A stretch of DNA of 64,000 nucleotides from positions 124,001 to 188,000 of the forward strand of contig JAIQGI010000007.1 in assembly GCA_020072565.1 (NCBI GenBank), written 5' to 3'. Under the pieces are notes generated by a model. The model was given only the letters and a program-made list of their open reading frames with translations. It was not told the DNA's origin and made no database searches. Below are positions 1-64,000 of the stretch, piece by piece; position 1 is the stretch's first letter; every line of letters starts with the position of its first letter. The translations under genes and the position numbers were made by a program. Origin of the DNA: Terriglobia bacterium (GTDB lineage: Bacteria > Acidobacteriota > UBA6911).

Positions 1-978
1 GGTAGTTCCAAATGCCCATTCCGTCATCCATAATGCTAACCCCCGATTCCTAACAAGATTGTCCTGAGCAAGATCAACGAAACCGCTGATAGCATTGTCT
101 GCCTTGCCATTTGCAACTGTGGCATAACCGTGGAACGCACCTCGAAACAAACAGCTTCCTGCAACCGGATCCTGGAGTATCGTCTGCAAATAATTCTCTG
201 ATCCCGATGCAGAAGCGTCTTCCGGTGCAAGAATCTTCGTATTAAAATCTTCCTGCTGCAATCGGGAAGCGACTGCTTTGATGCCGGCGGTTAATTCCGC
301 AGGCGACCAGTACGTCATGATTCCATCAGGACCAGGTTCATTTTGAAGTGAAATATAATCAAAAGTAAGACCGTAGTTGTTTTGTGCATAATGAAGGAGT
401 GCAGTCCAATATTCGGCAACTTCTTCATAAATCCTGGAATCAGAGGAACGGATGTGATTGTTGGGCAGATTATAAGCAGGTCCATCAGTTGCCCAATCCA
501 TCACGTTATAATTATATTCCACCACAACCAATTTCAAGCCGGCGTCCTGGAGTGCCTTGGCTCGCTCGAAATATAAAAAATGTTTACCGAATTGTTTATT
601 GTACGAAATCCAATTGTAATGAAAAGGATCGCGGTCGTCGTTGGAAACCTCTTCGGGAGGATGCAACACCATGGCATAGTCATAACCCAGACCTTTTATC
701 TCCTTCGCAACATCCGGGAATGGAATAGGATAATTTGGTGGCCACGTTTTGGTCCAGGGCGCGTACACGTGCGCGGTAATACCCCATCCTTCGATTGTTT
801 GATATCCAACAGCGCCGTCGACTATCACACTGGCAACTTGGCCATCAGCACCCTTGAACGCACCTTCATCAGCACGGGGAGGAGAACAATTTTCCCCTAA
901 AAAAAGGCCGAGGGAGGAGAAGAGCACGAGAGTGATATAAATATATAAGGCGACGGTGAATCTGGTACGAGGTTTCAT
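1..978 (-). CDS. Secreted GH30-like glycoside hydrolase, C-terminus outside window
   Basis: Open without a stop from an ATG at 978 to the window edge (326 codons seen). The N-terminus has a basic start and a hydrophobic stretch (about residues 8-28), consistent with export. TIEGWGI (61-67) is the entry motif of clan GH-A family 30 enzymes. LQNEPG (211-216) carries the probable acid/base Glu214, and WMTEW (317-321) the probable nucleophile Glu320; AFHGY (281-285) fits the family's His-Tyr region. Known family: retaining glucosidases, xylanases, fucosidases and galactanases. Substrate cannot be read here. As the last gene of the minus-strand series it may trim or turn over the glycan made by the locus. 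GH30-like assignment rests on motifs; a neighbouring GH-A family is the alternative. Confidence 0.8.
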   Translation of the reverse strand, partial: MKPRTRFTVALYIYITLVLFSSLGLFLGENCSPPRADEGAFKGADGQVASVIVDGAVGYQTIEGWGITAHVYAPWTKTWPPNYPIPFPDVAKEIKGLGYDYAMVLHPPEEVSNDDRDPFHYNWISYNKQFGKHFLYFERAKALQDAGLKLVVVEYNYNVMDWATDGPAYNLPNNHIRSSDSRIYEEVAEYWTALLHYAQNNYGLTFDYISLQNEPGPDGIMTYWSPAELTAGIKAVASRLQQEDFNTKILAPEDASASGSENYLQTILQDPVAGSCLFRGAFHGYATVANGKADNAISGFVDLAQDNLVRNRGLALWMTEWAFGTT

Positions 979-1317
979 GGCAAACCCAACTAAATTTAGA
1001 AGCCACCGACGTACCCATTACCGCATGCCCCGTGCGGGCAGGTCGCGAGATAGAACCTGCGGTCCGGAAATCATCGCCAAGAAGTCCGTGCCCGTTATAC
1101 TTTGGCTCAACCGGCGAGGATACCACTATTTCATTGCTATCGGGCCTGGCAGCGCGTCGGGCCGGATGCGCAGGAAGCACTCAATTCAGATATTGCACCG
1201 GCGGGGTGATGAGCATCGAGCTATTGTCACTGACGATCTACCGACAACCAGGTCACCCATTTCTGAATTCATCGCCACGGAACAACTGCCGCCCGTGCTG
1301 GAGTGCAGTGCCTTGAA
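979..1317. other. Intergenic, no gene recognised
   Basis: About 340 bp between the stop of a GT2 gene and the start of the GH30-like gene. Short open frames exist on both strands but none has family motifs. I see no clear terminator or promoter. It is long enough to hold a separate promoter for the glycosidase. Confidence 0.4.
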
Positions 1318-2079
1318 CTAACTCCCTGGCAAAACAGAGGCCGGTTGCCGTCCCGCCTGATTGAGCGCTCGAACATGACTCCATGCTGACCAGCGAAACC
1401 TGAGAAACTGCACCAAAGCCCGCATACAAAAGCGAAGCAGTTTAAAGTAACGAATACTGCAGGCGCCGGTCGTCCGCGGCAAATGTCGGATGTTTGTCTC
1501 AACAATCTTCTCCAGACTTCCCTTTGCTGCGATGCAGAGAAGCAAGGAAGGAGTCAAGCTGTCATCCGGTATCAACCTTCTGATTCTCTGGTAGAAATCC
1601 CATGTCATCAACTTGAAAGGTGCGTTCACGTCCCGGCACGCTACCCCAAAGACGGCAAGGATACCGTATCGGAGAAGGCGTGCGATGACGATGCGATGCG
1701 ACGGATCGTGACGTTTCTTCCGCACACCCGTAAGGAATTCGGATTCATGACGTCTTTGCCATAGAATCCAAAAGTCCGCAGGATCAGTTTGTCCATCGCT
1801 GTCCATAAGAAAAACATACTCGCACTCGGCTCGATCCGCACCATATAACAAAGCGTCGCCGTGGCCCCCGTTTGATTTGTGCAGCGGAATCACCTGGGGA
1901 TATTTCCTAGCGAGATCGTCGATCAATTTAGCCGTCCGGTCCGTACTTCCATCATCTACAGCAAGCAGCTTGGACCCTGGCAGTTTTGCGAGAATCGCCG
2001 CATGGATACTCTCAATAATCTGCACAATGCACTGCTCTTCGTTGTAAATCGGCATGACAATCGAGAGCGCAGCCCTCAT
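1318..2079 (-). CDS. GT2 family glycosyltransferase (DPM/GtrB-like)
   Basis: About 253 residues, typical for a soluble GT-A glycosyltransferase of family 2. MPIYNEE (9-15) is the N-terminal family signature, DDGSTD (42-47) the nucleotide-binding motif and DSD (93-95) the metal-binding DxD. RHLPRTTG near the C-terminus matches the conserved loop of polyprenyl-phosphate hexose synthases. The ATG at 2079 overlaps the stop of the upstream flavoprotein gene as ATGA, so translation is probably coupled; an ATG at 2091 is also possible. Likely role: loading a single sugar on a polyprenyl phosphate or extending a lipid-linked glycan on the cytoplasmic side. Sugar unknown. Confidence 0.85.
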   Translation of the reverse strand: MRAALSIVMPIYNEEQCIVQIIESIHAAILAKLPGSKLLAVDDGSTDRTAKLIDDLARKYPQVIPLHKSNGGHGDALLYGADRAECEYVFLMDSDGQTDPADFWILWQRRHESEFLTGVRKKRHDPSHRIVIARLLRYGILAVFGVACRDVNAPFKLMTWDFYQRIRRLIPDDSLTPSLLLCIAAKGSLEKIVETNIRHLPRTTGACSIRYFKLLRFCMRALVQFLRFRWSAWSHVRALNQAGRQPASVLPGS

Positions 2080-3419
2080 TTCAGATGCCATTCCTTTTCT
2101 TCCTTTCCATCAATAATGAAGTCAACTACGTCAATTCCCTGTTTGTAGGAGTGATCCATATTTCCAATCTCATACATCCACGCCCCGAATCTACCTCTTG
2201 AATATGCTCGATGTTCCATAAGATACAACTGGATAACCCGCAATGCCTCGTTCCTGCCCAGGGTAGGTACAGGATATGCGTAGTCAACCTTCATTACATG
2301 GGAAGATGCCCTCTCCGACCCCGTCGGCACAAATCCGACATTATGGAGGCCCTCCCATGTGCGTACTTCGACCGCCTCCTGCTTTTCAGACTTGCAATCC
2401 GAAAAAGACGTTTCACACATGAATGCACAATATCGGTCCGTGCGACCCAGGGGCACATTGAAGGGGGAATAATGTGCAAAATTTGTCACGCGATTGAAAG
2501 GAAGACTCAATTCAGGAAAATACATCCAGCACCAATTTCCCTTCAATGGCATTGTCACTCCACATCCAACGGCATACGTACCTGAATGACGGAGCAAACT
2601 CGCGCATTGCAGGACGCATTCGGGTACACCTTCAATCAATCTCACAAGAACATCAACTGGCATCGAGGTGATCAAATGTTCGTAGCGCACCCTCGACCCA
2701 TCATTCAGACAGATGGTGCGCTCAGCGAGATTGACTCCAACAACTTCCTTGTTGTACTTCAACTTTTGTTTTGGCAGGCTGGCAGCCAACCGCCGAAATA
2801 TTTCTCCCGTTCCCCCCCTCAAGGGAAATACAAATGTTCTGTTTGGCCCCCAATCATCATCCGCCTGACGCAACAGAACACCCTTCAATGCCTCCTCAAA
2901 GCTGACTATGCTTACACGCTCATCAATCCAGTCCGACGACATTTTCTCCGCTTCCGTAGCCCAGACCTTCCAATTGTACGGCCTCATGAACAGATTTACG
3001 ATATCCTCTCCGAACGTTTGCACCATCCACTCATTGAAAGGCATCGTGGCTTTCCCACCCTTGGCAGTCATTAAGCCTAACAAGGTCCGGAGTGCTTTAT
3101 CAGATGGAAGATGGCCAAGATTGTTCTGAAAGGGATAGGGGACCTCGCAATTCCCGATTTTGATGAAACTCTTTCTTCGATGGTACAGAAGTTCGCCACC
3201 GCACTGCTCTTCGAGCATGCGGTCAAATTCCTCATAATGCGAGAAAATCACGTGGCCGCCTACGTCCCAGGTAAAGCCCTTATCATCAACAAAGGAAGCC
3301 GACAATCCTCCAGCGAAGCTTTGCCGTTCGAAGAGAATCCAATCATCGAAGCGGCAGTCAGTAAGCCTTTTTGCTGCACCCAGACCGCAGGGACCTGCCC
3401 CAATGATGACAATTTTCAT
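2076..3419 (-). CDS. FAD-dependent UDP-galactopyranose-mutase-like / amine-oxidase-fold flavoprotein
   Basis: 447 residues. The N-terminus has a Rossmann dinucleotide fold (VIIGAGPCGLGAAK, 4-17), followed by the FAD-binding GG and WDVGGH motifs. The C-terminus contains RGRFGAW and GNMDHS segments that close the FAD site. This layout is seen in the UDP-galactopyranose mutase / protoporphyrinogen-oxidase-like group that recurs in polysaccharide loci. Possible roles are ring contraction of a UDP-sugar to a furanose, or oxidation of a sugar or isoprenoid; sequence alone does not decide. Translationally coupled to the downstream GT2 through ATGA. Confidence 0.75.
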   Translation of the reverse strand: MKIVIIGAGPCGLGAAKRLTDCRFDDWILFERQSFAGGLSASFVDDKGFTWDVGGHVIFSHYEEFDRMLEEQCGGELLYHRRKSFIKIGNCEVPYPFQNNLGHLPSDKALRTLLGLMTAKGGKATMPFNEWMVQTFGEDIVNLFMRPYNWKVWATEAEKMSSDWIDERVSIVSFEEALKGVLLRQADDDWGPNRTFVFPLRGGTGEIFRRLAASLPKQKLKYNKEVVGVNLAERTICLNDGSRVRYEHLITSMPVDVLVRLIEGVPECVLQCASLLRHSGTYAVGCGVTMPLKGNWCWMYFPELSLPFNRVTNFAHYSPFNVPLGRTDRYCAFMCETSFSDCKSEKQEAVEVRTWEGLHNVGFVPTGSERASSHVMKVDYAYPVPTLGRNEALRVIQLYLMEHRAYSRGRFGAWMYEIGNMDHSYKQGIDVVDFIIDGKEEKEWHLK

Positions 3420-3558
3420 GACGAGCTCAGTATCTTAACCTATTCTCGCTGCATGAAAGCGCACAGTCTTTCCAGTCATGTTTTTGATCTTCATCGGCAC
3501 AAAAGACATGCTACTTTCAACAAAATTCTCCCCAGCGCACAAATCCTTCAAAATGTTG

Positions 3559-4461
3559 CTATTCAAGATGGAAACCGTCTAGATAAAGCGAGAAGGGGTT
3601 CGCCGGCTGCTCCGCAATCAGCATGATCCGCCGGATTGCGGTCATATCCATCCGATGCGCCGCCAACGCCCCAAGAGAAATGTGGATGGCGTTGATGCCG
3701 GGTCTGATTGTGAGCTCAGTGTCGTATGAATGCTCGCTACTGTAATGCATATCCTGAATGGTCAGAGCCAGCCTCACCGCGCTTGAAAGGTCGGAATAGA
3801 CAGTGAACCCTAATTGCCCCCACCCTGTCCAGTCCGGGTATAACTCATCGATGACGAAAACCGAATACCTAGCAGGCTCGAATGTGACCTTACCCATCCG
3901 CTTGCCCCTTGGTTCTGCGGCACCATCAGGTGCAGCAGCGATTTCAAACTTTGCGTCGTCCGGCCTGCATCTGCGCAAATCCCAGACTGAATCGAAATCA
4001 AAAAGGATGGGAAAGGATCTGTTCCGATGAATGGTCTCCATCCCTGACAGGATTGGTGGCTTGAAAACCGCAAGAAGAACAGCCAGCGCGGAGAACCGCA
4101 GCAGCCAGCGGAATGCCACCGGAAACTTGTGGATAATGGTGTAGTGAAATACGAGAAATGAAGCCGCCCCGAGAAAATCGGCAACCGCATCCCTCACCTC
4201 GGCATCCCCTCCTTCGGCCCCCTGAACCAATTCCGTTAGAATCCCAATAAGCGCAGTGAAAAACAGCACAATGAGGTATTCCCACACCGTGTATTTTCGT
4301 TTCCGCGGTGCAAGTCTCAGCAGAACCAGAGCTGCAACACCGAACAACGGTGCGTGTCCAGCGTTGAACAAGTCATCGATGAAGCGGCCGTGTGCCGGCA
4401 CTGGAATGCTCAAAATCAGGCTCAAGACCAAGGCTGCGGTCGCTATAGGGCCGACTTTCAT
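3559..4461 (-). CDS. VanZ-like membrane protein with C-terminal lectin-like domain
   Basis: 300 residues. The N-terminal half has about four membrane segments and the VanZ signature: Glu77 and Gln80 in TELVQ, then Arg90-Asp91 and Asp95 in RDAVADFLGA. After a fifth hydrophobic segment (about 115-135) the last ~165 residues form a soluble beta-rich domain (FDFDSVWD, DGFHLE at the end) of the kind seen in galactose-binding-like folds. An SD-like GAGGT lies 7 bases before the ATG. VanZ-family proteins are poorly understood; the extra domain suggests a periplasmic sugar-binding role. Flanked by about 140 bp and 115 bp without genes. Confidence 0.7.
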   Translation of the reverse strand: MKVGPIATAALVLSLILSIPVPAHGRFIDDLFNAGHAPLFGVAALVLLRLAPRKRKYTVWEYLIVLFFTALIGILTELVQGAEGGDAEVRDAVADFLGAASFLVFHYTIIHKFPVAFRWLLRFSALAVLLAVFKPPILSGMETIHRNRSFPILFDFDSVWDLRRCRPDDAKFEIAAAPDGAAEPRGKRMGKVTFEPARYSVFVIDELYPDWTGWGQLGFTVYSDLSSAVRLALTIQDMHYSSEHSYDTELTIRPGINAIHISLGALAAHRMDMTAIRRIMLIAEQPANPFSLYLDGFHLE

Positions 4462-4576
4462 TTGGGTACCTCATGACAGCGAGAATTTCGTCTGAACAAA
4501 AGACTCATATATGCCACTGACTTCACCGCTCGCCCAGAGCCACAAGCGTGACTGAGCGCAAAAAGTAGCATAATCT

Positions 4577-6064
4577 CTAAACTTCAGTCTCGGAATTCTC
4601 CGCAAAAATCTTATATGCCTTTGTCTTCGGGTTGCTGACCTCAAGAAGGTTTGAAAAAATCGATTTGCAGAACAGCCTTGCTCCACGAACTATGATTCCG
4701 GGATTTGAGAAGATCAGCCTTGTCAATCTCTGAAGATTATTCAAATCCAAAAACACCTTCAAAAGGCAAATCAGCCGAAAAACCGGATACTTCTGCGCCC
4801 TTAGCAGAGTGGCCTTAAACCGATTCACGTCTGACAAGTTAAAGGTCGACGTTTCAATATGGATCGTATCACTAATTAAATGGTCGTACTTTTCCCAGGT
4901 GTTTGCCCCCAGAAGTCCCTGCGCTCTGAGCCTCTGATGCAAAAATGTTCCTGGGTATGGAGTTGTCACACAGATATTGGAGCTGAAAGGCCTTATCGTT
5001 TTAAGAAGGTCTTTTGTCTCCTCTACTGTTTGCCTAGTTTCTCCCTCACTTCCTATCATCAGGTAAGCATGTGTCAGCATTCCCTCTTCATGGCAAATCC
5101 TGAAGACTTCCTTTATTTTCTCTACCCGGATTCCCTTTTGAAGAAGGTCGAGTATCTTTTGACTTCCTGACTCAACGCCCAGTGCAATCATAAAGCATCC
5201 AGCTGATTTCAGCTTTTTGATAATTTTTCGATCGAGCAAGCTGACTCGCGATTGGCATCTCCAGAAAATATCGATTTTTTCGTCCCTGATTCTTTCACAT
5301 AAATCGATCACCCTTTTGCGGTTTGTGACAAAAGTGTCGTCCGAAACAACGAAAAAGTCGAGTTTGAACTTCTCCTTCATCATTTGGATCTGCCTGATCA
5401 CATAGTCACTGCTATGAAATCTGACTTTTTTCCCAAACATTTTTTCCAGCGTCGGTTGACAAAATATGCATTCTCCAGGGCAGCCGCGTGATGTGACAAG
5501 AGACAACTCGCGGAAACCTTTCGCCCTGAAATACCTTTCATAAGGAAATAACGATTGATCCGGAAAAGGCAGTTCGTCCAGATTCTCAATCTTCTCGATA
5601 TCGGCGGTTATGGTAACCCTGTCATCCTTATCCCGAAATGCAATCCCCTTGATTCCTGCAAGATCCCCGTCATTCTCCAGCGCCTTAATGACCAATGGGA
5701 ATGAGATTTCTGCTTCGCCCATGCAGACAACCTCTGCACCTAATTCCTTCAGGGTTTCCTCTGGGAGGACACTAGCATGCGGACCTCCAAGCACGAATTT
5801 CGCATGTTTGTCGCGACTCCGAATCGTATCAATGCATCTCTTTGTCGTGCCATACAAAGAAGATGTAAGTGAAATCCCGTAAATGTCCCCTTGCCCATTC
5901 AATGAATGGATCTGGCGCCAAGCTTCGTCAAAAGTGAGATCAACCATTTCAACAGCGAAACCTTGCTGCTTGAGCACAGCGCCTAAACTGGCCAATCCTA
6001 ATGGCGGGTATAAGGCGGACTGCTTTGTAACTTCCGCAGGCCATATTAGAAACGTTCTTTTCAT
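4577..6064 (-). CDS. B12-binding radical SAM protein
   Basis: 495 residues. The N-terminus (1-140) is a cobalamin-binding-type Rossmann domain with PPLGLASLGA and LGGPHASVLPEE; the core has the radical SAM cluster motif Cys195, Cys199, Cys202 in SRGCPGECIFC. The C-terminal region is helical and unassigned. I chose the ATG at 6064 because GAGAGG stands 8 bases upstream and the B12 domain begins there; the frame is open 25 codons further upstream but that stretch lacks family character. Family members methylate unactivated carbons or rearrange skeletons. Substrate unknown; the nearest genes are membrane glycosyltransferases. Confidence 0.9.
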   Translation of the reverse strand: MKRTFLIWPAEVTKQSALYPPLGLASLGAVLKQQGFAVEMVDLTFDEAWRQIHSLNGQGDIYGISLTSSLYGTTKRCIDTIRSRDKHAKFVLGGPHASVLPEETLKELGAEVVCMGEAEISFPLVIKALENDGDLAGIKGIAFRDKDDRVTITADIEKIENLDELPFPDQSLFPYERYFRAKGFRELSLVTSRGCPGECIFCQPTLEKMFGKKVRFHSSDYVIRQIQMMKEKFKLDFFVVSDDTFVTNRKRVIDLCERIRDEKIDIFWRCQSRVSLLDRKIIKKLKSAGCFMIALGVESGSQKILDLLQKGIRVEKIKEVFRICHEEGMLTHAYLMIGSEGETRQTVEETKDLLKTIRPFSSNICVTTPYPGTFLHQRLRAQGLLGANTWEKYDHLISDTIHIETSTFNLSDVNRFKATLLRAQKYPVFRLICLLKVFLDLNNLQRLTRLIFSNPGIIVRGARLFCKSIFSNLLEVSNPKTKAYKIFAENSETEV

Positions 6065-6285
6065 GTTATAAGCCTCTCGAGCCTGTTCTTCGGCTTTGCC
6101 CGGAAGCGCCAGGTCTCCACGGAAAAACAATTGATCCAAAGACCCCAGCGCTGCGTCACTTCCATCAAAAATATCTCTTCCCGATTATGCCTAACGCAAC
6201 ACGCCTTTCCCAATCATCTGCTGCCTTCACGTCGACCGTTCCTAAGAAAATACACTGCATGAAAATCGCCCAAAAACGAAGACAT

Positions 6286-7824
6286 TCAATTCTTCATAGA
6301 AAAAACCAAAATCAAAACATGATAGAACGTTTTTCTTTCCGCGAGTCTCGCTGTACCTTGCATTCCTGCGATCAGCTTCTCGGGCATGATATCAGAATTA
6401 AACGTAGCAATGATAATCCTCTTTGATTGCCCACCTAATCTTTGTACTTCCTTCGAAAGTTTATCCGAGAAATCCTCCCTCGATATCCAATTTATTCCAA
6501 CGCCTCTTATGTTTGTTCCGGGCCTGACATAGCGTTCCAAAGCAACCCTATTGGCGGCTCTGCACACAAAAACAGCATCTCCTTCCTGCACGTAACTGGA
6601 AAGATACTCTCCTGCACCTTTCCAATCGTCTTTTTTATATGTATGAACCCATAGCAGGCTCGAAAAGGAACCGAGCAGAACAGCGAGTATTAGGATTACA
6701 TTTGATATCAATTTCAGACTCGCAAACGTATGGGCATATTTGAGCCCGAAGACAGCGATGATCGGTACACCAAGGGCCGCCGGAAGAAAAATTCTCAGCA
6801 GCCAGATGGGAAGAACAACTTGAGACAGGACAAAGATGCCAATCGGATATGCGAATAAAGAAGCAGCCAGAATCGTTCCTTTTATGAGCTGTTGCTTGAA
6901 AATATAGAAAGTTCCAAAGGTTAACAATAGCCAAATCGGAAGCACGGCAAGGACATAGAGTAATCTCGGCAGTTGGAAAGGCAGATCCAGTTTCCAGACC
7001 CCAGTCACCTGAACGAAAATGAGGCCCACACTCCAAAGAGACGGCTTGCCGACCCAGTAGGGAAAACCGGGGAACACCGTGGGATTGTTTAACTGTTTCC
7101 AAAAGAAAGGCAACCAGGGCGAATAGACTAAAAAGGTGACCATTCCAGAGGCAATCCATCCCCATAGGCGCCTCTTATTCAACTGTTTATAGACCAAGGA
7201 TATGGCCAAATAAGCCACATTTAGCAGAGCGCAGTAAACGAACGCCACATGGTGGACATATAGCACAAGGGCCTGAATCATGCCGAAGGTGAGATAGAGG
7301 CGCATTCCCATTTGGCTATGAGCGCGAAGCAGAAATCCGAGAGCGAAGGAAGCCAGCGCGAACCACATGCCATAGGGTCGAACCTCTTGGGAATAATAGA
7401 CATGCAAGGGGAGCACCGCCGTCAAAAGAACCGCTAGATTGGAGTATTTCATGCTCCAGTTCAGTCCGTAACGGCATAGAAAGAACACCCCTGCCAACCC
7501 CATAGTTCCCCAAATCACACTAAACAGACGGACGGAATAATCCGTATTGCCGAATTGGACAATCCAAGAATGAAGCAGGATATAAAACAGAGGAGGATGT
7601 ATGTCGTGAGTCACCCTGCGCAGCATGTTTACGAATCCCTCAATGGCGGCGATTTTCACGCAAAGAGCTTCATCAAGCCACAAACCTCTTTCCGTCAACA
7701 AATAAAGCCGAATGCACAAACCGAAGAGGATGATCAAAACCGTGGTACCCCATAATATCCACGACCGCCGGCCATTTGCTAAATAGCTGTCTGCGTTTGC
7801 CTTAAAGACGCCGTCAGCCATCAT
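6286..7824 (-). CDS. Membrane glycosyltransferase, GT39/ArnT-like (GT-C)
   Basis: 512 residues with about ten membrane segments. GLWLDEA (47-53) supplies the Asp-Glu pair of the first periplasmic loop, the catalytic and metal site of GT-C enzymes, and HPPLFY (76-81) is the following conserved loop. Enzymes of this group move a sugar from a polyprenyl-phosphate donor to an acceptor on the outer face of the membrane. The ATG overlaps the stop of the upstream GT87-like gene (ATGA, 7821-7824), so the two are probably co-translated. Donor sugar unknown. Confidence 0.85.
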   Translation of the reverse strand: MMADGVFKANADSYLANGRRSWILWGTTVLIILFGLCIRLYLLTERGLWLDEALCVKIAAIEGFVNMLRRVTHDIHPPLFYILLHSWIVQFGNTDYSVRLFSVIWGTMGLAGVFFLCRYGLNWSMKYSNLAVLLTAVLPLHVYYSQEVRPYGMWFALASFALGFLLRAHSQMGMRLYLTFGMIQALVLYVHHVAFVYCALLNVAYLAISLVYKQLNKRRLWGWIASGMVTFLVYSPWLPFFWKQLNNPTVFPGFPYWVGKPSLWSVGLIFVQVTGVWKLDLPFQLPRLLYVLAVLPIWLLLTFGTFYIFKQQLIKGTILAASLFAYPIGIFVLSQVVLPIWLLRIFLPAALGVPIIAVFGLKYAHTFASLKLISNVILILAVLLGSFSSLLWVHTYKKDDWKGAGEYLSSYVQEGDAVFVCRAANRVALERYVRPGTNIRGVGINWISREDFSDKLSKEVQRLGGQSKRIIIATFNSDIMPEKLIAGMQGTARLAERKTFYHVLILVFSMKN

Positions 7825-9098
7825 GAAATCTCGCAGGAAGACTCCGCTTTAATCAAACCCACCAAGCTCCACGCAGAATATGCCCAGAGCACTAGCGCGG
7901 CATACAATTTTACAGAAATGAGCAGCGTCAGCAGTCCTTGCCGCAAAATGGGGGATCCGAGGTTAACGTTCCATGCAATCATAACCATCGACAATCCGAC
8001 GAGGATTTTAACAACGAAAGGATCCTCGGACTCCACCGAGTGATATCCAAGGAACACGATGGCCGGAAGACACAGGGTGAGATGATGTTCCCAGGAAAAG
8101 GGGCCAACCAGAAACATGGTCAGGAGAAAAAAGGAAAATTGCAGGTTAATACAATCTTTTGCAGCTTTTCCTTTTGAGGACAGAACGCAGGTGGCGATTG
8201 CCGTCGCGACAAGAAGGAACGCAATGGGGTACATCAGCAGCCTAACAAGAGCGGGATTATGGGTCCATATTTCGTTGTATTGGTTTTGAATGAAGATCCG
8301 AGATAAAAATCCATTGATGCTTTGATTCCATGGCGAGGTGGGAGAAAGCACACCCATTGCGGCGCGGCCATACCCCCCAGATGGGACTACTTTTGTCAGC
8401 CAGTCGAACCAGGCACCACTAGGCAAACAAACCCAGCTGATGCCGATATACCCCCCCACCAGCCCTACCGTCCAGGCCACGATTGTATATCTCCGTCTCG
8501 CCAGAAAATAGAAAAGAAGCAACGCTGGGTAGGTTTTTGTGGCAATAGCTATGGAGAGCGGAAGGGCGACAAAGAAGGGTTTACTCTGAGAGAGCCATGC
8601 GTACCAAGCCAGGCAGATAAAAACCAGCACGGCCAAGTTAATCTGGCCGAGAGCGATCGTCTTCTGAACGGGCTGGAAAGAGAGCACATAAACTAAGGCA
8701 AAAATAAAAAAGGGCCGCTTGGCATCGAAATCAAAGATCTTGAAAAAGCTGAGATATATAAAAATCAAGATACAAACATGACTGACACACAGCATCAGTG
8801 CTTGGGCTGCATCGAAACTAAGCAACGAAAAAGGATAACAAAAAAGAAGACTAGTCGGAGGATAAAGATAGGGTGGACCAATGAACACTCCATCACGCAC
8901 AAGCAGCTTATAATCGTAGGGGGAGAGGCCCTTTGCGAAAGTTATCTTGGCGGCCGAATAATACGAGGGAAAATCGATAGTGGCATTGGATACAAGGGAA
9001 TATCCATATTTGTAGAGAAAGGGGATATACAATAGTGTGAAGAGAACGAAGTATAACAATTGCTCTTTTCTATTATCGCCTGTCATATCGAAATTCAA
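7821..9098 (-). CDS. GT87-like (DUF2029) polyprenyl-phosphate-dependent membrane glycosyltransferase
   Basis: 425 residues, many hydrophobic segments. NATIDFPSYYSAA near residue 40 gives the Asp42 and aromatic cluster of GT87/PimE-like mannosyltransferases, and LYPP (78-81) is the next conserved loop. Start is uncertain: TTG at 9098 has an AGG a suitable distance upstream, while an ATG lies at 9086. Known relatives add mannose or arabinose from a lipid-phosphate donor. It leads a two-gene unit with the downstream GT39-like gene. The 250 bp upstream hold no recognisable gene before the transposase remnant. Confidence 0.8.
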   Translation of the reverse strand: MNFDMTGDNRKEQLLYFVLFTLLYIPFLYKYGYSLVSNATIDFPSYYSAAKITFAKGLSPYDYKLLVRDGVFIGPPYLYPPTSLLFCYPFSLLSFDAAQALMLCVSHVCILIFIYLSFFKIFDFDAKRPFFIFALVYVLSFQPVQKTIALGQINLAVLVFICLAWYAWLSQSKPFFVALPLSIAIATKTYPALLLFYFLARRRYTIVAWTVGLVGGYIGISWVCLPSGAWFDWLTKVVPSGGYGRAAMGVLSPTSPWNQSINGFLSRIFIQNQYNEIWTHNPALVRLLMYPIAFLLVATAIATCVLSSKGKAAKDCINLQFSFFLLTMFLVGPFSWEHHLTLCLPAIVFLGYHSVESEDPFVVKILVGLSMVMIAWNVNLGSPILRQGLLTLLISVKLYAALVLWAYSAWSLVGLIKAESSCEIS

Positions 9099-9355
9099 TC
9101 ATAAAGCCTGCACAAACATCACCGTCGGACTGTCTTGCTAAAGTTTTCCAGATCGAAACGGTGCAACAGCCGACGCGCGGATTCTTCGCGGCTTAACAGG
9201 ATACTGAAAAAAACCGATCTTCGGCAATTTGTCCCTTCACTATGGCTTTCAACGAGTTTATGCGCAGGATTTTAGGTGGCTTTTATGCTCGGGGCAGAGG
9301 ATCTGCCATCCCGATCTGCCATGGCCAGCCTGCTGACCAGGCACTTCTCCCGCTT

Positions 9356-10370
9356 TTATCCGGCGGCCTCTATCAGATTTCGCATCCTGACCAGGTTGTA
9401 GACCGCGACTCCAAGGGTAAACATTCATTCAACTCGGTCACTTCCTCGATGCGTCGTCGTTCGGAGCATTCCGACTGTCTTCAACCGCCCGAAAATTTCC
9501 ACCACTCGTTTGCGCTTACATTGATTGATCGGATATCCAGGATGCCTCGTGGTGCGCTTCATCAATGGAACCTGCCCTGTTTATCGTGTTATGGGCGATA
9601 TGAGGGGTCACATCCATGCTTCTGGTCTGCTTCACAGATTCCTTCGTATCGTAAACCTTGTCGCCCCCGAGGTTACGCGCCTTTTCCCTGGCAATTCGCC
9701 AGGCATGTCGACGGCAGCCGGTCGTACCGCCGTTCCCATTGCCTTCGTGACTCGTGCATTGACGACAAGACCGTTTCGGTTTTGCATCACCACATGCCCC
9801 TGCCAGCACAGCTTCGATTCCTGGCCTTTGGCTTTCTTATAGAGTCTCGCATCTGGATCCGCGGTCGATGGATGAGTCTTGTTCGATCTCTTCTCACCCT
9901 TGAAATCAACCGTTGGATTTACAGAATCGTCTGTAGCATCAACGGTATTGTTCCCTTTTTTCTTGAAGCTTTTCTGTCCTGCCCAAGGCTCAATCGGGGT
10001 GCCGTCTACGGTGAAATGCTCGTCGGACAGGAGTCGCTGTTCCCGGGCATGACAGAGGACTCTTTCAAAAAAGGCACTGGCAATGTCTCCGTCAAGCAGC
10101 CCGTCTCGATTCTTGCCGAAAACCGTCACATCCCAAACCTTTTCATCCAGACTCAATCCGACAAACCAGCGGAACAACAGGTCGTAATCAAGACTGTTCC
10201 ATGAGGAGCGGCTCACTGCGAACGGAGTAAAGCACCTGAAGCAGAAGAGTGCGCAGGAGTCTTTCGGGCGCAATCGATGGGCGATCGGTTTTGGCATACA
10301 GGCTCTCAAAAAGCGGTGACAGATTTTTGAGAACCACATCGACCATCGTGCGAACCGCTATTAAAGGTAG
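9356..10370 (-). pseudogene. Decayed IS5-family transposase
   Basis: Reading the minus strand through several frames gives a near-complete DDE transposase. Segments in order: MVDVVLKNLSPLFE (from 10346), then LDYDLLFRWFVGL, LLSDEHFTVDGT (first catalytic Asp), GGDKVYDT (second Asp), EIFGRLKTVG (Glu) and VAVYNLVRMRN at the end. It is broken by one extra base near 10194, one missing base near 9663, a shift near 9570 and an in-frame TGA near 9440 where the family usually has Trp. The extreme N-terminus is not recognisable. I did not find terminal inverted repeats by eye. It lies between a GT87-like gene and a sulfatase-fold gene, and both look intact. Confidence 0.85.
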
Positions 10371-10499
10371 AGTTGGTAAACACCATCCCCGGGATTTGCC
10401 GCTTTGCTGTCAGTCCAAGGGCAGTTGGGAAAAACCCAGGCATCGAAGGCAAGGGTATGGTGCGATAGATGGGCACCGCAATTCTCGCGGCAACGCCGC

Positions 10500-12608
10500 C
10501 TATCGAACATATCCAAGCGAACGGAGCTTCTCTAAGGCTGGCGTAGAGAGCCGATGCCTGCCCGTAGCGTCTCTGGGGGTGAGGAACCACGCGTTCCAAT
10601 ACTGTGCCGCTACTGACTGGCACTGTTTGAGCATATCGGGTCTGGCGTCAATAAGGTTGCGGGTTTCTTCCGGGTCAGCAGCTAGATCGTAAAACTCTTC
10701 GTGGCCGGGAATCACCACCCGATCTGCGAACCAAGGCGATGTGCGAATGTATTTCCACTCTGGTGTTCGAATGGAAAGCAAGCTCTTACCGCCCTGGATT
10801 CGCCCTTCAAATATAACGGATACCGCAATATGGGAACCACTAAGGTCTGCGGAGGCGGTGAGCTGGTTCATGAGCGACCGGCCGTCGGATTTCCCAGGTG
10901 ACGGAATTCCAAGGTAACTCAGGACGCTGGGAAAGATGTCAACCAGCTGCGTCATATTGGTATGCCTGGTCCCCGCATCTCTACCGTCGGGGAATCGGAG
11001 GATCAAAGGCACCCTCAAGTCTTCGTCGTACAGGCAAACGCCGTGATCAAAATAATAATTGTGCTCCGTCAGGCTCTCTCCGTGGTCCGAAGTGAAAATA
11101 AGCAGAGTGCTTTCAGAAAGGTGAAGCGCATCCAATTCGGCAAGGAGTCCGCCGATCTGTTCGTCAACATAACTGACCTCGCCGGCATAGAGGGCCTTGA
11201 TATGATTGAGATCTTTTGGGCTTTGGATCATTTCCAAACGCTCGCGGAGAGGAAAAACGTGGAAATCCCCGTTTGCCTTCCCGGTATACTTGGCATCGTA
11301 CATCTTATTGTAGGGTGCAGGCGGAGTGTAGGGGGAGTGCGGGTCGAAGAGGTGCAGCCACAGGAAAAACGGCGCGCCGCTGTTCGATCTCAGCCACAGT
11401 CTGGCAGCATTGGTAACATTATCAGCGCGGCGTTCATATTTGGACACCCGAGACAGGAGATGCGCAGATTGAGGCAAGTTAAGCAGCAGGCTCGAGAAAC
11501 CGCGAGTCGTGCATGCTTCCGGAATAAACCAGTGAGTGCTGAAGTCGTCGTCGTAAAGCTCGAATTCCTCCATCAACCGGCAGACGTCGCGCTTCAGCGT
11601 AAAACCACTTATGAAGGCGGCGGTTTTGTATCCGTTTTGCGAGAGAATTCGCGGCAAGGTGAGTACGCCTGATTCCAAGTCAATCGGATTGTTAAGAACT
11701 ACACCATGGTTTCCCGGGTAAAGTCCGGTCAGTATGCTAGTATGGGACGGATTCGTAAAAGGGGTGGGGCTAATGGTGTTCTCGAACAGCACGCCCTGCC
11801 GAGCGATCTGGTCGATGAAAGGGGTCCTCACGGTTCCGTTGCCGTAACATCCAAGATGATCGGCCCTTAAAGTGTCCACTGTTATCAAAAGAATATTAGT
11901 TCTTTTCGATGCCCCAGTCCCGGCCAGTGGATTTCTGTACGGAAACAAAAACCATACAAAACCCAGAAATAACATAACGAGAGCGACGCCTGCCGGCACA
12001 TACCGCCTGAACATACGCAAGGAACAACATAAGAACGGCACAGTCGATACGGCAAGCGCGATAAACACAAGCAACGCTCCGGCAGGCTGAATCCCGTGTT
12101 TCAACGGACCCGATATTGTTACTTTAAGTAACAGCCCGCATAGGAGCAGCAGGTTTATTCCGCTCCAGAACACAGGCGCTTTCACCAACCGATACCGGTC
12201 GGCGATCCACACGCATATCCCGAAAGCAATTATGACCACGAACAAAGTCAAAACGTGCTCCCAATAGGCATCACTCGCCTCCTCCGAGGGAATCAGTACG
12301 ATCCAGAGGCATATCGCCAGCGAGGCCGCTCCCCGCCACATACGCCTCGCATTGCTTTTCCTAAACAAACCGACATACACGAACCTGGCTGCAGCAAAAC
12401 CGATCACTGATACACCACCGATAATACACGCGCAGCACCATGACACCGCGACAAAAACCAATTCCGAGGTCATCGGTAGTCCCGACACTTGCGCCATCGT
12501 CCCTGCAACACTGATCGCACCGAAGCACGCGCCAATCATAGCGCCGCTGAGTATCTCCCTGAAAAACGTCGCCAATTCCAGCCTTGCATCCTCGAATACT
12601 TTCGTCAT
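10500..12608 (-). CDS. Membrane-anchored sulfatase-fold (alkaline phosphatase superfamily) enzyme with Thr nucleophile
   Basis: 702 residues from the ATG at 12608, chosen for the AGGTGG about 6 bases upstream; the frame is open 21 codons further. Residues 20-225 hold about six membrane segments. The catalytic domain follows: VDTLRADH (244-251) with metal ligand Asp245, then FTNPSHTSILTG where the formylglycine Cys/Ser of true sulfatases is Thr285 and the partner Arg is His289, and DHGESLTEH further on. The C-terminus ends in RSLGYVR, usual in this subgroup. Thr at this site is typical of phospho-transferases and hydrolases of the superfamily such as LtaS, so phosphoglycerol or phosphoethanolamine chemistry is as likely as sulfate removal. 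Confidence 0.85.
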   Translation of the reverse strand: MTKVFEDARLELATFFREILSGAMIGACFGAISVAGTMAQVSGLPMTSELVFVAVSWCCACIIGGVSVIGFAAARFVYVGLFRKSNARRMWRGAASLAICLWIVLIPSEEASDAYWEHVLTLFVVIIAFGICVWIADRYRLVKAPVFWSGINLLLLCGLLLKVTISGPLKHGIQPAGALLVFIALAVSTVPFLCCSLRMFRRYVPAGVALVMLFLGFVWFLFPYRNPLAGTGASKRTNILLITVDTLRADHLGCYGNGTVRTPFIDQIARQGVLFENTISPTPFTNPSHTSILTGLYPGNHGVVLNNPIDLESGVLTLPRILSQNGYKTAAFISGFTLKRDVCRLMEEFELYDDDFSTHWFIPEACTTRGFSSLLLNLPQSAHLLSRVSKYERRADNVTNAARLWLRSNSGAPFFLWLHLFDPHSPYTPPAPYNKMYDAKYTGKANGDFHVFPLRERLEMIQSPKDLNHIKALYAGEVSYVDEQIGGLLAELDALHLSESTLLIFTSDHGESLTEHNYYFDHGVCLYDEDLRVPLILRFPDGRDAGTRHTNMTQLVDIFPSVLSYLGIPSPGKSDGRSLMNQLTASADLSGSHIAVSVIFEGRIQGGKSLLSIRTPEWKYIRTSPWFADRVVIPGHEEFYDLAADPEETRNLIDARPDMLKQCQSVAAQYWNAWFLTPRDATGRHRLSTPALEKLRSLGYVR

Positions 12609-12928
12609 AAACAACCACCTAGAAAAGCCACAACCAACAAGATTTACCTCCCCTCCTGCCCTGCACACCAAAAGTTACAACAGCAGCAAAAGCTCCCCTC
12701 CATTTTTCAGTCCAACCGATAATTTATCTCGCTCTCCCCAATTTGCACCGCCGTATGCAGCTCAAGCAAGACAATAAAATCCGTTCCTCCGTTTTACGCC
12801 AGGCCACCGTGACCGACCTTCCACTTTAATCATCCCAAAGCACTCTAGCCCTCAAGCAAGACCCAAATTCCGAAATGAGCCCAAATTTTAAATAATCCCC
12901 TTTTTTTGGCGCCAAGTCTTATATGATC
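12609..12928. other. Intergenic, no gene; short direct repeat
   Basis: About 320 bp between a membrane glycosyltransferase stop and the sulfatase-fold start. The plus strand is C/A-rich with few G. The 12-mer CTCAAGCAAGAC occurs twice, near 12762 and 12852. I see no open frame with family character and no clear hairpin-plus-T terminator. Confidence 0.4.
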
Positions 12929-14857
12929 TCATCTCCAGCCCAACCCATCTATCAATCCCTTTATCATTTCCCCATTTAAATCCGTAACTTTTATCGCATA
13001 TCCGTAATATGCTCCTCCTTGATACAGCACTTTCACCACAACCTTATTCCACCCATTTTTCAAGTTAACGGCGATCCTGTCTTGATCACCAATCCACAAA
13101 CGCCTACCTGTTTCCTGCGAAAATACTTTACCACCATTTATCCATATAGTAGCACCATCATCCACCATCACCCAAAGGTTCACCATTTGTGCCCTGGGAG
13201 AATAGATATTTGTAAAGGCATATGTAACTTTTCCAGTCGACGGGTTTTCTATCTTTTTCAAATCAATAACGGCTGCCGCGCCGTAAACATCCCGCAAGTG
13301 CTTTGAACCCTCCATAAAATCACTACCGCTTAACGCTCCCAGACCATTTCTCTCAAGTTTGCCTGTCACCTCCGAATCCGCGAGCTGCCATTTCTTTAAA
13401 TAACCCCGATCAAACAAATATTTCGGATTTATCCAGTCCGCATCTTTTTCCACCACTTCAGCCCGCTGTGTATAATCACCGAGGTGTTTGTAGCATTCTA
13501 CCAAATTAGAACGAACATATGCTGACCCCGGGGCGTATTTCATTGCTTTTTCTAAATTCCCAGCCGCCGATTTATAATCACCCATCAGGATCGCGTCATG
13601 TGCAAGATTGGTATAGAATTTCCCAAGAAATTCCGGGCGGCGAATATACGTATGATCATGTATAGATAAGAATGCCACTGCACTTCCTAGCAGGTATACC
13701 GATGCGGCCACAGGGATACAGCGTATCTGCCACTTACCCTCCCACATCTTTGCGAATAAGTTACCTGCAAGTATCAAAGCAGGAATTGTGCTTAAAGAAG
13801 CCCAATAGAAACTGAAATTGCCAAACGGTCCCAACGAAGCACAGAAGGTAAAAAATAGAAAAATGAAACAAAACACAGTCAACATCAGTTTGATAAATTC
13901 ATCGCGTCGCTCACGAAAAGCCGTAACCACCCCTAACAAGCAAATCACGCCTAAAACCCAATGCATCGTAGGATATGCAAAAGGCCAGACATGACCCTTT
14001 CCCATGCCGCCGACCAGACCGATAATATCTGAAACGAACCAAATAAACAGTTCGCCGAGATACAGGCTTAGGGAAAGCAGGCTGATACCATGGAACTGGG
14101 CCGCCTTATTAAGGTGAAGGAAGATACTGCTTCCCTGGTTCACAAGATTCCAATATAAATCAGGCGATATAAATATTAAAAATAGTACTATAGCGGCATA
14201 TGTCTCCCACTGATGCAGCCATCTGAGCAGGCGCCCCGTGATCAAAAGATATATAAGACAAATTGCTAATAGAAAGAAGGCCGACTCCTCACACAGGTAG
14301 GCTAGGCCGATACTTGCACCTGTAAAAAGGATGTACTTTTTATCCTTTAAGGATTTCCAGAAAAACAAAAGAGACAAAGATGCGAAAAATAGAAGCGGGC
14401 CTATCTGGACGATGGTCCTCGAGAGATGGATATGAAATTGACTTACGGATAATAAAAATGAGCTGAAAAGCGCCGCTGATTTGCTAAGTGCACTATGCGC
14501 GAGGAGATATACTATCACAATTGTAGACGAGCATAATAATACTTGAAGAGACCTGTAGCTCACACGTTCAGCGATGTATTCAGGAAGAAACATCAGAAAA
14601 TGTTTGTTAAATATAAGCGTGCTCAGTTTAATAATATAGACCTCAAGAAAAGGATGATGATCACCATGCATGACCAGATTAAATGTGCTCGGAGAGAACG
14701 ATATTTTGTCCGCTATTGACAACCACTGTCTTTCGTCAAAAGCAAAATATACCGATAAACTGCCAATCGTTCTAAGGAACAGGCCCAAGGAAAATATCGC
14801 CCAAAGCATCCAGTTTGCCTTGGCAACTTGTTTTATATGTTCGACATTGCAGATCAT
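12929..14857 (-). CDS. GT-C membrane glycosyltransferase fused to TPR-like and PA14/lectin-like domains
   Basis: 642 residues. Residues 15-420 contain about ten membrane segments with FAFDERQ (38-44), giving the Asp-Glu pair of GT39/GT83-type enzymes, and HHPF (67-70). Then comes a short TPR-like helical repeat (MGDYKSAAGNLEKAMKYAP region, about 430-490) and a C-terminal beta-rich domain with a WVMVDD...WINGG pattern and GWNKVVVKV, as in PA14 or glycosidase-associated sugar-binding domains. Likely transfers a polyprenyl-phosphate sugar in the periplasm, with the tail binding the acceptor glycan. AT-richer by eye than its neighbours. The gene starts about 70 bp from an IS1380 remnant. Confidence 0.8.
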   Translation of the reverse strand: MICNVEHIKQVAKANWMLWAIFSLGLFLRTIGSLSVYFAFDERQWLSIADKISFSPSTFNLVMHGDHHPFLEVYIIKLSTLIFNKHFLMFLPEYIAERVSYRSLQVLLCSSTIVIVYLLAHSALSKSAALFSSFLLSVSQFHIHLSRTIVQIGPLLFFASLSLLFFWKSLKDKKYILFTGASIGLAYLCEESAFFLLAICLIYLLITGRLLRWLHQWETYAAIVLFLIFISPDLYWNLVNQGSSIFLHLNKAAQFHGISLLSLSLYLGELFIWFVSDIIGLVGGMGKGHVWPFAYPTMHWVLGVICLLGVVTAFRERRDEFIKLMLTVFCFIFLFFTFCASLGPFGNFSFYWASLSTIPALILAGNLFAKMWEGKWQIRCIPVAASVYLLGSAVAFLSIHDHTYIRRPEFLGKFYTNLAHDAILMGDYKSAAGNLEKAMKYAPGSAYVRSNLVECYKHLGDYTQRAEVVEKDADWINPKYLFDRGYLKKWQLADSEVTGKLERNGLGALSGSDFMEGSKHLRDVYGAAAVIDLKKIENPSTGKVTYAFTNIYSPRAQMVNLWVMVDDGATIWINGGKVFSQETGRRLWIGDQDRIAVNLKNGWNKVVVKVLYQGGAYYGYAIKVTDLNGEMIKGLIDGLGWR

Positions 14858-14924
14858 GCTCTATCCTCACGTCGCCGGAACTCTGCAATCAAACTATGAA
14901 TCCCAAAAGTATCCCCATACATAT

Positions 14925-15665
14925 GCCCTGCAGCCCCAAAATGCTCATGCCTCAAAAGGAGCGCTCGCCATTCTGATGAGAATCATAGCGAAGCTGAAAG
15001 CCAGTTTCGCGAAAACCAAGATGCCGCTTCGCCTTGAGAGCGGGTTTGTAAACCGCGATCTCGCGCGTCTCAAAATGCAAGACGGCGAATAGATCATCGC
15101 TATGCCATGCGACGCCAGGCTGCTCAAGCGGGCTCGCAGACTGATGGGAAAGTCCGCATGCAATCCCGTAGCATCGGGGCGGGCGATAATGTCTTTACGG
15201 AAGCCATTTACACGGCCAGCAAATGGCCTCATCGCCGGCAGATCACCATCAAAGCCGAAATAGTTCGCGAACACGGACACTGCCCCACAAATAATTCTCA
15301 ACTTGTTATTGGCAACCTATACTGCAAATCCGAAACCGTTTATCAGATCTGCCGTGGAAAAGGCGAAGCCGAAAACCGGGTCAAGGAACCACACCACGTC
15401 GTGAAACTCCATCGCACAAGTTGCACGAATTTCTGCGCCAACCCATTCCGCGTTCTCATGAAGGCGGCAGCTTGCTCCTCACGCACGAGATGCGGCGACT
15501 GGCGGCAGACACCGTCTTCGCCCCTGGGCAAGTTACGACGCTGCGCAAAAGCCTGTTCAAGACTGCCGCCTCGGGATAAACTCCCCCTCACATAATTGTG
15601 ATTCATTTTCTGGGCCACCATCCGTAACTTGTAGCCTGGCAATATCTGGCTCACGCGGCGGGACC
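14925..15665 (+). pseudogene. Decayed IS1380-family transposase, N-terminus missing
   Basis: The only plus-strand coding trace of note. Pieces in order across frames: NAHASKGALAIL, LRLESGF, IIAMPCDARLLKRARRLM, VFTEAIYTASKWPHRRQI, IKAEIVREHG, RTSCTNFCANPFRVLMKAAA, HEMRRLAAD, VIHFLGHHP and AWQYLAHAAG; these follow the order and spacing of the IS1380 catalytic core and C-terminus. It is interrupted by a TAG near 15090, shifts near 15150 and 15470, and TAA codons near 15577 and 15630. About the first half of the normal protein is absent, so the element was truncated as well as mutated. Confidence 0.75.
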
Positions 15666-16040
15666 ACTTTCCAGACAGAATCTCCTTGATAACTCGGACA
15701 TCTCAAGTAGGCCTTCTCCACGCTTTGAGAAGCGGTGCGTTCTCATTCCTACATTTAAGCGGCAATTCTGCCCCTAGTCCGAGAATTTCATCGACCAGAT
15801 GCGCCAATATGGCAATTTGAATCCCGCCATCGTCACCACACAGGCTCAGACAAAGCATTCGGTTTTCCTTCTGCTCCATCATGGATTAGGCGGGTTAATA
15901 CCATCCGCCGCTACTAAACCAGACTGGTCCTCATGACACTCAACAACTTCTCCCGAAGTTACCCCATCCGTCTACAGGGCTCTTATCATCATAACCATGG
16001 TCCTTCCGGGTTATAAATAGTTAGAATCAGATTGAGGGTC
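15666..16040. other. Intergenic, possible 59-codon frame only
   Basis: About 375 bp downstream of the second sulfatase-fold gene. On the minus strand an ATG at 15882 opens 59 codons to a TGA at 15703 (begins MMEQKENRML, contains ILAHLVDEIL); it has no recognised motif and no convincing ribosome site. It may be further debris of the adjacent insertion sequence. Confidence 0.3.
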
Positions 16041-18509
16041 TCACTTAACGTAACCTAAGGCCTTAAGACGTTCCTGGGTTTCAGGATTAAGCTTGTGAAT
16101 TGTATCTCGTTTTTCCTTAGTAAATTTCCTCCAAGCTTCTATGTCGTTTTTTTGCAAACCTGTCATAACCGTTGCATATTTATATTTGATATAGATGTCG
16201 GGGAGAAAGGACACCGCTGGGCTGCTCTCGTTATGATCATCCTTGAAGTTGAACAGCTCCAATCGAAATAAAGCAGGTAAACGCCAACTCCCTTTAAAAA
16301 GCGATGCGGAGCTGATCAAATGCCAGTTCCGGAAGAAAAGCGAGCCAGACAAGCGCGGTGTCCTTTGTGTCGATGACATTCCGTCCACTTCTTCCGAAAC
16401 TGCAATACGGTTATCCCAGTATGACAGCCTGCGACCCTCAATGAGGTCGAGTAAGGAATCACCTTGAAATACGAGGTTACTCGTATCGACCCGTGCCAAG
16501 TCGAGAATCGTAGGCATTATATCGATCAGCTGCACCGTCTGCGATATCCGTCTGCTCGCGTGAAAGCGAGCCGGATAAACAAAGTTCAATTGTGGATGGA
16601 TTGTCTCAATGTATCCAGGTTCTCCATGGCTCCACAAACCACGTTCACCGAGATGTTCTCCGTGATCTGCCATAAACACCAACAGTGTGTCCTGGTAAAT
16701 CCCTAAAGTTCGAAGGGTTTCAATTAACTTTGGCAAAAGAGCATCATTATGGCGAATGGCGCCGTCATACAGCAACCGCCGTCCTTCATCCGTCGGTTGT
16801 TTCACGTACTCCGGATCCAAGTATGTACGCTCGACCGGCTTCCCCTTTGATTGGGCATCCCTGTACCAGCTGTCAAAGGGTTTTGGCGGGTCATAAGGCC
16901 CTGCCGGATGATGGAGGTGGAGGTAAAGAAAAAAGTTCCGCTGCCTCTGCGATTCCAGCCAGCCTTTCAGGCGCTCTCCGAAAACTCCTTCCGTCTCCAG
17001 TCCCAGCGCCGCCTCGTCGAACAATTGGCTATATCCCTGATGCATGCCCGCCCACGCGCCAGCGTTTGGGTTTTGAATAAAAGCCCCGGTGACAAAGCCC
17101 TGGCTGCGCATAATCTCCGCAAGAGTTAGGAATTCGTCTCCCAGCATATCAGAAAAGTGCCAGACACCAGTCACGGTCGGCATAAGAGAGGTCATCAGCG
17201 ACGGAACAGACGGGCGCGTCCAACAACCCTGGGAAATCGCGTTTTCGAAGACAATCCCGCACTCTGCAAACAGTTTGTCCTTAACAGGAGTAGTAGGCAA
17301 TTTGTAGCCATTGCCTGAAAGGTGATCTGCCCGCAAAGCGTCCTCTAAAATTATAATGACATTGAAACGTCGCTCTGGCTCCGAATAAAGAATAGGGTTA
17401 CTCCATAAAGCAACATTTTTTTGCGAACCGCTTACTCGCAAGATGATCTTCACCTTCTTGCCTCTCCACACCTCTAAAGGCAGCCGGGCATCGTACCACA
17501 TGGAGGAATTGCTCACGGTCCTGGAATACACTATCGCTTCCCTTTGACCACTTTCGACAGAGATCTCAAAGTTAATCGGCTCATTGTTCACCAGAATCGC
17601 AGTGCCGAAATCGAGAAAAGGTGACCCTTCAGGGACCTCCAGAGAGTACTCCAAAGCTTGTGGCACAAGCATATACAAAATCTTTCGCATCTCATTCCCA
17701 ACAACCTCGTAGTCGGTGCCATTGATTTGTTTCAAATATCTGGCGTACGTCGAATAAAAACGAATGAAGTCAATCTCGACAACAACTCCATCACTCAGTG
17801 AGGGACGCAAAAGAATCCGTTTTATTTTTTGATCGCTCCTTAAATCGCGCTTGATCACATCCTTTAAGTTAACTTCGTATATGTGGAAGTCACCATCTGC
17901 AATCAGATCCAAATGGACTTGCTTCCTCCATATTTTCTCCTGCAAAGAGGGAGCCTGAAATTCACTATATTCAAGCCAGGCCACAATCATTCGTGCTGGC
18001 TTATTAGCCCGTGCACGAATAACGACCTCTCCGAGCTCATTTCTAGGAACTTCAAATGGCATTTCATTCGTAAAAAAGTCCTCATTTTTCTGCTCAATTG
18101 TAGCGATACCGTCCTTCACCTTAATTGTTGATTGGCCTAAAGCAGAAATAAGGTTTGGCCGGCTGGCGTCCCCAAACTCCAAGCCGTAAACTATTCCAGC
18201 TAAATCCTTCTGGAGAGGAAGAGAAGGTTTTTCACGCACCGCAGCGTTCCTTAACATCTCGTCGAGGCGAAGGAAAGAACCAATATTTGGATTTTTGGGC
18301 AGCTTTGCAAGCGCTTGATCTTGGTAGCCCGGCCGCGCGACATCACGAACACGACGCGACCGTTCGATCAGGTTCCGTGCACTGTTGTCAAAGACACCAG
18401 TGGCAAAACGAAGAGCATTCATCGTGTGCAAACAAAGCAGCGCAGCGACGAAAAGCAAACTGACGATTAAAACTCGTCTAGCAATCTTATGAAAAGGCCT
18501 GCCTTGCAT
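16041..18509 (-). CDS. Sulfatase-fold enzyme with N-terminal lectin-like domains and Thr nucleophile
   Basis: 822 residues. A signal-anchor (about 10-30) is followed by ~330 residues of beta-rich sequence (patterns like VEIDFIRFYS near 244-252 and ILVNNEPINFE near 305-315) resembling galactose-binding-like domains, then the catalytic domain. IILEDALRADHLS holds metal ligand Asp390; CWTRPSVPSLMTS puts Thr431 at the usual Cys/Ser nucleophile position; DHGEHLGERG is the second metal segment. It ends LKALGYVK, like the other sulfatase-fold protein here. Periplasmic phospho- or sulfo-group transfer or removal on a glycan is the likely role; family-level function certain, substrate not. Confidence 0.85.
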   Translation of the reverse strand: MQGRPFHKIARRVLIVSLLFVAALLCLHTMNALRFATGVFDNSARNLIERSRRVRDVARPGYQDQALAKLPKNPNIGSFLRLDEMLRNAAVREKPSLPLQKDLAGIVYGLEFGDASRPNLISALGQSTIKVKDGIATIEQKNEDFFTNEMPFEVPRNELGEVVIRARANKPARMIVAWLEYSEFQAPSLQEKIWRKQVHLDLIADGDFHIYEVNLKDVIKRDLRSDQKIKRILLRPSLSDGVVVEIDFIRFYSTYARYLKQINGTDYEVVGNEMRKILYMLVPQALEYSLEVPEGSPFLDFGTAILVNNEPINFEISVESGQREAIVYSRTVSNSSMWYDARLPLEVWRGKKVKIILRVSGSQKNVALWSNPILYSEPERRFNVIIILEDALRADHLSGNGYKLPTTPVKDKLFAECGIVFENAISQGCWTRPSVPSLMTSLMPTVTGVWHFSDMLGDEFLTLAEIMRSQGFVTGAFIQNPNAGAWAGMHQGYSQLFDEAALGLETEGVFGERLKGWLESQRQRNFFLYLHLHHPAGPYDPPKPFDSWYRDAQSKGKPVERTYLDPEYVKQPTDEGRRLLYDGAIRHNDALLPKLIETLRTLGIYQDTLLVFMADHGEHLGERGLWSHGEPGYIETIHPQLNFVYPARFHASRRISQTVQLIDIMPTILDLARVDTSNLVFQGDSLLDLIEGRRLSYWDNRIAVSEEVDGMSSTQRTPRLSGSLFFRNWHLISSASLFKGSWRLPALFRLELFNFKDDHNESSPAVSFLPDIYIKYKYATVMTGLQKNDIEAWRKFTKEKRDTIHKLNPETQERLKALGYVK

Positions 18510-18605
18510 TATTCATTTACCTCCCCATCAAAACACAATCTCTCTCCAAGACGAAACTCGTTGCAAACCTAGCCGCGAGTGCGCCTGGCGCATCGCTCCC
18601 CCGTG

Positions 18606-19994
18606 TTATAACCCGAACCGCAAAATATATATGGAGTTAAGTTTATCAACGGATGTGATTTCGCCGCCCTCACGCAAGCGGTTTAATTGGCTGTTTGCGA
18701 TGTAATAGAATTCATTACCGACGATAACGCCAGTTGTGGGCATCTCAAAAATGGGGTTGCCGGATTCGATGATGCGCCAACCCGCCACACAATCTGCGCT
18801 GTGTGTCGGAAACGCCTTGTACTTCCCGCCCTTGTTCGCCTTCTCCGGTCGCTTCTGGGGGTCAGTCGTGGGGCGCAGATAAAACTGAATGATTCGGCCC
18901 TTCCAATTATCGCTCTGAATTGCCACCAGACTTCCTCTATGGTAATAGAGGCCATCGATTCCGCAAAGCGTCATTGCTTCTGGTGGCGTGAGTATGACTT
19001 CTGATCTGGTTGCTAAATCGATCGCAGAGATTCCTTCCTCGTGCGCGACATAAAGGAATTGCTCATTTTCGGATATGGCAATTCCATTGGGATAGGTAAA
19101 AGTCTTTGGTTTTATAAATACTTCAATGGAATCCTTGGCTCTGGAAATCCTGTACACTGCCCCAAACAGGCTGTCTGTGACAAAGAGGTCTCCACTCGAA
19201 GTTACGACCATATCGTTAAATGCATGATCCGCAATTATTTCCCGCGGAGTATACTTCTTTAAGAACTTCTTCTGGTCCAGATCGTACGCGAACACTCCAC
19301 TCTCAACGGGGCGTCCCGTAACGCCCAGCCTCAGCTCACCAGTCGCAGCACTATTAATCCAGAGGATTCTGCGTTCGGCATCGACCCGTATGCCGGCCAC
19401 ATTCCACAAACCATCCTGCCCTTCGGTAACAAAGTCGTTCACGCACCCATCTTTCGCAATGCTGAGAATTTTGCGTTTATAATAGCTTCCGATGTAAAAA
19501 GTCTCCCTGACCGGATCAAAAGCAATCCCTTCCGGCATCAGGTCCTTCTCAGCAAGGCAGAACGCTATTTCGCTGTTGTGAACGGGTGTTTTCCTCTCTT
19601 GTACCATTTTCATAATGCGGCCAAAAGCATCAAGATTTCTCAGGCAACTGAAATCGGGATCCCCTGGCAATTCAAAATAATAGCCCAGGTTCAACGCTCT
19701 AGCCAGCCAGGTTAGAGCCGCTTCCTTCTGTCCCTTGAGTGCGCAAGCGCGTGCCAGTGTAAACATCATCTTCGGATTATTCGGAGCGAGACTTACGGCT
19801 GCCTCAAGATTTTCGACAAAAGCGGTATACTCGTGTATCTGATATTTGGTGACACCTTGGGTATAGTAGTACAAAACGTTCTTCTTCAGCTCGGCTTGCT
19901 TCGCACCGGAGGATCTCTTAAAAAGCATTGTGGCTGCCAGCAGAATAGAGATTCCAGCGACGGCGAGCGTCCTGGTGCTGCAGAGCTGCTTCAT
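18606..19994 (-). CDS. TPR plus SMP-30/gluconolactonase-like beta-propeller, membrane-anchored
   Basis: About 461 residues from the ATG at 19994, which places a signal-anchor (VAGISILLAATML) at the N-terminus; an ATG at 20039 and a TTG at 20075 are alternatives. Next come TPR-like helices (AAVSLAPNNPKMMFTLARA, then ALTWLARALNLGY), and from about residue 145 a six-bladed-propeller-type region: PEGIAFDPVRETFYIGS, NVAGIRVDAERRILWIN, FNDMVVTSSGDLFVTDS, YPNGIAISENEQFLYVAH, each the start of a blade as in SMP-30/strictosidine-synthase-like proteins. Such propellers may be lactonases or simply binding modules. Lies at the end of a run with a methyltransferase and an epimerase. Confidence 0.75.
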   Translation of the reverse strand: MKQLCSTRTLAVAGISILLAATMLFKRSSGAKQAELKKNVLYYYTQGVTKYQIHEYTAFVENLEAAVSLAPNNPKMMFTLARACALKGQKEAALTWLARALNLGYYFELPGDPDFSCLRNLDAFGRIMKMVQERKTPVHNSEIAFCLAEKDLMPEGIAFDPVRETFYIGSYYKRKILSIAKDGCVNDFVTEGQDGLWNVAGIRVDAERRILWINSAATGELRLGVTGRPVESGVFAYDLDQKKFLKKYTPREIIADHAFNDMVVTSSGDLFVTDSLFGAVYRISRAKDSIEVFIKPKTFTYPNGIAISENEQFLYVAHEEGISAIDLATRSEVILTPPEAMTLCGIDGLYYHRGSLVAIQSDNWKGRIIQFYLRPTTDPQKRPEKANKGGKYKAFPTHSADCVAGWRIIESGNPIFEMPTTGVIVGNEFYYIANSQLNRLREGGEITSVDKLNSIYILRFGL

Positions 19995-20078
19995 AGTATG
20001 GAATCTTTTGTTTAGTAGCGGCGCAACCTGATCACGCATGCCGGTGCAGTAAAGCAACAGGATCCAACAAGCCAAAGC

Positions 20079-20894
20079 TCAATTAGCATTATGAGCTTTC
20101 CCAAAGTCAGAACGTGCGGCCATGAGGTAAGCAATGTGTGCGGCTCTTACTTTTAGACACCGTGGGAAAAGACCCTCGATGGAGCTGTGCAGCTCAAGCG
20201 CCTTCATCAAAAAGCCTTCCAGCCTGCTGCCGGCTGCCTGCTCACGCCGCTCTTGTGAACGGCTTACGCCCGGCGGGAAAGGTGGCATATCTAAAAGTCC
20301 GCAATCGTAAATTCGCATCTTGCTGTTTCCCAGCCGGCAGTATTTCAGCAACTCGTGGAGATGCATGCCTTTAAGCCCGCTGTGATCTGCATGAGCGGCA
20401 TTGCCGCCATTCGGCACGAAGACAGCGTAGCTCCTGGCAGCTTCCCGCAAGAATGAGAAGTAGTCTTCCTTCGAAGAATTGACCCGTTGCAGAACCTCAC
20501 AGGACAAGGCCAAATCAAATCTTTCCCCGTCAAGGCGTTCACGATCGATCCTTCCTAGATCGTCGACCTGGCTAAATCTCGCACCAGTCCCGCTAAGAAT
20601 ACCCATGGAAGAAAGATCCCGAAGGCATCGTTGCGCCCCTCCAATTCGATCCGCTCTCTCGTCAATTACAAGAACCTGCCCGTCAAGGATCTCTGAAAGC
20701 AGGATGAAATCCATGCTATAGCCGAATTTCTCAGGGAGACCGGCGATGAGAATCCGTTTCGCCATTGCGATTGCATCGATAAATTTCCAGAGTCTACGTA
20801 ACTTGGCACAATATTCATAAGCCGTACCGACTCCTTCGCCTTCGGCCAGGCTGATCTTGTAAAAGAATTTAATGTCCATCCTGCGCTTCCGCAT
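20079..20894 (-). CDS. Class I SAM-dependent methyltransferase-like protein
   Basis: 271 residues. KRILIAGLPEKFGYSMDFILL (about 46-66) stands where motif I would be but lacks a clear GxGxG; QVLVIDERADRI fits the acidic motif II strand; FDLALSCEVLQRVNSSKEDYFSFLREAARSY fits motifs IV-V of Methyltransf_11-type proteins. So the fold looks right but the SAM loop is degenerate. Its ATG directly follows the TAA of the epimerase upstream, so both are probably co-translated. Could methylate a sugar or be a non-catalytic relative. Confidence 0.55.
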   Translation of the reverse strand: MRKRRMDIKFFYKISLAEGEGVGTAYEYCAKLRRLWKFIDAIAMAKRILIAGLPEKFGYSMDFILLSEILDGQVLVIDERADRIGGAQRCLRDLSSMGILSGTGARFSQVDDLGRIDRERLDGERFDLALSCEVLQRVNSSKEDYFSFLREAARSYAVFVPNGGNAAHADHSGLKGMHLHELLKYCRLGNSKMRIYDCGLLDMPPFPPGVSRSQERREQAAGSRLEGFLMKALELHSSIEGLFPRCLKVRAAHIAYLMAARSDFGKAHNAN

Positions 20895-21890
20895 TTACAA
20901 GTATTCCTTCTCCGTGTACCAACAAAGCGTCCTTTTCACACCTTCACGAAAGTCAACCGTTGGCACATAACCCAGCTCAATTTGGGCCTTGCGGTTGCTA
21001 AAAGCCCTATTTTCTGAGAAAAACTTCACCTGGGATCGCGTTAATAGAGGTTTTGATGCGCGGATGCTTCGGGCAAGCAATTCGAGCGCGCTCGCCCCAA
21101 GCCATGCAAAGCCGCGCGGGATGTTTATTCGGGACAAATGGACGTTCAATTCCTCAGCGATGATTTCTGCGATCTCCCTCACATGAAGCGGCGCTTTTCC
21201 AGTGATCATATAGGTCTTTCCGATGGCCCTATTGTTGTCCGCACACAGGAGAATCCCCTGGATTAAATCATCAATATAGGTTGGGTGAAGCACGCTGGCG
21301 CCATTCCCGATCAAGAAAAACCGTCGCTTGCGAATCGCGCTGAACAGAGGTAATACGTGCAGATCGCCAGGGCCGTAGACGAACTCAGGCCGGACGATCG
21401 TAAAAGGAAGATGACCCGACTTTCCGAACCTCAACACTTCCCTTTCCGCTTCACACTTCGACATTTCATAGATGTTCGAAGGATTGAACGGAAACGCTTC
21501 ATCAGCAATGACGCCGTCTGGAAGAGGGCCCAGCACACCGGCACTGCTCAGGTGAATGAACTGTCTGACGCTCGTGCCAGCAAGGCTATTTAAAACGTTA
21601 GTCACAGCACGTGTATTTACCTTCCAATATTCATCATGGGATATTCGCCACTGACCTAGCAGACCAAAAGAGCCGTATACTATTTCGATTCCATCCATAC
21701 ATGCGCGAAGAGAACCTTCATCCAGGACATCACCATAGCAATACTCGATATCGACCCCACCATCCCGGTTGCATCCCGCTACTTCACCCTTGTGCCGAAC
21801 AGGGATACGAACCCGAACACCCTTTCCCAAGAGTGCCTGAACAATATGGCTTCCAATAAATCCAGTGCCGCCAATAACCAGTGCCTTCAT
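20895..21890 (-). CDS. NAD-dependent epimerase/dehydratase, extended SDR (HpnA-like)
   Basis: 331 residues from the ATG at 21890 (GGGG 5 bases upstream; a TTG directly precedes it). GGTGFIG (7-13) is the NAD-binding glycine motif; HLSS and YEMSK (Tyr141, Lys145) form the catalytic triad region; RPEFVYGPGD is the substrate loop. The C-terminal pattern ELGYVP...FREGVKRTLCWY is shared with the two epimerases at 30.5-32.5 kb, so the three are paralogues. Family acts on nucleotide sugars or on 3-beta-hydroxy isoprenoids; the latter is possible here. Confidence 0.85.
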   Translation of the reverse strand: MKALVIGGTGFIGSHIVQALLGKGVRVRIPVRHKGEVAGCNRDGGVDIEYCYGDVLDEGSLRACMDGIEIVYGSFGLLGQWRISHDEYWKVNTRAVTNVLNSLAGTSVRQFIHLSSAGVLGPLPDGVIADEAFPFNPSNIYEMSKCEAEREVLRFGKSGHLPFTIVRPEFVYGPGDLHVLPLFSAIRKRRFFLIGNGASVLHPTYIDDLIQGILLCADNNRAIGKTYMITGKAPLHVREIAEIIAEELNVHLSRINIPRGFAWLGASALELLARSIRASKPLLTRSQVKFFSENRAFSNRKAQIELGYVPTVDFREGVKRTLCWYTEKEYL

Positions 21891-21916
21891 CAAAACCCCG
21901 CAATTGCAGCCAGTTA

Positions 21917-23506
21917 CTATACGATTCGGCTTCCCGCTTTTCCGCTCTTTCTTCGCTTCCCGATCGAACTTAGAACGGGCTTTCCTTCAAAGAGCCATTT
22001 TACGGCGATCGACCCAAGCTTTATGAAGTTGCATAGGATGGCGAAGCGCACCAACATAAACGGAGCCTTTGACAAATAATTCACTCCGCTAAGGAACCTG
22101 ATAAACCTCTTTGGCACAAAGTTTTTTGAGCACAGAGAATATAAGCTCAACCAATACCTGTCGGACAGAGGACGCGGATGATTTAAGGAAACATACCATT
22201 GGTCAAAACACGTAGTAGCTCTTCCTTCGACTTGATCTTCTGTAATCACTTTTGCTTCGAGGGCGTTTCGAGTCAGAATGGTATTAGGAAAATATATCAG
22301 TGAGAACATGTGCATATGGAAAGGGCGCGACATACTGAGTAACAGTTTAAGACCGCTCCTCTTATCCTCAGTCGTCTCGAAAGGATTATCAACAATAACA
22401 TCATAGAATGGCACTATCCTCAATTCTCGCATTATCCGGGAAGTGTTAATCAGTTTCTCATCGGAAACCGGACGATTAAAGACCTCCTTGCGAACGCGTG
22501 CGGAACCAGACTGTATCCCGATCTCAACACGTTCCAGGCCTGCGTCCCGTAGCATGCATAAGATTTCCCTGTCAACAGTTTCGGGGTGCTGCATGCAATG
22601 AAAAGGCAAGCCGATGTCTCTTTTGTATTGTTCCACAAATTCCTCAGCCCAGTCCCTATCCCAGGTAAATACCTCATCGATGAAATCGATTCGTTTCAGG
22701 TCAGCAAAATTATCCCTTTGCGATCTCAACTCATCCAACACGTTCTTGACGCTTCTTCGCCTTATTGCCCGTCCCTTCCCTGCACACAAGTCGCTAAGGA
22801 TACTGTTGGAACAATAGCTGCACCGATATGGACAGCCCCTGGAAGTTATGACATCCAGATTGAAAGATCGTCTTCCCGGATCCTCGCAAGCGATCTCGTT
22901 GTGGTGGACAAAATACTTGCTTTCATCAATATAATCTGGAAACGGCAGGGCATCTAAATTCTGCCACAGCCCGCGGATTGGGTTTCTGACAATTGACCCG
23001 TCTCTCCGGGTCCAGATGCTTTCGACATTCGGATTAACATTTCTTAAAGCAAGCTCTTGCGCAAGCTCCAAAATTGCCTGCTCCCCTTCACCCAGACAAA
23101 TCATGTCTGCAATCTGTATGCTTTCATCAGGCGCCACAGTAGCATGCGTGCCGCCCCAGATAACTGGTTTGTTCAATCTCGTCTGTATTTGTCTCGTAAT
23201 CTCACGTGCAATAGAGAGAAAAGAAGATCGCACTCCAAGTCCTACCAGATGAGGATCAAGCCGGCCTATGAGCTGCAACAAAAGCTCGTATTCCCTCTGG
23301 CTTGGACGTTCCATCAGGTCCAGAGCGATATCTTTGTCCTTGAAAAAGATAAGATGGACGTCAATCCCATTCTCGCGCAAGACAGAGGCTAGGTAACGCA
23401 GTCCGATCGCACTGCAGGAGTAAAGCGAGATAAGACAAACTCGGATTCTTGCGCGGCCGCCATCTCCTGCGCCCATAGCCTGGGAGCTGCCTGTCATTTT
23501 CGCCAT
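21917..23506 (-). CDS. B12-binding radical SAM protein
   Basis: 529 residues. B12-type domain at 20-175 (GLRYLASVLRENG, WGGTHATVAPDES, LGEGEQAILEL), then cluster motif Cys225, Cys229, Cys232 in SRGCPYRCSYCSN. After the cluster there is a GKGRAIRRRSVKNVLDEL segment also seen, in altered form, in the radical SAM protein at 59.7-61.1 kb (GLGKIVRKRGIDSLIKEI), suggesting the two form one subfamily. Lies directly downstream of gmd/fcl and upstream of an epimerase. The first 20 residues may be non-native; an ATG at 23497 is an alternative start. Confidence 0.9.
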   Translation of the reverse strand: MAKMTGSSQAMGAGDGGRARIRVCLISLYSCSAIGLRYLASVLRENGIDVHLIFFKDKDIALDLMERPSQREYELLLQLIGRLDPHLVGLGVRSSFLSIAREITRQIQTRLNKPVIWGGTHATVAPDESIQIADMICLGEGEQAILELAQELALRNVNPNVESIWTRRDGSIVRNPIRGLWQNLDALPFPDYIDESKYFVHHNEIACEDPGRRSFNLDVITSRGCPYRCSYCSNSILSDLCAGKGRAIRRRSVKNVLDELRSQRDNFADLKRIDFIDEVFTWDRDWAEEFVEQYKRDIGLPFHCMQHPETVDREILCMLRDAGLERVEIGIQSGSARVRKEVFNRPVSDEKLINTSRIMRELRIVPFYDVIVDNPFETTEDKRSGLKLLLSMSRPFHMHMFSLIYFPNTILTRNALEAKVITEDQVEGRATTCFDQWYVSLNHPRPLSDRYWLSLYSLCSKNFVPKRFIRFLSGVNYLSKAPFMLVRFAILCNFIKLGSIAVKWLFEGKPVLSSIGKRRKSGKAGSRIV

Positions 23507-23573
23507 CGCGTTAAGATCGTGTTACGGAATTCTGCGACACGAGATCACTATTAAATCCTGCAGAATACGAGGA

Positions 23574-24521
23574 TCATGGTAGGTTCGCCTGATACCAGCT
23601 GTACAGGTCTGCCAGGCCCGCATCAAGCGACCTGTGTGCGGTCCAACCGAGGGAGGTCAGGCGGTGGACATCCAGCAGCTTCCTGGGGGTGCCATCGGGT
23701 TTTGAGGGGTCGAACACTATTGGGCCCCGATAGCCGACAATATCACGAATCAAGAGCGCCAACTCGCGAATCGTCACATCCTCCCCCGTGCCGACGTTGA
23801 TGATTTCCGGGTCGTCGTAGTGCAACATCAGGAACAGCACTGCATCGGCCAGGTCGTCCACATGGAGAAATTCGCGGCGCGGCGTCCCGGTGCCCCAGAC
23901 GACGACTTCGGGAGCGTCGGTCAGTTTCGCCTCGTGGAATTTGCGGATGAGCGCAGGCAAGACATGGGCCTTTTTAAGGTCGAAGTTGTCGCCAGGACCA
24001 TAGAGGTTGGTCGGCATCGGGCAGATCACGTTGAAGCCGTACTGACGGCGGTAAGCTTGCGCCATGCTGATGCCGGCAATCTTGGCGACGGCGTAGGGTT
24101 CGTTGGTGCGTTCAAGGGGACCCGCAAGTAGATATTCTTCCCTGATGGGCTGAGGAGCTTCACGCGGGTAAATGCAGGAAGAACCGAGCACAAGCATCTT
24201 CTCCACACCATGCTGCCAGGCGGCGTGGATCACATTGCATTCAATCATCAGATTTTCATAAATGAACTCGGCGGGATAGCTGCTGTTGGCGTGGATCCCA
24301 CCGACCCGGGCGGCAGCGAGGAAAACTAATTCAGGCTTTTCCTTCGAGAAGAAATCCTGGACCGCATCCTGCTTCGTGAGATCGAGCTCGCGCAGTGTCC
24401 GCAATAACAGCCTGTTGCATCCCGCTTTCATAAGACGGCGGCAGATGGCGGAACCGACCAGACCCGTGTGGCCGGCTACGAAGATTTTGCTCTCGGGATG
24501 TAATACTGGTTTCGCCTTCAA
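23574..24521 (-). CDS. fcl: GDP-L-fucose synthase
   Basis: 315 residues, the usual length. GHTGLVGS (18-24) binds [12 protein letters not shown] (113-120) holds the catalytic Ser and Cys; YAVAK gives Tyr143 and Lys147; [11 protein letters not shown] and [13 protein letters not shown] are diagnostic of the 3,5-epimerase/4-reductase. It converts GDP-4-keto-6-deoxymannose to GDP-L-fucose in the cytoplasm. The start is a TTG at 24521, 25 bases after the gmd stop; no ATG fits. Together with gmd it supplies L-fucose to the glycan. A colitose-type variant is unlikely because no partner genes are seen. Confidence 0.93.
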
Positions 24522-24546
24522 CGCTCGAAGTTCTCCCCAGAATCAG

Positions 24547-25587
24547 TCAAATGTAAGTCCGCAAGGAGGAGGAGTGACCCGCGTTCAGCAAAGTCTTTTC
24601 CTTTTGCGCCATCTCTAAGTCATGATCGACCATCATGCGCACCAGCTCTTTGAAACCCACCTTGGGCTCCCACTGGAGTCTCGCCTTTGCTTTGGAACGA
24701 TCTCCCATGAGTTGATCTACTTCCGTAGGGCGCAGATACCTTGAGTCCAGTTCCACATAGCTCGGCCAGTCCAATCCCACAAGGGAGAAGGTCTCGTCCA
24801 GAAACTCCTTTACTGAGTGTGATTCCCCAGTCGCGATGACATAATCGTCCGGCTCGGCCTGCTGCAGCATCGCCCACATCGCTTTCACATAGTCTCCCGC
24901 ATAACCCCAATCGCGTTTCGCTTCAAGATTGCCCAGGTAGAGCTTCGTCTGCAATCCGTGGCGGATACGGCCCGCGGCGCGCGTTATCTTGCGGGTTACG
25001 AACGTCTCGCCTCGCTGCGGAGACTCATGGTTGAAGAGGATTCCATTGCAGATGAATAGGCCATAGGCCTCTCGGTAATTGACGGCGTACCAGTGAGCGG
25101 CAACCTTGCTCGCAGCATAAGGACTGCGAGGGTAGAAGGGCGTCTTCTCGTTCTGCGGCGGGGGCGCCGCGCCGTACATTTCCGAGGATCCTGCCTGATA
25201 AAACCGGACTTGACCGGGATTGTTGCCGCAATAGTCGCGCACCGCCTCCAGCAGGCGCAATGTGCCGGTCGCCACCGTATCCGCCGTGTATTCGGGTTGA
25301 TCAAAAGAAACACGAACGTGCGACTGAGATCCCAGGTTGTAAACCTCATCCGGTTCCGTCTTCTCCAGGATCCGGCGCAGGCTGGTGCCGTCGGTGAGAT
25401 CCCCGTAGTAAAGAAACATCCGTGCACCACGGTCATGAGGATCCCGGTAGATGTCTTCGATGCGGTCCGTATTGAAGGTGCTCGTCCGCCTGATGATGCC
25501 ATGAACTGCGTAGTTTTTTTCGAGCAGCAACCGAGCCAGGTACGATCCGTCCTGGCCTGTGATACCAGTGATCAGCGCTTTCTTCAT
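24547..25587 (-). CDS. gmd: GDP-mannose 4,6-dehydratase
   Basis: 346 residues from the ATG at 25587, where the family normally begins; the frame is open 34 codons upstream without homology. [11 protein letters not shown] (7-17) is the NADP motif, GSSEMYG (133-139) the catalytic loop, and YAASK gives Tyr157 and Lys161; [16 protein letters not shown] is strongly conserved in the family. It dehydrates GDP-mannose to GDP-4-keto-6-deoxymannose, the substrate of Fcl next door. Preceded by ~170 bp without a gene, so a promoter could lie there. Confidence 0.95.
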
Positions 25588-25756
25588 GGGTGGTGAGTCT
25601 AACACACAAGTCGAATCATTTCGAACTAAACCCGTTGCCGTCGTCAACCCCGGGGCAATCGGAAATTGCTTCAGATCCCTGTCCAGCACTTATGCATCCA
25701 GGCTGTTTCCTGTCGCCAGGACTGCAAAGTAGGAATCCACAAGCAGAACACGGGTG

Positions 25757-27271
25757 TTAGTTCTTTAACTCGACCCTGCCACAGGTTCGGCGAAGATTCT
25801 TGAGAAGGAAATTGACAACGATTCGTCGGTCCTTTTTGAAATACGACAAGTACTTCTTCGTTAAACGGAAGGGGTGTCGCGCCAGCGCCATGATTCTGCT
25901 GATCAGTTCTTCATGAGCTACTAATCGTTCCAGCTCTGCTGCCGGCAATTCCGGAGTATTGATATTTGCCCGCTCAACCCGAATGTTGTCAAGACTGAAA
26001 TCCGGGACAAAATAGCCGCCCCGCTCACAAAGATCCCACAATCTTGTGCCAGGCATCGGATTGGCGAAAAAGAAATGCGTGGTATCGGTATCCAATTCGC
26101 GGGCAAACCGGAAGCTACGCTTTAACGTGTCTCTGCTTTCGCCGGGCATTCCCACGACAAAGAACGATTCAACCTCGATTCCGTATTTCTGCATTGATCT
26201 CACCAGCGGTTTGACTTTTCTCAAGTCAAGAGGCTTCTTGATAACATCATGCAGCATGTGCTCATCGCCTGACTCTACGGCCACGAACAGCTTGTAACAC
26301 CCGCTGGCCCGCATCAGTCCGAGCAGATTCTCGTCGACTGCCCAGAGCGCCAAACCCGTGGGAACGGTCCAGACAATGTCCAACTTCCTGTCTATGATTC
26401 CCTGAAAAAGCTTCTCGGCACGTTTTCTGTTCAATACCAGGTTATCGTCGTCGAAATGAACCTCTCTGATGCCGTAGGTCTTCACAAGATGTTCGATCTC
26501 ATCCAGAACGTTTTCAGCGGATCGGGCGCGCCATTTCCCGCCCCAGGTGGCATGAACCGGACAAAATGTGCACTGGGCGACGCACCCGCGCGAGGTATTC
26601 AGCGGGGTGAAGGGTTTACGCCGCGTCAGAAGAAATGCTTCCCCGATTTCAAAATATCTCTCCATCGGGAGGAGGTGCCGCGCCGGCCAGGGCAATTCAT
26701 CCAAATTCTCGATGAAGCGGGTCTTGGGAAGCACCCGCACAATCCCATTCTGTCTGGAAGCCAGGCCGTCGAGCCCGGAGTAGTCCCCAATCTCGATGCT
26801 TCTTAAGAGATCCCGAAAGCTGTGCTCGCCCTCCCCGAGCACCACGAAATCAATTTCTCTATGTTGAATTACATTTTCCGGCACAGCCGACGGATGCGGG
26901 CCGCCGATGACGGTAACAATCTCCGGGCTGACTTTTCTGACAAGTTCACAGACCTGAAGCGCCTCCCGGAACCCCGAGGAAAAGGAGTTCGAGACGCCGA
27001 TTACGTCCGGGGCGAATGCCTCGATCCTTTCGCGAAGTCTTTCAAAGCTAAGGCCGTAGCGGATCAGGTTTCTCCCAAGTTCGATTTCGGTCTCATACCC
27101 CTCCACGACGCTGTCCACGATCTGAACCTGGTAGTCCTTTTCTATCATTGCTGCCAGGTAGCCGAGTCCGATGGGAGGATGCACACCTTTGGGTTCGGAA
27201 CTCAGGTCCGTATGCACGGTCAAAGGGGGTTGAATGAGAAGTATTTTCTCGATTTTCTTTCTTTCGCTCAT
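25757..27271 (-). CDS. B12-binding radical SAM protein (module copy 1)
   Basis: 504 residues. B12-type domain with HPPIGLGYLAAMIE, IGGPHPSAVPE and LGEGEHSFRDLL; radical SAM motif Cys230, Cys234, Cys237 in SRGCVAQCTFC, then GGKWRARSAENVLDEI. A GT2 gene ends 32 bases upstream, and the same gene pair follows again at 28.2-30.4 kb. The C-terminal ~100 residues are basic and helical. Methylation or C-C bond chemistry on a lipid-linked substrate is a reasonable guess; product unknown. Confidence 0.9.
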   Translation of the reverse strand: MSERKKIEKILLIQPPLTVHTDLSSEPKGVHPPIGLGYLAAMIEKDYQVQIVDSVVEGYETEIELGRNLIRYGLSFERLRERIEAFAPDVIGVSNSFSSGFREALQVCELVRKVSPEIVTVIGGPHPSAVPENVIQHREIDFVVLGEGEHSFRDLLRSIEIGDYSGLDGLASRQNGIVRVLPKTRFIENLDELPWPARHLLPMERYFEIGEAFLLTRRKPFTPLNTSRGCVAQCTFCPVHATWGGKWRARSAENVLDEIEHLVKTYGIREVHFDDDNLVLNRKRAEKLFQGIIDRKLDIVWTVPTGLALWAVDENLLGLMRASGCYKLFVAVESGDEHMLHDVIKKPLDLRKVKPLVRSMQKYGIEVESFFVVGMPGESRDTLKRSFRFARELDTDTTHFFFANPMPGTRLWDLCERGGYFVPDFSLDNIRVERANINTPELPAAELERLVAHEELISRIMALARHPFRLTKKYLSYFKKDRRIVVNFLLKNLRRTCGRVELKN

Positions 27272-27303
27272 GAACTAAGGCTTCCCTTCCCAACCATTCT
27301 CAG

Positions 27304-28122
27304 CTATTGGCGCGGCGCATTGGATATACGCTCCGCAGGCGGACGTTCGTGCGCCTTCCCGGGCTTCAATGTCCCAACTCTTGCCAACTTCTCCTTGACG
27401 AACAGCCATCTGAGCCGGAAGACCCCCTTCATGTCTTCCCAGGCGGTGGGAACAATCCTGACGCGGCTGTCGTCGTCCTCAATCCAGGTTACTGGGATTT
27501 CTTTGATCCGGTACCCTCGCCTCTCGGCCAGCACAAGAAGTTCGGTATCAAAGAACCAGGATTGATCCTTAACCTGAGGCACGAGGTCTTCCACAATTCG
27601 TCTGGTCACCGCCTTGAAGCCGCACTGGGCGTCTTTGAACTTGACAAACAAGAGACACTTCAGGATGACATTGTAGGCTCTTGAGGTGATCTCTCTTTTC
27701 AGGCATCGTTTCGTATTTGCACCCTTGGCAAGGCGCGAGCCAATCGCGATGTCATAGCCTTCCCGCCCAAGCGCGTAAACAAGCTTCGGCAAAGCCGCCA
27801 GTTCAGTGGAGAGATCCACATCCGTATACAGAACGATGTCAGCAGTACTCACCCGCCATGATTCCCGCAGGGCGCGGCCTCGACCACGTTCCTTCAGATG
27901 CACACATGCCACATCATCAAACGTTTCTGCCAGATTCTCTGCAACCTTTAAAGTGCCGTCCGTCGAGCCGTTGTCGACAACGACAATGCGCCATTTAAAT
28001 CCAACCTGTTTCTGCAAAAATTCACGAACCGTCGCCACGCTCGCTTCCAAAACGTGCGCCTCGTTCAGGACAGGGATGACGACGTCAACACGGATGTCAG
28101 ATATGGTCTTTTCTCGCAACAA
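27304..28122 (-). CDS. GT2, ALG5/DPM1-like polyprenyl-phosphate glycosyltransferase (module copy 1)
   Basis: 272 residues. VVIPVLNEA (14-22), VVDNGSTDGT (48-57), DVD (101-103) as DxD, and the pattern GSRLAKGANTKR, DAQCGFKA, WFFDTELL that marks ALG5-type dolichyl- or polyprenyl-phosphate glucosyltransferases. No C-terminal membrane domain. The start appears to be one of two adjacent TTG codons (28122), with GAGG upstream. It probably makes a polyprenyl-phosphate hexose used by the membrane glycosyltransferases of the locus. Confidence 0.85.
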   Translation of the reverse strand: MLREKTISDIRVDVVIPVLNEAHVLEASVATVREFLQKQVGFKWRIVVVDNGSTDGTLKVAENLAETFDDVACVHLKERGRGRALRESWRVSTADIVLYTDVDLSTELAALPKLVYALGREGYDIAIGSRLAKGANTKRCLKREITSRAYNVILKCLLFVKFKDAQCGFKAVTRRIVEDLVPQVKDQSWFFDTELLVLAERRGYRIKEIPVTWIEDDDSRVRIVPTAWEDMKGVFRLRWLFVKEKLARVGTLKPGKAHERPPAERISNAPRQ

Positions 28123-28203
28123 ATAAAGTTTCCTCAGTCAAAGGTTTGGTTTCCGCCCAGTTTTGACATGCCTCCTGACAGGAGCACAATTCGACTTGAA
28201 GAC

Positions 28204-29604
28204 TCATTTCGGTACCAGAGCCCTTAAAAACCTCAAACCATTGCTAATTGAACTTCGATTCGCGAAGAGACTGATGTGGTTCACCAAATACTGCGGCCTG
28301 ATCAGAAACCTTCGATATGCTCTCGTCTGGACTTCCAAAAGGTCCTTTTCCTCCATTCCGGACGGAACGAAGGGCAATGTGCCCGGGTGGCCGGAGTAGT
28401 TTCTCCAATCGTCGCTGACCCGTCCGTGTTTTTTGGCAAGTTCTCTCAGCGGTGTGCCGGGATAGGGAGTAAACATAAAAAAAGAAACCCCATCCAAAGG
28501 AAGAGACAAAGCCAGCCTGATCGTCTTCTCCATCTCCGCTCTTGTCTCTGTCGGTATCCCCAGGATGAAGGAACCCATCACGTTTATGCCGTGCTGCTTG
28601 ATGAGTCGAATGCCCTTCTCCGTCTCCTCCATTTTGAGTTTTTTGTTAATCAATTCCAGGATTCGGGTGCTCCCGCTCTCGATGCCGACATAAACGACAC
28701 TGCACCCTGCCATTTTCATGAGCGGGAGAACCTCTTCGTCAACCTCATTCGCACGACCAAGACACGACCAACCTATATCCAGACGCCGTCCGAGCATCTC
28801 CCGGCAAATGTCAATCGTTCTATTCTTTGAAAGCAAAAAGTTGTCATCTTCAAATGAGATGAACTCAACGCCATACCTCTCCTTTAAGGAGGCGATCTCT
28901 TTGACAACATATTCAGCGCTGTGTGCCCGCCACTTCCTGCCGAATATCGACTGGTCACAGTACCCGCATTGAAAGGGACATCCCCGGCTGGTGATCATAG
29001 TCGTGGTGAAGCGCGCACCGCGGAATGGGGTGTGGGAATAACGCCGCAAATCCTTGAGCAAATGACGTGCCGGGACCGGCGTAGCATCGAGGTCTGAAAC
29101 CGGCTTTCTCACAGGGTTCTGTATGATCGCACCCTGATATCGGATCAGCGTACCCGGAACTCCATTCAGGGGCTGGCTGCTTTCCAGGCGCTCCACCACC
29201 TCTGCCAGGGTTTGCTCCCCCTCGCCCACGACTCCAATGTCCAAGGTCTCGCAGTCCTTCATGGTCTCGAGTGGGATAGCACTCAAATGGGCTCCGCCCA
29301 AAACGGTCGTAATTTCGGGATAAGACTCCTTTAACACCTGGAGCACTTGCCTGGCTGCATGGTAGGAGACCGTGGTAGAGGTAACGCCCACGACTCGGGG
29401 CATAAAGGCATCGATTTGCTGTCTCAATTGGGAGATTCCGATATTCTCGGCGGCACAGTCCACAATTCTCACTTCGTGTTTTTTTTCAAGCAAGACCGCT
29501 CCGAGATAACACAATCCCAGGGGAGGCAGACAGGGTGCGCCGGCAGAGTATTTGGAATATATGTCAGCATTGGTGATGTGAGGATTGATCAAAAGGATTT
29601 TCAT
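28204..29604 (-). CDS. B12-binding radical SAM protein (module copy 2)
   Basis: 466 residues. LPPLGLCYLGAVL, LGGAHLSAIP and VGEGEQTLAEV mark the B12-type domain; Cys209, Cys213, Cys216 in SRGCPFQCGYC are the cluster ligands; KWRAHSAEYVVKEI follows, close to the KWRARSAENVLDEI of the radical SAM protein at 25.8 kb. The ATG lies 19 bases after the stop of the GT2 upstream. The conserved order radical SAM/GT2/radical SAM/GT2 suggests duplication of a two-gene unit or acquisition of related units. Confidence 0.9.
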   Translation of the reverse strand: MKILLINPHITNADIYSKYSAGAPCLPPLGLCYLGAVLLEKKHEVRIVDCAAENIGISQLRQQIDAFMPRVVGVTSTTVSYHAARQVLQVLKESYPEITTVLGGAHLSAIPLETMKDCETLDIGVVGEGEQTLAEVVERLESSQPLNGVPGTLIRYQGAIIQNPVRKPVSDLDATPVPARHLLKDLRRYSHTPFRGARFTTTMITSRGCPFQCGYCDQSIFGRKWRAHSAEYVVKEIASLKERYGVEFISFEDDNFLLSKNRTIDICREMLGRRLDIGWSCLGRANEVDEEVLPLMKMAGCSVVYVGIESGSTRILELINKKLKMEETEKGIRLIKQHGINVMGSFILGIPTETRAEMEKTIRLALSLPLDGVSFFMFTPYPGTPLRELAKKHGRVSDDWRNYSGHPGTLPFVPSGMEEKDLLEVQTRAYRRFLIRPQYLVNHISLFANRSSISNGLRFLRALVPK

Positions 29605-29623
29605 GATGGTTCCGATGCTTTAT

Positions 29624-30376
29624 TTAACTTTCTCGAACTTGTTTCCACAGAGCCAGGATCTCATGCAAGGTAATATAGATGTGTTTCATCTTGACTTTGG
29701 AGACGCCGGACGTCCTCGGCAGGTGACGGACACTGATCTCCTTAATTCTCAAACCCCGCTTTTTCAGCTTCACCATGATTTCGGTGTCAATGAAATAGCC
29801 GCCCGATTCTATGGAAATCTCCTTAAGGGCCGACCGCTTGAACAATTTGAACGAGCAATCGACATCCTTCAGCTTCAGTCCGAACAAGATGCGCACGAGT
29901 AAGTTGTAGCCTCTTGAGAGCAGCAGACGGTGACGCGGATCTTGTCGGTTCTTTCTGTAGCCTACGACGATGTCATATTCAGCGATCAAAGGAAATGCCC
30001 TGTGAAGGTCGTTCATGTCAAATTGATAATCGCCGTCGGTAAAAAACACCAGGTCATACCGCGCCGCGTCGAAACCAGCTTTCAGGGCATTTCCATATCC
30101 TCGGCTCTCCTTGTGGTGTATGACCTTTACGAAGCCGTCATTCTCCTTAGCCAAACAATCCGCGATCTCCCGAGTCCTGTCAGTACTCCCGTCGTCGATG
30201 ATAATTACCTCGCCCTGCACGAAAGTTGATTTGATCAGGCCGAGAAGGTCTTGAGTTAATCTCGCAACCGTGGCTTCTTCGTTCAATGCGGGGAAAAATG
30301 CTGAGATGGACTTATTTGCATCGATCCTGTCTTTGGCTGTCGCGGCGCCGCTGTGATTATCCGTGAGGCTTTTCAT
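29624..30376 (-). CDS. GT2, DPM1-like polyprenyl-phosphate glycosyltransferase (module copy 2)
   Basis: 250 residues. FFPALNEEA (28-36), IIDDGSTDRT (59-68), DGD (114-116), GYRKNRQDP and DVDCSFKLF, then RHLPRTSG. These are the motifs of soluble polyprenyl-phosphate hexose synthases. A GGAGG lies 13 bases before the ATG at 30376. It resembles the GT2 at the left end (1318-2079) more than its neighbour at 27.3 kb, for example in the RHLPRT loop, so the two module copies are not simple recent duplicates. Confidence 0.85.
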   Translation of the reverse strand: MKSLTDNHSGAATAKDRIDANKSISAFFPALNEEATVARLTQDLLGLIKSTFVQGEVIIIDDGSTDRTREIADCLAKENDGFVKVIHHKESRGYGNALKAGFDAARYDLVFFTDGDYQFDMNDLHRAFPLIAEYDIVVGYRKNRQDPRHRLLLSRGYNLLVRILFGLKLKDVDCSFKLFKRSALKEISIESGGYFIDTEIMVKLKKRGLRIKEISVRHLPRTSGVSKVKMKHIYITLHEILALWKQVRES

Positions 30377-30517
30377 GGTTATGCTTGTTCCTCCGTGAGA
30401 CGATGCAGGCTGGTTTCAGATTCCCGCTTGAAGCTCACTCAGCTGCACCGGGTGAAGAAAAGTTCTTGCGCGCGCTTTCTATGATGCTGTCAAGCAGCAT
30501 GCTCACAGGCTCATCTT

Positions 30518-31537
30518 TCAGGCGACTGCCGCGCTGGCAACTTGGGATCCATTGCGGTGTTGGAGATACCATCTTGCGGTTATGTGCACGCCCTCCCGGA
30601 GGCTGATCCTGGGTGCGTAGCCAAGTTCACGGCGCGCCTTGTCGATTTCGTGACGGTTATCGCTGCCGAACAATTTGACGCCCAGCCGCGTCACCAGTGG
30701 CTGGCGTTGGGGATGGACCTGCTTGACAGCCCGCTCGGCGGCGAATGCGAGCGCATACAGAGCAAAGTAGGGTATGTGGAGGCGCGGCGGCTTGGCACCA
30801 ATTTCCAGTGCTATTGCGTGCCAGAGTTGCGCCTGAGTCAGCGGTTGGTCGTTGGTGAGGTTGAACACCCGGCCAACGGCCTGCTCCCGGCTGGCCGCCA
30901 GGAGCAGGCCATCCACGATGTCGCTGACATAGACGAAGGGAACGGCATTGCGCCCCGACCCAATGATAATGGCTCTCCCGGCACGCAGGCGGTCCGCCAT
31001 GCGCCCAAAGTTGATCCAATCCCCTGGCCCAAAGACAGTACCGGGACGGATAATTACGCCGGGCAGATAGTCCCGGGTGATATAACTCTGCACGAGCTTG
31101 TCGGCGTCAGCCTTGGTTGCTGCATAGAGATCAGACCCGGGTCTCAACGGAAAATCTTCGCGCACCGGCTGACCCAGTCCCATGCCGTAGACAGCCCAGG
31201 AACTCACATGGATCAGGCGTTTCACGCCGGCTGCCAGCGCAGCCCGGCAAACATTTTCGACACCTGTCACGTTGACGGAATAGTAGTCCTGTCTGGGGCG
31301 CCAAAGGCCGTGTATCGCCGCAAGGTGGAAGACCGTATCCACGCCCTGCATCGGCTCGATCAGCTCTTCCCGCTGGCACACGTCGCCACGGTAGACAGTG
31401 ACGTGGTGCTGCTCGAGCCAGGCCGTATCCTCGGTGGGAAGGACGAGCGCCCGGACGGTATCGCCGCGTGCACACAACGCCCCAACCAAGTGATGGCCTA
31501 TAAAGCCAGTCGCCCCGGTGACCAGAGTCTCCCTCAC
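30518..31537 (-). CDS. NAD-dependent epimerase/dehydratase (tandem copy B)
   Basis: 339 residues from a GTG at 31537, chosen because GGGAGGAG stands just upstream and the GTGA overlaps the stop of the preceding gene. VTGATGFIG (6-14) is the NAD motif; HVSSWAVYG and Tyr138/Lys142 (LYAATK) are catalytic; RPGTVFGPGD follows. The C-terminus KARRELGYAP...LREGVHITARWY closely matches copy A upstream, so this is a tandem duplicate. GC-richer by eye than most of the window. Likely acts on a nucleotide sugar or isoprenoid alcohol. Confidence 0.87.
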   Translation of the reverse strand: MRETLVTGATGFIGHHLVGALCARGDTVRALVLPTEDTAWLEQHHVTVYRGDVCQREELIEPMQGVDTVFHLAAIHGLWRPRQDYYSVNVTGVENVCRAALAAGVKRLIHVSSWAVYGMGLGQPVREDFPLRPGSDLYAATKADADKLVQSYITRDYLPGVIIRPGTVFGPGDWINFGRMADRLRAGRAIIIGSGRNAVPFVYVSDIVDGLLLAASREQAVGRVFNLTNDQPLTQAQLWHAIALEIGAKPPRLHIPYFALYALAFAAERAVKQVHPQRQPLVTRLGVKLFGSDNRHEIDKARRELGYAPRISLREGVHITARWYLQHRNGSQVASAAVA

Positions 31538-32544
31538 TTCTCCTCCCGCGCGCTGTTTACGCTGTGCCTCGACCGATACCAGGCGACGCTCCATTGCACT
31601 CCCTGGGCCAGGTTGACCTCGGGTGAAAACCCGAGCTCGCGCCGGGCCCTCTGGATGACAAAGCGATTCTCGCCACCCAACAGTTGCACGCCATAGCGGG
31701 TGAGCGGCGGCGGCTGTCCCCGCCGTGAAATGTGACCCACGCCTTCTGCAACAGCTCCCAAAATCAGCGCGAGACGGCGGGGAAAATGACGGTTGGGCGC
31801 CGGCACTCCCAGCTCGGTGGCAATAGCGCCTACGTATTGAAGCTGGGTTACCGGCTCGTCGTTGACCAGAACGTAGGTCCTTCCGACGGCTTCAGCCGCT
31901 TCACCCGCCAGCAGAATACCCCGGGCCACGTCCGTCACATATATCAGCGGCAGGTGGTTGTTTCCGGAACCGATCAGAACCATCCTGCCGCGCTCAATCA
32001 GCGAGGCGAAGCGGGCAAAGCTCGCGACGTCCCGGGGGCCGTAGATCCAGCCGGAACGGACGATCGTCACGGGAGTCTCATGCTCCCGGAGCATTCTCTC
32101 CAGCAGCCGTTCGCCCATGACCTTGGACCAGCTATACGGATTCGGATCGATGTGCACCGGTGACGTCTCGTCGGCAACGCCGCGTACATCGGCGCCAAGA
32201 ACGGCGATCGAGCTGACGTGCACAAAGCGGCGAACTCCGGCGGCTAACGCGACCTTGAGGAGAGACTCCAACCCTTGAATGTTGGTGATCTCGTACTCGC
32301 GCCGCGGTCCCCAGACACCCGTACGCGCAGCACAATGAAGCACCCGATCCACTCCGTGAACTGCGGCTTCCAGCGACGCGCGATCCGACAGGTCACCCCG
32401 GCAGATATCCACGCCCGCGCGCGCCCAGCAATCCGTGCCCTCGCCCGGACGCACGAGGGCACGCACGGATTCGCCCCGTTCTATCAGCAAGTCAACCAGA
32501 TGGCTACCAAGCAGTCCGGTTGCTCCGGTTACCAGTACCGGCAT
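31534..32544 (-). CDS. NAD-dependent epimerase/dehydratase (tandem copy A)
   Basis: 336 residues from the ATG at 32544 (a GTG two codons upstream is possible). VTGATGLLGSH (5-15) binds NAD; HVSSIAVLG and Tyr137/Lys141 (YSWSK) form the active site; RSGWIYGPRD is the substrate loop. The tail RARRELGFSPEVNLAQGV is shared with the adjacent copy B and, more weakly, with the epimerase at 20.9 kb. Stop overlaps the GTG of copy B. Confidence 0.87.
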   Translation of the reverse strand: MPVLVTGATGLLGSHLVDLLIERGESVRALVRPGEGTDCWARAGVDICRGDLSDRASLEAAVHGVDRVLHCAARTGVWGPRREYEITNIQGLESLLKVALAAGVRRFVHVSSIAVLGADVRGVADETSPVHIDPNPYSWSKVMGERLLERMLREHETPVTIVRSGWIYGPRDVASFARFASLIERGRMVLIGSGNNHLPLIYVTDVARGILLAGEAAEAVGRTYVLVNDEPVTQLQYVGAIATELGVPAPNRHFPRRLALILGAVAEGVGHISRRGQPPPLTRYGVQLLGGENRFVIQRARRELGFSPEVNLAQGVQWSVAWYRSRHSVNSAREEK

Positions 32545-32621
32545 TTCCACACCCCACTTGTCATTGCCAATTCCTTTAAGTTATCGGCACCCGGATGTTT
32601 CCACTTTCGTCCGGATTGGGC

Positions 32622-34028
32622 TCATTGAAAAGCACGAGCCTCTTTATCTGCTCGTGGCCTCCGAGGCTGGAAACCGAAGACGGTCACTTCCGCCGGGCAC
32701 AGAACTCGAACCGGCAGAATGCTGTACCCGACCCCGCGCGAAACATAGAGCAAGGATTTCTTTAAGCGATAGAGCCCACCGGAATATCTCTTGCCAATCG
32801 AAGTCATAGTCTCAATGGGGCCATAGAATGGGATCCTGATCTGGCCTCCGTGGGTGTGGCCTGTCAAGATCACATCAACATCGTTCAACCGCGCTTTTGT
32901 GTGCGCGGCCATGCCGATCCGATATCGGACATTCCCGCCCCCGTCGACAGCATCGCTAAACTGCACGTATACAGAGTCGGACAGCGGGCTTCCGTTGAAG
33001 GCTTTCAGCCGCATCCACAGATGGTAGCGCACGCCGCTTCTGGCGCTGAAATCGGCCTCGAAATAGTCCGCCGGGTCGACCAAGGGCTGATATCGCCATC
33101 CCCGCCGGGCTGGCAGGTCATCCAGGCGAATGCCAGACAGCGCGCCCGAATCACCTGCCTTCTTCCACTTGCCATGCATCCGCTCTTCCTGAACAGCGCC
33201 TGCGGGAATCGCGATTAGATCGCCGTATCGTTCCGGGATGCTTCCTGCACGCAGAAACTCATCAATTCTCCCGAATCGCCGGAAATTCAGTGCGTCATCC
33301 AATTCAGGATACGGATTCAGAATAATCGTATCCACGAAAACGCCGTCCTGGCGGCTCTGAATGCGCACCGTCTGCGTACCATCCCGTTCGAAATAGACAT
33401 CGCCTCTCTCAGGGCCAAAATAGGTACTTTCAGCCCAGCTCCAGGTCTTAAAAAAATCCTCCTTTTTGTCTGAATCAATGAGATTTACCGCCAAGGCATC
33501 TCCGCGCGGTAACAGGATATCAGGCGAATGTGCCAACAGGATCGTGGGATGATTGAAGCATACGCCCTTCACAGCTTCATCAAAGTTATCATAATGGTAA
33601 AAGGGGTCATCCACGCCGATCAGATAGAAGTTTCTCTCCCCATAAGACAACCTGACATTTCTATTACTCAAAACCGTGACTCGAATATCTTCCAGAGCCT
33701 TAAGAAAATCATCTTGAAACCGTCTCGGCTTGAACGTGTGATCGGCATTGCCGAGCACGGCGAATACGCCGCGTCTGGCTCTCATCTCGCCCAAGGTCCG
33801 GACGCAAGCAGAATATTGATTTGAGAAGCCAACTATAAGATCTCCGGTGATGAAAATGAAGTCGGGGGCCTCGCGGTTGACCAAGCGAACAATTTTCCTT
33901 TCGCGCGCCCCAAATCTGCGAATATGCAAATCAGAAAGCTGCACGATTTTCAGACCCTCGAGGCCGCAGTTGCATGGCTCAATATCCAGAGTTATCCTTT
34001 CGACCTCGATTCCCGGCGTGACCAGCAT
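32622..34028 (-). CDS. Metallophosphoesterase interrupted by a lectin-like domain
   Basis: 468 residues from the ATG at 34028; earlier in-frame starts would overlap the upstream gene. Calcineurin-like motifs in order: SDLHIRRFG (32-40), TGDL (61-64), LGNADH (92-97), LLAHSPDI (164-171), then a ~200-residue interruption, and TGHTHGGQI (389-397). In YkuE/YaeI-type enzymes the last two motifs are only a few dozen residues apart. The insert ends in a beta-rich stretch (FEADFSARSGVRYHLWMR, DSVYVQFSDAV) of carbohydrate-binding type. No signal peptide is evident from this start. Relatives cleave UDP-diacylglucosamine or phospholipids, so a lipid-linked sugar phosphate is a fitting substrate here (inference). 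Confidence 0.8.
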   Translation of the reverse strand: MLVTPGIEVERITLDIEPCNCGLEGLKIVQLSDLHIRRFGARERKIVRLVNREAPDFIFITGDLIVGFSNQYSACVRTLGEMRARRGVFAVLGNADHTFKPRRFQDDFLKALEDIRVTVLSNRNVRLSYGERNFYLIGVDDPFYHYDNFDEAVKGVCFNHPTILLAHSPDILLPRGDALAVNLIDSDKKEDFFKTWSWAESTYFGPERGDVYFERDGTQTVRIQSRQDGVFVDTIILNPYPELDDALNFRRFGRIDEFLRAGSIPERYGDLIAIPAGAVQEERMHGKWKKAGDSGALSGIRLDDLPARRGWRYQPLVDPADYFEADFSARSGVRYHLWMRLKAFNGSPLSDSVYVQFSDAVDGGGNVRYRIGMAAHTKARLNDVDVILTGHTHGGQIRIPFYGPIETMTSIGKRYSGGLYRLKKSLLYVSRGVGYSILPVRVLCPAEVTVFGFQPRRPRADKEARAFQ

Positions 34029-34075
34029 TTCACGAACCGCTTTCAGAGAAGTGCCACTCCATGCCCGGCGTCCTT

Positions 34076-35167
34076 TCAAAAATACTTTCTCATCTTCGAT
34101 GCCAGTAGAGTTTTGAGAACCCGTAGTAAAGCAGGATACGAAACCAGCATGTTCGTGTAACTCGCATTGGCAAGCGGGCAATAGCACAACTCTTCACGAA
34201 TAGGTTTCCGTACTTCCTGAGCTCTTTTTGAAAACCATACCTTGCCGAAGTCGTACAGCTCATCCCTCAGATTACCCATGCTCTCCGCCTTGGTACAGCA
34301 AGCCCATACGTTGCCGTCAGGAGCTATGTGGGCAGACATGAATCCGGCATAACACGGAACGATTTGCTTCTTTTCTCGGATGATCCTCTTAACCATTCGA
34401 TAATATTCCGACCGGAATGCCTGCGTGACTCCATGGATGCCCCGATGCCGTTGGCCACGAATTCCGGCACAAAGATAATCGATCGCCCTGCAATAGGCGT
34501 CCTCCGCAGGTACAATATCCTCCCCAACCGTGCCCAATTCAACCCGCTGCTCGGCGATTTCGGTAATGTATGCGTCAGGACCCAACTTCAAAACCTCTTG
34601 ATAAATCTGCGCGAATCTGTCGACGTTAAAGCGCGATATGACCGTATGAATGCCGACACTCAGGTTCGAACATTTTACCCTCTTCAGGTTTTCAATGGTT
34701 CTGATGGCCTTCGCATAATTCCCGTCCACGTTGCGGATCCTATCGTGGCGCTCTTCGATTTCGTCTAGAGAGACATTGACGATTACCCGTGTTTCTGGGG
34801 CATTTTTAGCGATCTGCTCGACCTTTTCGCCCACCACATCCGACAGAATCCCATTGGTAGGAATGTTCAGAATTCTTGGTTTGCAGTGCACATAGGCAAG
34901 CGCGCAGATCTCAGCGAAATCCCTTCGTAAAAAAGGTTCACCACCACTCATCGTAATCCAGAAGACTCTGGGTCCGATGGAAGCAAAAGTCTTATCATAT
35001 TCCTCAACGCTGAACTCCAGCGCCCGCTTATCATATATCCTGCAGGTCCTGCACCTGGAGTTGCACCTGTACGTCACGCTGACCGTCAAATTTGCCGGGT
35101 ACAAACGCGGCGTTCCAAAACGGCGATACAACTGATATCCGGGAATACTAACTGTCAGAGGAATCAT
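34076..35167 (-). CDS. Radical SAM protein with SPASM-like C-terminus
   Basis: 363 residues from the ATG at 35167, which overlaps the upstream GT2 by 20 bases; the upstream extension of this frame is antisense-like and without homology. VTYRCNSRCRTCRIY supplies Cys35, Cys39 and Cys42. MSGGEPFLRRDF is the GGEP motif that binds SAM. C-terminal cysteines (PCYAGF, ACC, CYC) could bind an auxiliary cluster as in SPASM proteins. No B12 domain. Possible work on a sugar, lipid head group or small peptide; not determinable. Confidence 0.85.
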   Translation of the reverse strand: MIPLTVSIPGYQLYRRFGTPRLYPANLTVSVTYRCNSRCRTCRIYDKRALEFSVEEYDKTFASIGPRVFWITMSGGEPFLRRDFAEICALAYVHCKPRILNIPTNGILSDVVGEKVEQIAKNAPETRVIVNVSLDEIEERHDRIRNVDGNYAKAIRTIENLKRVKCSNLSVGIHTVISRFNVDRFAQIYQEVLKLGPDAYITEIAEQRVELGTVGEDIVPAEDAYCRAIDYLCAGIRGQRHRGIHGVTQAFRSEYYRMVKRIIREKKQIVPCYAGFMSAHIAPDGNVWACCTKAESMGNLRDELYDFGKVWFSKRAQEVRKPIREELCYCPLANASYTNMLVSYPALLRVLKTLLASKMRKYF

Positions 35168-36056
35168 TGCGCAGATTCTTTGTTGATTTTGCAATATCCC
35201 ACACGAAGGGATTCTTTTTCTTGACGTAATAGTCGTAATCGCCCAACAGCTTGCCATACAACTCCAGCGCCATCGCGCCTGCGGTCCAAGACAGGAACCT
35301 GCCACTCCAGCCCGCGTCGCGGAGAACCCGTCCCACAAGCCGAACCAGATTATGAACCTTGATGGTGGATACCGTATAGCCGCATGTCGCCTGGAGATGC
35401 TTGTGGCCGGCCGTTACCCGGCGTCTCTGCTTGATGTAATCACGAATTGTTTCCGCGCCTTTGTTATGAACAACCGCATTGCCGGCGTAATGAATCCGAA
35501 GCCCGGCTTTGTTGATCAACGCTTCGATGCTAGCCTCGTCCACAGCAGTGTCAGCCGAAATCCCGTGGATAATGTTGCGGAAAGCGACCATTTCCCCTAA
35601 CTTTGGTTCGGAAAGAGCAATCTGATGATGCAACCGCCAATATAAGCCGACCGTAAAGCCAATGAAGGTATTTGTCGCATTCATCGGCACCGGCCGGCCC
35701 CCGGTCATTCCAACCATTGGATCTTGGAATGGCTGGACAAGGTTCTCGACGGTGTCAGGCTCAGGTAGGGTATCGCCGCTTTCTAAAATGACGATGTCCC
35801 CCTCGGCATGTCTGAGAAACAGGTTGATCGCTGAGGCCTTGCCTTCTCTCTTTTCCTGAACCAGCAGTCTTACTTGTGGGTTCCGCCGGGCGCAGGATCT
35901 GACGATCTCCTCTGTCCTGTCCGTACAACCACTAGCCACCACACAAATATCCTTGATTTCACAACTGACCAGTCGCTGAGCATACAGGCATTCGAGCAAA
36001 TACCCGATGTTCGCTTCCTCGTTGTATGCCATGACACCAATGCTGCAGGTCAGCAT
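35148..36056 (-). CDS. GT2 glycosyltransferase with C-terminal hydrophobic segment
   Basis: 302 residues. IGVMAYNEEANI (6-17) and ASGCTDRTEE (41-50) are the N-terminal GT2 motifs; ESGDTLPEP (92-100) replaces the usual DxD, as in some bacterial GT2s that make longer polymers. The end has a hydrophobic helix (FLSWTAGAMALELYG). Overlaps the downstream radical SAM gene by 20 bases, indicating one transcript. Confidence 0.8.
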   Translation of the reverse strand: MLTCSIGVMAYNEEANIGYLLECLYAQRLVSCEIKDICVVASGCTDRTEEIVRSCARRNPQVRLLVQEKREGKASAINLFLRHAEGDIVILESGDTLPEPDTVENLVQPFQDPMVGMTGGRPVPMNATNTFIGFTVGLYWRLHHQIALSEPKLGEMVAFRNIIHGISADTAVDEASIEALINKAGLRIHYAGNAVVHNKGAETIRDYIKQRRRVTAGHKHLQATCGYTVSTIKVHNLVRLVGRVLRDAGWSGRFLSWTAGAMALELYGKLLGDYDYYVKKKNPFVWDIAKSTKNLRNDSSDS

Positions 36057-36115
36057 TTGATCCGCTCTCTATCCAGAGGTTTCACGGTAAGCCGGCATCC
36101 TTGCGGTCATGCGTC

Positions 36116-37861
36116 TCACCGACGCTTCAAAGCGAGTTGCGTCATCCCGCTCTCCTCTGCCGCCCTCTTCTCAAACAGAAATCGATTGTCCAAAAAGGTC
36201 CTCTTGAGGATATAGTTGTGTCTCACGAACTGAGCAAACTCTATCACCTCCGGATCGTCCTTCACCGTTGGGAGGGAAACGAGATCGTCAAATGACATGT
36301 GAACGCACAAAATGTATCTGGGAGCGGCAGCAATTATCTGGTCGATAAATTCCTTCCTGAGCAGCCTCGTAAGCGGCTGATTCGCCAGCGTTGCGTCCGA
36401 TGGGAACAGGTACCAGCTCTGCAGAAACCGAGTCACATCTTCCATTCCCAGGAGAAAATGGATCACCGTATCCCCGGCGCCAAAGACCACAGCCATCCGG
36501 TCGTCCTTCCGCAGATCCTGCCGCACGTAGTCAACAACTTCATAGTCGCTCCGAAAGGAATAGGGATGAGTCGGGAACTCATTGAAAACACGATAGTATT
36601 CATTCATTGAAATCCGGCCAAAAACAAATAATACGTGCCACCGATAGTAATCGTAATTAATGATCCCGAACCCAACCAGTGTCGCTCCCAGCGTCACGAC
36701 GATAAAGCACTTCCGGATGTCCTTGACGCTGTCGGATAAAAACCCTCGCATCCCCCGCCCCAGATCGAGCAGTTTCGGCATTCCATAGCTCGCCAGAACG
36801 GCAAACGGCGGCACCAGAATGATAAAATGGTAGCCGAAGAACTTGCCTTGCCCCCATACCATCACCAAGGAAATAACCGCCCAGACGGCAATGAGCAGGT
36901 TGTCCCTCTTTCTGTCCTGGAACAAAATAAAGAGGCAGGCAACCGCCGCGAGCAGCCACAGCCCCAGGCTCTCCCTCAATATGGAGTAGTGGCCGGAAAA
37001 CATGGTCTCGATGCGGAGCCCCCTTGAGAGTCTCGCATATAAGGACACATGAACAAATAGAGCCTTATACATATCCGCCAGGGCGTGATGAATCCAGAAA
37101 TAGTAGAGAAAAGGCAATTGAATCACAACGCAACCCGCAACCAGGACGAGCTGTTTTGCCAGAACCGATGACAGACATCGCCATCGCTCCCTTCCCCGGC
37201 CGGCGCTGAAAACCTTCGCTTCCATGAGCTCGCCCACTCCAAGAAAACACGAAAGTGCGGCAAGCATCAAAACAGCCGTAAGCTTGTAAACAACCGCCAA
37301 CCCGACCAAAATCCCGATCGAGAAATATATCGGCCACTCCACCCAGCCTCGTTTGCTCTTCAGAATCATCGACAAGTATACCGCGCCGGCGATCAAAGGA
37401 GCCATAAACACTTCGCGCTGCGAAATGTACCAGTAAGTGCCCCATGCACTCCTGTTCTCGTAACCGAACCCGCTGAAGCCTAATCCGTTGGCGAATATGG
37501 TGTAGCACAATCCGGCGGCCAATGCGGCCCTGCCATCCAACGCCCGGAGAGTCACCAGGTAAACGAGGAGAACCGTCACAACAGACACGATCACGTGCCC
37601 GATGTGAGCTGAAATCATGTGGATGCCAAACAGCTTGAAAAACAAAGCGAAGGTAAAAAAAACACCATACCCGGTCAGATCGTAGACATCCCGATATGGG
37701 ACCCTGCCTTCGAGGATCCCCCTCGCTGCGTAACCGAATCCGCCCTGATCCCCGCCCCACGGCTCCATCAGGACCGGAACACGAATCAGGATCGTAAGCA
37801 CGACCAAACTGGAGATTACCGCCAACCTACACGCCAAGACCCCTCCTGGTACGGTGCACAT
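36116..37861 (-). CDS. GT-C membrane glycosyltransferase (twin 1)
   Basis: About 581 residues with ten or more membrane segments and a ~130-residue soluble C-terminus. EPWGGDQGG (33-41) carries the catalytic-type Asp38 in the first outer loop. Strings such as FGYHFIILVPP and RSDYEVVDYV have clear counterparts in twin 2 upstream (FGYHYLILLPP, PADYDVARYL), so these arose by tandem duplication. The start is uncertain: ATG at 37861, or TTG codons after an AGGAGGGG near 37840 that lie inside the end of twin 2. Donor sugar unknown. Confidence 0.8.
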   Translation of the reverse strand: MCTVPGGVLACRLAVISSLVVLTILIRVPVLMEPWGGDQGGFGYAARGILEGRVPYRDVYDLTGYGVFFTFALFFKLFGIHMISAHIGHVIVSVVTVLLVYLVTLRALDGRAALAAGLCYTIFANGLGFSGFGYENRSAWGTYWYISQREVFMAPLIAGAVYLSMILKSKRGWVEWPIYFSIGILVGLAVVYKLTAVLMLAALSCFLGVGELMEAKVFSAGRGRERWRCLSSVLAKQLVLVAGCVVIQLPFLYYFWIHHALADMYKALFVHVSLYARLSRGLRIETMFSGHYSILRESLGLWLLAAVACLFILFQDRKRDNLLIAVWAVISLVMVWGQGKFFGYHFIILVPPFAVLASYGMPKLLDLGRGMRGFLSDSVKDIRKCFIVVTLGATLVGFGIINYDYYRWHVLFVFGRISMNEYYRVFNEFPTHPYSFRSDYEVVDYVRQDLRKDDRMAVVFGAGDTVIHFLLGMEDVTRFLQSWYLFPSDATLANQPLTRLLRKEFIDQIIAAAPRYILCVHMSFDDLVSLPTVKDDPEVIEFAQFVRHNYILKRTFLDNRFLFEKRAAEESGMTQLALKRR

Positions 37862-39506
37862 AGACAAATCTGTCGTCGCGGAATTGTTTCTCTAGAACGT
37901 AGTTCGACGCCATAAAGGAATAAATTTCCCGGTAGTATTTGAATTCATCAAGCGCGCCGAGGCTGACAATGTATTTGGGCGGGCTTTGAACAAAACTGTC
38001 GAGAAGTTCCTTCCGGTATCCCTCAGCCCGCTCGACCCCACCGTGGGAACGCGAGAACAGAATCCATGAAAAAATGAACCTTGACGGGGAACTCCGCTTG
38101 GTGAGAAAGTGGATGACGCTTTCCGTGCCGCCAAGCGTGAAAATCGTATCCCCATCGTTGGTGTTCGCCACAAGATAGCGAGCCACATCATAATCTGCCG
38201 GAAAAGAGTAACTGTGCTTTGGATAGGCATTGAAATACGAGTAGTATGTTTCCCGGTTGATCTTCCCTGTTACATAATAGTAGAACTTTGTGTAATGCAT
38301 GTAATTCAAGGTGGCAAAAAACAGGCCATTTGCCACCAACGCAAGTATGATAAAGGCCTTTCCAAACTCGGCCGTGACAACCTTGCGCAGTTCTAACCTC
38401 GGCCCCAGCGCCCTGATCAGCCCATAGCCCGCCAGCAGAGAAAGCGGTGGCAGGAGAATCAGGTAGTGATAGCCGAAAAACTCTCTGTGACTGATCAGAT
38501 AAAGCAGAGAAGCAATCCCCCAAAATATCACCAGCAAGCTTTCCTTCCTGCGCTCGTTTACGACAATGTGCAAAGCAGATACGAGGAAAAAAATCCATAG
38601 GATAAAATTTTCTTCGGCTATGAAAAATGTGCGTGTGAGCGCCATTTTTGTCAGACCCAGGAGACTATGATCGACTTGTCCGTATACGGAGTAAACATAC
38701 CGGAATATGATGTCGATCATTTCCGGCATCGCCTTTCTGACCCAGAAAAAGACGGCAAACGGAAGCAACGAAAATGCAAAACCTGCACCCAGCGCAGCGT
38801 TCTTTTTTAGGAAATCCCTGCCTCGCATTCCAAACCGCAACATCGACAGGTTCAGATAAATAGGCTGCCAAAAAAAGATGAGCAATGAGGGAAATTTGTA
38901 AACAAAAGCCAATCCCGCCAGGAGGCCTGCAGTCGTCAGCCGCACCAAGCTCCACCCGGTCCTCTCGGAGCGCAACAAAAGGTAGAAGCTGCTCACAATC
39001 AGCGGCAGCATAAATGTTTCCCGCTGCCCAATATACCAGAAGGTGCCAAAAGCAACGTCTCCGCCTGCGTGCATACCCAACCGCACGCCATTCGAAAAGA
39101 ACGCGAACAGCAGCGCGCTCACATACCCGATATTTTTGCTCCAGATCATTTTTGCGAATGCAAATATCAGGAGGGTCGTGAGCATCGAAACGAGCATGTC
39201 GGCGATGGGTATGGCAGACATCGAAGCGCCGAAAAGCTTGAACATCAATGCGTAGGTGAGGAAAATGGCGGGCGATCCCATTTCCCAGAAGTCCTTATAA
39301 GGCAATTTTCCCTGAAGGATGCCTTCACCAATAACGGACATGATGCCTTGATCAGGCCCCAGGGGCTGCGTCAGTGAGGGAACGCGGACAACTGCGGCAA
39401 AAATTACGATGCCGGCAATCAAAAGGATGTCATGCGTTCGCAGATCGCTAGCAGAATCGTGGTTAACAGCCACAGTCACCTGACAGCCATATTGGTCCGA
39501 GATCAA
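37827..39506 (-). CDS. GT-C membrane glycosyltransferase (twin 2)
   Basis: About 559 residues, multi-spanning, with GPDQG (50-54; Asp52) in the first outer loop and LPYKDFWEMGSP in the next region. It begins at a TTG at 39506; GTG codons at 39479 and 39473 would give a slightly shorter protein. Strongly similar along its length to the gene downstream (twin 1), which overlaps its end. Likely uses a polyprenyl-phosphate sugar on the outer membrane face; the soluble C-terminus may bind the acceptor. Confidence 0.8.
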   Translation of the reverse strand: MISDQYGCQVTVAVNHDSASDLRTHDILLIAGIVIFAAVVRVPSLTQPLGPDQGIMSVIGEGILQGKLPYKDFWEMGSPAIFLTYALMFKLFGASMSAIPIADMLVSMLTTLLIFAFAKMIWSKNIGYVSALLFAFFSNGVRLGMHAGGDVAFGTFWYIGQRETFMLPLIVSSFYLLLRSERTGWSLVRLTTAGLLAGLAFVYKFPSLLIFFWQPIYLNLSMLRFGMRGRDFLKKNAALGAGFAFSLLPFAVFFWVRKAMPEMIDIIFRYVYSVYGQVDHSLLGLTKMALTRTFFIAEENFILWIFFLVSALHIVVNERRKESLLVIFWGIASLLYLISHREFFGYHYLILLPPLSLLAGYGLIRALGPRLELRKVVTAEFGKAFIILALVANGLFFATLNYMHYTKFYYYVTGKINRETYYSYFNAYPKHSYSFPADYDVARYLVANTNDGDTIFTLGGTESVIHFLTKRSSPSRFIFSWILFSRSHGGVERAEGYRKELLDSFVQSPPKYIVSLGALDEFKYYREIYSFMASNYVLEKQFRDDRFVYVHRTRRGLGV

Positions 39507-39607
39507 TCATGATGCAACCAGGCATTTAACCGATCGGTATGGTTGAAAGAGAAGTGCTGCGCCGCGGCATGCCCTAGGTTCGACGTGAGACTGAGTCCTT
39601 TTTGTCG

Positions 39608-40711
39608 TCAACTCTCGAAACGATGCGAAAGTCGAAACAAACGGCGCCTGAGATAAAAAGCCAGATAAGTGAAGAATTCCTTCTGCAGGGAGAATTCCAC
39701 GGCACAATAAGCGGAACAGCGAGGACAAACTTCCCTTTTCATTCTTTGCCGGATTTCCCTTGCCTTCTTGCCATACCAGATCGTGTCAACCCGCTCGTCA
39801 TAAACGTTGCCGAATACGATCCAGTCTTCCCTTGAGCATGGCAGCACTTCGCCCGTGGGGTACAACGAAAGCACATACCTGTCAAAAGGGCACGGAATCC
39901 TTCGGCGGCTACCGTCCATCATCCTAAGAAAGTTGCACCAATAAAGGTTGGTCGGAGCCGTTCCGGCAGCAAGTTTTTTTCTGACGATTCCACGAAGGGT
40001 CTCCTTGTCCTGTGGCGCAAAACGCAAGTCTTCGCATCCCTGGAGATTGAAAAACTCATCGAACATCAGAGGCTGGAAAATAACGGGAACACCAAGACTC
40101 CTTCCAAGCCTTTCAATATCATCAAGCTCGTTAAGATTCAACGGTTGCATCACCGTACCGATCGTCAATCGAACCGGATTTCCGGCGCACAACCTCTTTA
40201 GAGATACGAGCGTACTGAGCACCTGTTCAAATCCGCCTTTGACACCCCGAATACGGTCGTGCGTCTGAGACATGCCGTCAATCGAAACGTTGATTTCAAG
40301 CGATTGCAGCCGCTTGAAATCAAGGGCGTCAAGAACTTCGAGCATTCGTTTCTCAATGCGTTTCGCACCGAATCCGTTTGTGGAGATCCAGATGCGCTGC
40401 AACCTGGGACAGGCATCCTGAATGATCCTGGAAATATCGGCCAGATCCTCTCTCAAAGTAGGCTCGCCGCCATGGAGATTCACCTGTTCCACTTTTGAAA
40501 ACATCGGGTTCTGGAATACCTCGCGTATCTTCTCGACTCCTATTTCACCCTTCACCTCTTTTTTCCATCGGTTGCACATGATGCAACGGGCATTACAGCG
40601 GTCACACACAGGGAATTGCACCATTCTGGGCTTAGCGGTAAACCACCTGCCGCCGAGATGATACTGAATCCCTCCAAAAACATATTCTGGAAATCGCAAA
40701 AGCCGCTTCAT
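39608..40711 (-). CDS. Radical SAM protein with SPASM-like C-terminus
   Basis: 367 residues from ATG 40711; an ATG four codons upstream (40723) abuts the GGAGGT and is an alternative. VCDRCNARCIMC gives Cys39, Cys43, Cys46 plus an extra Cys36. LHGGEPTLRED is the SAM-binding GGE motif. The C-terminus has WCNF, IPCPF, LPCS and CPRCSAYC, enough cysteines for auxiliary Fe-S clusters as in SPASM/Twitch proteins. It differs clearly from the SPASM protein at 34.1 kb. It sits 40 bases downstream of a laminin-G-like protein gene and two genes from a methyltransferase, suggesting a joint modification step. Confidence 0.85.
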   Translation of the reverse strand: MKRLLRFPEYVFGGIQYHLGGRWFTAKPRMVQFPVCDRCNARCIMCNRWKKEVKGEIGVEKIREVFQNPMFSKVEQVNLHGGEPTLREDLADISRIIQDACPRLQRIWISTNGFGAKRIEKRMLEVLDALDFKRLQSLEINVSIDGMSQTHDRIRGVKGGFEQVLSTLVSLKRLCAGNPVRLTIGTVMQPLNLNELDDIERLGRSLGVPVIFQPLMFDEFFNLQGCEDLRFAPQDKETLRGIVRKKLAAGTAPTNLYWCNFLRMMDGSRRRIPCPFDRYVLSLYPTGEVLPCSREDWIVFGNVYDERVDTIWYGKKAREIRQRMKREVCPRCSAYCAVEFSLQKEFFTYLAFYLRRRLFRLSHRFES

Positions 40712-40751
40712 TTCACCCAGCATACCTCCATTTCCAGAACCCGAGTGGTTT

Positions 40752-41396
40752 TCACGTCGTTGAAACGCGAACCTGGCTGAACACCACATCACAAAATTTG
40801 CCGCCAATTCCGATACAACCGTGCCTGAGGGCGTTGTCGTGGATCCCCATCGGGTCTCCACCGTCTATGCTGCATTCATGCCACCCCGAGCGGCTGCGAA
40901 TAACGACATCGTAATCTCTGTAAAGCTCGAATGCGTAGCATTGCTCACCGAGCAGGCTCCAGATGCCTCTCAGTTTTTTAAAGAGCTGTACCTTCTTCTT
41001 GTATATACAGAAATGATAGGCAAGGTGATTCCTGACATTCTTGAAAAGAAAAAAGACGATTGCCCCGCCCTCCGGAGGCCTGATTGTGTCTGATTTAAAC
41101 CTGAATTTTACCCGCAATTCCAGGTCACCCCAGTTGCCGGATCCGATGATCGCCAGGCTTTCGCCGAAGTTCTCCTCGCCATCTCCGTTAATCCTGGCCG
41201 AAGCCTCCGATTCTGCCGACCAATGACCTGACAGGATCTGCCAGGTGTGTACCTTGCCGATCACACACCACGGTGCCTTGCTCTTATGAACCTGAAAACT
41301 CGAGAGTAGATTGCCCTCCGGCATCGTCATTCGTTGCCCCCGACCCATTGATCTTTGCCTGGAAACAAAGCTGAGATAAATCGGGAATGATGCCAT
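40752..41396 (-). CDS. Laminin-G/concanavalin-like domain protein
   Basis: Up to 214 residues. The core runs as a beta-sandwich: WQILSGHWSAESEASARI, NWGDLELRVKFRF, GAIVFFLF, WHECSIDGG and HGCIGIGGKFCDVVFSQVRV, the layout of DUF1080/LamG-type sugar-binding domains. I see no signal peptide, which is odd for a lectin-like domain. Start is uncertain: ATG at 41396, 41348 or 41330, the last with GGGG 5 bases upstream. Encoded between a methyltransferase and a radical SAM protein, so it may present a glycan substrate to them. Confidence 0.6.
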   Translation of the reverse strand: MASFPIYLSFVSRQRSMGRGQRMTMPEGNLLSSFQVHKSKAPWCVIGKVHTWQILSGHWSAESEASARINGDGEENFGESLAIIGSGNWGDLELRVKFRFKSDTIRPPEGGAIVFFLFKNVRNHLAYHFCIYKKKVQLFKKLRGIWSLLGEQCYAFELYRDYDVVIRSRSGWHECSIDGGDPMGIHDNALRHGCIGIGGKFCDVVFSQVRVSTT

Positions 41397-41412
41397 TCCG
41401 GGGAGTGAAGAA

Positions 41413-42117
41413 TCATACCCGAGCGCATACGACCAAATGCCATTTGGGGCATACCAACGGCCCGTAGCTTAAACTCTTGGTCGGACGGAATCCGTTCTCC
41501 CGCAAAAGAGAAATAAAGGCCTTCTTCCGATAATGCCTGACAATCTCCTGCCATCCAGGGTAAACGCCATGGAAGCGCATGATTCGCAGCCAATTCAGCG
41601 GATTCTTTCCAAGGTATTTAGGGTAAAAAAGCACCCACAGAGGATTGCCGTTGGTGTTGTCCAGGATCAGAGTACCCTGCGGTCTCAGCACCCGATGGAA
41701 CTCACGCAACGCGGCAGGCGGGTTCTCCAGATGGCACAGGACATCAAGCCCGATGATACCGTCGAATGAGTGGGCGCGGAAGGGAAGCGCATGCGCATCT
41801 GCATTCGTCGCCATCACTCTACCGAGCGCATCGTGCCGGCCGGCGGCTAATCTCAGCATATCAGCCCCAATATCCATCAGCACAACGCGTTTGCGGGAAT
41901 TCCTTTTTTCCACTGCAAGAGCGATTCGACCCATGCCCCCGCCCACGTCGAGAATCATTTCATCCCCTTGTCTCTCGCCGATGATCTCGATTGTGTCCCG
42001 CCTCTTTTGTTGATAGATCCGATAGAAAGGGTTGTCGGCGGAATCCGGGTTGAAATGCCGGATATATGCACCGCTGCGGAAGATATTCCTCTTAAAGCCC
42101 ACTCTGCTTCCCCGCAA
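41413..42117 (-). CDS. Class I SAM-dependent methyltransferase
   Basis: 234 residues. MILDVGGGMGRIAL (54-67) is motif I; VVLMDIGADML motif II; FDGIIGLDVLCHLENP motif IV; LREFHRVLRPQGTLILDN motif V, all typical of Methyltransf_11/UbiE-like enzymes. It starts three bases after the stop of the GT4 gene, so the two are co-translated. Probably O- or C-methylates a sugar or a lipid intermediate in the cytoplasm. Confidence 0.88.
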   Translation of the reverse strand: MRGSRVGFKRNIFRSGAYIRHFNPDSADNPFYRIYQQKRRDTIEIIGERQGDEMILDVGGGMGRIALAVEKRNSRKRVVLMDIGADMLRLAAGRHDALGRVMATNADAHALPFRAHSFDGIIGLDVLCHLENPPAALREFHRVLRPQGTLILDNTNGNPLWVLFYPKYLGKNPLNWLRIMRFHGVYPGWQEIVRHYRKKAFISLLRENGFRPTKSLSYGPLVCPKWHLVVCARV

Positions 42118-42119
42118 TA

Positions 42120-43283
42120 CTACGCTTTGCTCCTCACCTGTTCGTAGTAGTTTATCAGGCCAGGCAAAACCCTTGAAACCTCAAAGTCAGAGGCCCGTGC
42201 CTCTGCCTTTGTAGCGATCTTTTCGCGCCAGGCACGGTCCCTCAATAACTTGATAATCCCACTGGACAACGATTCAACATTTCCTGGTTCAACCAGCAAC
42301 CCTGACACGCCGTCAACAATGATCTCCTCGAAGCCCGAGCCTGCAGTCGCGATGACGGGCCGGCCCAAAGCCATCGCCTCGACACATACAAACCCAAAGG
42401 CTTCCCACAAGGAAGGCAGAACAACCAATTTTGCGCAGCGCACAATCGGGAAAAGGTTTTCCTGTGGCAAATTGTCGAAAAACAGCAGTCTCTCCTGGTA
42501 ACCTCCGGCTTGTTCCCGGATGTACGCGCGCATCGACCCTCCCTGATATCCGGCATCGGATCCTATAAATGCGGCACAGATTTCAGGAAATTCCCCCAAC
42601 ACGGCAGGCACCGCCCGAGCCAAAACATGGACTCCCTTCCTCTCTTCAAGCCGTCCGAAGTAAAGAACGAACTCTCTATCCTTCAGAATTTCCGGGACAT
42701 CCTTCCCCGCCCCTAACTGCCGAATCCTTCCGACATCGACACTGTTCGGGATGATTTGAATTTTCGACAGGTCAATGCGCCATTTTTCCGCTACCGTTCT
42801 TGCAATCGCCCTTGTTGAAGCAACGATACCGTCGCTTCGCAAGGTTTGCACTCTTTCAAACATGTCGAACAGCAAACGGGACCCGGAAACACTTTTCCCG
42901 TTCAATTTTTCCGTGAGATAAAATGGTGTCGCCAGACGAGTGACGAGATGAAACCGCCTCCGAAGGGAAAGAACATAGCCCTCGGCGCCAAATTCGCTGG
43001 ATTGAACAATGTCGAAAGGACATTGGATCTCTGCAACCTTTCCTGCCACCTGAAAAGAATAGAACAGTCTCGATAGCTCCTGCGGCCTTAGGTTTCGCTG
43101 CCTGATCCTATGCACGAAAACTCCGTGTTCGTCATAAGTTCTGGGCCGCGCTCTGGTTGAAGTTACCACATGGACGGTATGTCCCAACCGGGCAATTTCC
43201 ACAGCGACATTGTAGGTATAGGTTCCGATTCCACCGAAATGGCTCTCCGGAGGGTACTCTTGTGACAAAAAACATATTTTCAT
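42120..43283 (-). CDS. GT4 family glycosyltransferase
   Basis: 387 residues, the family's normal size. The N-terminal GT-B domain has GGIGTYTYNVA (17-27); the C-terminal domain has LYFGRLEERKG and the nucleotide-sugar Ex7E site within PSLWEAFGFVCVEAMA, followed by GRPVIATAGSGFEEII. It is soluble and retaining, adding a sugar to a lipid-linked intermediate at the cytoplasmic face. It is the only GT4 in the window. A copy of the dispersed palindromic repeat lies directly upstream. Confidence 0.92.
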   Translation of the reverse strand: MKICFLSQEYPPESHFGGIGTYTYNVAVEIARLGHTVHVVTSTRARPRTYDEHGVFVHRIRQRNLRPQELSRLFYSFQVAGKVAEIQCPFDIVQSSEFGAEGYVLSLRRRFHLVTRLATPFYLTEKLNGKSVSGSRLLFDMFERVQTLRSDGIVASTRAIARTVAEKWRIDLSKIQIIPNSVDVGRIRQLGAGKDVPEILKDREFVLYFGRLEERKGVHVLARAVPAVLGEFPEICAAFIGSDAGYQGGSMRAYIREQAGGYQERLLFFDNLPQENLFPIVRCAKLVVLPSLWEAFGFVCVEAMALGRPVIATAGSGFEEIIVDGVSGLLVEPGNVESLSSGIIKLLRDRAWREKIATKAEARASDFEVSRVLPGLINYYEQVRSKA

Positions 43284-43337
43284 GTCAGGCCGTACGCCCG
43301 GAATTCCCGGTTGCGAGGTACATAAACTCTATTATCC

Positions 43338-43480
43338 GCCCGAACTATTCGTCAAGCAGAACCGCCCGCCCGTGACAAGCAACAAGATCGGATGCGGACC
43401 AAGACTGAATAACCGGCGTATGTCAGCGTTCCGCCGCGTCCGAAACCGCCTTTTGATCGCATATTTATGAATAATCCGGA
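43338..43480. repeat. MITE-like palindromic repeat, copy A (shortened)
   Basis: About 143 bp in the gap between flippase and GT4 genes. Left arm CGAACTATTCGTCAAGCAGA, right arm TTTGATCGCATATTTATGAA followed by TAATCCGG; the outer ends are imperfect inverted repeats. It shares both arms with copies B and C but lacks much of the centre. The right end abuts the flippase stop codon at 43481. Confidence 0.75.
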
Positions 43481-45121
43481 CTAGTTAACAGTTTTCGCAA
43501 ACAGCCTGCGATAGTTTCCCTTCACCCAGTCGATTTCTTCCTTTTCATAGGAACCCAGAATTGTGAGCACCCCGAAATAAACCAGCGGAGCTACCACAAC
43601 AATACCCAACAAGCTCATATTGCCCAGTGCCTTTATGGTTATATACATTACCAGACAACTCAGCGCCGGTTTCGGCAGGATCCTTAGAAGAGAGATATTT
43701 TTAAAATATCTTGATCCCAGATAGCTCAGAACCGCCAAAATAAGTGCCTCTGTCGCCAGCTTTGCCCAGGCGGCCCCGAGGTATCCAAACTTCGGTATGA
43801 GGAAAAGATTTAAACCTAGATTTGCCGCGACGCATATCCCGATTGCGGCGCTTTTTGCCGCCTGCCGGTTGATTGCGATCAGCAGCACATGGTACGGAGC
43901 GGCCGCGAAACATAATGCGACCGTCCAGCTCAATATCTCCGCCCCCTGTATCGAAGCCGCAAACTTCTCCGAAAAAAACAACACGATTGCTCTTTCCGAT
44001 ATCGCAGACAATCCCGCTGCAATCGGCAATCCAATGAGAATGAGGTACCTCAGGCACTGCCGCGACACTTCCCTCAACCGAATCTCTGATTCGCCGTAAA
44101 GCACAGAAAACGCAGGCAATAACGCCGTGTAAACGAAAGCAAGAATCCCCACAAACACCATCACAAGCTTTTGGGACACAGAGTAAAGGCCAACGGTTTG
44201 ATCGTCCGTGAAAAAGCGAAGCAAAAGAATATCTATATGGTAAAGCGATTCCACAAATATAACAGTCAATGCGAAGGGCATGAGCTTATTAAAGAGCCGG
44301 CCAAGTTCAAGCTGTCCCAGGTGCAACTTGAATCCGCCGAAGGAACGGTGCGATATGTGAACACAGACCAGCAAATAAACAAAAGCTCCCACCGGAAAAC
44401 AAGCCATGACGGTCAGATAGCTCAGCCCCTCCAGGACCATCACTATCCCGGCACCCGCTATGAAAATCTTGACGATACAATTCAGCACAGCAACCAATGC
44501 CATCCGGTCATGCCCTTTAAACTCAGCAAGAAACACGTCTGCAATGCTGAGAAACAGTTGATACATGCCTAAGAGAGCAAGAACCAGAATGGTGTCAACG
44601 GGGAGTCCCTTGAAAAACACCGTTGCCGTCAAGACCCCGAAAACGCTCAAAAACAACAGGGAGAGAAGACGCAGGACTACACCACGCCAAATAAGGTCCC
44701 TGCCACCCGCGCCGTCCCTGGCAACTTCTCGAATCAGATATGCCGACATCCCCAGATCGGCAAGCACGGACAAAACATAGGTAAATGAAAAACCAAATGA
44801 GTACCTTCCGACGACGGCCTCACCAAATCCTCTGGCAAAATATAGAAAAAACAAAAATTGCCCAACGTTGCCGACCTGATTACCTACGGTCAGGTACGAA
44901 GTGTTTTTAAAAAGTCGTGCCCTTATAGACCGATCCGATCTGATTTCCCCGGCTTCAATTACACTCCTGGACATTGTGCCGACTCTTTCCATTTCCAGTC
45001 CAAATCGACGACCGCGACTGCGCGCACCAGCTCCCGATCCATCTCCATCCACATTTGCAGCATTGCCTGAATTCCCGTTGCCCGCCCGCGCAACGTCAGA
45101 GTCACCCAAGGGCGCGATCAT
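43481..45121 (-). CDS. Polysaccharide flippase, Wzx/MATE-like (MurJ superfamily)
   Basis: 546 residues with about 12-14 membrane segments from residue ~75 (FKNTSYLTVGNQVGNVGQFL onward), the layout of the oligosaccharide flippase superfamily. FAASIQGAEILSW and YLGAAWAKLATEA match conserved late segments. It would move the lipid-linked repeat unit across the inner membrane. The first ~45 residues are rich in Gly, Ala and Asp and unlike the family; ATG codons at 44992 or 44974 may be the true start, although the ATG at 45121 overlaps the upstream stop as ATGA. Confidence 0.88.
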   Translation of the reverse strand: MIAPLGDSDVARAGNGNSGNAANVDGDGSGAGARSRGRRFGLEMERVGTMSRSVIEAGEIRSDRSIRARLFKNTSYLTVGNQVGNVGQFLFFLYFARGFGEAVVGRYSFGFSFTYVLSVLADLGMSAYLIREVARDGAGGRDLIWRGVVLRLLSLLFLSVFGVLTATVFFKGLPVDTILVLALLGMYQLFLSIADVFLAEFKGHDRMALVAVLNCIVKIFIAGAGIVMVLEGLSYLTVMACFPVGAFVYLLVCVHISHRSFGGFKLHLGQLELGRLFNKLMPFALTVIFVESLYHIDILLLRFFTDDQTVGLYSVSQKLVMVFVGILAFVYTALLPAFSVLYGESEIRLREVSRQCLRYLILIGLPIAAGLSAISERAIVLFFSEKFAASIQGAEILSWTVALCFAAAPYHVLLIAINRQAAKSAAIGICVAANLGLNLFLIPKFGYLGAAWAKLATEALILAVLSYLGSRYFKNISLLRILPKPALSCLVMYITIKALGNMSLLGIVVVAPLVYFGVLTILGSYEKEEIDWVKGNYRRLFAKTVN

Positions 45122-46899
45122 TCTTCAATCTTCCCGCTAGCACCCGCATCCGCAGGCATACCTGGACCGCTTCGCCTTTCGTAGATCTTTAAAACAATAT
45201 TCAGATCCTCGAAACGCCGCACGCTGACCTCCTTCCAGGTGCTCTGCCCGGCGAAAAAGCGTTCCGCATACTGATTCAGATCCTCTTCTCCATTTCGATA
45301 TACACCGAGGACGCAGGTGATCCGCTCGTCCATTCGTAAAACGTCCGCAATTTTGTCACTGAAGGGATTTAAAGCATGCGCCTGACGATATTCCTTATAT
45401 GCATCACCATTGAGCGCCTTCATGAAGCTGAGAAGATGGTACTCCAGTACATTCACGTTCCTGGAGCCGAAATATCCCACGAGTTCGCTGAACGCGAGGC
45501 CGTTTCTGTTCGCTAGAAGATTTCGCACATACTGCATGGTCTTCTGCTTCTTTTCCCGGCTTCTCACTTCCTCGTCAAACCTCCTCGCCTCCAGCTGCCA
45601 TCTGACAGTAGGGCCTTTCAGACTGTTGAAATAATCCCAACTGGAAAACATCGCTAAGTCACGGTGCCCTGTAACGTTCTCAGCGATAAACTCGTATGCC
45701 TCCTTCTGCCGTTGATCGCTCCAAAACTCGTACTGGATCAGAGACTGAGGATATGTGCGATACATCCTCACCACGCCTGGAACCATGAGCAGGCAGACAC
45801 AGAGGCTTCCTGTCAGCAGACATGCAAATCTCTGCCTCGCATTCTTTACATAGGCCGCAACGCCAGAAACGAAAGCGACAAATTCATGGCTCCCTAAAAT
45901 CCAGATTATCGGAACAAGAGTTATAATATATCGATGTCTGTGATCCAGTTTGAAAGTCAGGAGACCAATTCCTACCAGGAGATTCAGAAATAATACCTTT
46001 ACCTTGGCTTCCCGCAGTTTTCTTACGGAAAGAAGGACGCTCATCACCACGACCGTCGCGACCAATGGCGACGAGTGGTAAACCTGCAAAAAGCTCTTAG
46101 GGTAGTAACCAAAATTCTCGAGACTCCAGAAGCGGTAATAGTGAGGCTGAAAGGTGGCATGATTTATAAAGCTCGTGATGTGCTGAGGATATACAAACCA
46201 CCCGACCATCAACAAGGTGAATGGACAAAGCAAGCATAAACTGGCGCGCGAGAAGATGGGAGGCGTGTTCAGCATCTGCATAAGCAGGATAGCTGAAATC
46301 ACAAACACGCCATGATGCCACTGTGTGAAAAATGTCAGCGACATGAAAATGCTGGCGGCGAACATAAATGAGGCACGCCGGCTGCGAAGCGCCTTCAGAT
46401 AAAAAAGCAGGGTGAGGGCAGACATAAATAGGCCGGGAACCTCAGTCATGCTCATGGCCGAGTAAGCAAGAATCGGCATGGAAGTGGTTGCCAGGACGAC
46501 TGCGCTCAGTCCGACCCAGTGACCCATCCTTTCTGACATTTCCAGACCGATCAGGTAAAGTGTGATAAGAAACCCGACGAAACAGACGAGGCTCACACTG
46601 CGCGCAGCGCTATAGGAGTTTCCAAGAAGAATGTATGCTGGAGCAAGGAGCCAGGAATGAAAAAAGGGCCACCAGCCTTGGCGATACGTGTCGCCCATTA
46701 GGGAAACAAGATCTCCTGTCATTATATCCTGAGCAATGATCAGGCCTTCCCATGCGTGTCCTGCTGAATCCCATGCAAAGGGGATGTCGCGACACATTCG
46801 TATCGTGGACAGAACTGAGATCGACGAAGCGGCTATGATAAGAGCAGCCAAAACCGCTGCCAGAATCCTTGCCCCTTTTCGCGCGTTTTCTTCAGGCAT
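45118..46899 (-). CDS. GT-C membrane glycosyltransferase (GT39/DUF2723-like)
   Basis: 593 residues, about ten membrane segments then a ~190-residue soluble tail. FAWDSAGHAW (41-50) has the first-loop Asp44; YRQGWWPFFHSW is the following loop. The tail (NVTGHRDLAMFSSWDYFNS onward) is periplasmic by topology and unassigned. AGGA lies a few bases before the ATG. Coupled by ATGA overlap to the flippase gene downstream, linking transfer and export steps. Confidence 0.8.
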   Translation of the reverse strand: MPEENARKGARILAAVLAALIIAASSISVLSTIRMCRDIPFAWDSAGHAWEGLIIAQDIMTGDLVSLMGDTYRQGWWPFFHSWLLAPAYILLGNSYSAARSVSLVCFVGFLITLYLIGLEMSERMGHWVGLSAVVLATTSMPILAYSAMSMTEVPGLFMSALTLLFYLKALRSRRASFMFAASIFMSLTFFTQWHHGVFVISAILLMQMLNTPPIFSRASLCLLCPFTLLMVGWFVYPQHITSFINHATFQPHYYRFWSLENFGYYPKSFLQVYHSSPLVATVVVMSVLLSVRKLREAKVKVLFLNLLVGIGLLTFKLDHRHRYIITLVPIIWILGSHEFVAFVSGVAAYVKNARQRFACLLTGSLCVCLLMVPGVVRMYRTYPQSLIQYEFWSDQRQKEAYEFIAENVTGHRDLAMFSSWDYFNSLKGPTVRWQLEARRFDEEVRSREKKQKTMQYVRNLLANRNGLAFSELVGYFGSRNVNVLEYHLLSFMKALNGDAYKEYRQAHALNPFSDKIADVLRMDERITCVLGVYRNGEEDLNQYAERFFAGQSTWKEVSVRRFEDLNIVLKIYERRSGPGMPADAGASGKIEE

Positions 46900-46933
46900 T
46901 ATTCCTGTTTGTAACGGGCATCATCGGCGGCGT

Positions 46934-49018
46934 CTATAGGTGCTCCTCTGCGATCATGCGGGCATATCTGGCAATCGTGAAGGGCTTGACGTTCAGCAAC
47001 TTCCCGGTTTTACCCCCCGAAGAACAGAACTGAGCGATTTCCAGGAGTTGGGGGGCCTTTTTCCAGAACTCGCCTCCGAAGGTCCATTGACACGCGTCGA
47101 TGGTGCTCACTAACCAGCCCGGCCTATGCGCTCTCATCAGTCTTCTCTCTGCGCTGCGCAGGTCCCGGACATTATTCACCGTCTCGAACGGCGTCCACCC
47201 ATCCCAGCGCCCCGCAGTATAGTTCATCGCAATAAACTCATCGTCCAGGTATTGGGCCGCGGGAGGCGCATTGAAACTCGCCTTTGTAAACATGTATTCC
47301 AGCCCAGCCGCCTTGACGGCGCAGACAACGTCCCGCTTAATCGCACCCGCCTGGTAGCACTCGTAGGGTCGCAGTGCAGAAAAACATTTCGATATGCCCA
47401 CGCTACGCGCGGCTTTTCTCATGCTTCGCACCGGGAGATGTTCCATCCAGGATCTCTTGTCTTCCTGGCCAGGTCCTTTTTCCGCCGAGGGTACCCTTAC
47501 GCGAAAGTAGGGCCAATCATGGTGGAATTGAACCGGCGCCGGCCGTTTCCACCATGCCAACCTGTCCAGGTCCGTGTCCAATGTCCCCCACCATCCCTTG
47601 GGTATCAGTTCCTTGTTCCCGATTCGTTGTCCTATCGAGCGCAACCCACGTACCAGACCTTCCCGAAGGCGGTCGCGCTCCATGAAAGATTCGATGCCGA
47701 CACCGCAACCACAACTGCCCAGAAGGACCTCAACGAGCGGATAGACGCCGCCTTGATCGATGGGAACCATCAACAGCTCCAGTGGGTGATCCACCATGAA
47801 CTCAAAGCTCTCGGAGGTCAGCACGAGTCCGCATCGCAACTGCGTGACAGCGACCAAATCCATCAAATTGTAGAGGTTAACCAGCTCTCGTACCATTCCA
47901 CTCCAAAAAACCAGCGAAACCATCACCGTTTTTTCATGTGCTAATCTCCTCAATTCATCATCCGCATATTCCGATTCAAAAAGCCCGGCATCGCTGCCAC
48001 TAGCTTCCCAGACGGCATTTACGTGCCGGATAGACTGAAAGGGCGGTCTGCACGGATCAACGACCTGAAAACACTGATTCAATCGAGACAATGCAAAGAA
48101 ATCTCTGTCGCTGTACTGGCGCCCATAGACCATATTGCCAACAGCCGGGATCAACCCTTTGAGCTCGTGGATAATTCCTTCCTGCGGCGTGCCGTAAATC
48201 GGTATCAATTGCTTCTCGCAAGCGCTCGGAATCCAATGCGATACCAGCACCGGGTCACCCAGCAGCCATCCTTTTGCGGTTCCCCTCCACCGTTCTGCAG
48301 ATCGTTTCGTAACGCTCAGGTAATCATCAACTTCACTGACCCTATCCGCGCATTCGACCGCATAGCCGAGCTCCACCAGCTTCGCAAGCACCTCATCATT
48401 AACGCAGAAACAGAATATTCTGCCGCCGGGCTTGCATAGCTCTCCCAGTTCCCTCTCAGATATCGTCTCGTGGACACCAAGCGCCTCTCGATAGAAGATC
48501 TCCGGAAACAGGTATCCTTCGAGCCCCCTGACCGGTTTGCCGAAATTGGAGCCAATCATAACCATGGTAGACGGCAAGGGGACTCCAAAGTAACTGAACG
48601 CCTTTTTGTAGATGACACTGACCTTTTCCGAATCTACGATAGAGGGCACGCTCAGCCGCCTCAGGACGCTTCGAAACAACGTCTCGCCGGAAGTTACCAC
48701 CGACACATCGAAATAGAGCAATAACTGACAGAATTGTTCGTAATGTCTATCTCCGCATACTGTTCCGCCGCTGAGCTTACCATACGCGATCTCCCTCCAA
48801 TCACCACCAGGGTGGTGCACACCTTCATGATAGCTGTCAAAATAATTGTCAAACACACACCCGTTGGCCCGGCAAAGCCAAGCCAGCGTTGCAGAAATCG
48901 GAACGTTCCTGAAATCATTCCACTTAGCCAGGTACAGGAGCAGTTTCTTACGAGTCCCAGCTGCCAACGCCTTGTGATCCGCGGCAAAGCTCTCTAATTC
49001 CCCTTGCATGACCCCACA
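46934..49018 (-). CDS. Large protein of unknown function
   Basis: About 694 residues from ATG 49018; ATG 49006 is also possible, and the frame is open upstream into the neighbouring gene. I do not recognise the family. It lacks long membrane segments and repeats; it has many Trp, Cys and His residues, with notable stretches HHDWPYFRVRVPS, GWWGTLDTDLDRLAWW and, near the C-terminus, VVCAVKAAGLEYMFTKASF and GRWDGWTPFETVNN, which faintly recall polysaccharide deacetylase/TIM-barrel strands. It lies between a GT-C gene and a membrane GT2, so a glycan or lipid-linked role is likely. Function should be left open. Confidence 0.8.
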   Translation of the reverse strand, partial: CGVMQGELESFAADHKALAAGTRKKLLLYLAKWNDFRNVPISATLAWLCRANGCVFDNYFDSYHEGVHHPGGDWREIAYGKLSGGTVCGDRHYEQFCQLLLYFDVSVVTSGETLFRSVLRRLSVPSIVDSEKVSVIYKKAFSYFGVPLPSTMVMIGSNFGKPVRGLEGYLFPEIFYREALGVHETISERELGELCKPGGRIFCFCVNDEVLAKLVELGYAVECADRVSEVDDYLSVTKRSAERWRGTAKGWLLGDPVLVSHWIPSACEKQLIPIYGTPQEGIIHELKGLIPAVGNMVYGRQYSDRDFFALSRLNQCFQVVDPCRPPFQSIRHVNAVWEASGSDAGLFESEYADDELRRLAHEKTVMVSLVFWSGMVRELVNLYNLMDLVAVTQLRCGLVLTSESFEFMVDHPLELLMVPIDQGGVYPLVEVLLGSCGCGVGIESFMERDRLREGLVRGLRSIGQRIGNKELIPKGWWGTLDTDLDRLAWWKRPAPVQFHHDWPYFRVRVPSAEKGPGQEDKRSWMEHLPVRSMRKAARSVGISKCFSALRPYECYQAGAIKRDVVCAVKAAGLEYMFTKASFNAPPAAQYLDDEFIAMNYTAGRWDGWTPFETVNNVRDLRSAERRLMRAHRPGWLVSTIDACQWTFGGEFWKKAPQLLEIAQFCSSGGKTGKLLNVKPFTIARYARMIAEEHL

Positions 49019-49034
49019 CATCCGTTCACGCACA

Positions 49035-50042
49035 TCAGCCCGGGCGGCTAAAATACCTCCAGCCCAAATATCTAACAATTCCCAGCGCGAAGCCGACCAT
49101 ACTGTAAAGATAATACAAAAAATAGAGCGCCAGTGCCTTGACGGCAAATCGCGCACCACGCGCGCCAAGAAAAAAGCGAGATAGATCAACGTTTAATATT
49201 AAGAAGGCACCCATCAGAAAAGGAATCACGGCCAAGAACCATATGGATAAAGGTGCCAGAACGAGGCAAAAAACCACTAAAAGAGAACATGCAGCGCTTA
49301 TCTTATATCTTGGCTTTAGGTTAAGGTCATCGGCCATCCTACCGTGACGCAGCATTAGCATCGTCCACGGCACTGCCCGGTCAAATAGATCCGACTTGAC
49401 CAAGCTCAAAAAAGAGTAGTTCTTCAGGTGTTTGACAACTAAACTTTTGTTCAGCCGTATCCTGCATCCTATCGCCTTGAGTTTGTACCCGAGCTGTATG
49501 TCTTCCATCATTCTGCAGCGTGGGTCGAATCCCGCAACCCCTATAAAAGCGGTCTTCCGTATGGCGCCAAAGCCGCTCCAAAATGTCCCGGCGTCCTCTC
49601 GGCCGTGTTGATGGATGAAATGATGGAACAGGTTCTTGTATTGCGAGCAGAAATTGACGCATGCAGGATCATTATCGTAAGATCCGAATACTGCAGCCAG
49701 ATCCGGTTCCTCGGCAAAGACCTTGACGGTCTTTTCCAGTGTATCTGCATAGATTTGAACATCCGCATCCGTAAATACCAGGATATCTCCCTCAGCAGCC
49801 TCTGCTCCCCGGTTTCTTGCAGTTGCAGCACCCTGCCGGCGGTCCAAACGTATGACTCTTACTCCTATTGATTCTGCCAGATCCGCACTGTGATCGCTTG
49901 ATTCGTCATCCACAACAATGCACTCAAAATCCTTATATGAGGAAGCAAATATGCTCCGGAGGCACTGCGGGAGTGTCCGGCATCCATTTCGGACAGGGAT
50001 GATAACGGAAGCTCTAATCCGGCTCATCTCATTCAATACCAT
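49035..50042 (-). CDS. Membrane-associated GT2 glycosyltransferase
   Basis: 335 residues. ASVIIPVRNGC (11-21), VVDDESSD (43-50), FTDADV (90-95; DxD) and a later GFDPRCRMMEDIQLGYKL segment corresponding to the ED catalytic-base region. The last ~90 residues have two or three membrane helices. An ATG at 50027 is an alternative start. About 100 bases separate it from a similar GT2 gene upstream, so the pair may add two consecutive sugars. Confidence 0.88.
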   Translation of the reverse strand: MVLNEMSRIRASVIIPVRNGCRTLPQCLRSIFASSYKDFECIVVDDESSDHSADLAESIGVRVIRLDRRQGAATARNRGAEAAEGDILVFTDADVQIYADTLEKTVKVFAEEPDLAAVFGSYDNDPACVNFCSQYKNLFHHFIHQHGREDAGTFWSGFGAIRKTAFIGVAGFDPRCRMMEDIQLGYKLKAIGCRIRLNKSLVVKHLKNYSFLSLVKSDLFDRAVPWTMLMLRHGRMADDLNLKPRYKISAACSLLVVFCLVLAPLSIWFLAVIPFLMGAFLILNVDLSRFFLGARGARFAVKALALYFLYYLYSMVGFALGIVRYLGWRYFSRPG

Positions 50043-50143
50043 TTCACCAGCCAGAGTTGCACAACCTCAACCTTGGCATAAGGCATCTAATAAGACCTTC
50101 CCAGCGCTCAAGAACAAAACCCAACATAATCCACCAGGCTCAC

Positions 50144-51106
50144 TCATCGCTTCGATCCCGCTTCCAATATTCGGAATACAAAAACACCCGCCAAGGCACC
50201 ACAAAAATGTGCCATCTCCGTTCCAACCATAACAGGAAGCGTGACCAACACCTCCAACATACTCTTTGTCCCATACAGCCGCTCATCTCTGAGAAGACCA
50301 AGGACAACAAGCGCGAAGCAAATAAGCGCCCCGTACCCGAACACCGCATTAATCGCGAGGCCCGGCAGCAACAGTAGACACAAAAGCATAAGAAAGTGTC
50401 TCTTTAACATCGGTGACATTCCCTGCCTCTTGCGATACCAGATCGAGCTGTAGCCTCTCAAATATTTCTGTCTCAGCAACCCTAACAAAATCGCACGGTG
50501 CTTGTGATGAACCTTCGCCTTGGGGTTGTACCAGATACGAAATCCACCCTTTATCAGGTCGTCGCAAAGCATTGCTTCTTCGTATCCATACTTGATTTCC
50601 TGATTGAACCGATGCAACCGAAGCACGCGCGCGTCAAAGGACATGTTGCAGCCCTGGATATACGAAACGTAGCCCTCCGATGAGGCCACATAATTGTGTC
50701 CTCGTTCAGACCGCTCCCAGATATTATTGCAGCATTCATCCCCAATATAGCCGCCGACGGCGGCTACATCCTTATCACAGTATCCCTTAACCAGCTCAGA
50801 TAACCAGTCTGGATCAGCGGTGCAATCCGCATCTGTGAAAGCAATTATGTCGCCCTTTGCTAACCCAATGCCTACATTCCTGGAAGCAGCCACTCCCAGA
50901 TTCGCCGCATTGGACGCCACCGTCATCAGGCCCCTCATCCGGTCCTGAAATGTCTGCAAAACACCAATGCTATCGTCTGTAGAACCATCATTTACAACGA
51001 TAACCTCCTTATTGTCATAGGATTGATTCTCTAAGGATTCAAGGCATTCTCTCAATTGCTCACCCATGTTATAGCAACACACAACCACGGAAACAAACTT
51101 TCCCAT
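50144..51106 (-). CDS. Membrane-associated GT2 glycosyltransferase
   Basis: About 320 residues from the ATG at 51106 (AGGG 8 bases upstream; a TTG lies two codons earlier). VSVVVCCYNMGEQL (5-18), VVNDGSTDDS (37-46), FTDADCTADP (90-99), GCNMSFD and CDDLIKGG are canonical GT2 elements. Two or three membrane helices follow from about residue 235. Likely extends a lipid-linked glycan in the cytoplasm. Confidence 0.88.
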   Translation of the reverse strand: MGKFVSVVVCCYNMGEQLRECLESLENQSYDNKEVIVVNDGSTDDSIGVLQTFQDRMRGLMTVASNAANLGVAASRNVGIGLAKGDIIAFTDADCTADPDWLSELVKGYCDKDVAAVGGYIGDECCNNIWERSERGHNYVASSEGYVSYIQGCNMSFDARVLRLHRFNQEIKYGYEEAMLCDDLIKGGFRIWYNPKAKVHHKHRAILLGLLRQKYLRGYSSIWYRKRQGMSPMLKRHFLMLLCLLLLPGLAINAVFGYGALICFALVVLGLLRDERLYGTKSMLEVLVTLPVMVGTEMAHFCGALAGVFVFRILEAGSKR

Positions 51107-51188
51107 TACCAAACCCTGATCCTATGAATACGGCAACTCCTGGGCCTTTAAAAAGCAGATCCCAGATTTGCTCGGCTATTCTTGTCCT

Positions 51189-52802
51189 CTATCGCACGGA
51201 CCATTTGTGAAAATCATAATATATTTTTTCGCCAGCTCTCACCTTCAAAAAGTAGATTCTTACAAGGCCTGAAGCGGACATTCTCGACCCAAGAGGTACG
51301 GCATCGCTAACGTAAAAACCCGCAATTTCGTCTTCCCACACTACAAGCGTGTCGACATAATCGGGCAACGGTATCGGCTCCAAAATAAAATCTGTAGGCA
51401 TCCAATACGTCCGCGGAGTAGTGTCGTGATGACTCGTGAAATAAACATTTTGAGCCTCAATAGGAATTATGGACCTACTGAATATCAGAGGAAACGGGCA
51501 ACATATCAAATAATCAGGCAGATAGTAGCCGGCCTGGGTGTTGACCCGGCAAGCCAGAATCATTGCCTTCTGAGGTGACCTTACCTCATGCGTCAACTTG
51601 ATATGTTCCGCCAATTGTTGGTCCCCACTTTTGATAGCGTCATAGGACACAGCGGTATCAGCGAAAATGAAAAGCCAAACATTAACCGCGAGAATTAAAA
51701 TCACAGAAGAGGCCACCAAAATATTTTTGTTCAACAGAAACGGAAACCCCTTCAAGGACCTTGATCTCCCATTCCCCATGAGCAATCCAGCAGCACAGTC
51801 CACATCCGCAGCCAGCGCCTTTAGTGACTCTGACAGGAATACAAATAAGGGCGGCAAAATCACGATCACCTGACCCGGATTATAAAGAGTCACTCCGAGG
51901 TAAAATAACGTCGCCGGCACGACCCAAATAAGCATCAACTGCAGCCTGGCATCCGAAATAATAAATGGTAGGCGAAAAAACCGGCCACAGTAGTAGGTCA
52001 TGGGAACAATCCCCACAGTCAGGCTGTAGACCATAAAGCCAGCCAAAATGGTTCCCCGAATTTTGATTTGAGACAAATAAGGCAACGGATCCACAACCAC
52101 TCTGCTGAATTGCCCGTACAGGGCGCCAAGATAACCTTCTAAGCCACCGGAAAGTAGAATTATCGGAAAAAACCATGTGCAACAGCATAGCGCGAACACA
52201 CAAACAGCGAGCAATACAGATTTACGCGGTGACTTTCTCAAAGCGAATATCCAAAGAGGCAATAGAACCATAATTGCGCTCTGGCGCACTCCCGTTGCCA
52301 GGCCGAGAAACACAGCCGACAAATATATCCACTTGCGGTTTTTGAGGACGATCTGATAACATGAATATGCAAACATGACGCCGAAGAATGCATCAAGGAC
52401 ATATGTAAAGGGCATTTCTCCATTGTACCAAACGAGGGGGGAACTCAAAAATAGGGCCGCACTCAAGATTGCATTTGAACGTCCGAACATGTTCAGCGCC
52501 AAATAATATAACCCCACCACGGTCATGACACTCGCGATTATACTCACCGCCACCAGACTCGCGCCTTCCTCATGCACGAACAAATTCACAAGCTTGGCAG
52601 CGGCGACATAAAGAATATATCCTGGGGCGTGGGGACGCATTTGGCTGACGTCATAGTGCGTCATGGCTAAAGCGAAGCGCGTTGAATCGCTGTTAAATAG
52701 CAGCCTGCTGGCAAATGGCAGCCGCGTCACTAAGCAGAGCAAGCCCAGGCAAAGTGCCAACATGAGGTCCTTGTTGACCTTGATTCCCAAATCACCTCTC
52801 AC
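51189..52802 (-). CDS. GT-C membrane glycosyltransferase (DUF2723/PMT-like)
   Basis: 537 residues with about ten membrane segments. LLFNSDSTRFALA (35-47; Asp39) and RPHAPGYILY (56-65) match DUF2723-type enzymes, related to protein O-mannosyltransferases. The C-terminal ~110 residues are soluble. The start is unclear: GTG at 52802, or TTG at 52790 with GAGAGG a few bases upstream. Substrate unknown. Confidence 0.8.
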   Translation of the reverse strand: MRGDLGIKVNKDLMLALCLGLLCLVTRLPFASRLLFNSDSTRFALAMTHYDVSQMRPHAPGYILYVAAAKLVNLFVHEEGASLVAVSIIASVMTVVGLYYLALNMFGRSNAILSAALFLSSPLVWYNGEMPFTYVLDAFFGVMFAYSCYQIVLKNRKWIYLSAVFLGLATGVRQSAIMVLLPLWIFALRKSPRKSVLLAVCVFALCCCTWFFPIILLSGGLEGYLGALYGQFSRVVVDPLPYLSQIKIRGTILAGFMVYSLTVGIVPMTYYCGRFFRLPFIISDARLQLMLIWVVPATLFYLGVTLYNPGQVIVILPPLFVFLSESLKALAADVDCAAGLLMGNGRSRSLKGFPFLLNKNILVASSVILILAVNVWLFIFADTAVSYDAIKSGDQQLAEHIKLTHEVRSPQKAMILACRVNTQAGYYLPDYLICCPFPLIFSRSIIPIEAQNVYFTSHHDTTPRTYWMPTDFILEPIPLPDYVDTLVVWEDEIAGFYVSDAVPLGSRMSASGLVRIYFLKVRAGEKIYYDFHKWSVR

Positions 52803-52873
52803 TGTGTATTTATGCGTCTGACATCAGCGTTGAAAATCCCAGCGCAAGACCTCATTGTCGCCCCATTATGCTG

Positions 52874-54229
52874 CTAGAGGTAGCCCAATAACAGCTTGAT
52901 CTGGCCACTCAGGGATCTGAGGTCGCCCCGCAACAATCTGCTCCCAACATAAGTCGGCCTCAGATAGAATTCCAAATAGGCATGCCGGATGACTTTCTTC
53001 AACTTTATCAAATCTTCCCCCTGCAGGAATGCTTCCGGAAACATGGCTTTGCCAAAAACGTCCGAATCCTCCTGCAGCACCTGATCGTACAGGACCGTCG
53101 CCGGATAGGGCGTAGCGATATGAAAAAGGGCGTAAGTCGGGTTAAGCTTTTTGGCAAAGTTGATTGTTTCCTCCATTTCCCCGGCATCGGAGTTGGGAAA
53201 GCCCAGCATGAAAAAACACGCAGAGTCGATGTCTGCTTGGTGCACCAGATGCATCCCCTCTTCGATTTGCCTGATCGTGATCTTTTTATTGACTCTTGCC
53301 AGCAACCCGTCGCCTCCAGCCTCTACACCAAAGTGAATCAGGCGGCAGCCTGCCTGTTTCATTTTCCTCAATAAGTGCTCGTCCACAAGATCCAGTCGGG
53401 TCTGGCAAGTCCAGCAAAAGTCGTATCGTTTCCTGCTCAGGTAATCACAAAGATCCAGAACCTGGTCACGAAAAACCGTAAATTCGAGATCCATGAAATA
53501 GGCTCTTTTTATTCCGAAGCTAGCAATAGCATATTCCACTTCTTCGATAAGTTTTTCCAACTTCTTTCTGCGGACGCCGAGACCATACATTTTCAACAGG
53601 CAAAACCTGCACTTGGAAGCGCATCCTCTGGATCCCTCGAATAGTGTAAAATTGTACCCTAGGACCTCATAATGATATCTATTCATCGGCAGCAAGTGAA
53701 ATGCAGGCTTGGGCAGGTTGTTTAAATCGACCGGCCGCTGCTCTTCTGTAAGAATGACCTTTCCGGCCTCGCGAAAAGCCAGTCCCTTGATTTCTGAAAG
53801 AGGCCGTCCCTCACAGAGCTCAGCCACAGTAATTTCCGGTTCGCCGCGAATGACCGCCTTTGCCCTGGTCAGTTCCAAAATCTCGGCCGGCTTTACCGTT
53901 CCATGCACCCCAATCACATAGATTTCATCAGAGACGCGATTAATTTGACAAACCGCGTTTAAGAAAGGCTCAATATCCAAACAGGGGCATTGCCACCTGT
54001 CCAGGCTGGAGGAGGATACAAAAACTTTGTCGAAGCCGCTAACGAGATCGGCCACTTTTTCAGGAGCCAGCGCCATGGCATTGGCGTCGACAATCCTTAC
54101 CTCATGACCCTGCCCTTCGAGGACCGCACCAGTATTTGCCAACTCAAGTGGCGGCCACACCCGGTTGTAGATCTTGCCCTTTCGGCTCACGAGCCGTCTT
54201 TGATAGGGATTAACAAGGGCGATCTTCAC
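52874..54229 (-). CDS. B12-binding radical SAM protein
   Basis: 451 residues from a GTG at 54229 (GAGG upstream). The B12-type domain is shorter and diverged: WPPLELANTGAVLEGQGH is normal, but the usual GGPH motif reads GVHGTVKP and the acidic motif reads IRGEPEITVAEL. The cluster motif is intact: Cys203, Cys207, Cys210 in SRGCASKCRFC. A DPM1-like GT2 gene ends about 90 bases upstream, the third radical SAM/GT2 pairing in the window. Confidence 0.88.
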   Translation of the reverse strand: MKIALVNPYQRRLVSRKGKIYNRVWPPLELANTGAVLEGQGHEVRIVDANAMALAPEKVADLVSGFDKVFVSSSSLDRWQCPCLDIEPFLNAVCQINRVSDEIYVIGVHGTVKPAEILELTRAKAVIRGEPEITVAELCEGRPLSEIKGLAFREAGKVILTEEQRPVDLNNLPKPAFHLLPMNRYHYEVLGYNFTLFEGSRGCASKCRFCLLKMYGLGVRRKKLEKLIEEVEYAIASFGIKRAYFMDLEFTVFRDQVLDLCDYLSRKRYDFCWTCQTRLDLVDEHLLRKMKQAGCRLIHFGVEAGGDGLLARVNKKITIRQIEEGMHLVHQADIDSACFFMLGFPNSDAGEMEETINFAKKLNPTYALFHIATPYPATVLYDQVLQEDSDVFGKAMFPEAFLQGEDLIKLKKVIRHAYLEFYLRPTYVGSRLLRGDLRSLSGQIKLLLGYL

Positions 54230-54319
54230 GCCGGCCTCGCCTTCTCTTTACACATGCTTTCACGTGCAGCGCATCTTCCCGCCAGCCTTGCACAAGCGTG
54301 AGCCATACTCAAACACCCT

Positions 54320-55096
54320 TTACCTGCTCTGGGACCCAGCACCGTTGACAAACTCATTATAATCTCTGAAAATAAAAGATAGATGTTTCACGATCTCGAA
54401 TATCGGAGCACGGCATTTCAACGTTATCCAGAACGCCTCCCACACCACACGTCGCGATATTTTTGATGTCCCGTGCCGCCTTTCCTTGAAAATAATCGGA
54501 ATCTCTATGACCCTGAACCCGCGCTCAAAAGCTAAGTAAGTCATTTCGATCTGAAATGCATATCCATCCGATCTAATGCAGCCCAGATCAATGGCTTCAA
54601 GCACCGACCTGCGGTAGCATCGAAATCCTGCAGTGAAGTCCCAAACCGGCCTTACCATAATATAAGAGACATAAATATTCGCCAATTTGCTTAGCAGAAG
54701 TCTGCGGAACCTCCACCCCTCTATTCTGATCCCATTTTTATATCGACTTCCGATAACCAGATCAGCCTGATCCGCGCTCATAATAAAGTCCTGAAGATAT
54801 GCAGGGTCGTGAGATAAATCAGCGTCCATCTCGAATATGAGATCCGCGCCGTTAGCAAGAGCATATCTGAATCCCTCTACGTACGCTGTTCCCAAACCGG
54901 CTTTTCGCGGCCTGTGAATCGTGTGGACCCGAACATCGTCCTGCGCCAGAGTATCGGCAATTTTGCCCGTACCATCCGGTGAGTTGTCATCCACAATAAC
55001 GATATTGAATGAAGGCTGAAGTGCGTGTATTTGCGACACGACTAGCTTAAGATTCTGAGCTTCATTATACGTTGGAATCACGGCGAAAACCTTCAC
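54320..55096 (-). CDS. Polyprenyl-phosphate mannose synthase-like GT2 (DPM1/Ppm1 type)
   Basis: 258 residues from a GTG at 55096. VIPTYNEAQNL (6-16), VDDNSPDGTG (35-44), MDADLSHDP (90-98), GSRYKNG and DFTAGFRCYRR are diagnostic of soluble polyprenol-monophosphomannose synthases. It would make polyprenyl-phosphate mannose, or a related hexose, from GDP-mannose; GDP-mannose is also the precursor for gmd. The GTGA at its start overlaps the stop of a possible small gene upstream. Confidence 0.92.
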   Translation of the reverse strand: MKVFAVIPTYNEAQNLKLVVSQIHALQPSFNIVIVDDNSPDGTGKIADTLAQDDVRVHTIHRPRKAGLGTAYVEGFRYALANGADLIFEMDADLSHDPAYLQDFIMSADQADLVIGSRYKNGIRIEGWRFRRLLLSKLANIYVSYIMVRPVWDFTAGFRCYRRSVLEAIDLGCIRSDGYAFQIEMTYLAFERGFRVIEIPIIFKERRHGTSKISRRVVWEAFWITLKCRAPIFEIVKHLSFIFRDYNEFVNGAGSQSR

Positions 55097-55299
55097 TTTG
55101 CTGCTCCAATCCGATCGAAGTTAAATCCCCTGGTCTCCAAGATAATACTTCCTGAAAAGTTTGATCCGCCTCGACACCTTTTAATTCCTTCCAACCTGCT
55201 GTCCAACAAAAACCAGTTTACCTCCGCCTCAGTTTGAGCCTCTTTGGGCAAATCACAGCTCATCAGCATTTGACCAAGCTTTATCGGGCTGCCTCCCAA
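55093..55299 (-). CDS. Possible 68-codon small protein
   Basis: A short frame fitted between two genes: it begins at a TTG inside the last codons of the GT-C gene and ends with TGA overlapping the GTG of the DPM1-like gene. It starts MGGSPIKLGQ and ends RIGAAK; no motif is recognised. An ATG at 55269 would give a 58-residue version. The linked ends suggest a translated linker, but it may only be a spacer. No homology can be claimed. Confidence 0.3.
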   Translation of the reverse strand: MGGSPIKLGQMLMSCDLPKEAQTEAEVNWFLLDSRLEGIKRCRGGSNFSGSIILETRGFNFDRIGAAK

Positions 55300-56861
55300 A
55301 TCTCCATCTGAGGGTACATTCGCCGCATCTCCGTCAACCTCGCATATCCCAATGCCGATAAATCAATTCCAAGCTTCTTTAATGAGGGAGTCCCAGGATA
55401 TTGCTTCAGGCTAATGACCACAAAGCGCGGTGCGTTTTTTTCGAAACTATCCTGAAGATCCTGCTTGAATCTCGGCAGGCACGTAAACCATGGAAGAATA
55501 TAGTAAAATCTCCCAGGGGGAAGGCGATCCGAATCAAAATACAATCTACCGCCCATCCACCCCCAAACCAAAATTCGATCGCGCTTGTCAGTCAATGCGG
55601 CCAAATTCTTTCCCAAAATCGGAAGGTCATGCAAATAGCGGGCATATTCCTGATCGAACCATGCCGGAGCACCGTACGAGCGCAGCGGCCAGCGCTGCGC
55701 AAAACCGGGATAGATCTTGTCTACAAGCAGAGGTACATAATAACTTCCAACATCACCCAAAACCAGGATACTCCACAGCAGTATCATCGCCACAGCCCCC
55801 CTGGCGACTTTGCGACTGCCTGACTCCTTCACAAGGCGAAGGAATCCCTCAATACACAAGACCAGACCAATTACGAGAAACGGGATCGAAGGCACGACAT
55901 GCCACGATTCCCATCGCGGAAAGATGGAAAAAGCAGCACATATGCCCAGCGCAAGTACAACATAGTGTTTCCACACTAACAGATGCCGCTTCGCCTTGGA
56001 TAAAACGACAACAAATAATAGAAGAATAATAGGCGCGGCAATCGTTATGAGACGCACTATCTCACCCATCGGCGGACGCTTTCCTCCGCCTTCAATATAA
56101 CGAGTGGATAAATTGTACTGTATAATCCAGTAAAAGGCCTCACCCAATCTTCCCACAAACGAATACCACAGAGCAGCCGAGGCAATCGGCAAAAGCACAC
56201 CAGCAGAAAATGCAAAACATTTGGCAAATCGCGATCCCAGCCCCTTCGGTTTGGTATAGATAGCAATCATGAGCGCGATTGCTACAATTCCGGCGAGTTG
56301 CTTGGTCAAAAAACCCATTCCAAGGCAGAGCCCGGCAGCAAAAAACCATTTCCATGAATCACATTTCAGGATGATCAGGAAACCAGCGAGGTAAAAAAGG
56401 GGAAGGAACGTATCAAACCAAAAGTTTGTACCGCCATAAAATGGCCAGAGTATGCCAAAGAGAACGATGGAAACCACTCCTGCCCTCTTCCCGGAAAGCA
56501 AGTACGCAGAATAGCAGGTCATGATTGCAGTAGCAGAGGAAACCGACAATAAAAGCACTTTTCTGACGAGAAGAGATGTTCCAAACAGGTAGTATATTCT
56601 AGCCAGTGATTCCGTCAAAAGCGGGGCATGATGCGTGGCGATATCCTGATAGGTTTTGAAGCCCTTTAAAATTAAGAATGGCTCCAGCACCAGCTCATCC
56701 CAATCGTGGAAATATCCGGCGGCATAGAGCCAGGCAATGTACATGATAACCGCAATGTTTCCGCAGATAAGCAAGCTCCGAGCCGAACTTCCCGGATCGT
56801 CGCCAACGCCGTTCACGCCAGAAACCGACGAAATTCTTATTTTATCCCCCGTATCGTCCAT
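55281..56861 (-). CDS. GT-C membrane glycosyltransferase
   Basis: About 526 residues from ATG 56861; a TTG at 56891 with CAGGA upstream is the alternative. About ten membrane segments, with FHDWDELVLEP (51-61) giving an Asp-Glu pair in the first outer loop, then KTYQDIATHHAP. The soluble C-terminus (about 130 residues) resembles in position that of the twins at 36-39.5 kb. Likely uses a polyprenyl-phosphate sugar donor, perhaps from the DPM1-like enzyme encoded just downstream. Confidence 0.78.
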   Translation of the reverse strand: MDDTGDKIRISSVSGVNGVGDDPGSSARSLLICGNIAVIMYIAWLYAAGYFHDWDELVLEPFLILKGFKTYQDIATHHAPLLTESLARIYYLFGTSLLVRKVLLLSVSSATAIMTCYSAYLLSGKRAGVVSIVLFGILWPFYGGTNFWFDTFLPLFYLAGFLIILKCDSWKWFFAAGLCLGMGFLTKQLAGIVAIALMIAIYTKPKGLGSRFAKCFAFSAGVLLPIASAALWYSFVGRLGEAFYWIIQYNLSTRYIEGGGKRPPMGEIVRLITIAAPIILLLFVVVLSKAKRHLLVWKHYVVLALGICAAFSIFPRWESWHVVPSIPFLVIGLVLCIEGFLRLVKESGSRKVARGAVAMILLWSILVLGDVGSYYVPLLVDKIYPGFAQRWPLRSYGAPAWFDQEYARYLHDLPILGKNLAALTDKRDRILVWGWMGGRLYFDSDRLPPGRFYYILPWFTCLPRFKQDLQDSFEKNAPRFVVISLKQYPGTPSLKKLGIDLSALGYARLTEMRRMYPQMEIWEAAR

Positions 56862-56985
56862 TCCACCTTCATGACCGAAAATCGTAGCCAATCGTGTCCT
56901 GACATAGCCTGCGTCGTCCGATCAACGTTAAAGAGTTGCGCGACCAAAAAGGAAATAAACTCTGCCGGCCAGCAAATCGTGACCA

Positions 56986-59448
56986 TCAAAAATTTCTGCC
57001 CTGCGGTGTCTCGGCTGTGTTTCTGTTTCGAACTGTGTGAAATACAACTGCTGCAGGAAGAAAGAGCAAGGTAGCCAAAGAGGCGATCACGCCAATTCGA
57101 TATGAGACAGGCCTGTAAACAAACCGCACCGAGTGACCTCCCGCCTCTAAAAATACCGACCGGAACAGGTAGTCGGCGCGATAGATTTTTGTCTCCTTGC
57201 CATCGACAAATGCTTCCCAGCCAGGATAGTATATCTCGCTTAGAAAGAGAACCCCGCTGCGATTCAACCTCAGGTCCAGCACGATCTCTTCCTCCAGGTA
57301 AGTCCGAAAGGACACTTTGCTATCGTCCTGGGCAGGCGAAACATTTTCCAATTTTATCTGAGGCTGTTCCTCCACAAAGACAACCTCCTCCGCATTAAAA
57401 GCCGGGTCCCTCATCGCCTGCAAAATGCTCTTTCTGTCGCTTTTGACCACCGCCCTGTGCATGACAAATGCCCTGGGCAAGGCAGAACGGTTCTCATAGA
57501 GGTTAACCTTCACCGTGTCTTTCCTGTCAGGATCCCACGTCTTTGCCGCAGGAATACGATCAGTACAAACAAGCTTAAAACCAGGTCCCTGAAGCGCCGT
57601 GGCTGTCAGGATATACTTCGTATTCAGCAGATTTACAGCTACAGAAGAACAATTTGAGAACCGCAGAATGGTGAACTCTTGAACGGGCTCCCGATTCTGA
57701 AATGCAGCAACAAAATCGGCATAATCTTTCAGAATCTCGAGTGACCCGTAACCGTTGATGCTGGAGATCCTGTTGAGCTTCAAAACCGCATCCTGTTCAG
57801 GATAGTCCAACATAGGCAGGACACGAAATGGCAGTTTCTCCTTACTGAGAAAGTCGACCGCCTTTCCCTTTCCGGTAAACGGCGTCAAATCATAGGTTTT
57901 CAGAAACCTCGCAGCATAGATCCAGAGATCGCCAAATATAAACAGCGGCATCGCAATCGCCAGTACGTAATTTCTCCATACGGTCCGCTTGCGAACACTC
58001 AGGGGCAGAATCGCAAGCACAGCCATCAGCCCGATCAAGCCAACATCATGAGTTAGTGTATCCCGGTATTTTTCGAAATATTTTACTATCGTACCGGCCG
58101 CTCCAAGGCTGTTGTCGCCAACAGCAAGATCGTACTGCGGCGAGCGGGCCTGTACTGCGATAACCGATGAGGAAGATATACCGGCCGCCATGGCAATGCC
58201 CAGGCAGCAAGTTCCGACACCTAATAATAAAAGCTTCGTCCGCTTTATGGCCCTTTCAGTCAACTTCCAAACCTGGTTCCTTACATGAAACACGCCGAAG
58301 CCCACCAGAACAGAAGCAGCAAAAGAATAAACATACAGCAGCAGAATCGGATTTCTAAAGGTGTCGAACCCGGGGAAACATCGGTAAAATAAAGCATAAA
58401 TTGGAGTATATCTTCCCATCGCAAGGACCAGCGCAAACAAAGTCAAGATCCAGAAAAACAGAACGTATCTGTTTCTAATCATAAAAAATGAGATCGCCAC
58501 CATGAACAATCCAAAACCGCCCACATATCCGATCGCAACGGGAAACGGAAAACTGCCGGCGCCAAAAACCGCTGAACTTCGGGGAAGTAAAAAGGTCACT
58601 AAATAGGACGGCGCCATGGACCATCGTGTGAACGCAGCATAATTCTGTTCGACGGCGCCGCGGACGGAATACCGAGCAAGCTCAGCCGCAGGAACCAGCT
58701 GCACGGCGCACAAGGCGCATCCGACGACAGCGATTGCAATAAAGGTTACAATCGCACAAAAGGCAATTTGCCGTTCTCCTCGGATCAAATAAAATATGAA
58801 AAGATAAATCGAAAACAGAAACAGCGACACAAGACCATAGTAAGGACATTGTGGGTGCCCGGCGAAGAGCTGCACACCAAAAACGAAGCCTCCGAGCAGA
58901 CCGTAGACAATTTTCCTTTTACGTAAACCCCACAGGAAAAACAAAAATATCAGGGGCGTCCAGCACATGGAACTGAGCACGGTCTCGTGTCCCCACCACA
59001 GCTCATCGATAAAAAATCCGCTGAACATAAAGGCAACAGCGCACGCGGAAGCGCTGACCTTATCCATGGCCATCTCGCGAGCCAGGAGATACATGAAAAG
59101 TCCGGCCAGAAAAACGTGCAGAACAAGACTGAAATTCATGGCGAGATGTGCAGGAAGAAGAAACAGGATAAAATTGACTGGATAAAAGATGCGGCAGCGC
59201 AAGCTGGCAAGGTAGGGAAATCCAGAAAAAGTATAAGGATTCCAGAGTGGAACTGACAAAGATTGCAGATGTTCAGCATCGAAGACGCGGTACGGATATA
59301 TAAGACGGAGGTGATCTTCGACATTTCCGATTGTTATAAACCCCAATGTGACCAGTTTGTGCAAAACTGTCAGCGTTAGCACCAATAGAATCAGAGGTGG
59401 AAGAAGCCAATGCCTGGCGAATCCAGCTAGAGTCGAATTTGATTTCAT
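56986..59448 (-). CDS. YfhO-family membrane protein
   Basis: 820 residues. About 12 membrane segments in the first 500 residues, including FGFITIGNVEDH-type first loop and YPVNFILFLLPAHLAMN, followed by a soluble region with NRISSINGYGSLEI and LLNTKYILT, and a C-terminal ILFLSEIYYPGW-like element (LFLSEIYYPGWEAFVDG), the strongest YfhO signature, before a last helix. YfhO proteins glycosylate lipoteichoic acid in Firmicutes with a polyprenyl-phosphate sugar; here a similar transfer to a surface glycan is likely. Repeat copy B lies immediately upstream. Confidence 0.88.
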   Translation of the reverse strand: MKSNSTLAGFARHWLLPPLILLVLTLTVLHKLVTLGFITIGNVEDHLRLIYPYRVFDAEHLQSLSVPLWNPYTFSGFPYLASLRCRIFYPVNFILFLLPAHLAMNFSLVLHVFLAGLFMYLLAREMAMDKVSASACAVAFMFSGFFIDELWWGHETVLSSMCWTPLIFLFFLWGLRKRKIVYGLLGGFVFGVQLFAGHPQCPYYGLVSLFLFSIYLFIFYLIRGERQIAFCAIVTFIAIAVVGCALCAVQLVPAAELARYSVRGAVEQNYAAFTRWSMAPSYLVTFLLPRSSAVFGAGSFPFPVAIGYVGGFGLFMVAISFFMIRNRYVLFFWILTLFALVLAMGRYTPIYALFYRCFPGFDTFRNPILLLYVYSFAASVLVGFGVFHVRNQVWKLTERAIKRTKLLLLGVGTCCLGIAMAAGISSSSVIAVQARSPQYDLAVGDNSLGAAGTIVKYFEKYRDTLTHDVGLIGLMAVLAILPLSVRKRTVWRNYVLAIAMPLFIFGDLWIYAARFLKTYDLTPFTGKGKAVDFLSKEKLPFRVLPMLDYPEQDAVLKLNRISSINGYGSLEILKDYADFVAAFQNREPVQEFTILRFSNCSSVAVNLLNTKYILTATALQGPGFKLVCTDRIPAAKTWDPDRKDTVKVNLYENRSALPRAFVMHRAVVKSDRKSILQAMRDPAFNAEEVVFVEEQPQIKLENVSPAQDDSKVSFRTYLEEEIVLDLRLNRSGVLFLSEIYYPGWEAFVDGKETKIYRADYLFRSVFLEAGGHSVRFVYRPVSYRIGVIASLATLLFLPAAVVFHTVRNRNTAETPQGRNF

Positions 59449-59482
59449 TATTAAGGTTGTTTTAAAAATATTTGCACGTCTA

Positions 59483-59690
59483 ACCTGAATTTTTCATGAT
59501 GCAGAAGCGCACGCCCATGAAAGCAACAAAATTGGACGCGGATAAACGCGGGCAGGAGCTTTTGCCACGCCGCAGGCGCAAGCGCTTCGCGCTGGCCCTG
59601 CACGCCGAACATGATCGAACGGTCGGCGTCGATCAGCGTTTTTCCGCGTCCAAAACTGCCTTTTGGTCGCACCTTCATGAATAATTCGGT
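59483..59690. repeat. MITE-like palindromic repeat, copy B
   Basis: About 208 bp. Outer arms ACCTGAATTTTTCATGATGC and, on the other strand, ACCGAATTATTCATGAAGG are imperfect inverted repeats. Inside, GGACGCGGATAAACGC on the left pairs with GCGTTTTTCCGCGTCC on the right (15 of 16). The centre is GC-rich. Lies between radical SAM and YfhO genes, its right end 6 bases from a stop codon. Open frames inside are artefacts of the repeat. Confidence 0.85.
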
Positions 59691-59696
59691 CTGCCC

Positions 59697-61100
59697 TCAC
59701 ACTATCTTGCGCAGCTGCAATCCCCATCGTACAAGGTTCATCCAGCTAAGATTCATATTGCTCTTCATTGCCGGAGCGCTGCTCAGGTCGAAAATGAGCT
59801 TGAAGATCCTGTTCGGAGGCAATTTAACAAGCAATTTGATCAGAGGCAAAAGAAAGGGATACTTGATGGCCAGGCTCGCAAACCTGCTCACGTTCACAAT
59901 TTGATTGATCTGCGCAAGATTCAAAATACTGCCCTCGTTCATCGTTTCCAAATATTCAGGGCTCCGGTCCAGAAAGCCGTGTGAGACGGCATAATCTGCA
60001 ATTTCTGTTTTTGGATAAGGCTGGAACAGGTTATTGATAGTGTAATCAGGTTTTAGTTTTTGATTGAACTCTATAGTCAGAAACGATTTGTCCAGGCTTT
60101 CGTGCGGCAGCCCAAACATATTGTATGTTCCGAATCGCACTCCGTATTTCCTCAGTGAGTTTGCGGCCTCGAGCAGCTGTTTATCCGTCAAGTGTTTCTT
60201 TAGTACCTGATTCCTCAGGCGCTCGTCGCCGGTTTCAACACCAAAAAAAACATTGAGACATCCGGAAGATTTCAGCATCTGAATCACAGCTTCATCCAGC
60301 TCATTGGCTCTGGCCAAGCCCGTAAAGGGCAGATTCACTTCGCTCTTGTACCTCGCCAAGAACTCCAACAACCACTCTTTGTGAATGGTAAAGGTGTCGT
60401 CAGGAAAGCGAATCAATCGGAGATTATAGGCATCGGCCGTTGCTTTGATCTCCTTGATGAGACTATCAATGCCTCTCTTTCGCACAATTTTCCCTAAGCC
60501 GCGGTGGAGCTCGTTGAACCTGTGGTTGAAGCAAAAACTACAGCGGTAGGGGCACCCCCTGCCTGTCAGAAACTTCATCGCCGGAACAGAACGAAGCAAC
60601 GTGCAGTCGTCATAAAGCGTTCTGTCGGGAAAAGGTAAGGCGTCCAGATTATCAATCAAAGGCCTCAGATCATTTTTGATGATTTCGGAATGGTCGCTCT
60701 TAACCCACAGGTTCCGGATATCGGAAATATTGTCGCCACGATCAAGTCTGTCGGCAAGCTCGAGCAAAGCAAATTCTCCTTCGCCCACACAAACCATGTC
60801 CACGCATGGTTCCTCGATAATCTCTGGAAAAAATGTAGCATGCGGTCCGCCCAGGATCACGCTTTTGTTCAGCTGGCGCTTGATCTCGCCGGCAGTCTTG
60901 AGCACCCACCGATGTGGTCCCGTCATCGTGGAAAAAGCAACAAGTCCGGGATCGTAATCTGCGATCCTTTGCAGGTAGTCGGGGCATTGGCTCACGATAA
61001 TGAGTCGGCAGTCATGGCCGTGCTCTTTTAACAGAGCCGAGATATACATAGGCCCCATATATTCAAAAGGCACATTCTGCAGAAACAACACTCTAGTCAT
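59697..61100 (-). CDS. B12-binding radical SAM protein
   Basis: 467 residues. The N-terminal domain has LGGPHATFFPE and VGEGEFALLEL; NLDALPFPD leads into the core; Cys183, Cys187, Cys190 in GRGCPYRCSFC bind the cluster. GLGKIVRKRGIDSLIKEI after it links it to the radical SAM protein at 21.9 kb. The first domain begins with MGPMYISALLKEHGHD rather than the usual PPLG. About 160 bases without a gene separate it from the next radical SAM gene upstream. Confidence 0.9.
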   Translation of the reverse strand: MTRVLFLQNVPFEYMGPMYISALLKEHGHDCRLIIVSQCPDYLQRIADYDPGLVAFSTMTGPHRWVLKTAGEIKRQLNKSVILGGPHATFFPEIIEEPCVDMVCVGEGEFALLELADRLDRGDNISDIRNLWVKSDHSEIIKNDLRPLIDNLDALPFPDRTLYDDCTLLRSVPAMKFLTGRGCPYRCSFCFNHRFNELHRGLGKIVRKRGIDSLIKEIKATADAYNLRLIRFPDDTFTIHKEWLLEFLARYKSEVNLPFTGLARANELDEAVIQMLKSSGCLNVFFGVETGDERLRNQVLKKHLTDKQLLEAANSLRKYGVRFGTYNMFGLPHESLDKSFLTIEFNQKLKPDYTINNLFQPYPKTEIADYAVSHGFLDRSPEYLETMNEGSILNLAQINQIVNVSRFASLAIKYPFLLPLIKLLVKLPPNRIFKLIFDLSSAPAMKSNMNLSWMNLVRWGLQLRKIV

Positions 61101-61260
61101 GCCCGTTTATGCCCGATCTCCGACAGCGAGCGACATTTCTTTACCCCTCCTCCAGCCAGCAGCAACAGGCGCGGAGCGACACCGGAGCGGTTGCGATTCT
61201 CTTTGCCCAAATCGCAGGAGTTTTGGCGGGGCGTACGAGGTGTCAGATGCCAAATTTGAG

Positions 61261-62739
61261 TCAACGCAAGGATTCAAAGGAAGAAACAATCCCATTTTTC
61301 AACAGACGAGCATTATGCCTCAGAATGAAAAACAGGAGTGAGACGACACGCTCGAAACCGTGTTGCCGGACAATGTCTAATGTCTTTCGCCACTGCTCCC
61401 ATTGTGGCAGAGCAGGATCGATAAGTCTGTCGTAATACCCCAAACTGACATGTATTTCGTTAAATGTTTGGATCCTCTCATTCCCAGAATATTCGGCGGT
61501 CTCAAATATCGGATCCATGCCATTGCCACCGAACTGAAGAGCGCCCTCACAGTGTCGGAGCAGCCTTCCATGAGCTCGAACCCAGGCGTCGGCCTCGGTG
61601 TGCGGATACGGCACAAAATTAAACCAGAAGCCGTCGATGCCCTGCTCTCGAACGAAATCCATCGACTTCAGATCGCTTTCTCTGGTGCTGTACGGAAGCC
61701 CCAAAATAAAAAAGCCGCCGACTCCTATGCCCGCACTCTTAAGATTCCTGATCCCTTTCCTGATATCCTCCAACCTCTCACCTTTGTTGATGGCATTGAA
61801 AACAAAAGCATCGGCACTCTCGATCCCTATCCAAACGTAACGGCAGCCCGCGCGTTTCATTTTTCGGGCGATGCGCTCATTGATTCGGTCGGCGCGGATG
61901 CCGTTCTGACTATTCCAGGGCATACCCAGATCTTCCGAGATGATGGCGTCGCAAAGTGCCTCGACCCTGCTTAGTTTCAGTGTAAAATTGTCGTCTACAA
62001 CGGTAAACCTTTTACTTCCATATTTTGTCCTGGCGTGCTTGAGTTCATCGAGCACATTCGATGCTTCACGATATCGCCAATCTCCGCCCATAATCGCCGG
62101 CATCGAGCAGTACGAGCAGTGATACGGGCATCCTCGGCTGCTCAAGAGGGGATATTCCCATATCACTCCGCCATTCGCCGTCACCGAAGTGAAGCTGTTA
62201 TAGTTCGGAAAACCAACACTATCAAGGTCTATGGTGTTGGGCCCGCACGGATTGCGCTGCAAGGCACCATCCTGCCAATAAAGCAGGCCATCCATCTCAC
62301 CGATCTTAGCGTCACCCTTTAAACACTCACACAACGCGGGCAGCCGATCTTCTCCCTCCCCTTGAATGCCGAAGTCAATCTTATTCTCACCAACATATTT
62401 TAAGCCGTCCAACGTAATGTGCGGGCCGCCGACAACAGTAGTAATTCGAGGGCGCCTCTCCCGGACAGATCTCAATATCCGATTCGCCACCTCGGCCGTG
62501 AAAGTCTTTACTGAAATTCCCGCCACTTCAGGTTCGAATGCATTCAAAACAGAATCGATCCTCTGCTCCACTTCGCGAAAAGAAAGATCAGCGTTGGGAT
62601 CACCGCACGAACCCATAGTAAGATTATTTAAGTCAAGAACCCTTATTTCATGCTTTTCCCTCAGAACCTCGGACAAGTATCCAAGGCCAGTATTGAGTCC
62701 CTTATTTTTTCCGGGCGGATCGATCAGCAAAATTCTCAT
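61261..62739 (-). CDS. B12-binding radical SAM protein
   Basis: 492 residues. LLIDPPGKNKGLNTGLGYLSEVL starts the B12-type domain, with VGGPHITLDGL and QGEGEDRLPAL further on. Cys204, Cys208, Cys211 in SRGCPYHCSYC are the cluster ligands; VVDDNFTLKL and RYVWIGIESAD are core barrel strands. The C-terminal ~90 residues are unassigned. The ATG is at 62739; repeat copy C lies about 115 bases upstream of it. Confidence 0.9.
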   Translation of the reverse strand: MRILLIDPPGKNKGLNTGLGYLSEVLREKHEIRVLDLNNLTMGSCGDPNADLSFREVEQRIDSVLNAFEPEVAGISVKTFTAEVANRILRSVRERRPRITTVVGGPHITLDGLKYVGENKIDFGIQGEGEDRLPALCECLKGDAKIGEMDGLLYWQDGALQRNPCGPNTIDLDSVGFPNYNSFTSVTANGGVIWEYPLLSSRGCPYHCSYCSMPAIMGGDWRYREASNVLDELKHARTKYGSKRFTVVDDNFTLKLSRVEALCDAIISEDLGMPWNSQNGIRADRINERIARKMKRAGCRYVWIGIESADAFVFNAINKGERLEDIRKGIRNLKSAGIGVGGFFILGLPYSTRESDLKSMDFVREQGIDGFWFNFVPYPHTEADAWVRAHGRLLRHCEGALQFGGNGMDPIFETAEYSGNERIQTFNEIHVSLGYYDRLIDPALPQWEQWRKTLDIVRQHGFERVVSLLFFILRHNARLLKNGIVSSFESLR

Positions 62740-62856
62740 GATTGCACGGCCGACAACAGCAATAGGCTCGGGGCAGGTAATTGACGACTTTCAGGCATCT
62801 TTCGAGATCCTCACCGTCCTCGAACGCTACGCTCCAAATGTGAAAAATACATTCAG

Positions 62857-63069
62857 CCTGAATTATTCATGAAGCAGAACCGCACGCCCGTGATAAGCAA
62901 CAGGATTGGACGCGGGTAAACGCGGGCACGAGCTTTTGCCGCGCCCCGGAACGGGCAAGCAAGACGGCAAAAGCTCCTGCACACCGACCAAGACCGGACG
63001 GTCGACGTCGGGCAGCGTTTTCGCGCGTCCAAAACTGCATTTTGATCGCACATTCAGGAATGATCCGGG
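62857..63069. repeat. MITE-like palindromic repeat, copy C
   Basis: About 213 bp within a 392-bp gap between two radical SAM genes. Left arm CCTGAATTATTCATGAAGCA; right arm reads on the other strand CCCGGATCATTCCTGAATG. Inside, GGACGCGGGTAAACGC faces GCGTTTTCGCGCGTCC, and CGAGCTTTTGCCG faces CGGCAAAAGCTCC, so the element can fold into a long hairpin. Highly similar to copy B and in the same orientation. The rest of the gap (62740-62856 and 63070-63131) shows no gene. Confidence 0.85.
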
Positions 63070-63131
63070 TTAGCAGGATCTGCGTTCGTTGGTTTTTAGC
63101 GCGGGGCAACAGATGGGGCATGCCTAACCTA

Positions 63132-64000
63132 TTACGACCACAGTCTCTTGATAGTGCGCGTGAGGGTGTACACATTCCCGACCCTCTTGAGAGATTTTAT
63201 AGGATGCGATATTCCGATCTTGAAAAGGAGTCTCCGGTACACTTTAGAGGTGAATTCCCTGCTCATGTTTTCCACATCGGCCGGCGAGAAGGATTCTGTT
63301 CCTATCAGGCCATAACCGTCGGGGATAAAGGCTTCGGAGAGTGTTTGGGGCGTAACCGGCCTGGCAAGATAACCTTTGCTCTCGCACAAGGCGTAGAGCT
63401 CAGTACCGTATATCGGGGTGGCGATGAGGTTGATAACTTCCACTCCATAGTCGTCCATGAGATGCAGGGCAAAGTCGACGGTCTTCCGCATGTTGCCCAA
63501 TGTCTCTCCCGGGAACCCGAGGATAAAAAAGGCTCTCAAGGGCAGATCCACGTTTCTGCAGCGCCTGGCAAACTCCTCCACGTCCGGCAGCCGGATCCCC
63601 TTGCGCACGATATGGTTTAGAACCTCCTGGTCACCCGACTCCACACCCATGCTCAGGGATTTGCATCCCGACCGTTTAAACTTCTTGAGAATCGCTTCAG
63701 TGATCGCCAGATTCACACGTATGCCGTTCGGCGTGTCCCACGTGACGGATCTTTCGGCCAAAACATCCACAAATTTCAGAAAGCGGTCCAGGTCAAACAT
63801 CAAATTATCATCTTCAAAGTGGATGTGCCCCACTTTGTAGGCATCCGACACGTACCTAATGTGCCTGGCGACATAATCGGCTGAATGGGGACGCCATGCC
63901 TTACCCATGCTTTGAGAAACAGAACAAAAAACGCAACGATAGGGGCAGCCCCTGCTGGTAATCATGGACATGTTGCGTTTTACGTCACGATCCCTGGTAT
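63132..64000 (-). CDS. B12-binding-type radical SAM protein, N-terminus outside window
   Basis: About 289 codons seen; the frame stays open through the right edge. TSRGCPYRCVFC carries the cluster cysteines, followed by KAWRPHSADYVARHI, FEDDNLMFD, SMGVESGDQ and FILGFPGETLGNM, the successive barrel strands. The layout, including W-R-x-H-S-A-x-Y-V after the cluster, is that of the B12-binding group (compare 28.2 kb); the B12 domain itself should lie beyond 64000. It ends in a short basic tail RTIKRLWS. Confidence 0.85.
   Translation of the reverse strand, partial: TRDRDVKRNMSMITSRGCPYRCVFCSVSQSMGKAWRPHSADYVARHIRYVSDAYKVGHIHFEDDNLMFDLDRFLKFVDVLAERSVTWDTPNGIRVNLAITEAILKKFKRSGCKSLSMGVESGDQEVLNHIVRKGIRLPDVEEFARRCRNVDLPLRAFFILGFPGETLGNMRKTVDFALHLMDDYGVEVINLIATPIYGTELYALCESKGYLARPVTPQTLSEAFIPDGYGLIGTESFSPADVENMSREFTSKVYRRLLFKIGISHPIKSLKRVGNVYTLTRTIKRLWS

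Follow-up and report, generated by a model that had tools for sequence, protein, structure and literature searches.

Why would a single surface-glycan locus hold ten radical-SAM genes, eight of them of the B12-binding type, and on what would the encoded enzymes act? We addressed this question for a 64,000-nucleotide stretch of a Terriglobia bacterium genome (contig JAIQGI010000007.1, positions 124,001 to 188,000), hereafter the window.

Gene content and genomic setting

The glycan setting and the gene count claimed in an earlier note on this DNA both held up. Besides genes for glycosyltransferases, GT-C enzymes, Gmd, Fcl and Wzx, Pfam domains and a motif check showed ten radical-SAM genes in the window, eight of the B12 type and two of the SPASM type.

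4577..6139, minus: B12-RS-1 (520 aa); PF04055 2.6e-21, PF02310 4.2e-16; best NCBIfam model HpnJ, 187.9 of 577.6
6286..9098, minus: GT-C membrane enzymes PMT_2 (6286-7824) and GT87 (7821-9098), Pfam
10500..12671, minus: sulfatase-superfamily membrane protein; PF00884 6.8e-54
12929..14857, minus: PMT with TPR, Pfam
16041..18509, minus: second sulfatase-superfamily protein; PF00884 7e-37
20895..21893, minus: SDR, HpnA-like; PF01370 6.1e-34; HpnA 136.7 vs cut-off 367.65
21917..23506, minus: B12-RS-2 (529 aa); PF04055 and PF02310
23574-24521, minus: fcl (GDP-fucose); 494.5 bits, slightly below cut-off 500
24547-25689, minus: gmd (GDP-fucose); 531.4 bits, above cut-off 415
25757..27271, minus: B12-RS-3 (504 aa); PF04055 and PF02310
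27304..28122, minus: DPM1-like GT2; PF00535; 56% identity to the GT2 adjoining a B12-RS-5 relative in L136
28204..29604, minus: B12-RS-4 (466 aa); PF04055 and PF02310
29624..30376, minus: DPM1-like GT2, Pfam
30518..32550, minus: two SDRs, HpnA/OleD-like, below the cut-offs of these models
32622..34187, minus: calcineurin-like metallophosphoesterase, Pfam; 34% relative in L056
34076..35338, minus: SPASM-1 radical SAM, core of Module A; PF04055 and PF13186
35148..36056, minus: GT2 of Module A
36116..39506, minus: two PMT-type GT-C enzymes, Pfam
39608..40861, minus: SPASM-2 radical SAM; PF04055 and PF13186
41413..42117, minus: SAM methyltransferase; PF08241
42120..43283, minus: GT4, Pfam
43481..45121, minus: Wzx-type flippase; PF01943
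45118..46899, minus: PMT, Pfam
46934-49189: orphan protein; no Pfam or NCBIfam family
49035..52802, minus: two GT2 and one PMT, Pfam
52874..54229, minus: B12-RS-5 (451 aa), Module B; weakest B12 domain among the eight
54320..55096, minus: DPM1-like GT2, 90 bp from B12-RS-5
55281..59448, minus: PMT-like protein (PMT 25.2 bits, slightly below cut-off 26.1) and YfhO-like membrane protein
59697..61100, minus: B12-RS-6 (467 aa); PF04055 and PF02310
61261..62739, minus: B12-RS-7 (492 aa); PF04055 and PF02310
63132..64000, continuing past the window edge, minus: B12-RS-8 (500 aa whole); PF04055; B12 domain outside the window

All 43 listed genes lie on the same strand, with gaps of at most 100 bp in 28 of 42 cases and breaks of 1401 and 1183 bp. 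The GC content of the window was 50.5%, compared with 57.1-59.9% in 14 other stretches of the same genome. The glycan region extends past the window boundary. Directly beside the window lies an XrtA/PEP-CTERM-type exopolysaccharide locus, where TIGR03006, TIGR03013 and TIGR03019 score above cut-off and TIGR03007, TIGR03108 and TIGR03099 below. Radical-SAM genes are not known to belong to the usual gene set of such loci, a difference from the present window. A Wzx flippase is present (PF01943 1.9e-23); no Wzy polymerase was recognised in the window by Pfam, for which Wzy sequences are often too divergent. The GT2 at 54320..55096 proved to be kin to DPM1, matching dolichol monophosphate mannose synthase (5mlz, E 6.8e-32) and an ArnC-type chain (7.5e-15).

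The protein at 10500..12671 has Thr at the sulfatase Cys/Ser position (motif read by eye). The orphan protein had a match in one of 247 genomes, its own (at most four candidates scored per genome), and no PDB relative; its single-sequence structure model was useless (pLDDT 35.6). No cobalamin riboswitch or other known RNA reached gathering scores in 104,000 bases (the window, L001 and L002), and promoter and terminator counts in 24000-43500 fell inside the spread of shuffled sequences. By titles and abstract openings, no description of such a locus was found in the open-licence PMC literature, which is weak evidence of absence.

Number, integrity and clustering of the radical-SAM genes

In the Pfam scan PF04055 (Radical_SAM) scored above cut-off in all ten proteins, each with an unbroken CxxxCxxC motif, and PF13186 (SPASM) in both SPASM proteins. 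PF02310 (B12-binding) was detected in all seven B12-type proteins complete within the window, in six above cut-off and in w52874 (B12-RS-5) below it (27.9 vs 32.1 bits). The gene at 63.1 kb, which the earlier note had called partial, is in fact whole (L002:1133-2635) and cut only by the window edge; its B12 domain (G000:C7:188182-188562) lies beyond the window and is above cut-off. Both domains above cut-off and the motif were present in one protein for 7/8, the exception being w52874.

Domain-hit lists matched up by eye gave a genome total of ~24 B12-type radical-SAM genes, 23 with both domains in a single open frame and one split over two frames, and eight of the 24 lie in the window within ~60 kb. 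When 24 genes were placed at random (20,000 runs), no stretch of 60 kb ever contained more than six, and none of the runs reached eight. As pathway genes cluster anyway, this rules out chance, not ordinary pathway clustering. Pairwise identity among the eight proteins is only ~23-35%, and recent tandem duplication was therefore rejected.

Two small modules recur in other genomes

Module A consists of SPASM-1, one GT2 and an SDR, usually also with a DPM1-like gene. Close SPASM-1 relatives (45-48% identity; at most four candidates scored per genome) were found in G100, G086, G161 and G013. The Module A GT2 (39-49%) and the SDR (28-32%) were near all four, and a DPM1-like gene (38-51% to the GT2 at 54320..55096) occurred in three of the four loci, which lie in stretches of 51-72% GC. 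Near 12 weaker SPASM-1 matches, the GT2 was absent from the stretches examined (0/12). No B12 enzyme occurred in the stretches examined for G013 and G086, and Module A is thus not dependent on one. Five SPASM-1 cysteines (C329, C347, C348, C385 and C387) were invariant across six aligned rows.

Module B consists of B12-RS-5 near a DPM1-like gene. Four of seven close B12-RS-5 relatives had a DPM1-like domain 18-122 bp away, compared with 2.2% of control slots (P 8e-6), and three had no such neighbour. The test covers B12-RS-5 only, which was picked after its neighbour in L025, one of the seven, was known; without L025 the result was 3/6 (P 2e-4). With the control rate set to its upper limit, P becomes 0.009; just two DPM1-like genes in 398 kb underlie that control. 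Same-strand pairs occur only in L136, in L025 and in the window itself; those of L140 and L141 stand tail to tail on opposite strands. Modules A and B occur separately in other genomes.

The eight B12 enzymes are not conserved as a set

The claim that the eight are conserved together found no support: they are scattered over the tree, and among the matches listed no other genome holds them together. At 1e-60, B12-RS-3 matched in 3/39 other genomes (4/40 counting its own). Close relatives of both B12-RS-3 and B12-RS-5 occur in G019, though on separate contigs, and a genome scan with B12-RS-4, possibly not including its own genome, gave a single weak match, in Spirochaetes. One search listed only its top rows, and in several others, including those with SPASM-1 and B12-RS-5, at most four candidates were scored per genome, so that these searches give no count of gene sets per genome. 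A 51% relative of B12-RS-3 sits within a colinear cluster in G100, and L056 carries GT2, SPASM-1, metallophosphoesterase, SDR, B12-RS-3, sulfatase and GT87 in window order on one strand. In the 12.8 kb examined for the next B12-RS-3 relative (39%, G019; L012), glycan genes of the window type were absent. Relatives of SPASM-2 (~30%) lie close to a B12-RS in L052 and L066, and the tree sister of B12-RS-7 is another copy in the same genome (L034), flanked by two GT4-like genes.

Across 79 related B12 enzymes of other genomes, 16 had a DPM1-like gene within 3 kb, a modest excess over the 5% of control slots, in a test whose entries are non-independent (vertical cassettes repeat), with overlapping frames unfiltered and loci L001-L011 excluded. 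At other loci of the same genome, 10/11 B12 enzymes lacked a nearby DPM1-like gene (C18 cassette excluded). This second B12 cassette, on contig C18, has relatives in four genomes, where no window-type glycosyltransferase accompanies them; in the present genome a GT4-like frame (30%) is near it (L004). The remaining 63 of the 79 had no such gene at this distance. A link to glycosyltransferase genes recurs across unrelated genomes of the phylum for two of the ten radical-SAM genes (SPASM-1, w34076, and B12-RS-5, w52874).

Family scores and predicted fold

No listed NCBIfam model reached its cut-off for any of the ten proteins. The window B12 proteins scored 89-212 bits with HpnJ (TIGR03471; best 211.9, cut-off 577.6), at best 111.5 with B12_rSAM_oligo (TIGR04295; cut-off 400), at best 294.6 with the Sden_1168 P-methyltransferase (NF038361; B12-RS-3, cut-off 575) and 48-133 with the AprD4 diol dehydratase (NF033070; cut-off 500). 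Among solved structures, AprD4 ranked first both in the sequence-profile search and in the fold comparison. The predicted model of B12-RS-3 has the two-domain fold common to AprD4 (6fd2), TsrM (6wte), MgmA (9ccb), TokK, OxsB and CysS, with which it shares ~16-21% identity and whose substrates differ. Since the top match is a diol dehydratase, the model gives no preference for methylation.

AprD4 is not known to contain cobalamin, and B12-RS-5, whose B12 domain scores below cut-off, may not bind it. Some of the proteins could then be AprD4-like dehydratases or epimerases without B12 need, and "eight methylases" would be an overstatement. The top solved match favours this reading, which is compatible with sugar tailoring; as seven of the eight exceed the B12-domain cut-off and the AprD4 scores are far from 500, we consider it unlikely.

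A proposed surface-glycan island with sugar-tailoring enzymes

We put the probability at about one half that the window is part of a laterally shuffled, polyprenyl-linked surface-glycan island whose radical enzymes tailor sugar carbons; the sugar substrates, their attachment to the carrier and the reactions are inferred. As two small parts of it reappear close to sugar-transfer genes in unrelated genomes of the phylum, some radical-SAM enzymes probably modify the sugars themselves. DPM1-like GT2 enzymes would load sugars onto polyprenyl phosphate. Cytoplasmic radical-SAM enzymes would alter the carbons of these sugars, either on the carrier or at the precursor stage, and the change would be a C-methylation or a reaction of skeletal or deoxy type. 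GT-C enzymes would transfer the finished sugars to the Wzx-exported glycan at the membrane's outer face. Modules A and B would be built into the island, and the other B12 enzymes look like tailoring enzymes recruited separately. The gene content fits a glycolipid, a polysaccharide and a protein-linked glycan alike.

The window could instead be a composite of unrelated small operons in a variable surface-glycan hotspot, with differing radical-SAM end products, some of them non-glycan. The scatter of the eight enzymes, the separate occurrence of the modules, the two long gaps, the lack of a shared strand in half of the four Module B pairs and the C18 cassette relatives without window-type glycosyltransferase (despite the GT4-like frame near the present copy) all point this way. 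The single strand with mostly tight gaps and the seven genes colinear with L056 argue against it, and we hold it to be somewhat unlikely. That the enzymes modify a membrane-spanning lipid, hopanoid or polyprenol, which the glycan genes then decorate, appears improbable. In its favour, the best distant NCBIfam matches include HpnA and HpnJ, the latter a member of a hopanoid pathway (PMC5462960), and models of HpnE and phytoene desaturase give weak scores for the amine-oxidase-type protein w2076. All these scores are far below cut-off, however, and in 44 window frames Pfam recognised no further gene of terpene or fatty-acid metabolism.

Within the proposed sugar-tailoring island, a bolder and rather unlikely proposal is that Module B is an undescribed sugar-editing unit, whose B12 partner would rebuild the carbon skeleton of the DPM1-loaded sugar on the carrier for use by a GT-C enzyme. 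The island would then stack several such units, giving a glycan of many carbon-modified sugars.

Comparison with known systems and implications

The Arn-type L-Ara4N pathway relies on a DPM1-like enzyme to attach a modified sugar to undecaprenyl phosphate, from which a GT-C enzyme passes it on. The proposed pathway would resemble this scheme, with radical-SAM enzymes replacing the sugar-modifying steps. MoeK5 adds a methyl group to a phosphoglycolipid sugar, and antibiotic clusters generally hold few enzymes of the MoeK5, GenK or GenD1 type. GenK and GenD1 (gentamicin) and MoeK5 (moenomycin) are sugar-related members of the B12 radical-SAM class (PMC8992657). Like these cobalamin radical-SAM C-methylases, the window proteins would be B12-binding radical-SAM enzymes in a sugar pathway, a likeness of class; unlike their clusters, the window has eight such enzymes, together with surface-glycan genes. 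HpnI, HpnK and HpnJ are needed for the hopanoid cyclitol ether (PMC5462960). For several window proteins HpnJ ranks first or nearly first among the NCBIfam models, though far below cut-off; a squalene-hopene cyclase was not recognised in the window by Pfam.

Carbon-modified surface sugars are hard to predict from genomes, and small recurring units would offer a handle to find and test them; Modules A and B are small enough for expression. If the proposed reading is true, cobalamin radical chemistry would reach beyond antibiotics and hopanoids to surface sugars bound to a carrier.

Radical-SAM genes of the window

All ten radical-SAM genes claimed for the window in the earlier note were recovered, eight of them with a B12-type N-terminal region (B12-RS-1 to B12-RS-8, numbered by rising coordinate) and two with SPASM, and the cysteine motif (CxxxCxxC) was unbroken in all ten. 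The gene at 63.1 kb (B12-RS-8) is indeed a B12-type radical SAM, but the description of it as partial did not hold, as it is whole beyond the window edge (500 aa). The genes named most often below are:

20895 (start), minus strand: HpnA-like SDR
25757-27271, minus strand: B12-RS-3
27304 (start), minus strand: DPM1-like GT2
34076 (start), minus strand: SPASM-1
35148-36056, minus strand: GT2 of Module A
39608-40861, minus strand: SPASM-2
52874-54229, minus strand: B12-RS-5
54320 (start), minus strand: DPM1-like GT2

The 7.46 Mb source genome (G000), in which the window spans 124001-188000 of contig C7, contained 64 matches to PF04055 and 29 to PF02310, of which 63 and 27, respectively, exceeded the bit-score cut-off of the model. 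Pairing of the two match lists by eye gave 24 genes for B12-binding radical-SAM enzymes, one of which was divided between two frames; eight of the 24 lie in the window. When 24 genes were placed at random 20,000 times, the fullest 60 kb stretch held at most six. The clustering of the eight genes is not due to chance.

None of the ten proteins reached the cut-off of a listed NCBIfam model (for three proteins, among the best 25 of 29, 40 and 42 models). The scores of the B12 proteins indicated remote kinship to HpnJ, BchE, PhpK-type and Sden_1168-type enzymes. The predicted structure of B12-RS-3 (mean pLDDT 74.7; last 84 residues poor) has the B12 radical-SAM fold, with AprD4, TsrM and MgmA as nearest structures at ~20% identity. 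Based on a crude count of zero or one hydrophobic span each, the radical-SAM enzymes of the window are probably soluble.

Conservation of the B12 enzymes

Joint conservation of the eight B12 enzymes, which the earlier note set as a check, was not seen. In a tree of 100 sequences constructed with a quick method they were spread out: B12-RS-3 grouped with genomes G100 and G019, B12-RS-5 with G019, B12-RS-4 with G069 and G057 (support 93), and B12-RS-7 with another copy in the source genome, while B12-RS-2 and B12-RS-6 fell inside one clade of eight and B12-RS-1 and B12-RS-8 were unplaced. The G019 relatives of B12-RS-3 (39%) and B12-RS-5 (48%) reside on different contigs. A profile of the eight matched 34 of 38 genomes of the class at 1e-40 (own included), and many of these matches were other groups, two separate B12 cassettes among them. 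The best other match among 396 phylum genomes, with four candidates scored per genome, was G100. The ten radical-SAM genes are a collection rather than a conserved system. Over all relatives, the link of B12 enzymes to DPM1-like genes is weak: such a gene was located within 3 kb of 16 of 79 related B12 enzymes versus 5% of control slots, and of 1 of 11 elsewhere in the own genome.

Other B12 radical-SAM cassettes were observed. A cassette with two B12 radical-SAM genes and one or two other radical-SAM genes recurs in seven loci of class relatives (L015, L018, L022, L024, L027, L029 and L030); near it, L015, L027 and L030 carry a candidate gene that we take, from its start, to be metK-like. The two B12 genes of the L015-type cassette formed their own clades in the tree, and one of these groups has a copy in the source genome outside the window (L035). 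A second cassette, on contig C18 of the source genome (L004:9661-17397), comprises four B12 radical-SAM genes, another radical SAM and methyltransferase-like genes, with a GT4-like frame nearby. No window-type glycosyltransferase accompanied its relatives in four other genomes (loci L032, L033, L050, L051), which are relatives of the cassette in G001 and G004 and, for two of the genes, in G018 and G028. Six divergent B12 radical-SAM genes, forming a clade of their own, lie within 12 kb in G019 (C294; L031:3085-14610).

Gene neighborhoods of SPASM-1 and B12-RS-5

Module A comprises SPASM-1, a GT2, an SDR and usually a DPM1-like gene. At 1e-40, SPASM-1 matched 17 of 396 phylum genomes, own included. 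The closest other relatives (45–48%) were in G100, G086, G161 and G013, and all four stretches also contained the GT2 (39–49%) and an SDR (28–32%). A relative of the DPM1-like gene at 54320 (38–51%) was found in three of them; the exception was G100, whose contig ends ~3.5 kb past the SPASM-1 relative. The G013 locus also has a PMT-type gene. For the other twelve SPASM-1 matches (31–39%), no match to the GT2 was found at 1e-3 in stretches of 8–20 kb, some at contig ends. Among 148 genomes of the class of G086, a SPASM-1 profile at 1e-70 matched G086 and, more weakly, two others. Within the phylum, Module A is rare and patchy, and since the GC content of the four close stretches ranges from 51 to 72%, it does not reflect one recent transfer.

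In G100 (L056), genes on one strand follow the window order: GT2, SPASM-1, metallophosphoesterase, SDR, B12-RS-3 (51%), sulfatase and GT87. The place of the SDR in this order is loose, because its nearest counterpart (20895) comes after B12-RS-3 in the window. At 1e-75, G100 was the sole match to B12-RS-3 among 41 genomes of its class. In G013 and G086 the Module A stretches contained no B12 enzyme. In G161 a distantly related one (25%) lies a few kb further along.

Module B consists of B12-RS-5 near a DPM1-like gene. Eight of 396 phylum genomes matched B12-RS-5 at 1e-75, namely the own genome and seven from seven families (39–48%). A DPM1-like domain was located 18–122 bp from the relative in four of the seven (L025, L136, L140, L141) and 5.6 kb away in L139, and none was found around it in L137 and L138. 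Only 2.2% of random control slots had such a domain within 1 kb (P = 8e-6; P = 0.001 at the upper limit of the control), the control being 398 kb in 20 stretches chosen in the same phylum with just two DPM1-like genes. Excluding L025, whose neighbor was known prior to this test, three of six remained (P = 2e-4, rising to 0.009 with the control at its upper limit). The two genes lie on one strand in the window (gap 90 bp), L136 and L025, and tail to tail in L140 and L141. Neighbors included PMT_2 (L139) and a PTPS-related protein (L141) over the cut-off, and YfhO-like (L141) and PMT-like (L136) matches under it. The DPM1-like gene of L136 shares 56% identity with that at 27304, between B12-RS-3 and B12-RS-4 in the window, as though partners had been swapped.

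Genomic surroundings

All 43 listed window genes are on the minus strand. Omitted from the list were overlapping frames on the plus strand and frame 9242-10204 of that strand, for which a Pfam scan gave no match. Intergenic gaps were ≤100 bp in 28 of 42 cases and >200 bp in five. The window encodes seven GT2, one GT4 and one GT87 glycosyltransferase. Of the PMT-type proteins, six exceeded the cut-off and a further one narrowly missed it, as did Fcl. Also encoded are Gmd, three HpnA-like SDRs, a Wzx-type flippase, two proteins of the sulfatase superfamily and a YfhO-like protein. Beyond its higher-coordinate side lies an XrtA/PEP-CTERM exopolysaccharide locus, with deacetylase, glycosyltransferase and FemAB-type models over the cut-off and chain-length, amidotransferase and decarboxylase models under it. 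The GC content is 50.5% in the window, 54.2–55.5% in the flanks (L001-L003) and 57.1–59.9% in 14 other stretches of the genome. The region looks like a variable surface-glycan island.

The two sulfatase-superfamily proteins (10500-12671 and 16041-18509) have Thr at the expected Cys/Ser site (motif read by eye). A small membrane protein (3559-4461) had no Pfam match; its start presumably resembles VanZ-like proteins. A 751-aa orphan (46934-49189), with no family assigned, had no PDB relative and matched only its own genome among 247 of the phylum. In the flank, L001:11468-12703 is a candidate gene that we assume, from the start of its protein, to be CysN-like. The genome also encodes a permease (893 bits, cut-off 622) of the ADOP family, a name we take to be acidobacterial; on this slender basis, the source is probably an uncultured acidobacterium.

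Proposed function

The first interpretation, a locus that makes a heavily C-modified sugar or lipid carrier, is partly borne out. A connection to glycan genes is firm in the case of SPASM-1, likely in that of B12-RS-5 and suggestive in that of B12-RS-3; together, the ten genes do not form a conserved system. Judging from the enzyme families, DPM1-like enzymes would load sugars onto polyprenyl phosphate, and GT-C enzymes would consume the modified-sugar product outside. Between these steps, the soluble radical-SAM enzymes may alter carbons of the sugars by methylation, rearrangement or dehydration, as we infer from the gene neighborhood and from the radical-SAM members GenK, GenD1 and MoeK5 of sugar pathways (PMC8992657).

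Follow-up and report, generated by a model that had tools for sequence, protein, structure and literature searches.

The window analysed was a stretch of 64 kb (contig 7, 124001-188000) from a genome of 7.46 Mb in which 64 radical SAM matches were counted. It was nearly unidirectional and held 11 radical SAM genes, four DPM1-like GT2s and further glycosyltransferases. Two pairs of a GT2 and a radical SAM gene formed a tandem at 25.8-30.4 kb, and a third pair lay further along, next to a GT-C gene:

25757-27271, minus strand: rSAM1, 504 aa, B12-binding radical SAM enzyme, motif CVAQCTFC
27304-28122, minus strand: GT2a, 272 aa, DPM1/ALG5-like GT2, motifs DVDL and GSRLA
28204-29604, minus strand: rSAM2, 466 aa, B12-binding radical SAM enzyme, motif CPFQCGYC
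29624-30376, minus strand: GT2b, 250 aa, DPM1/ArnC-like GT2, motifs DGD(Y) and GYR(KN)
51189-52802, minus strand: GT-C (PMT_2), 71 nt beyond rSAM3
52874-54229, minus strand: rSAM3, radical SAM enzyme with a weak B12 domain, best model HpnJ
54320-55096, minus strand: GT2c, DPM1-like GT2, motifs DADL and GSRYK

In the direction of transcription, the tandem was ordered GT2b>rSAM2>GT2a>rSAM1 with gaps of 19, 81 and 32 nt, and the third pair GT2c>rSAM3 with a gap of 90 nt. All three pairs had the GT2 first and the radical SAM gene second. The first-pass annotation had described the tandem with gaps of 32, 81 and 19 and a further radical SAM/DPM1-like pair at 52.9 kb; the gaps were reproduced exactly, with all four tandem reading frames on the minus strand, and the further pair was recovered as rSAM3 and GT2c.

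The genes around the tandem were annotated as follows:

20895-21893, minus strand: third HpnA-like SDR
21917-23506, minus strand: rSAM0, B12 radical SAM enzyme, with homologues (53-54%) flanking the rSAM1 homologue in Aminicenantes (L114)
23574-24521, minus strand: GDP-fucose synthase-like epimerase (fcl)
24547-25689, minus strand: GDP-mannose 4,6-dehydratase (gmd)
30518-31594, minus strand: second HpnA-like SDR
31534-32550, minus strand: HpnA-like SDR of the sugar epimerase/reductase type
32622-34187, minus strand: metallophosphoesterase, 34% to its counterpart in genome G103, where the order is the same
34076-35167, minus strand: SPASM radical SAM34, with 35167 as the likely start and an overlap of 20 nt with GT2_35
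35148-36056, minus strand: GT2_35, a non-DPM1 GT2 and first gene of a conserved rSAM-GT2 pair

Besides gmd/fcl and the three HpnA-like SDRs, there were about eight membrane proteins resembling GT-C enzymes, one flippase of the Wzx type and members of the sulfatase superfamily. The cluster most likely serves to make an envelope glycan. The GC content of the window was 50.5%, compared with 54-60% in nine stretches taken from elsewhere in the genome, and at the thresholds used rSAM1 and rSAM2 were absent from one genome of the same genus and from nearly all genomes of the same family that were searched. Because of this low GC content and the lack of both genes in close kin, the cluster looks acquired.

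The N-terminal B12-binding domain was detected with Pfam in rSAM1 (81 bits, with Radical_SAM at 66 bits) and rSAM2 (78.5 bits, with Radical_SAM at 99 bits); in rSAM3 it scored 27.9 bits, below the cut-off of 32.1. The CX3CX2C cluster motif was present in all three. None of them reached the cut-off of a named family. HpnJ (TIGR03471, equivalog cut-off 577.6) gave 205, 212 and 170 bits for rSAM1, rSAM2 and rSAM3, and AprD4 (NF033070, cut-off 500) gave 98, 133 and 91 bits. The Sden_1168 P-methyltransferase model (NF038361, cut-off 575) gave 295 bits for rSAM1 and 150 bits for rSAM2; it was the best named model for rSAM1 and also for its orthologue in G103 (308 bits). The nearest models for rSAM2 were BchE (223 bits) and HpnJ, both below their cut-offs, and among solved structures AprD4 (6fd2) came closest to rSAM2 and rSAM3.

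GT2a and GT2b matched Glycos_transf_2 in Pfam with 93 and 103 bits, respectively. GT2a, GT2b and GT2c were free of membrane segments and carried a DXD-type metal site and a GSR/GYR acceptor-loop motif; these motifs were not found in GT2d (1318-2091). A DPM profile built here, which contains the scored sequences themselves, separated the DPM1-like GT2s (225-332 bits) from other GT2s (47-58 bits); the GT2 and radical SAM classes used below likewise rest on profiles that include the window's own proteins. Since the solved structures nearest to GT2a, GT2b and GT2c were dolichol-phosphate mannose synthase and ArnC, the earlier assignment of these GT2s to the class predicted to load one sugar on polyprenyl phosphate holds, and the NCBIfam rankings agreed with it. 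GT2c was the nearest of the four to dolichol-P-mannose synthase (114 bits), and GT2b is likely a polyprenyl-phosphate monosaccharide synthase.

With 11 radical SAM genes and four DPM1-like GT2s in 64 kb, some adjacency is expected. Adjacency in the window slightly exceeded that in within-window shuffles of eight B12 radical SAM genes and four GT2s (four seen, 1.3 expected, p = 0.027). Across the genome, four of 14 DPM1-like GT2s adjoined one of the 64 radical SAM genes, and three of these four were located in this cluster.

The first-pass annotation had proposed that each radical SAM enzyme acts on the product or carrier of its GT2 partner, and had named gene neighbourhoods and the trees of both partners as evidence, with incongruent trees indicating chance adjacency. 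Neighbourhoods were read from loci obtained by scans with two rSAM1 peptide motifs and by single-query searches in one phylum, with genes called as open frames. A DPM1-like GT2 was not adjacent to any of the closest rSAM1 relatives, which were 70% (L114), 51% (G103) and 46% (L115-117, from Omnitrophota and Woesearchaeota) identical. In the 70% relative from Aminicenantes, the direct flanks were the two rSAM0 homologues and not GT2s. G103, which held the best rSAM1 relative in the phylum sample on a contig with 70% GC, kept the window's order of GT2_35 (49%), SPASM rSAM34 (46%), phosphoesterase (34%), SDR and rSAM1 (51%); GT2a, rSAM2 and GT2b were absent from this conserved block. As the rSAM1 relatives are unpaired, the GT2s beside rSAM1 in the window appear to be recent neighbours. 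For rSAM2-type relatives, an adjacent DPM1-like GT2 was found in one of 20 extended loci of the phylum (L038). Relatives of GT2b were present in 78 of 396 genomes, and in none of the 29 loci read was a B12 radical SAM gene located within 1.5 kb. Conserved pairing was thus not seen for rSAM1, rSAM2 or GT2b in their nearest relatives.

The trees, some of which were quick searches with long branches, pointed in the same direction. The three radical SAM enzymes fell into three separate clades of a 165-row tree, as did GT2a, GT2b and GT2c in trees of 58 and 76 rows. For the nine sporadic pairs, including those of the window, the distances of the two partners disagreed (r 0.05, p = 0.35). With incongruent trees and partners in unrelated clades, the adjacency is one of chance by the measure that the first-pass annotation had set itself.

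The third pair gave a mixed result. Orthologues of rSAM3 (39-48%) adjoined a DPM1-like GT2 in three of five other genomes, but these GT2s clustered with GT2a and not with GT2c. Their placement varied from upstream (G096) to downstream and overlapping (G019) and convergent (G101), and GT-C-like or PTPS_related membrane proteins were located nearby. An early tree had grouped the GT2s of the three rSAM3 orthologues with GT2a in one clade. The idea of a swap, with GT2a as the cognate of rSAM3, was dropped when added closer relatives of GT2a proved mostly not to lie beside rSAM3, and only a weak recurrent link is therefore claimed. The GT2c family recurred with GT2_35, SPASM rSAM34 and an SDR in G013, G169, G088 and a Woesearchaeota archaeon. 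Among SPASM rSAM34 homologues of at least 45% identity from four genomes and Woesearchaeota, GT2_35 and the SDR were each present in five of five cases and a GT2c-family GT2 in four of five. The window does hold one conserved radical SAM/GT2 pair, GT2_35/SPASM rSAM34 (34.1-36.1 kb), which recurs across bacteria and in one archaeon; it was missing from the first-pass list.

A co-inherited pair was found outside the window. In 80 loci retrieved by an rSAM1 query, DPM1-like GT2s adjoined B12 radical SAM genes 14 times (8.8 expected, p 0.04), and in ten loci the GT2 immediately preceded the radical SAM gene on the same strand, in many cases with an overlap. Nine GT2s of Elusimicrobiota, Patescibacteria and two archaea formed one clade (100/100). 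All nine adjoined a B12 radical SAM gene, eight of them co-directionally and directly upstream. The bacterial partner enzymes formed a matching clade (99*), in which seven of eight members were paired. Distances of the nine pairs agreed (r 0.91, p 0.0004), in a test made without correction for shared ancestry on a core clade that holds close relatives within each phylum. By these trees, a real co-inherited GT2>rSAM pair is present in Elusimicrobiota, Patescibacteria and archaea, so the earlier idea of a GT2 and a B12 radical SAM enzyme as partners stands there, but it is unsupported for the pairs of the window. GT2a, GT2b and GT2c were all placed outside the nine-row GT2 clade, and rSAM1 and rSAM2 outside the matching radical SAM clade; rSAM3 was nearest to that clade only weakly in a 30-row tree (81/80). 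The co-inherited radical SAM enzymes had HpnJ as top model over nearly the full length (279-282 bits, cut-off 577.6), and the best model of their GT2s was AglJ. A polytopic membrane protein frequently came next after the pair, and in four Patescibacteria this next gene was a PMT_2 GT-C. A polytopic membrane protein followed GT2-paired radical SAM genes in six of 12 cases and unpaired ones in 10 of 112 (p 0.001, not corrected for relatedness). This order of GT2, radical SAM enzyme and polytopic membrane protein was present in GT2c>rSAM3>GT-C at 51.2-55.1 kb and not in the tandem at 25.8-30.4 kb.

Taken together, the window is probably part of a large, mosaic, low-GC envelope-glycan cluster in which radical SAM enzymes tailor sugars or lipids, and in which most local neighbours have been reshuffled and are not cognate. 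As for activities, substrates and final product, we infer that GT2a, GT2b and GT2c would each charge polyprenyl phosphate with one sugar from a nucleotide sugar, and that these lipid-linked donors would be flipped and then used by the cluster's numerous GT-C enzymes. Radical SAM enzymes of the B12 and SPASM types may tailor sugars or sugar-lipids together with the HpnA-like SDRs, by deoxygenation, C-methylation or ring rearrangement. The immediate radical SAM/GT2 neighbours of the tandem would not be cognate pairs, having been brought together by reshuffling. The conserved partners are rSAM0 and the GT2_35/SPASM rSAM34/phosphoesterase/SDR block for rSAM1, and GT2_35, SPASM rSAM34 and an SDR for GT2c; the recurrent GT2 of rSAM3 is of the GT2a clade.

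That each radical SAM enzyme is instead dedicated to the neighbouring GT2 and modifies its polyprenyl-phosphate sugar before GT-C transfer seems improbable. The same order with short gaps occurs three times and GT-C genes are abundant, GT2c>rSAM3>GT-C resembles the GT2>HpnJ-like rSAM>PMT_2 cassettes of Patescibacteria, the excess of polytopic membrane proteins after GT2-paired radical SAM genes fits such a scheme, and sugar modification on the carrier before GT-C transfer has a precedent in DprE1/E2 homologues (PMC11127046). The unpaired relatives and incongruent trees of rSAM1, rSAM2 and GT2b, and the other recurrent partners of GT2c and rSAM3, argue against it; obligate pairing of rSAM1 with GT2a and of rSAM2 with GT2b is ruled out by neighbourhoods and trees. 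As a counterpoint, the GT2>rSAM order and short gaps of the window pairs match those of the co-inherited pairs elsewhere, and with the fast turnover of gene order in glycan clusters, functional partners are possible without conserved adjacency. For radical SAM action at the polyprenyl-phosphate stage, the tandem gave no evidence and GT2c>rSAM3>GT-C weak evidence. The repeated order, with rSAM1 and rSAM2 32-38% and GT2a and GT2b 26-37% identical, might also reflect a duplicated GT2-rSAM unit whose copies diverged to make two related sugars. This is hardly credible, as a clade of rSAM1 and rSAM2 was rejected by the AU test with the model applied (p 7e-44), thereby ruling out module duplication; a clade of rSAM1, rSAM2 and rSAM3 was likewise rejected, and each GT2 was closer to GT2s of other genomes (GT2b 47%, GT2a 55%) than to its counterpart in the tandem. 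An action on a lipid (polyprenol, hopanoid or fatty acid) or other acceptor, unrelated to the GT2 products, is suggested by the closest named models (HpnJ, BchE, ladderane-type and P-methyltransferase), whose substrates are very different, and by the HpnA-like SDRs. It is unlikely, given that glycan genes (GTs, gmd/fcl, Wzx and GT-C) dominate the cluster and that the nearest solved structure, AprD4, is an aminosugar dehydratase.

Several characterised systems share parts of the proposed mosaic cluster. In hopanoid biosynthesis, HpnI couples a sugar to a lipid and HpnJ then works on the coupled sugar; the genes are closely associated (PMC12583986). The HpnI-HpnK-HpnJ system resembles the arrangement here in that a radical SAM enzyme rearranges a lipid-linked sugar after a glycosyltransferase step (PMC12583986), and HpnJ or BchE was among the best models for rSAM1-3 and the co-inherited enzymes; however, these scored 170-282 bits against the HpnJ cut-off, the GT2s are DPM1/ArnC/AglJ-like, and no hpnI or hpnK counterparts were seen beside them. 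DPM1-like GT2s clustered with many GT-Cs and a flippase are reminiscent of GtrB/ArnC-ArnT polyprenyl-P-sugar/GT-C systems, for which there is precedent of a sugar being modified while bound to its carrier, ahead of transfer (PMC11127046). The described systems are without a radical SAM enzyme (PMC11127046), and the local GT2s differ in lacking C-terminal TM segments and a dedicated small flippase beside them. AprD4/AprD3 is a pair of radical SAM dehydratase and reductase acting on a free pseudodisaccharide (PMC5461906). AprD4 similarity and the reductase-like SDRs near the radical SAM genes suggest deoxygenation as a candidate reaction, although the scores (91-133 bits) were far from the cut-off of 500. 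For rSAM1, the likeness to the B12 radical SAM P-methyltransferase Sden_1168 stayed below the cut-off, and genes of the phosphinate pathway were not seen.

A broader reading, which we put forward tentatively and regard as possible but doubtful, is that of a widespread, undescribed cassette of polyprenyl-phosphate sugar synthase, HpnJ-like B12 radical SAM enzyme and GT-C. The radical SAM enzyme would remodel the carrier-bound sugar by rearrangement or deoxygenation and the GT-C would place it on the envelope; the co-inherited pair would be the core form, and GT2c>rSAM3>GT-C would be the same scheme put together independently. Remodelling of a polyprenyl-phosphate sugar by radical chemistry would then be a new route to diverse surface glycans, next to the deformylation and epimerisation that are already known. 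In a literature search, which was not exhaustive, no paper describing the action of a radical SAM enzyme on a polyprenyl-phosphate sugar came up. As its neighbours have been reshuffled, the window is the wrong place to test for such chemistry. A better place is offered by the short, overlapping, co-inherited GT2>B12-rSAM(>GT-C) operons, in which the partner trees already agree as those of the window do not.

The non-DPM1 glycosyltransferase gene GT2_35 and the SPASM radical SAM gene rSAM34 (34076-36056) were kept in a Woesearchaeota archaeon (L124) as well as in four of the phylum's genomes, with homologues at approximately 40-50% identity. An HpnA-like SDR and a DPM1-like GT2 usually accompanied them there. 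Genes resembling the DPM1-family members GT2c and GT2b adjoined each other in several genomes of the phylum (loci L086-L088, L091, L076 and L082) and represent a conserved GT2-GT2 pair. The window's own genome held a further site of adjacent DPM1-like GT2 and B12 radical SAM genes (L053:9299-11685, contig 32). These overlapped by 4 nt with the radical SAM gene first, the opposite order to the window pairs.

Further features of the window were:

10500-12671 and 16041-18509, one large sulfatase-superfamily protein each, within the glycan cluster
32622-34187, minus strand, metallophosphoesterase (YaeI/LpxG-type models)
59697-63971, three additional consecutive radical SAM genes at the cluster's upstream end

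Sulfatase-superfamily homologues adjoined the rSAM1 relative in G103 and were also close to other radical SAM loci. The radical SAM protein rSAM_59 matched a Woesearchaeota homologue at 42%, which itself adjoined an rSAM1 homologue. The conserved halves of the metallophosphoesterase matched the models at about residues 60-150 and 435-504 of the protein, with an apparent insert of ~280 residues between them. The GC content of the window (1-64000) was 50.5%, below the 54-60% of nine stretches elsewhere in its genome, which suggests that the glycan cluster was acquired.
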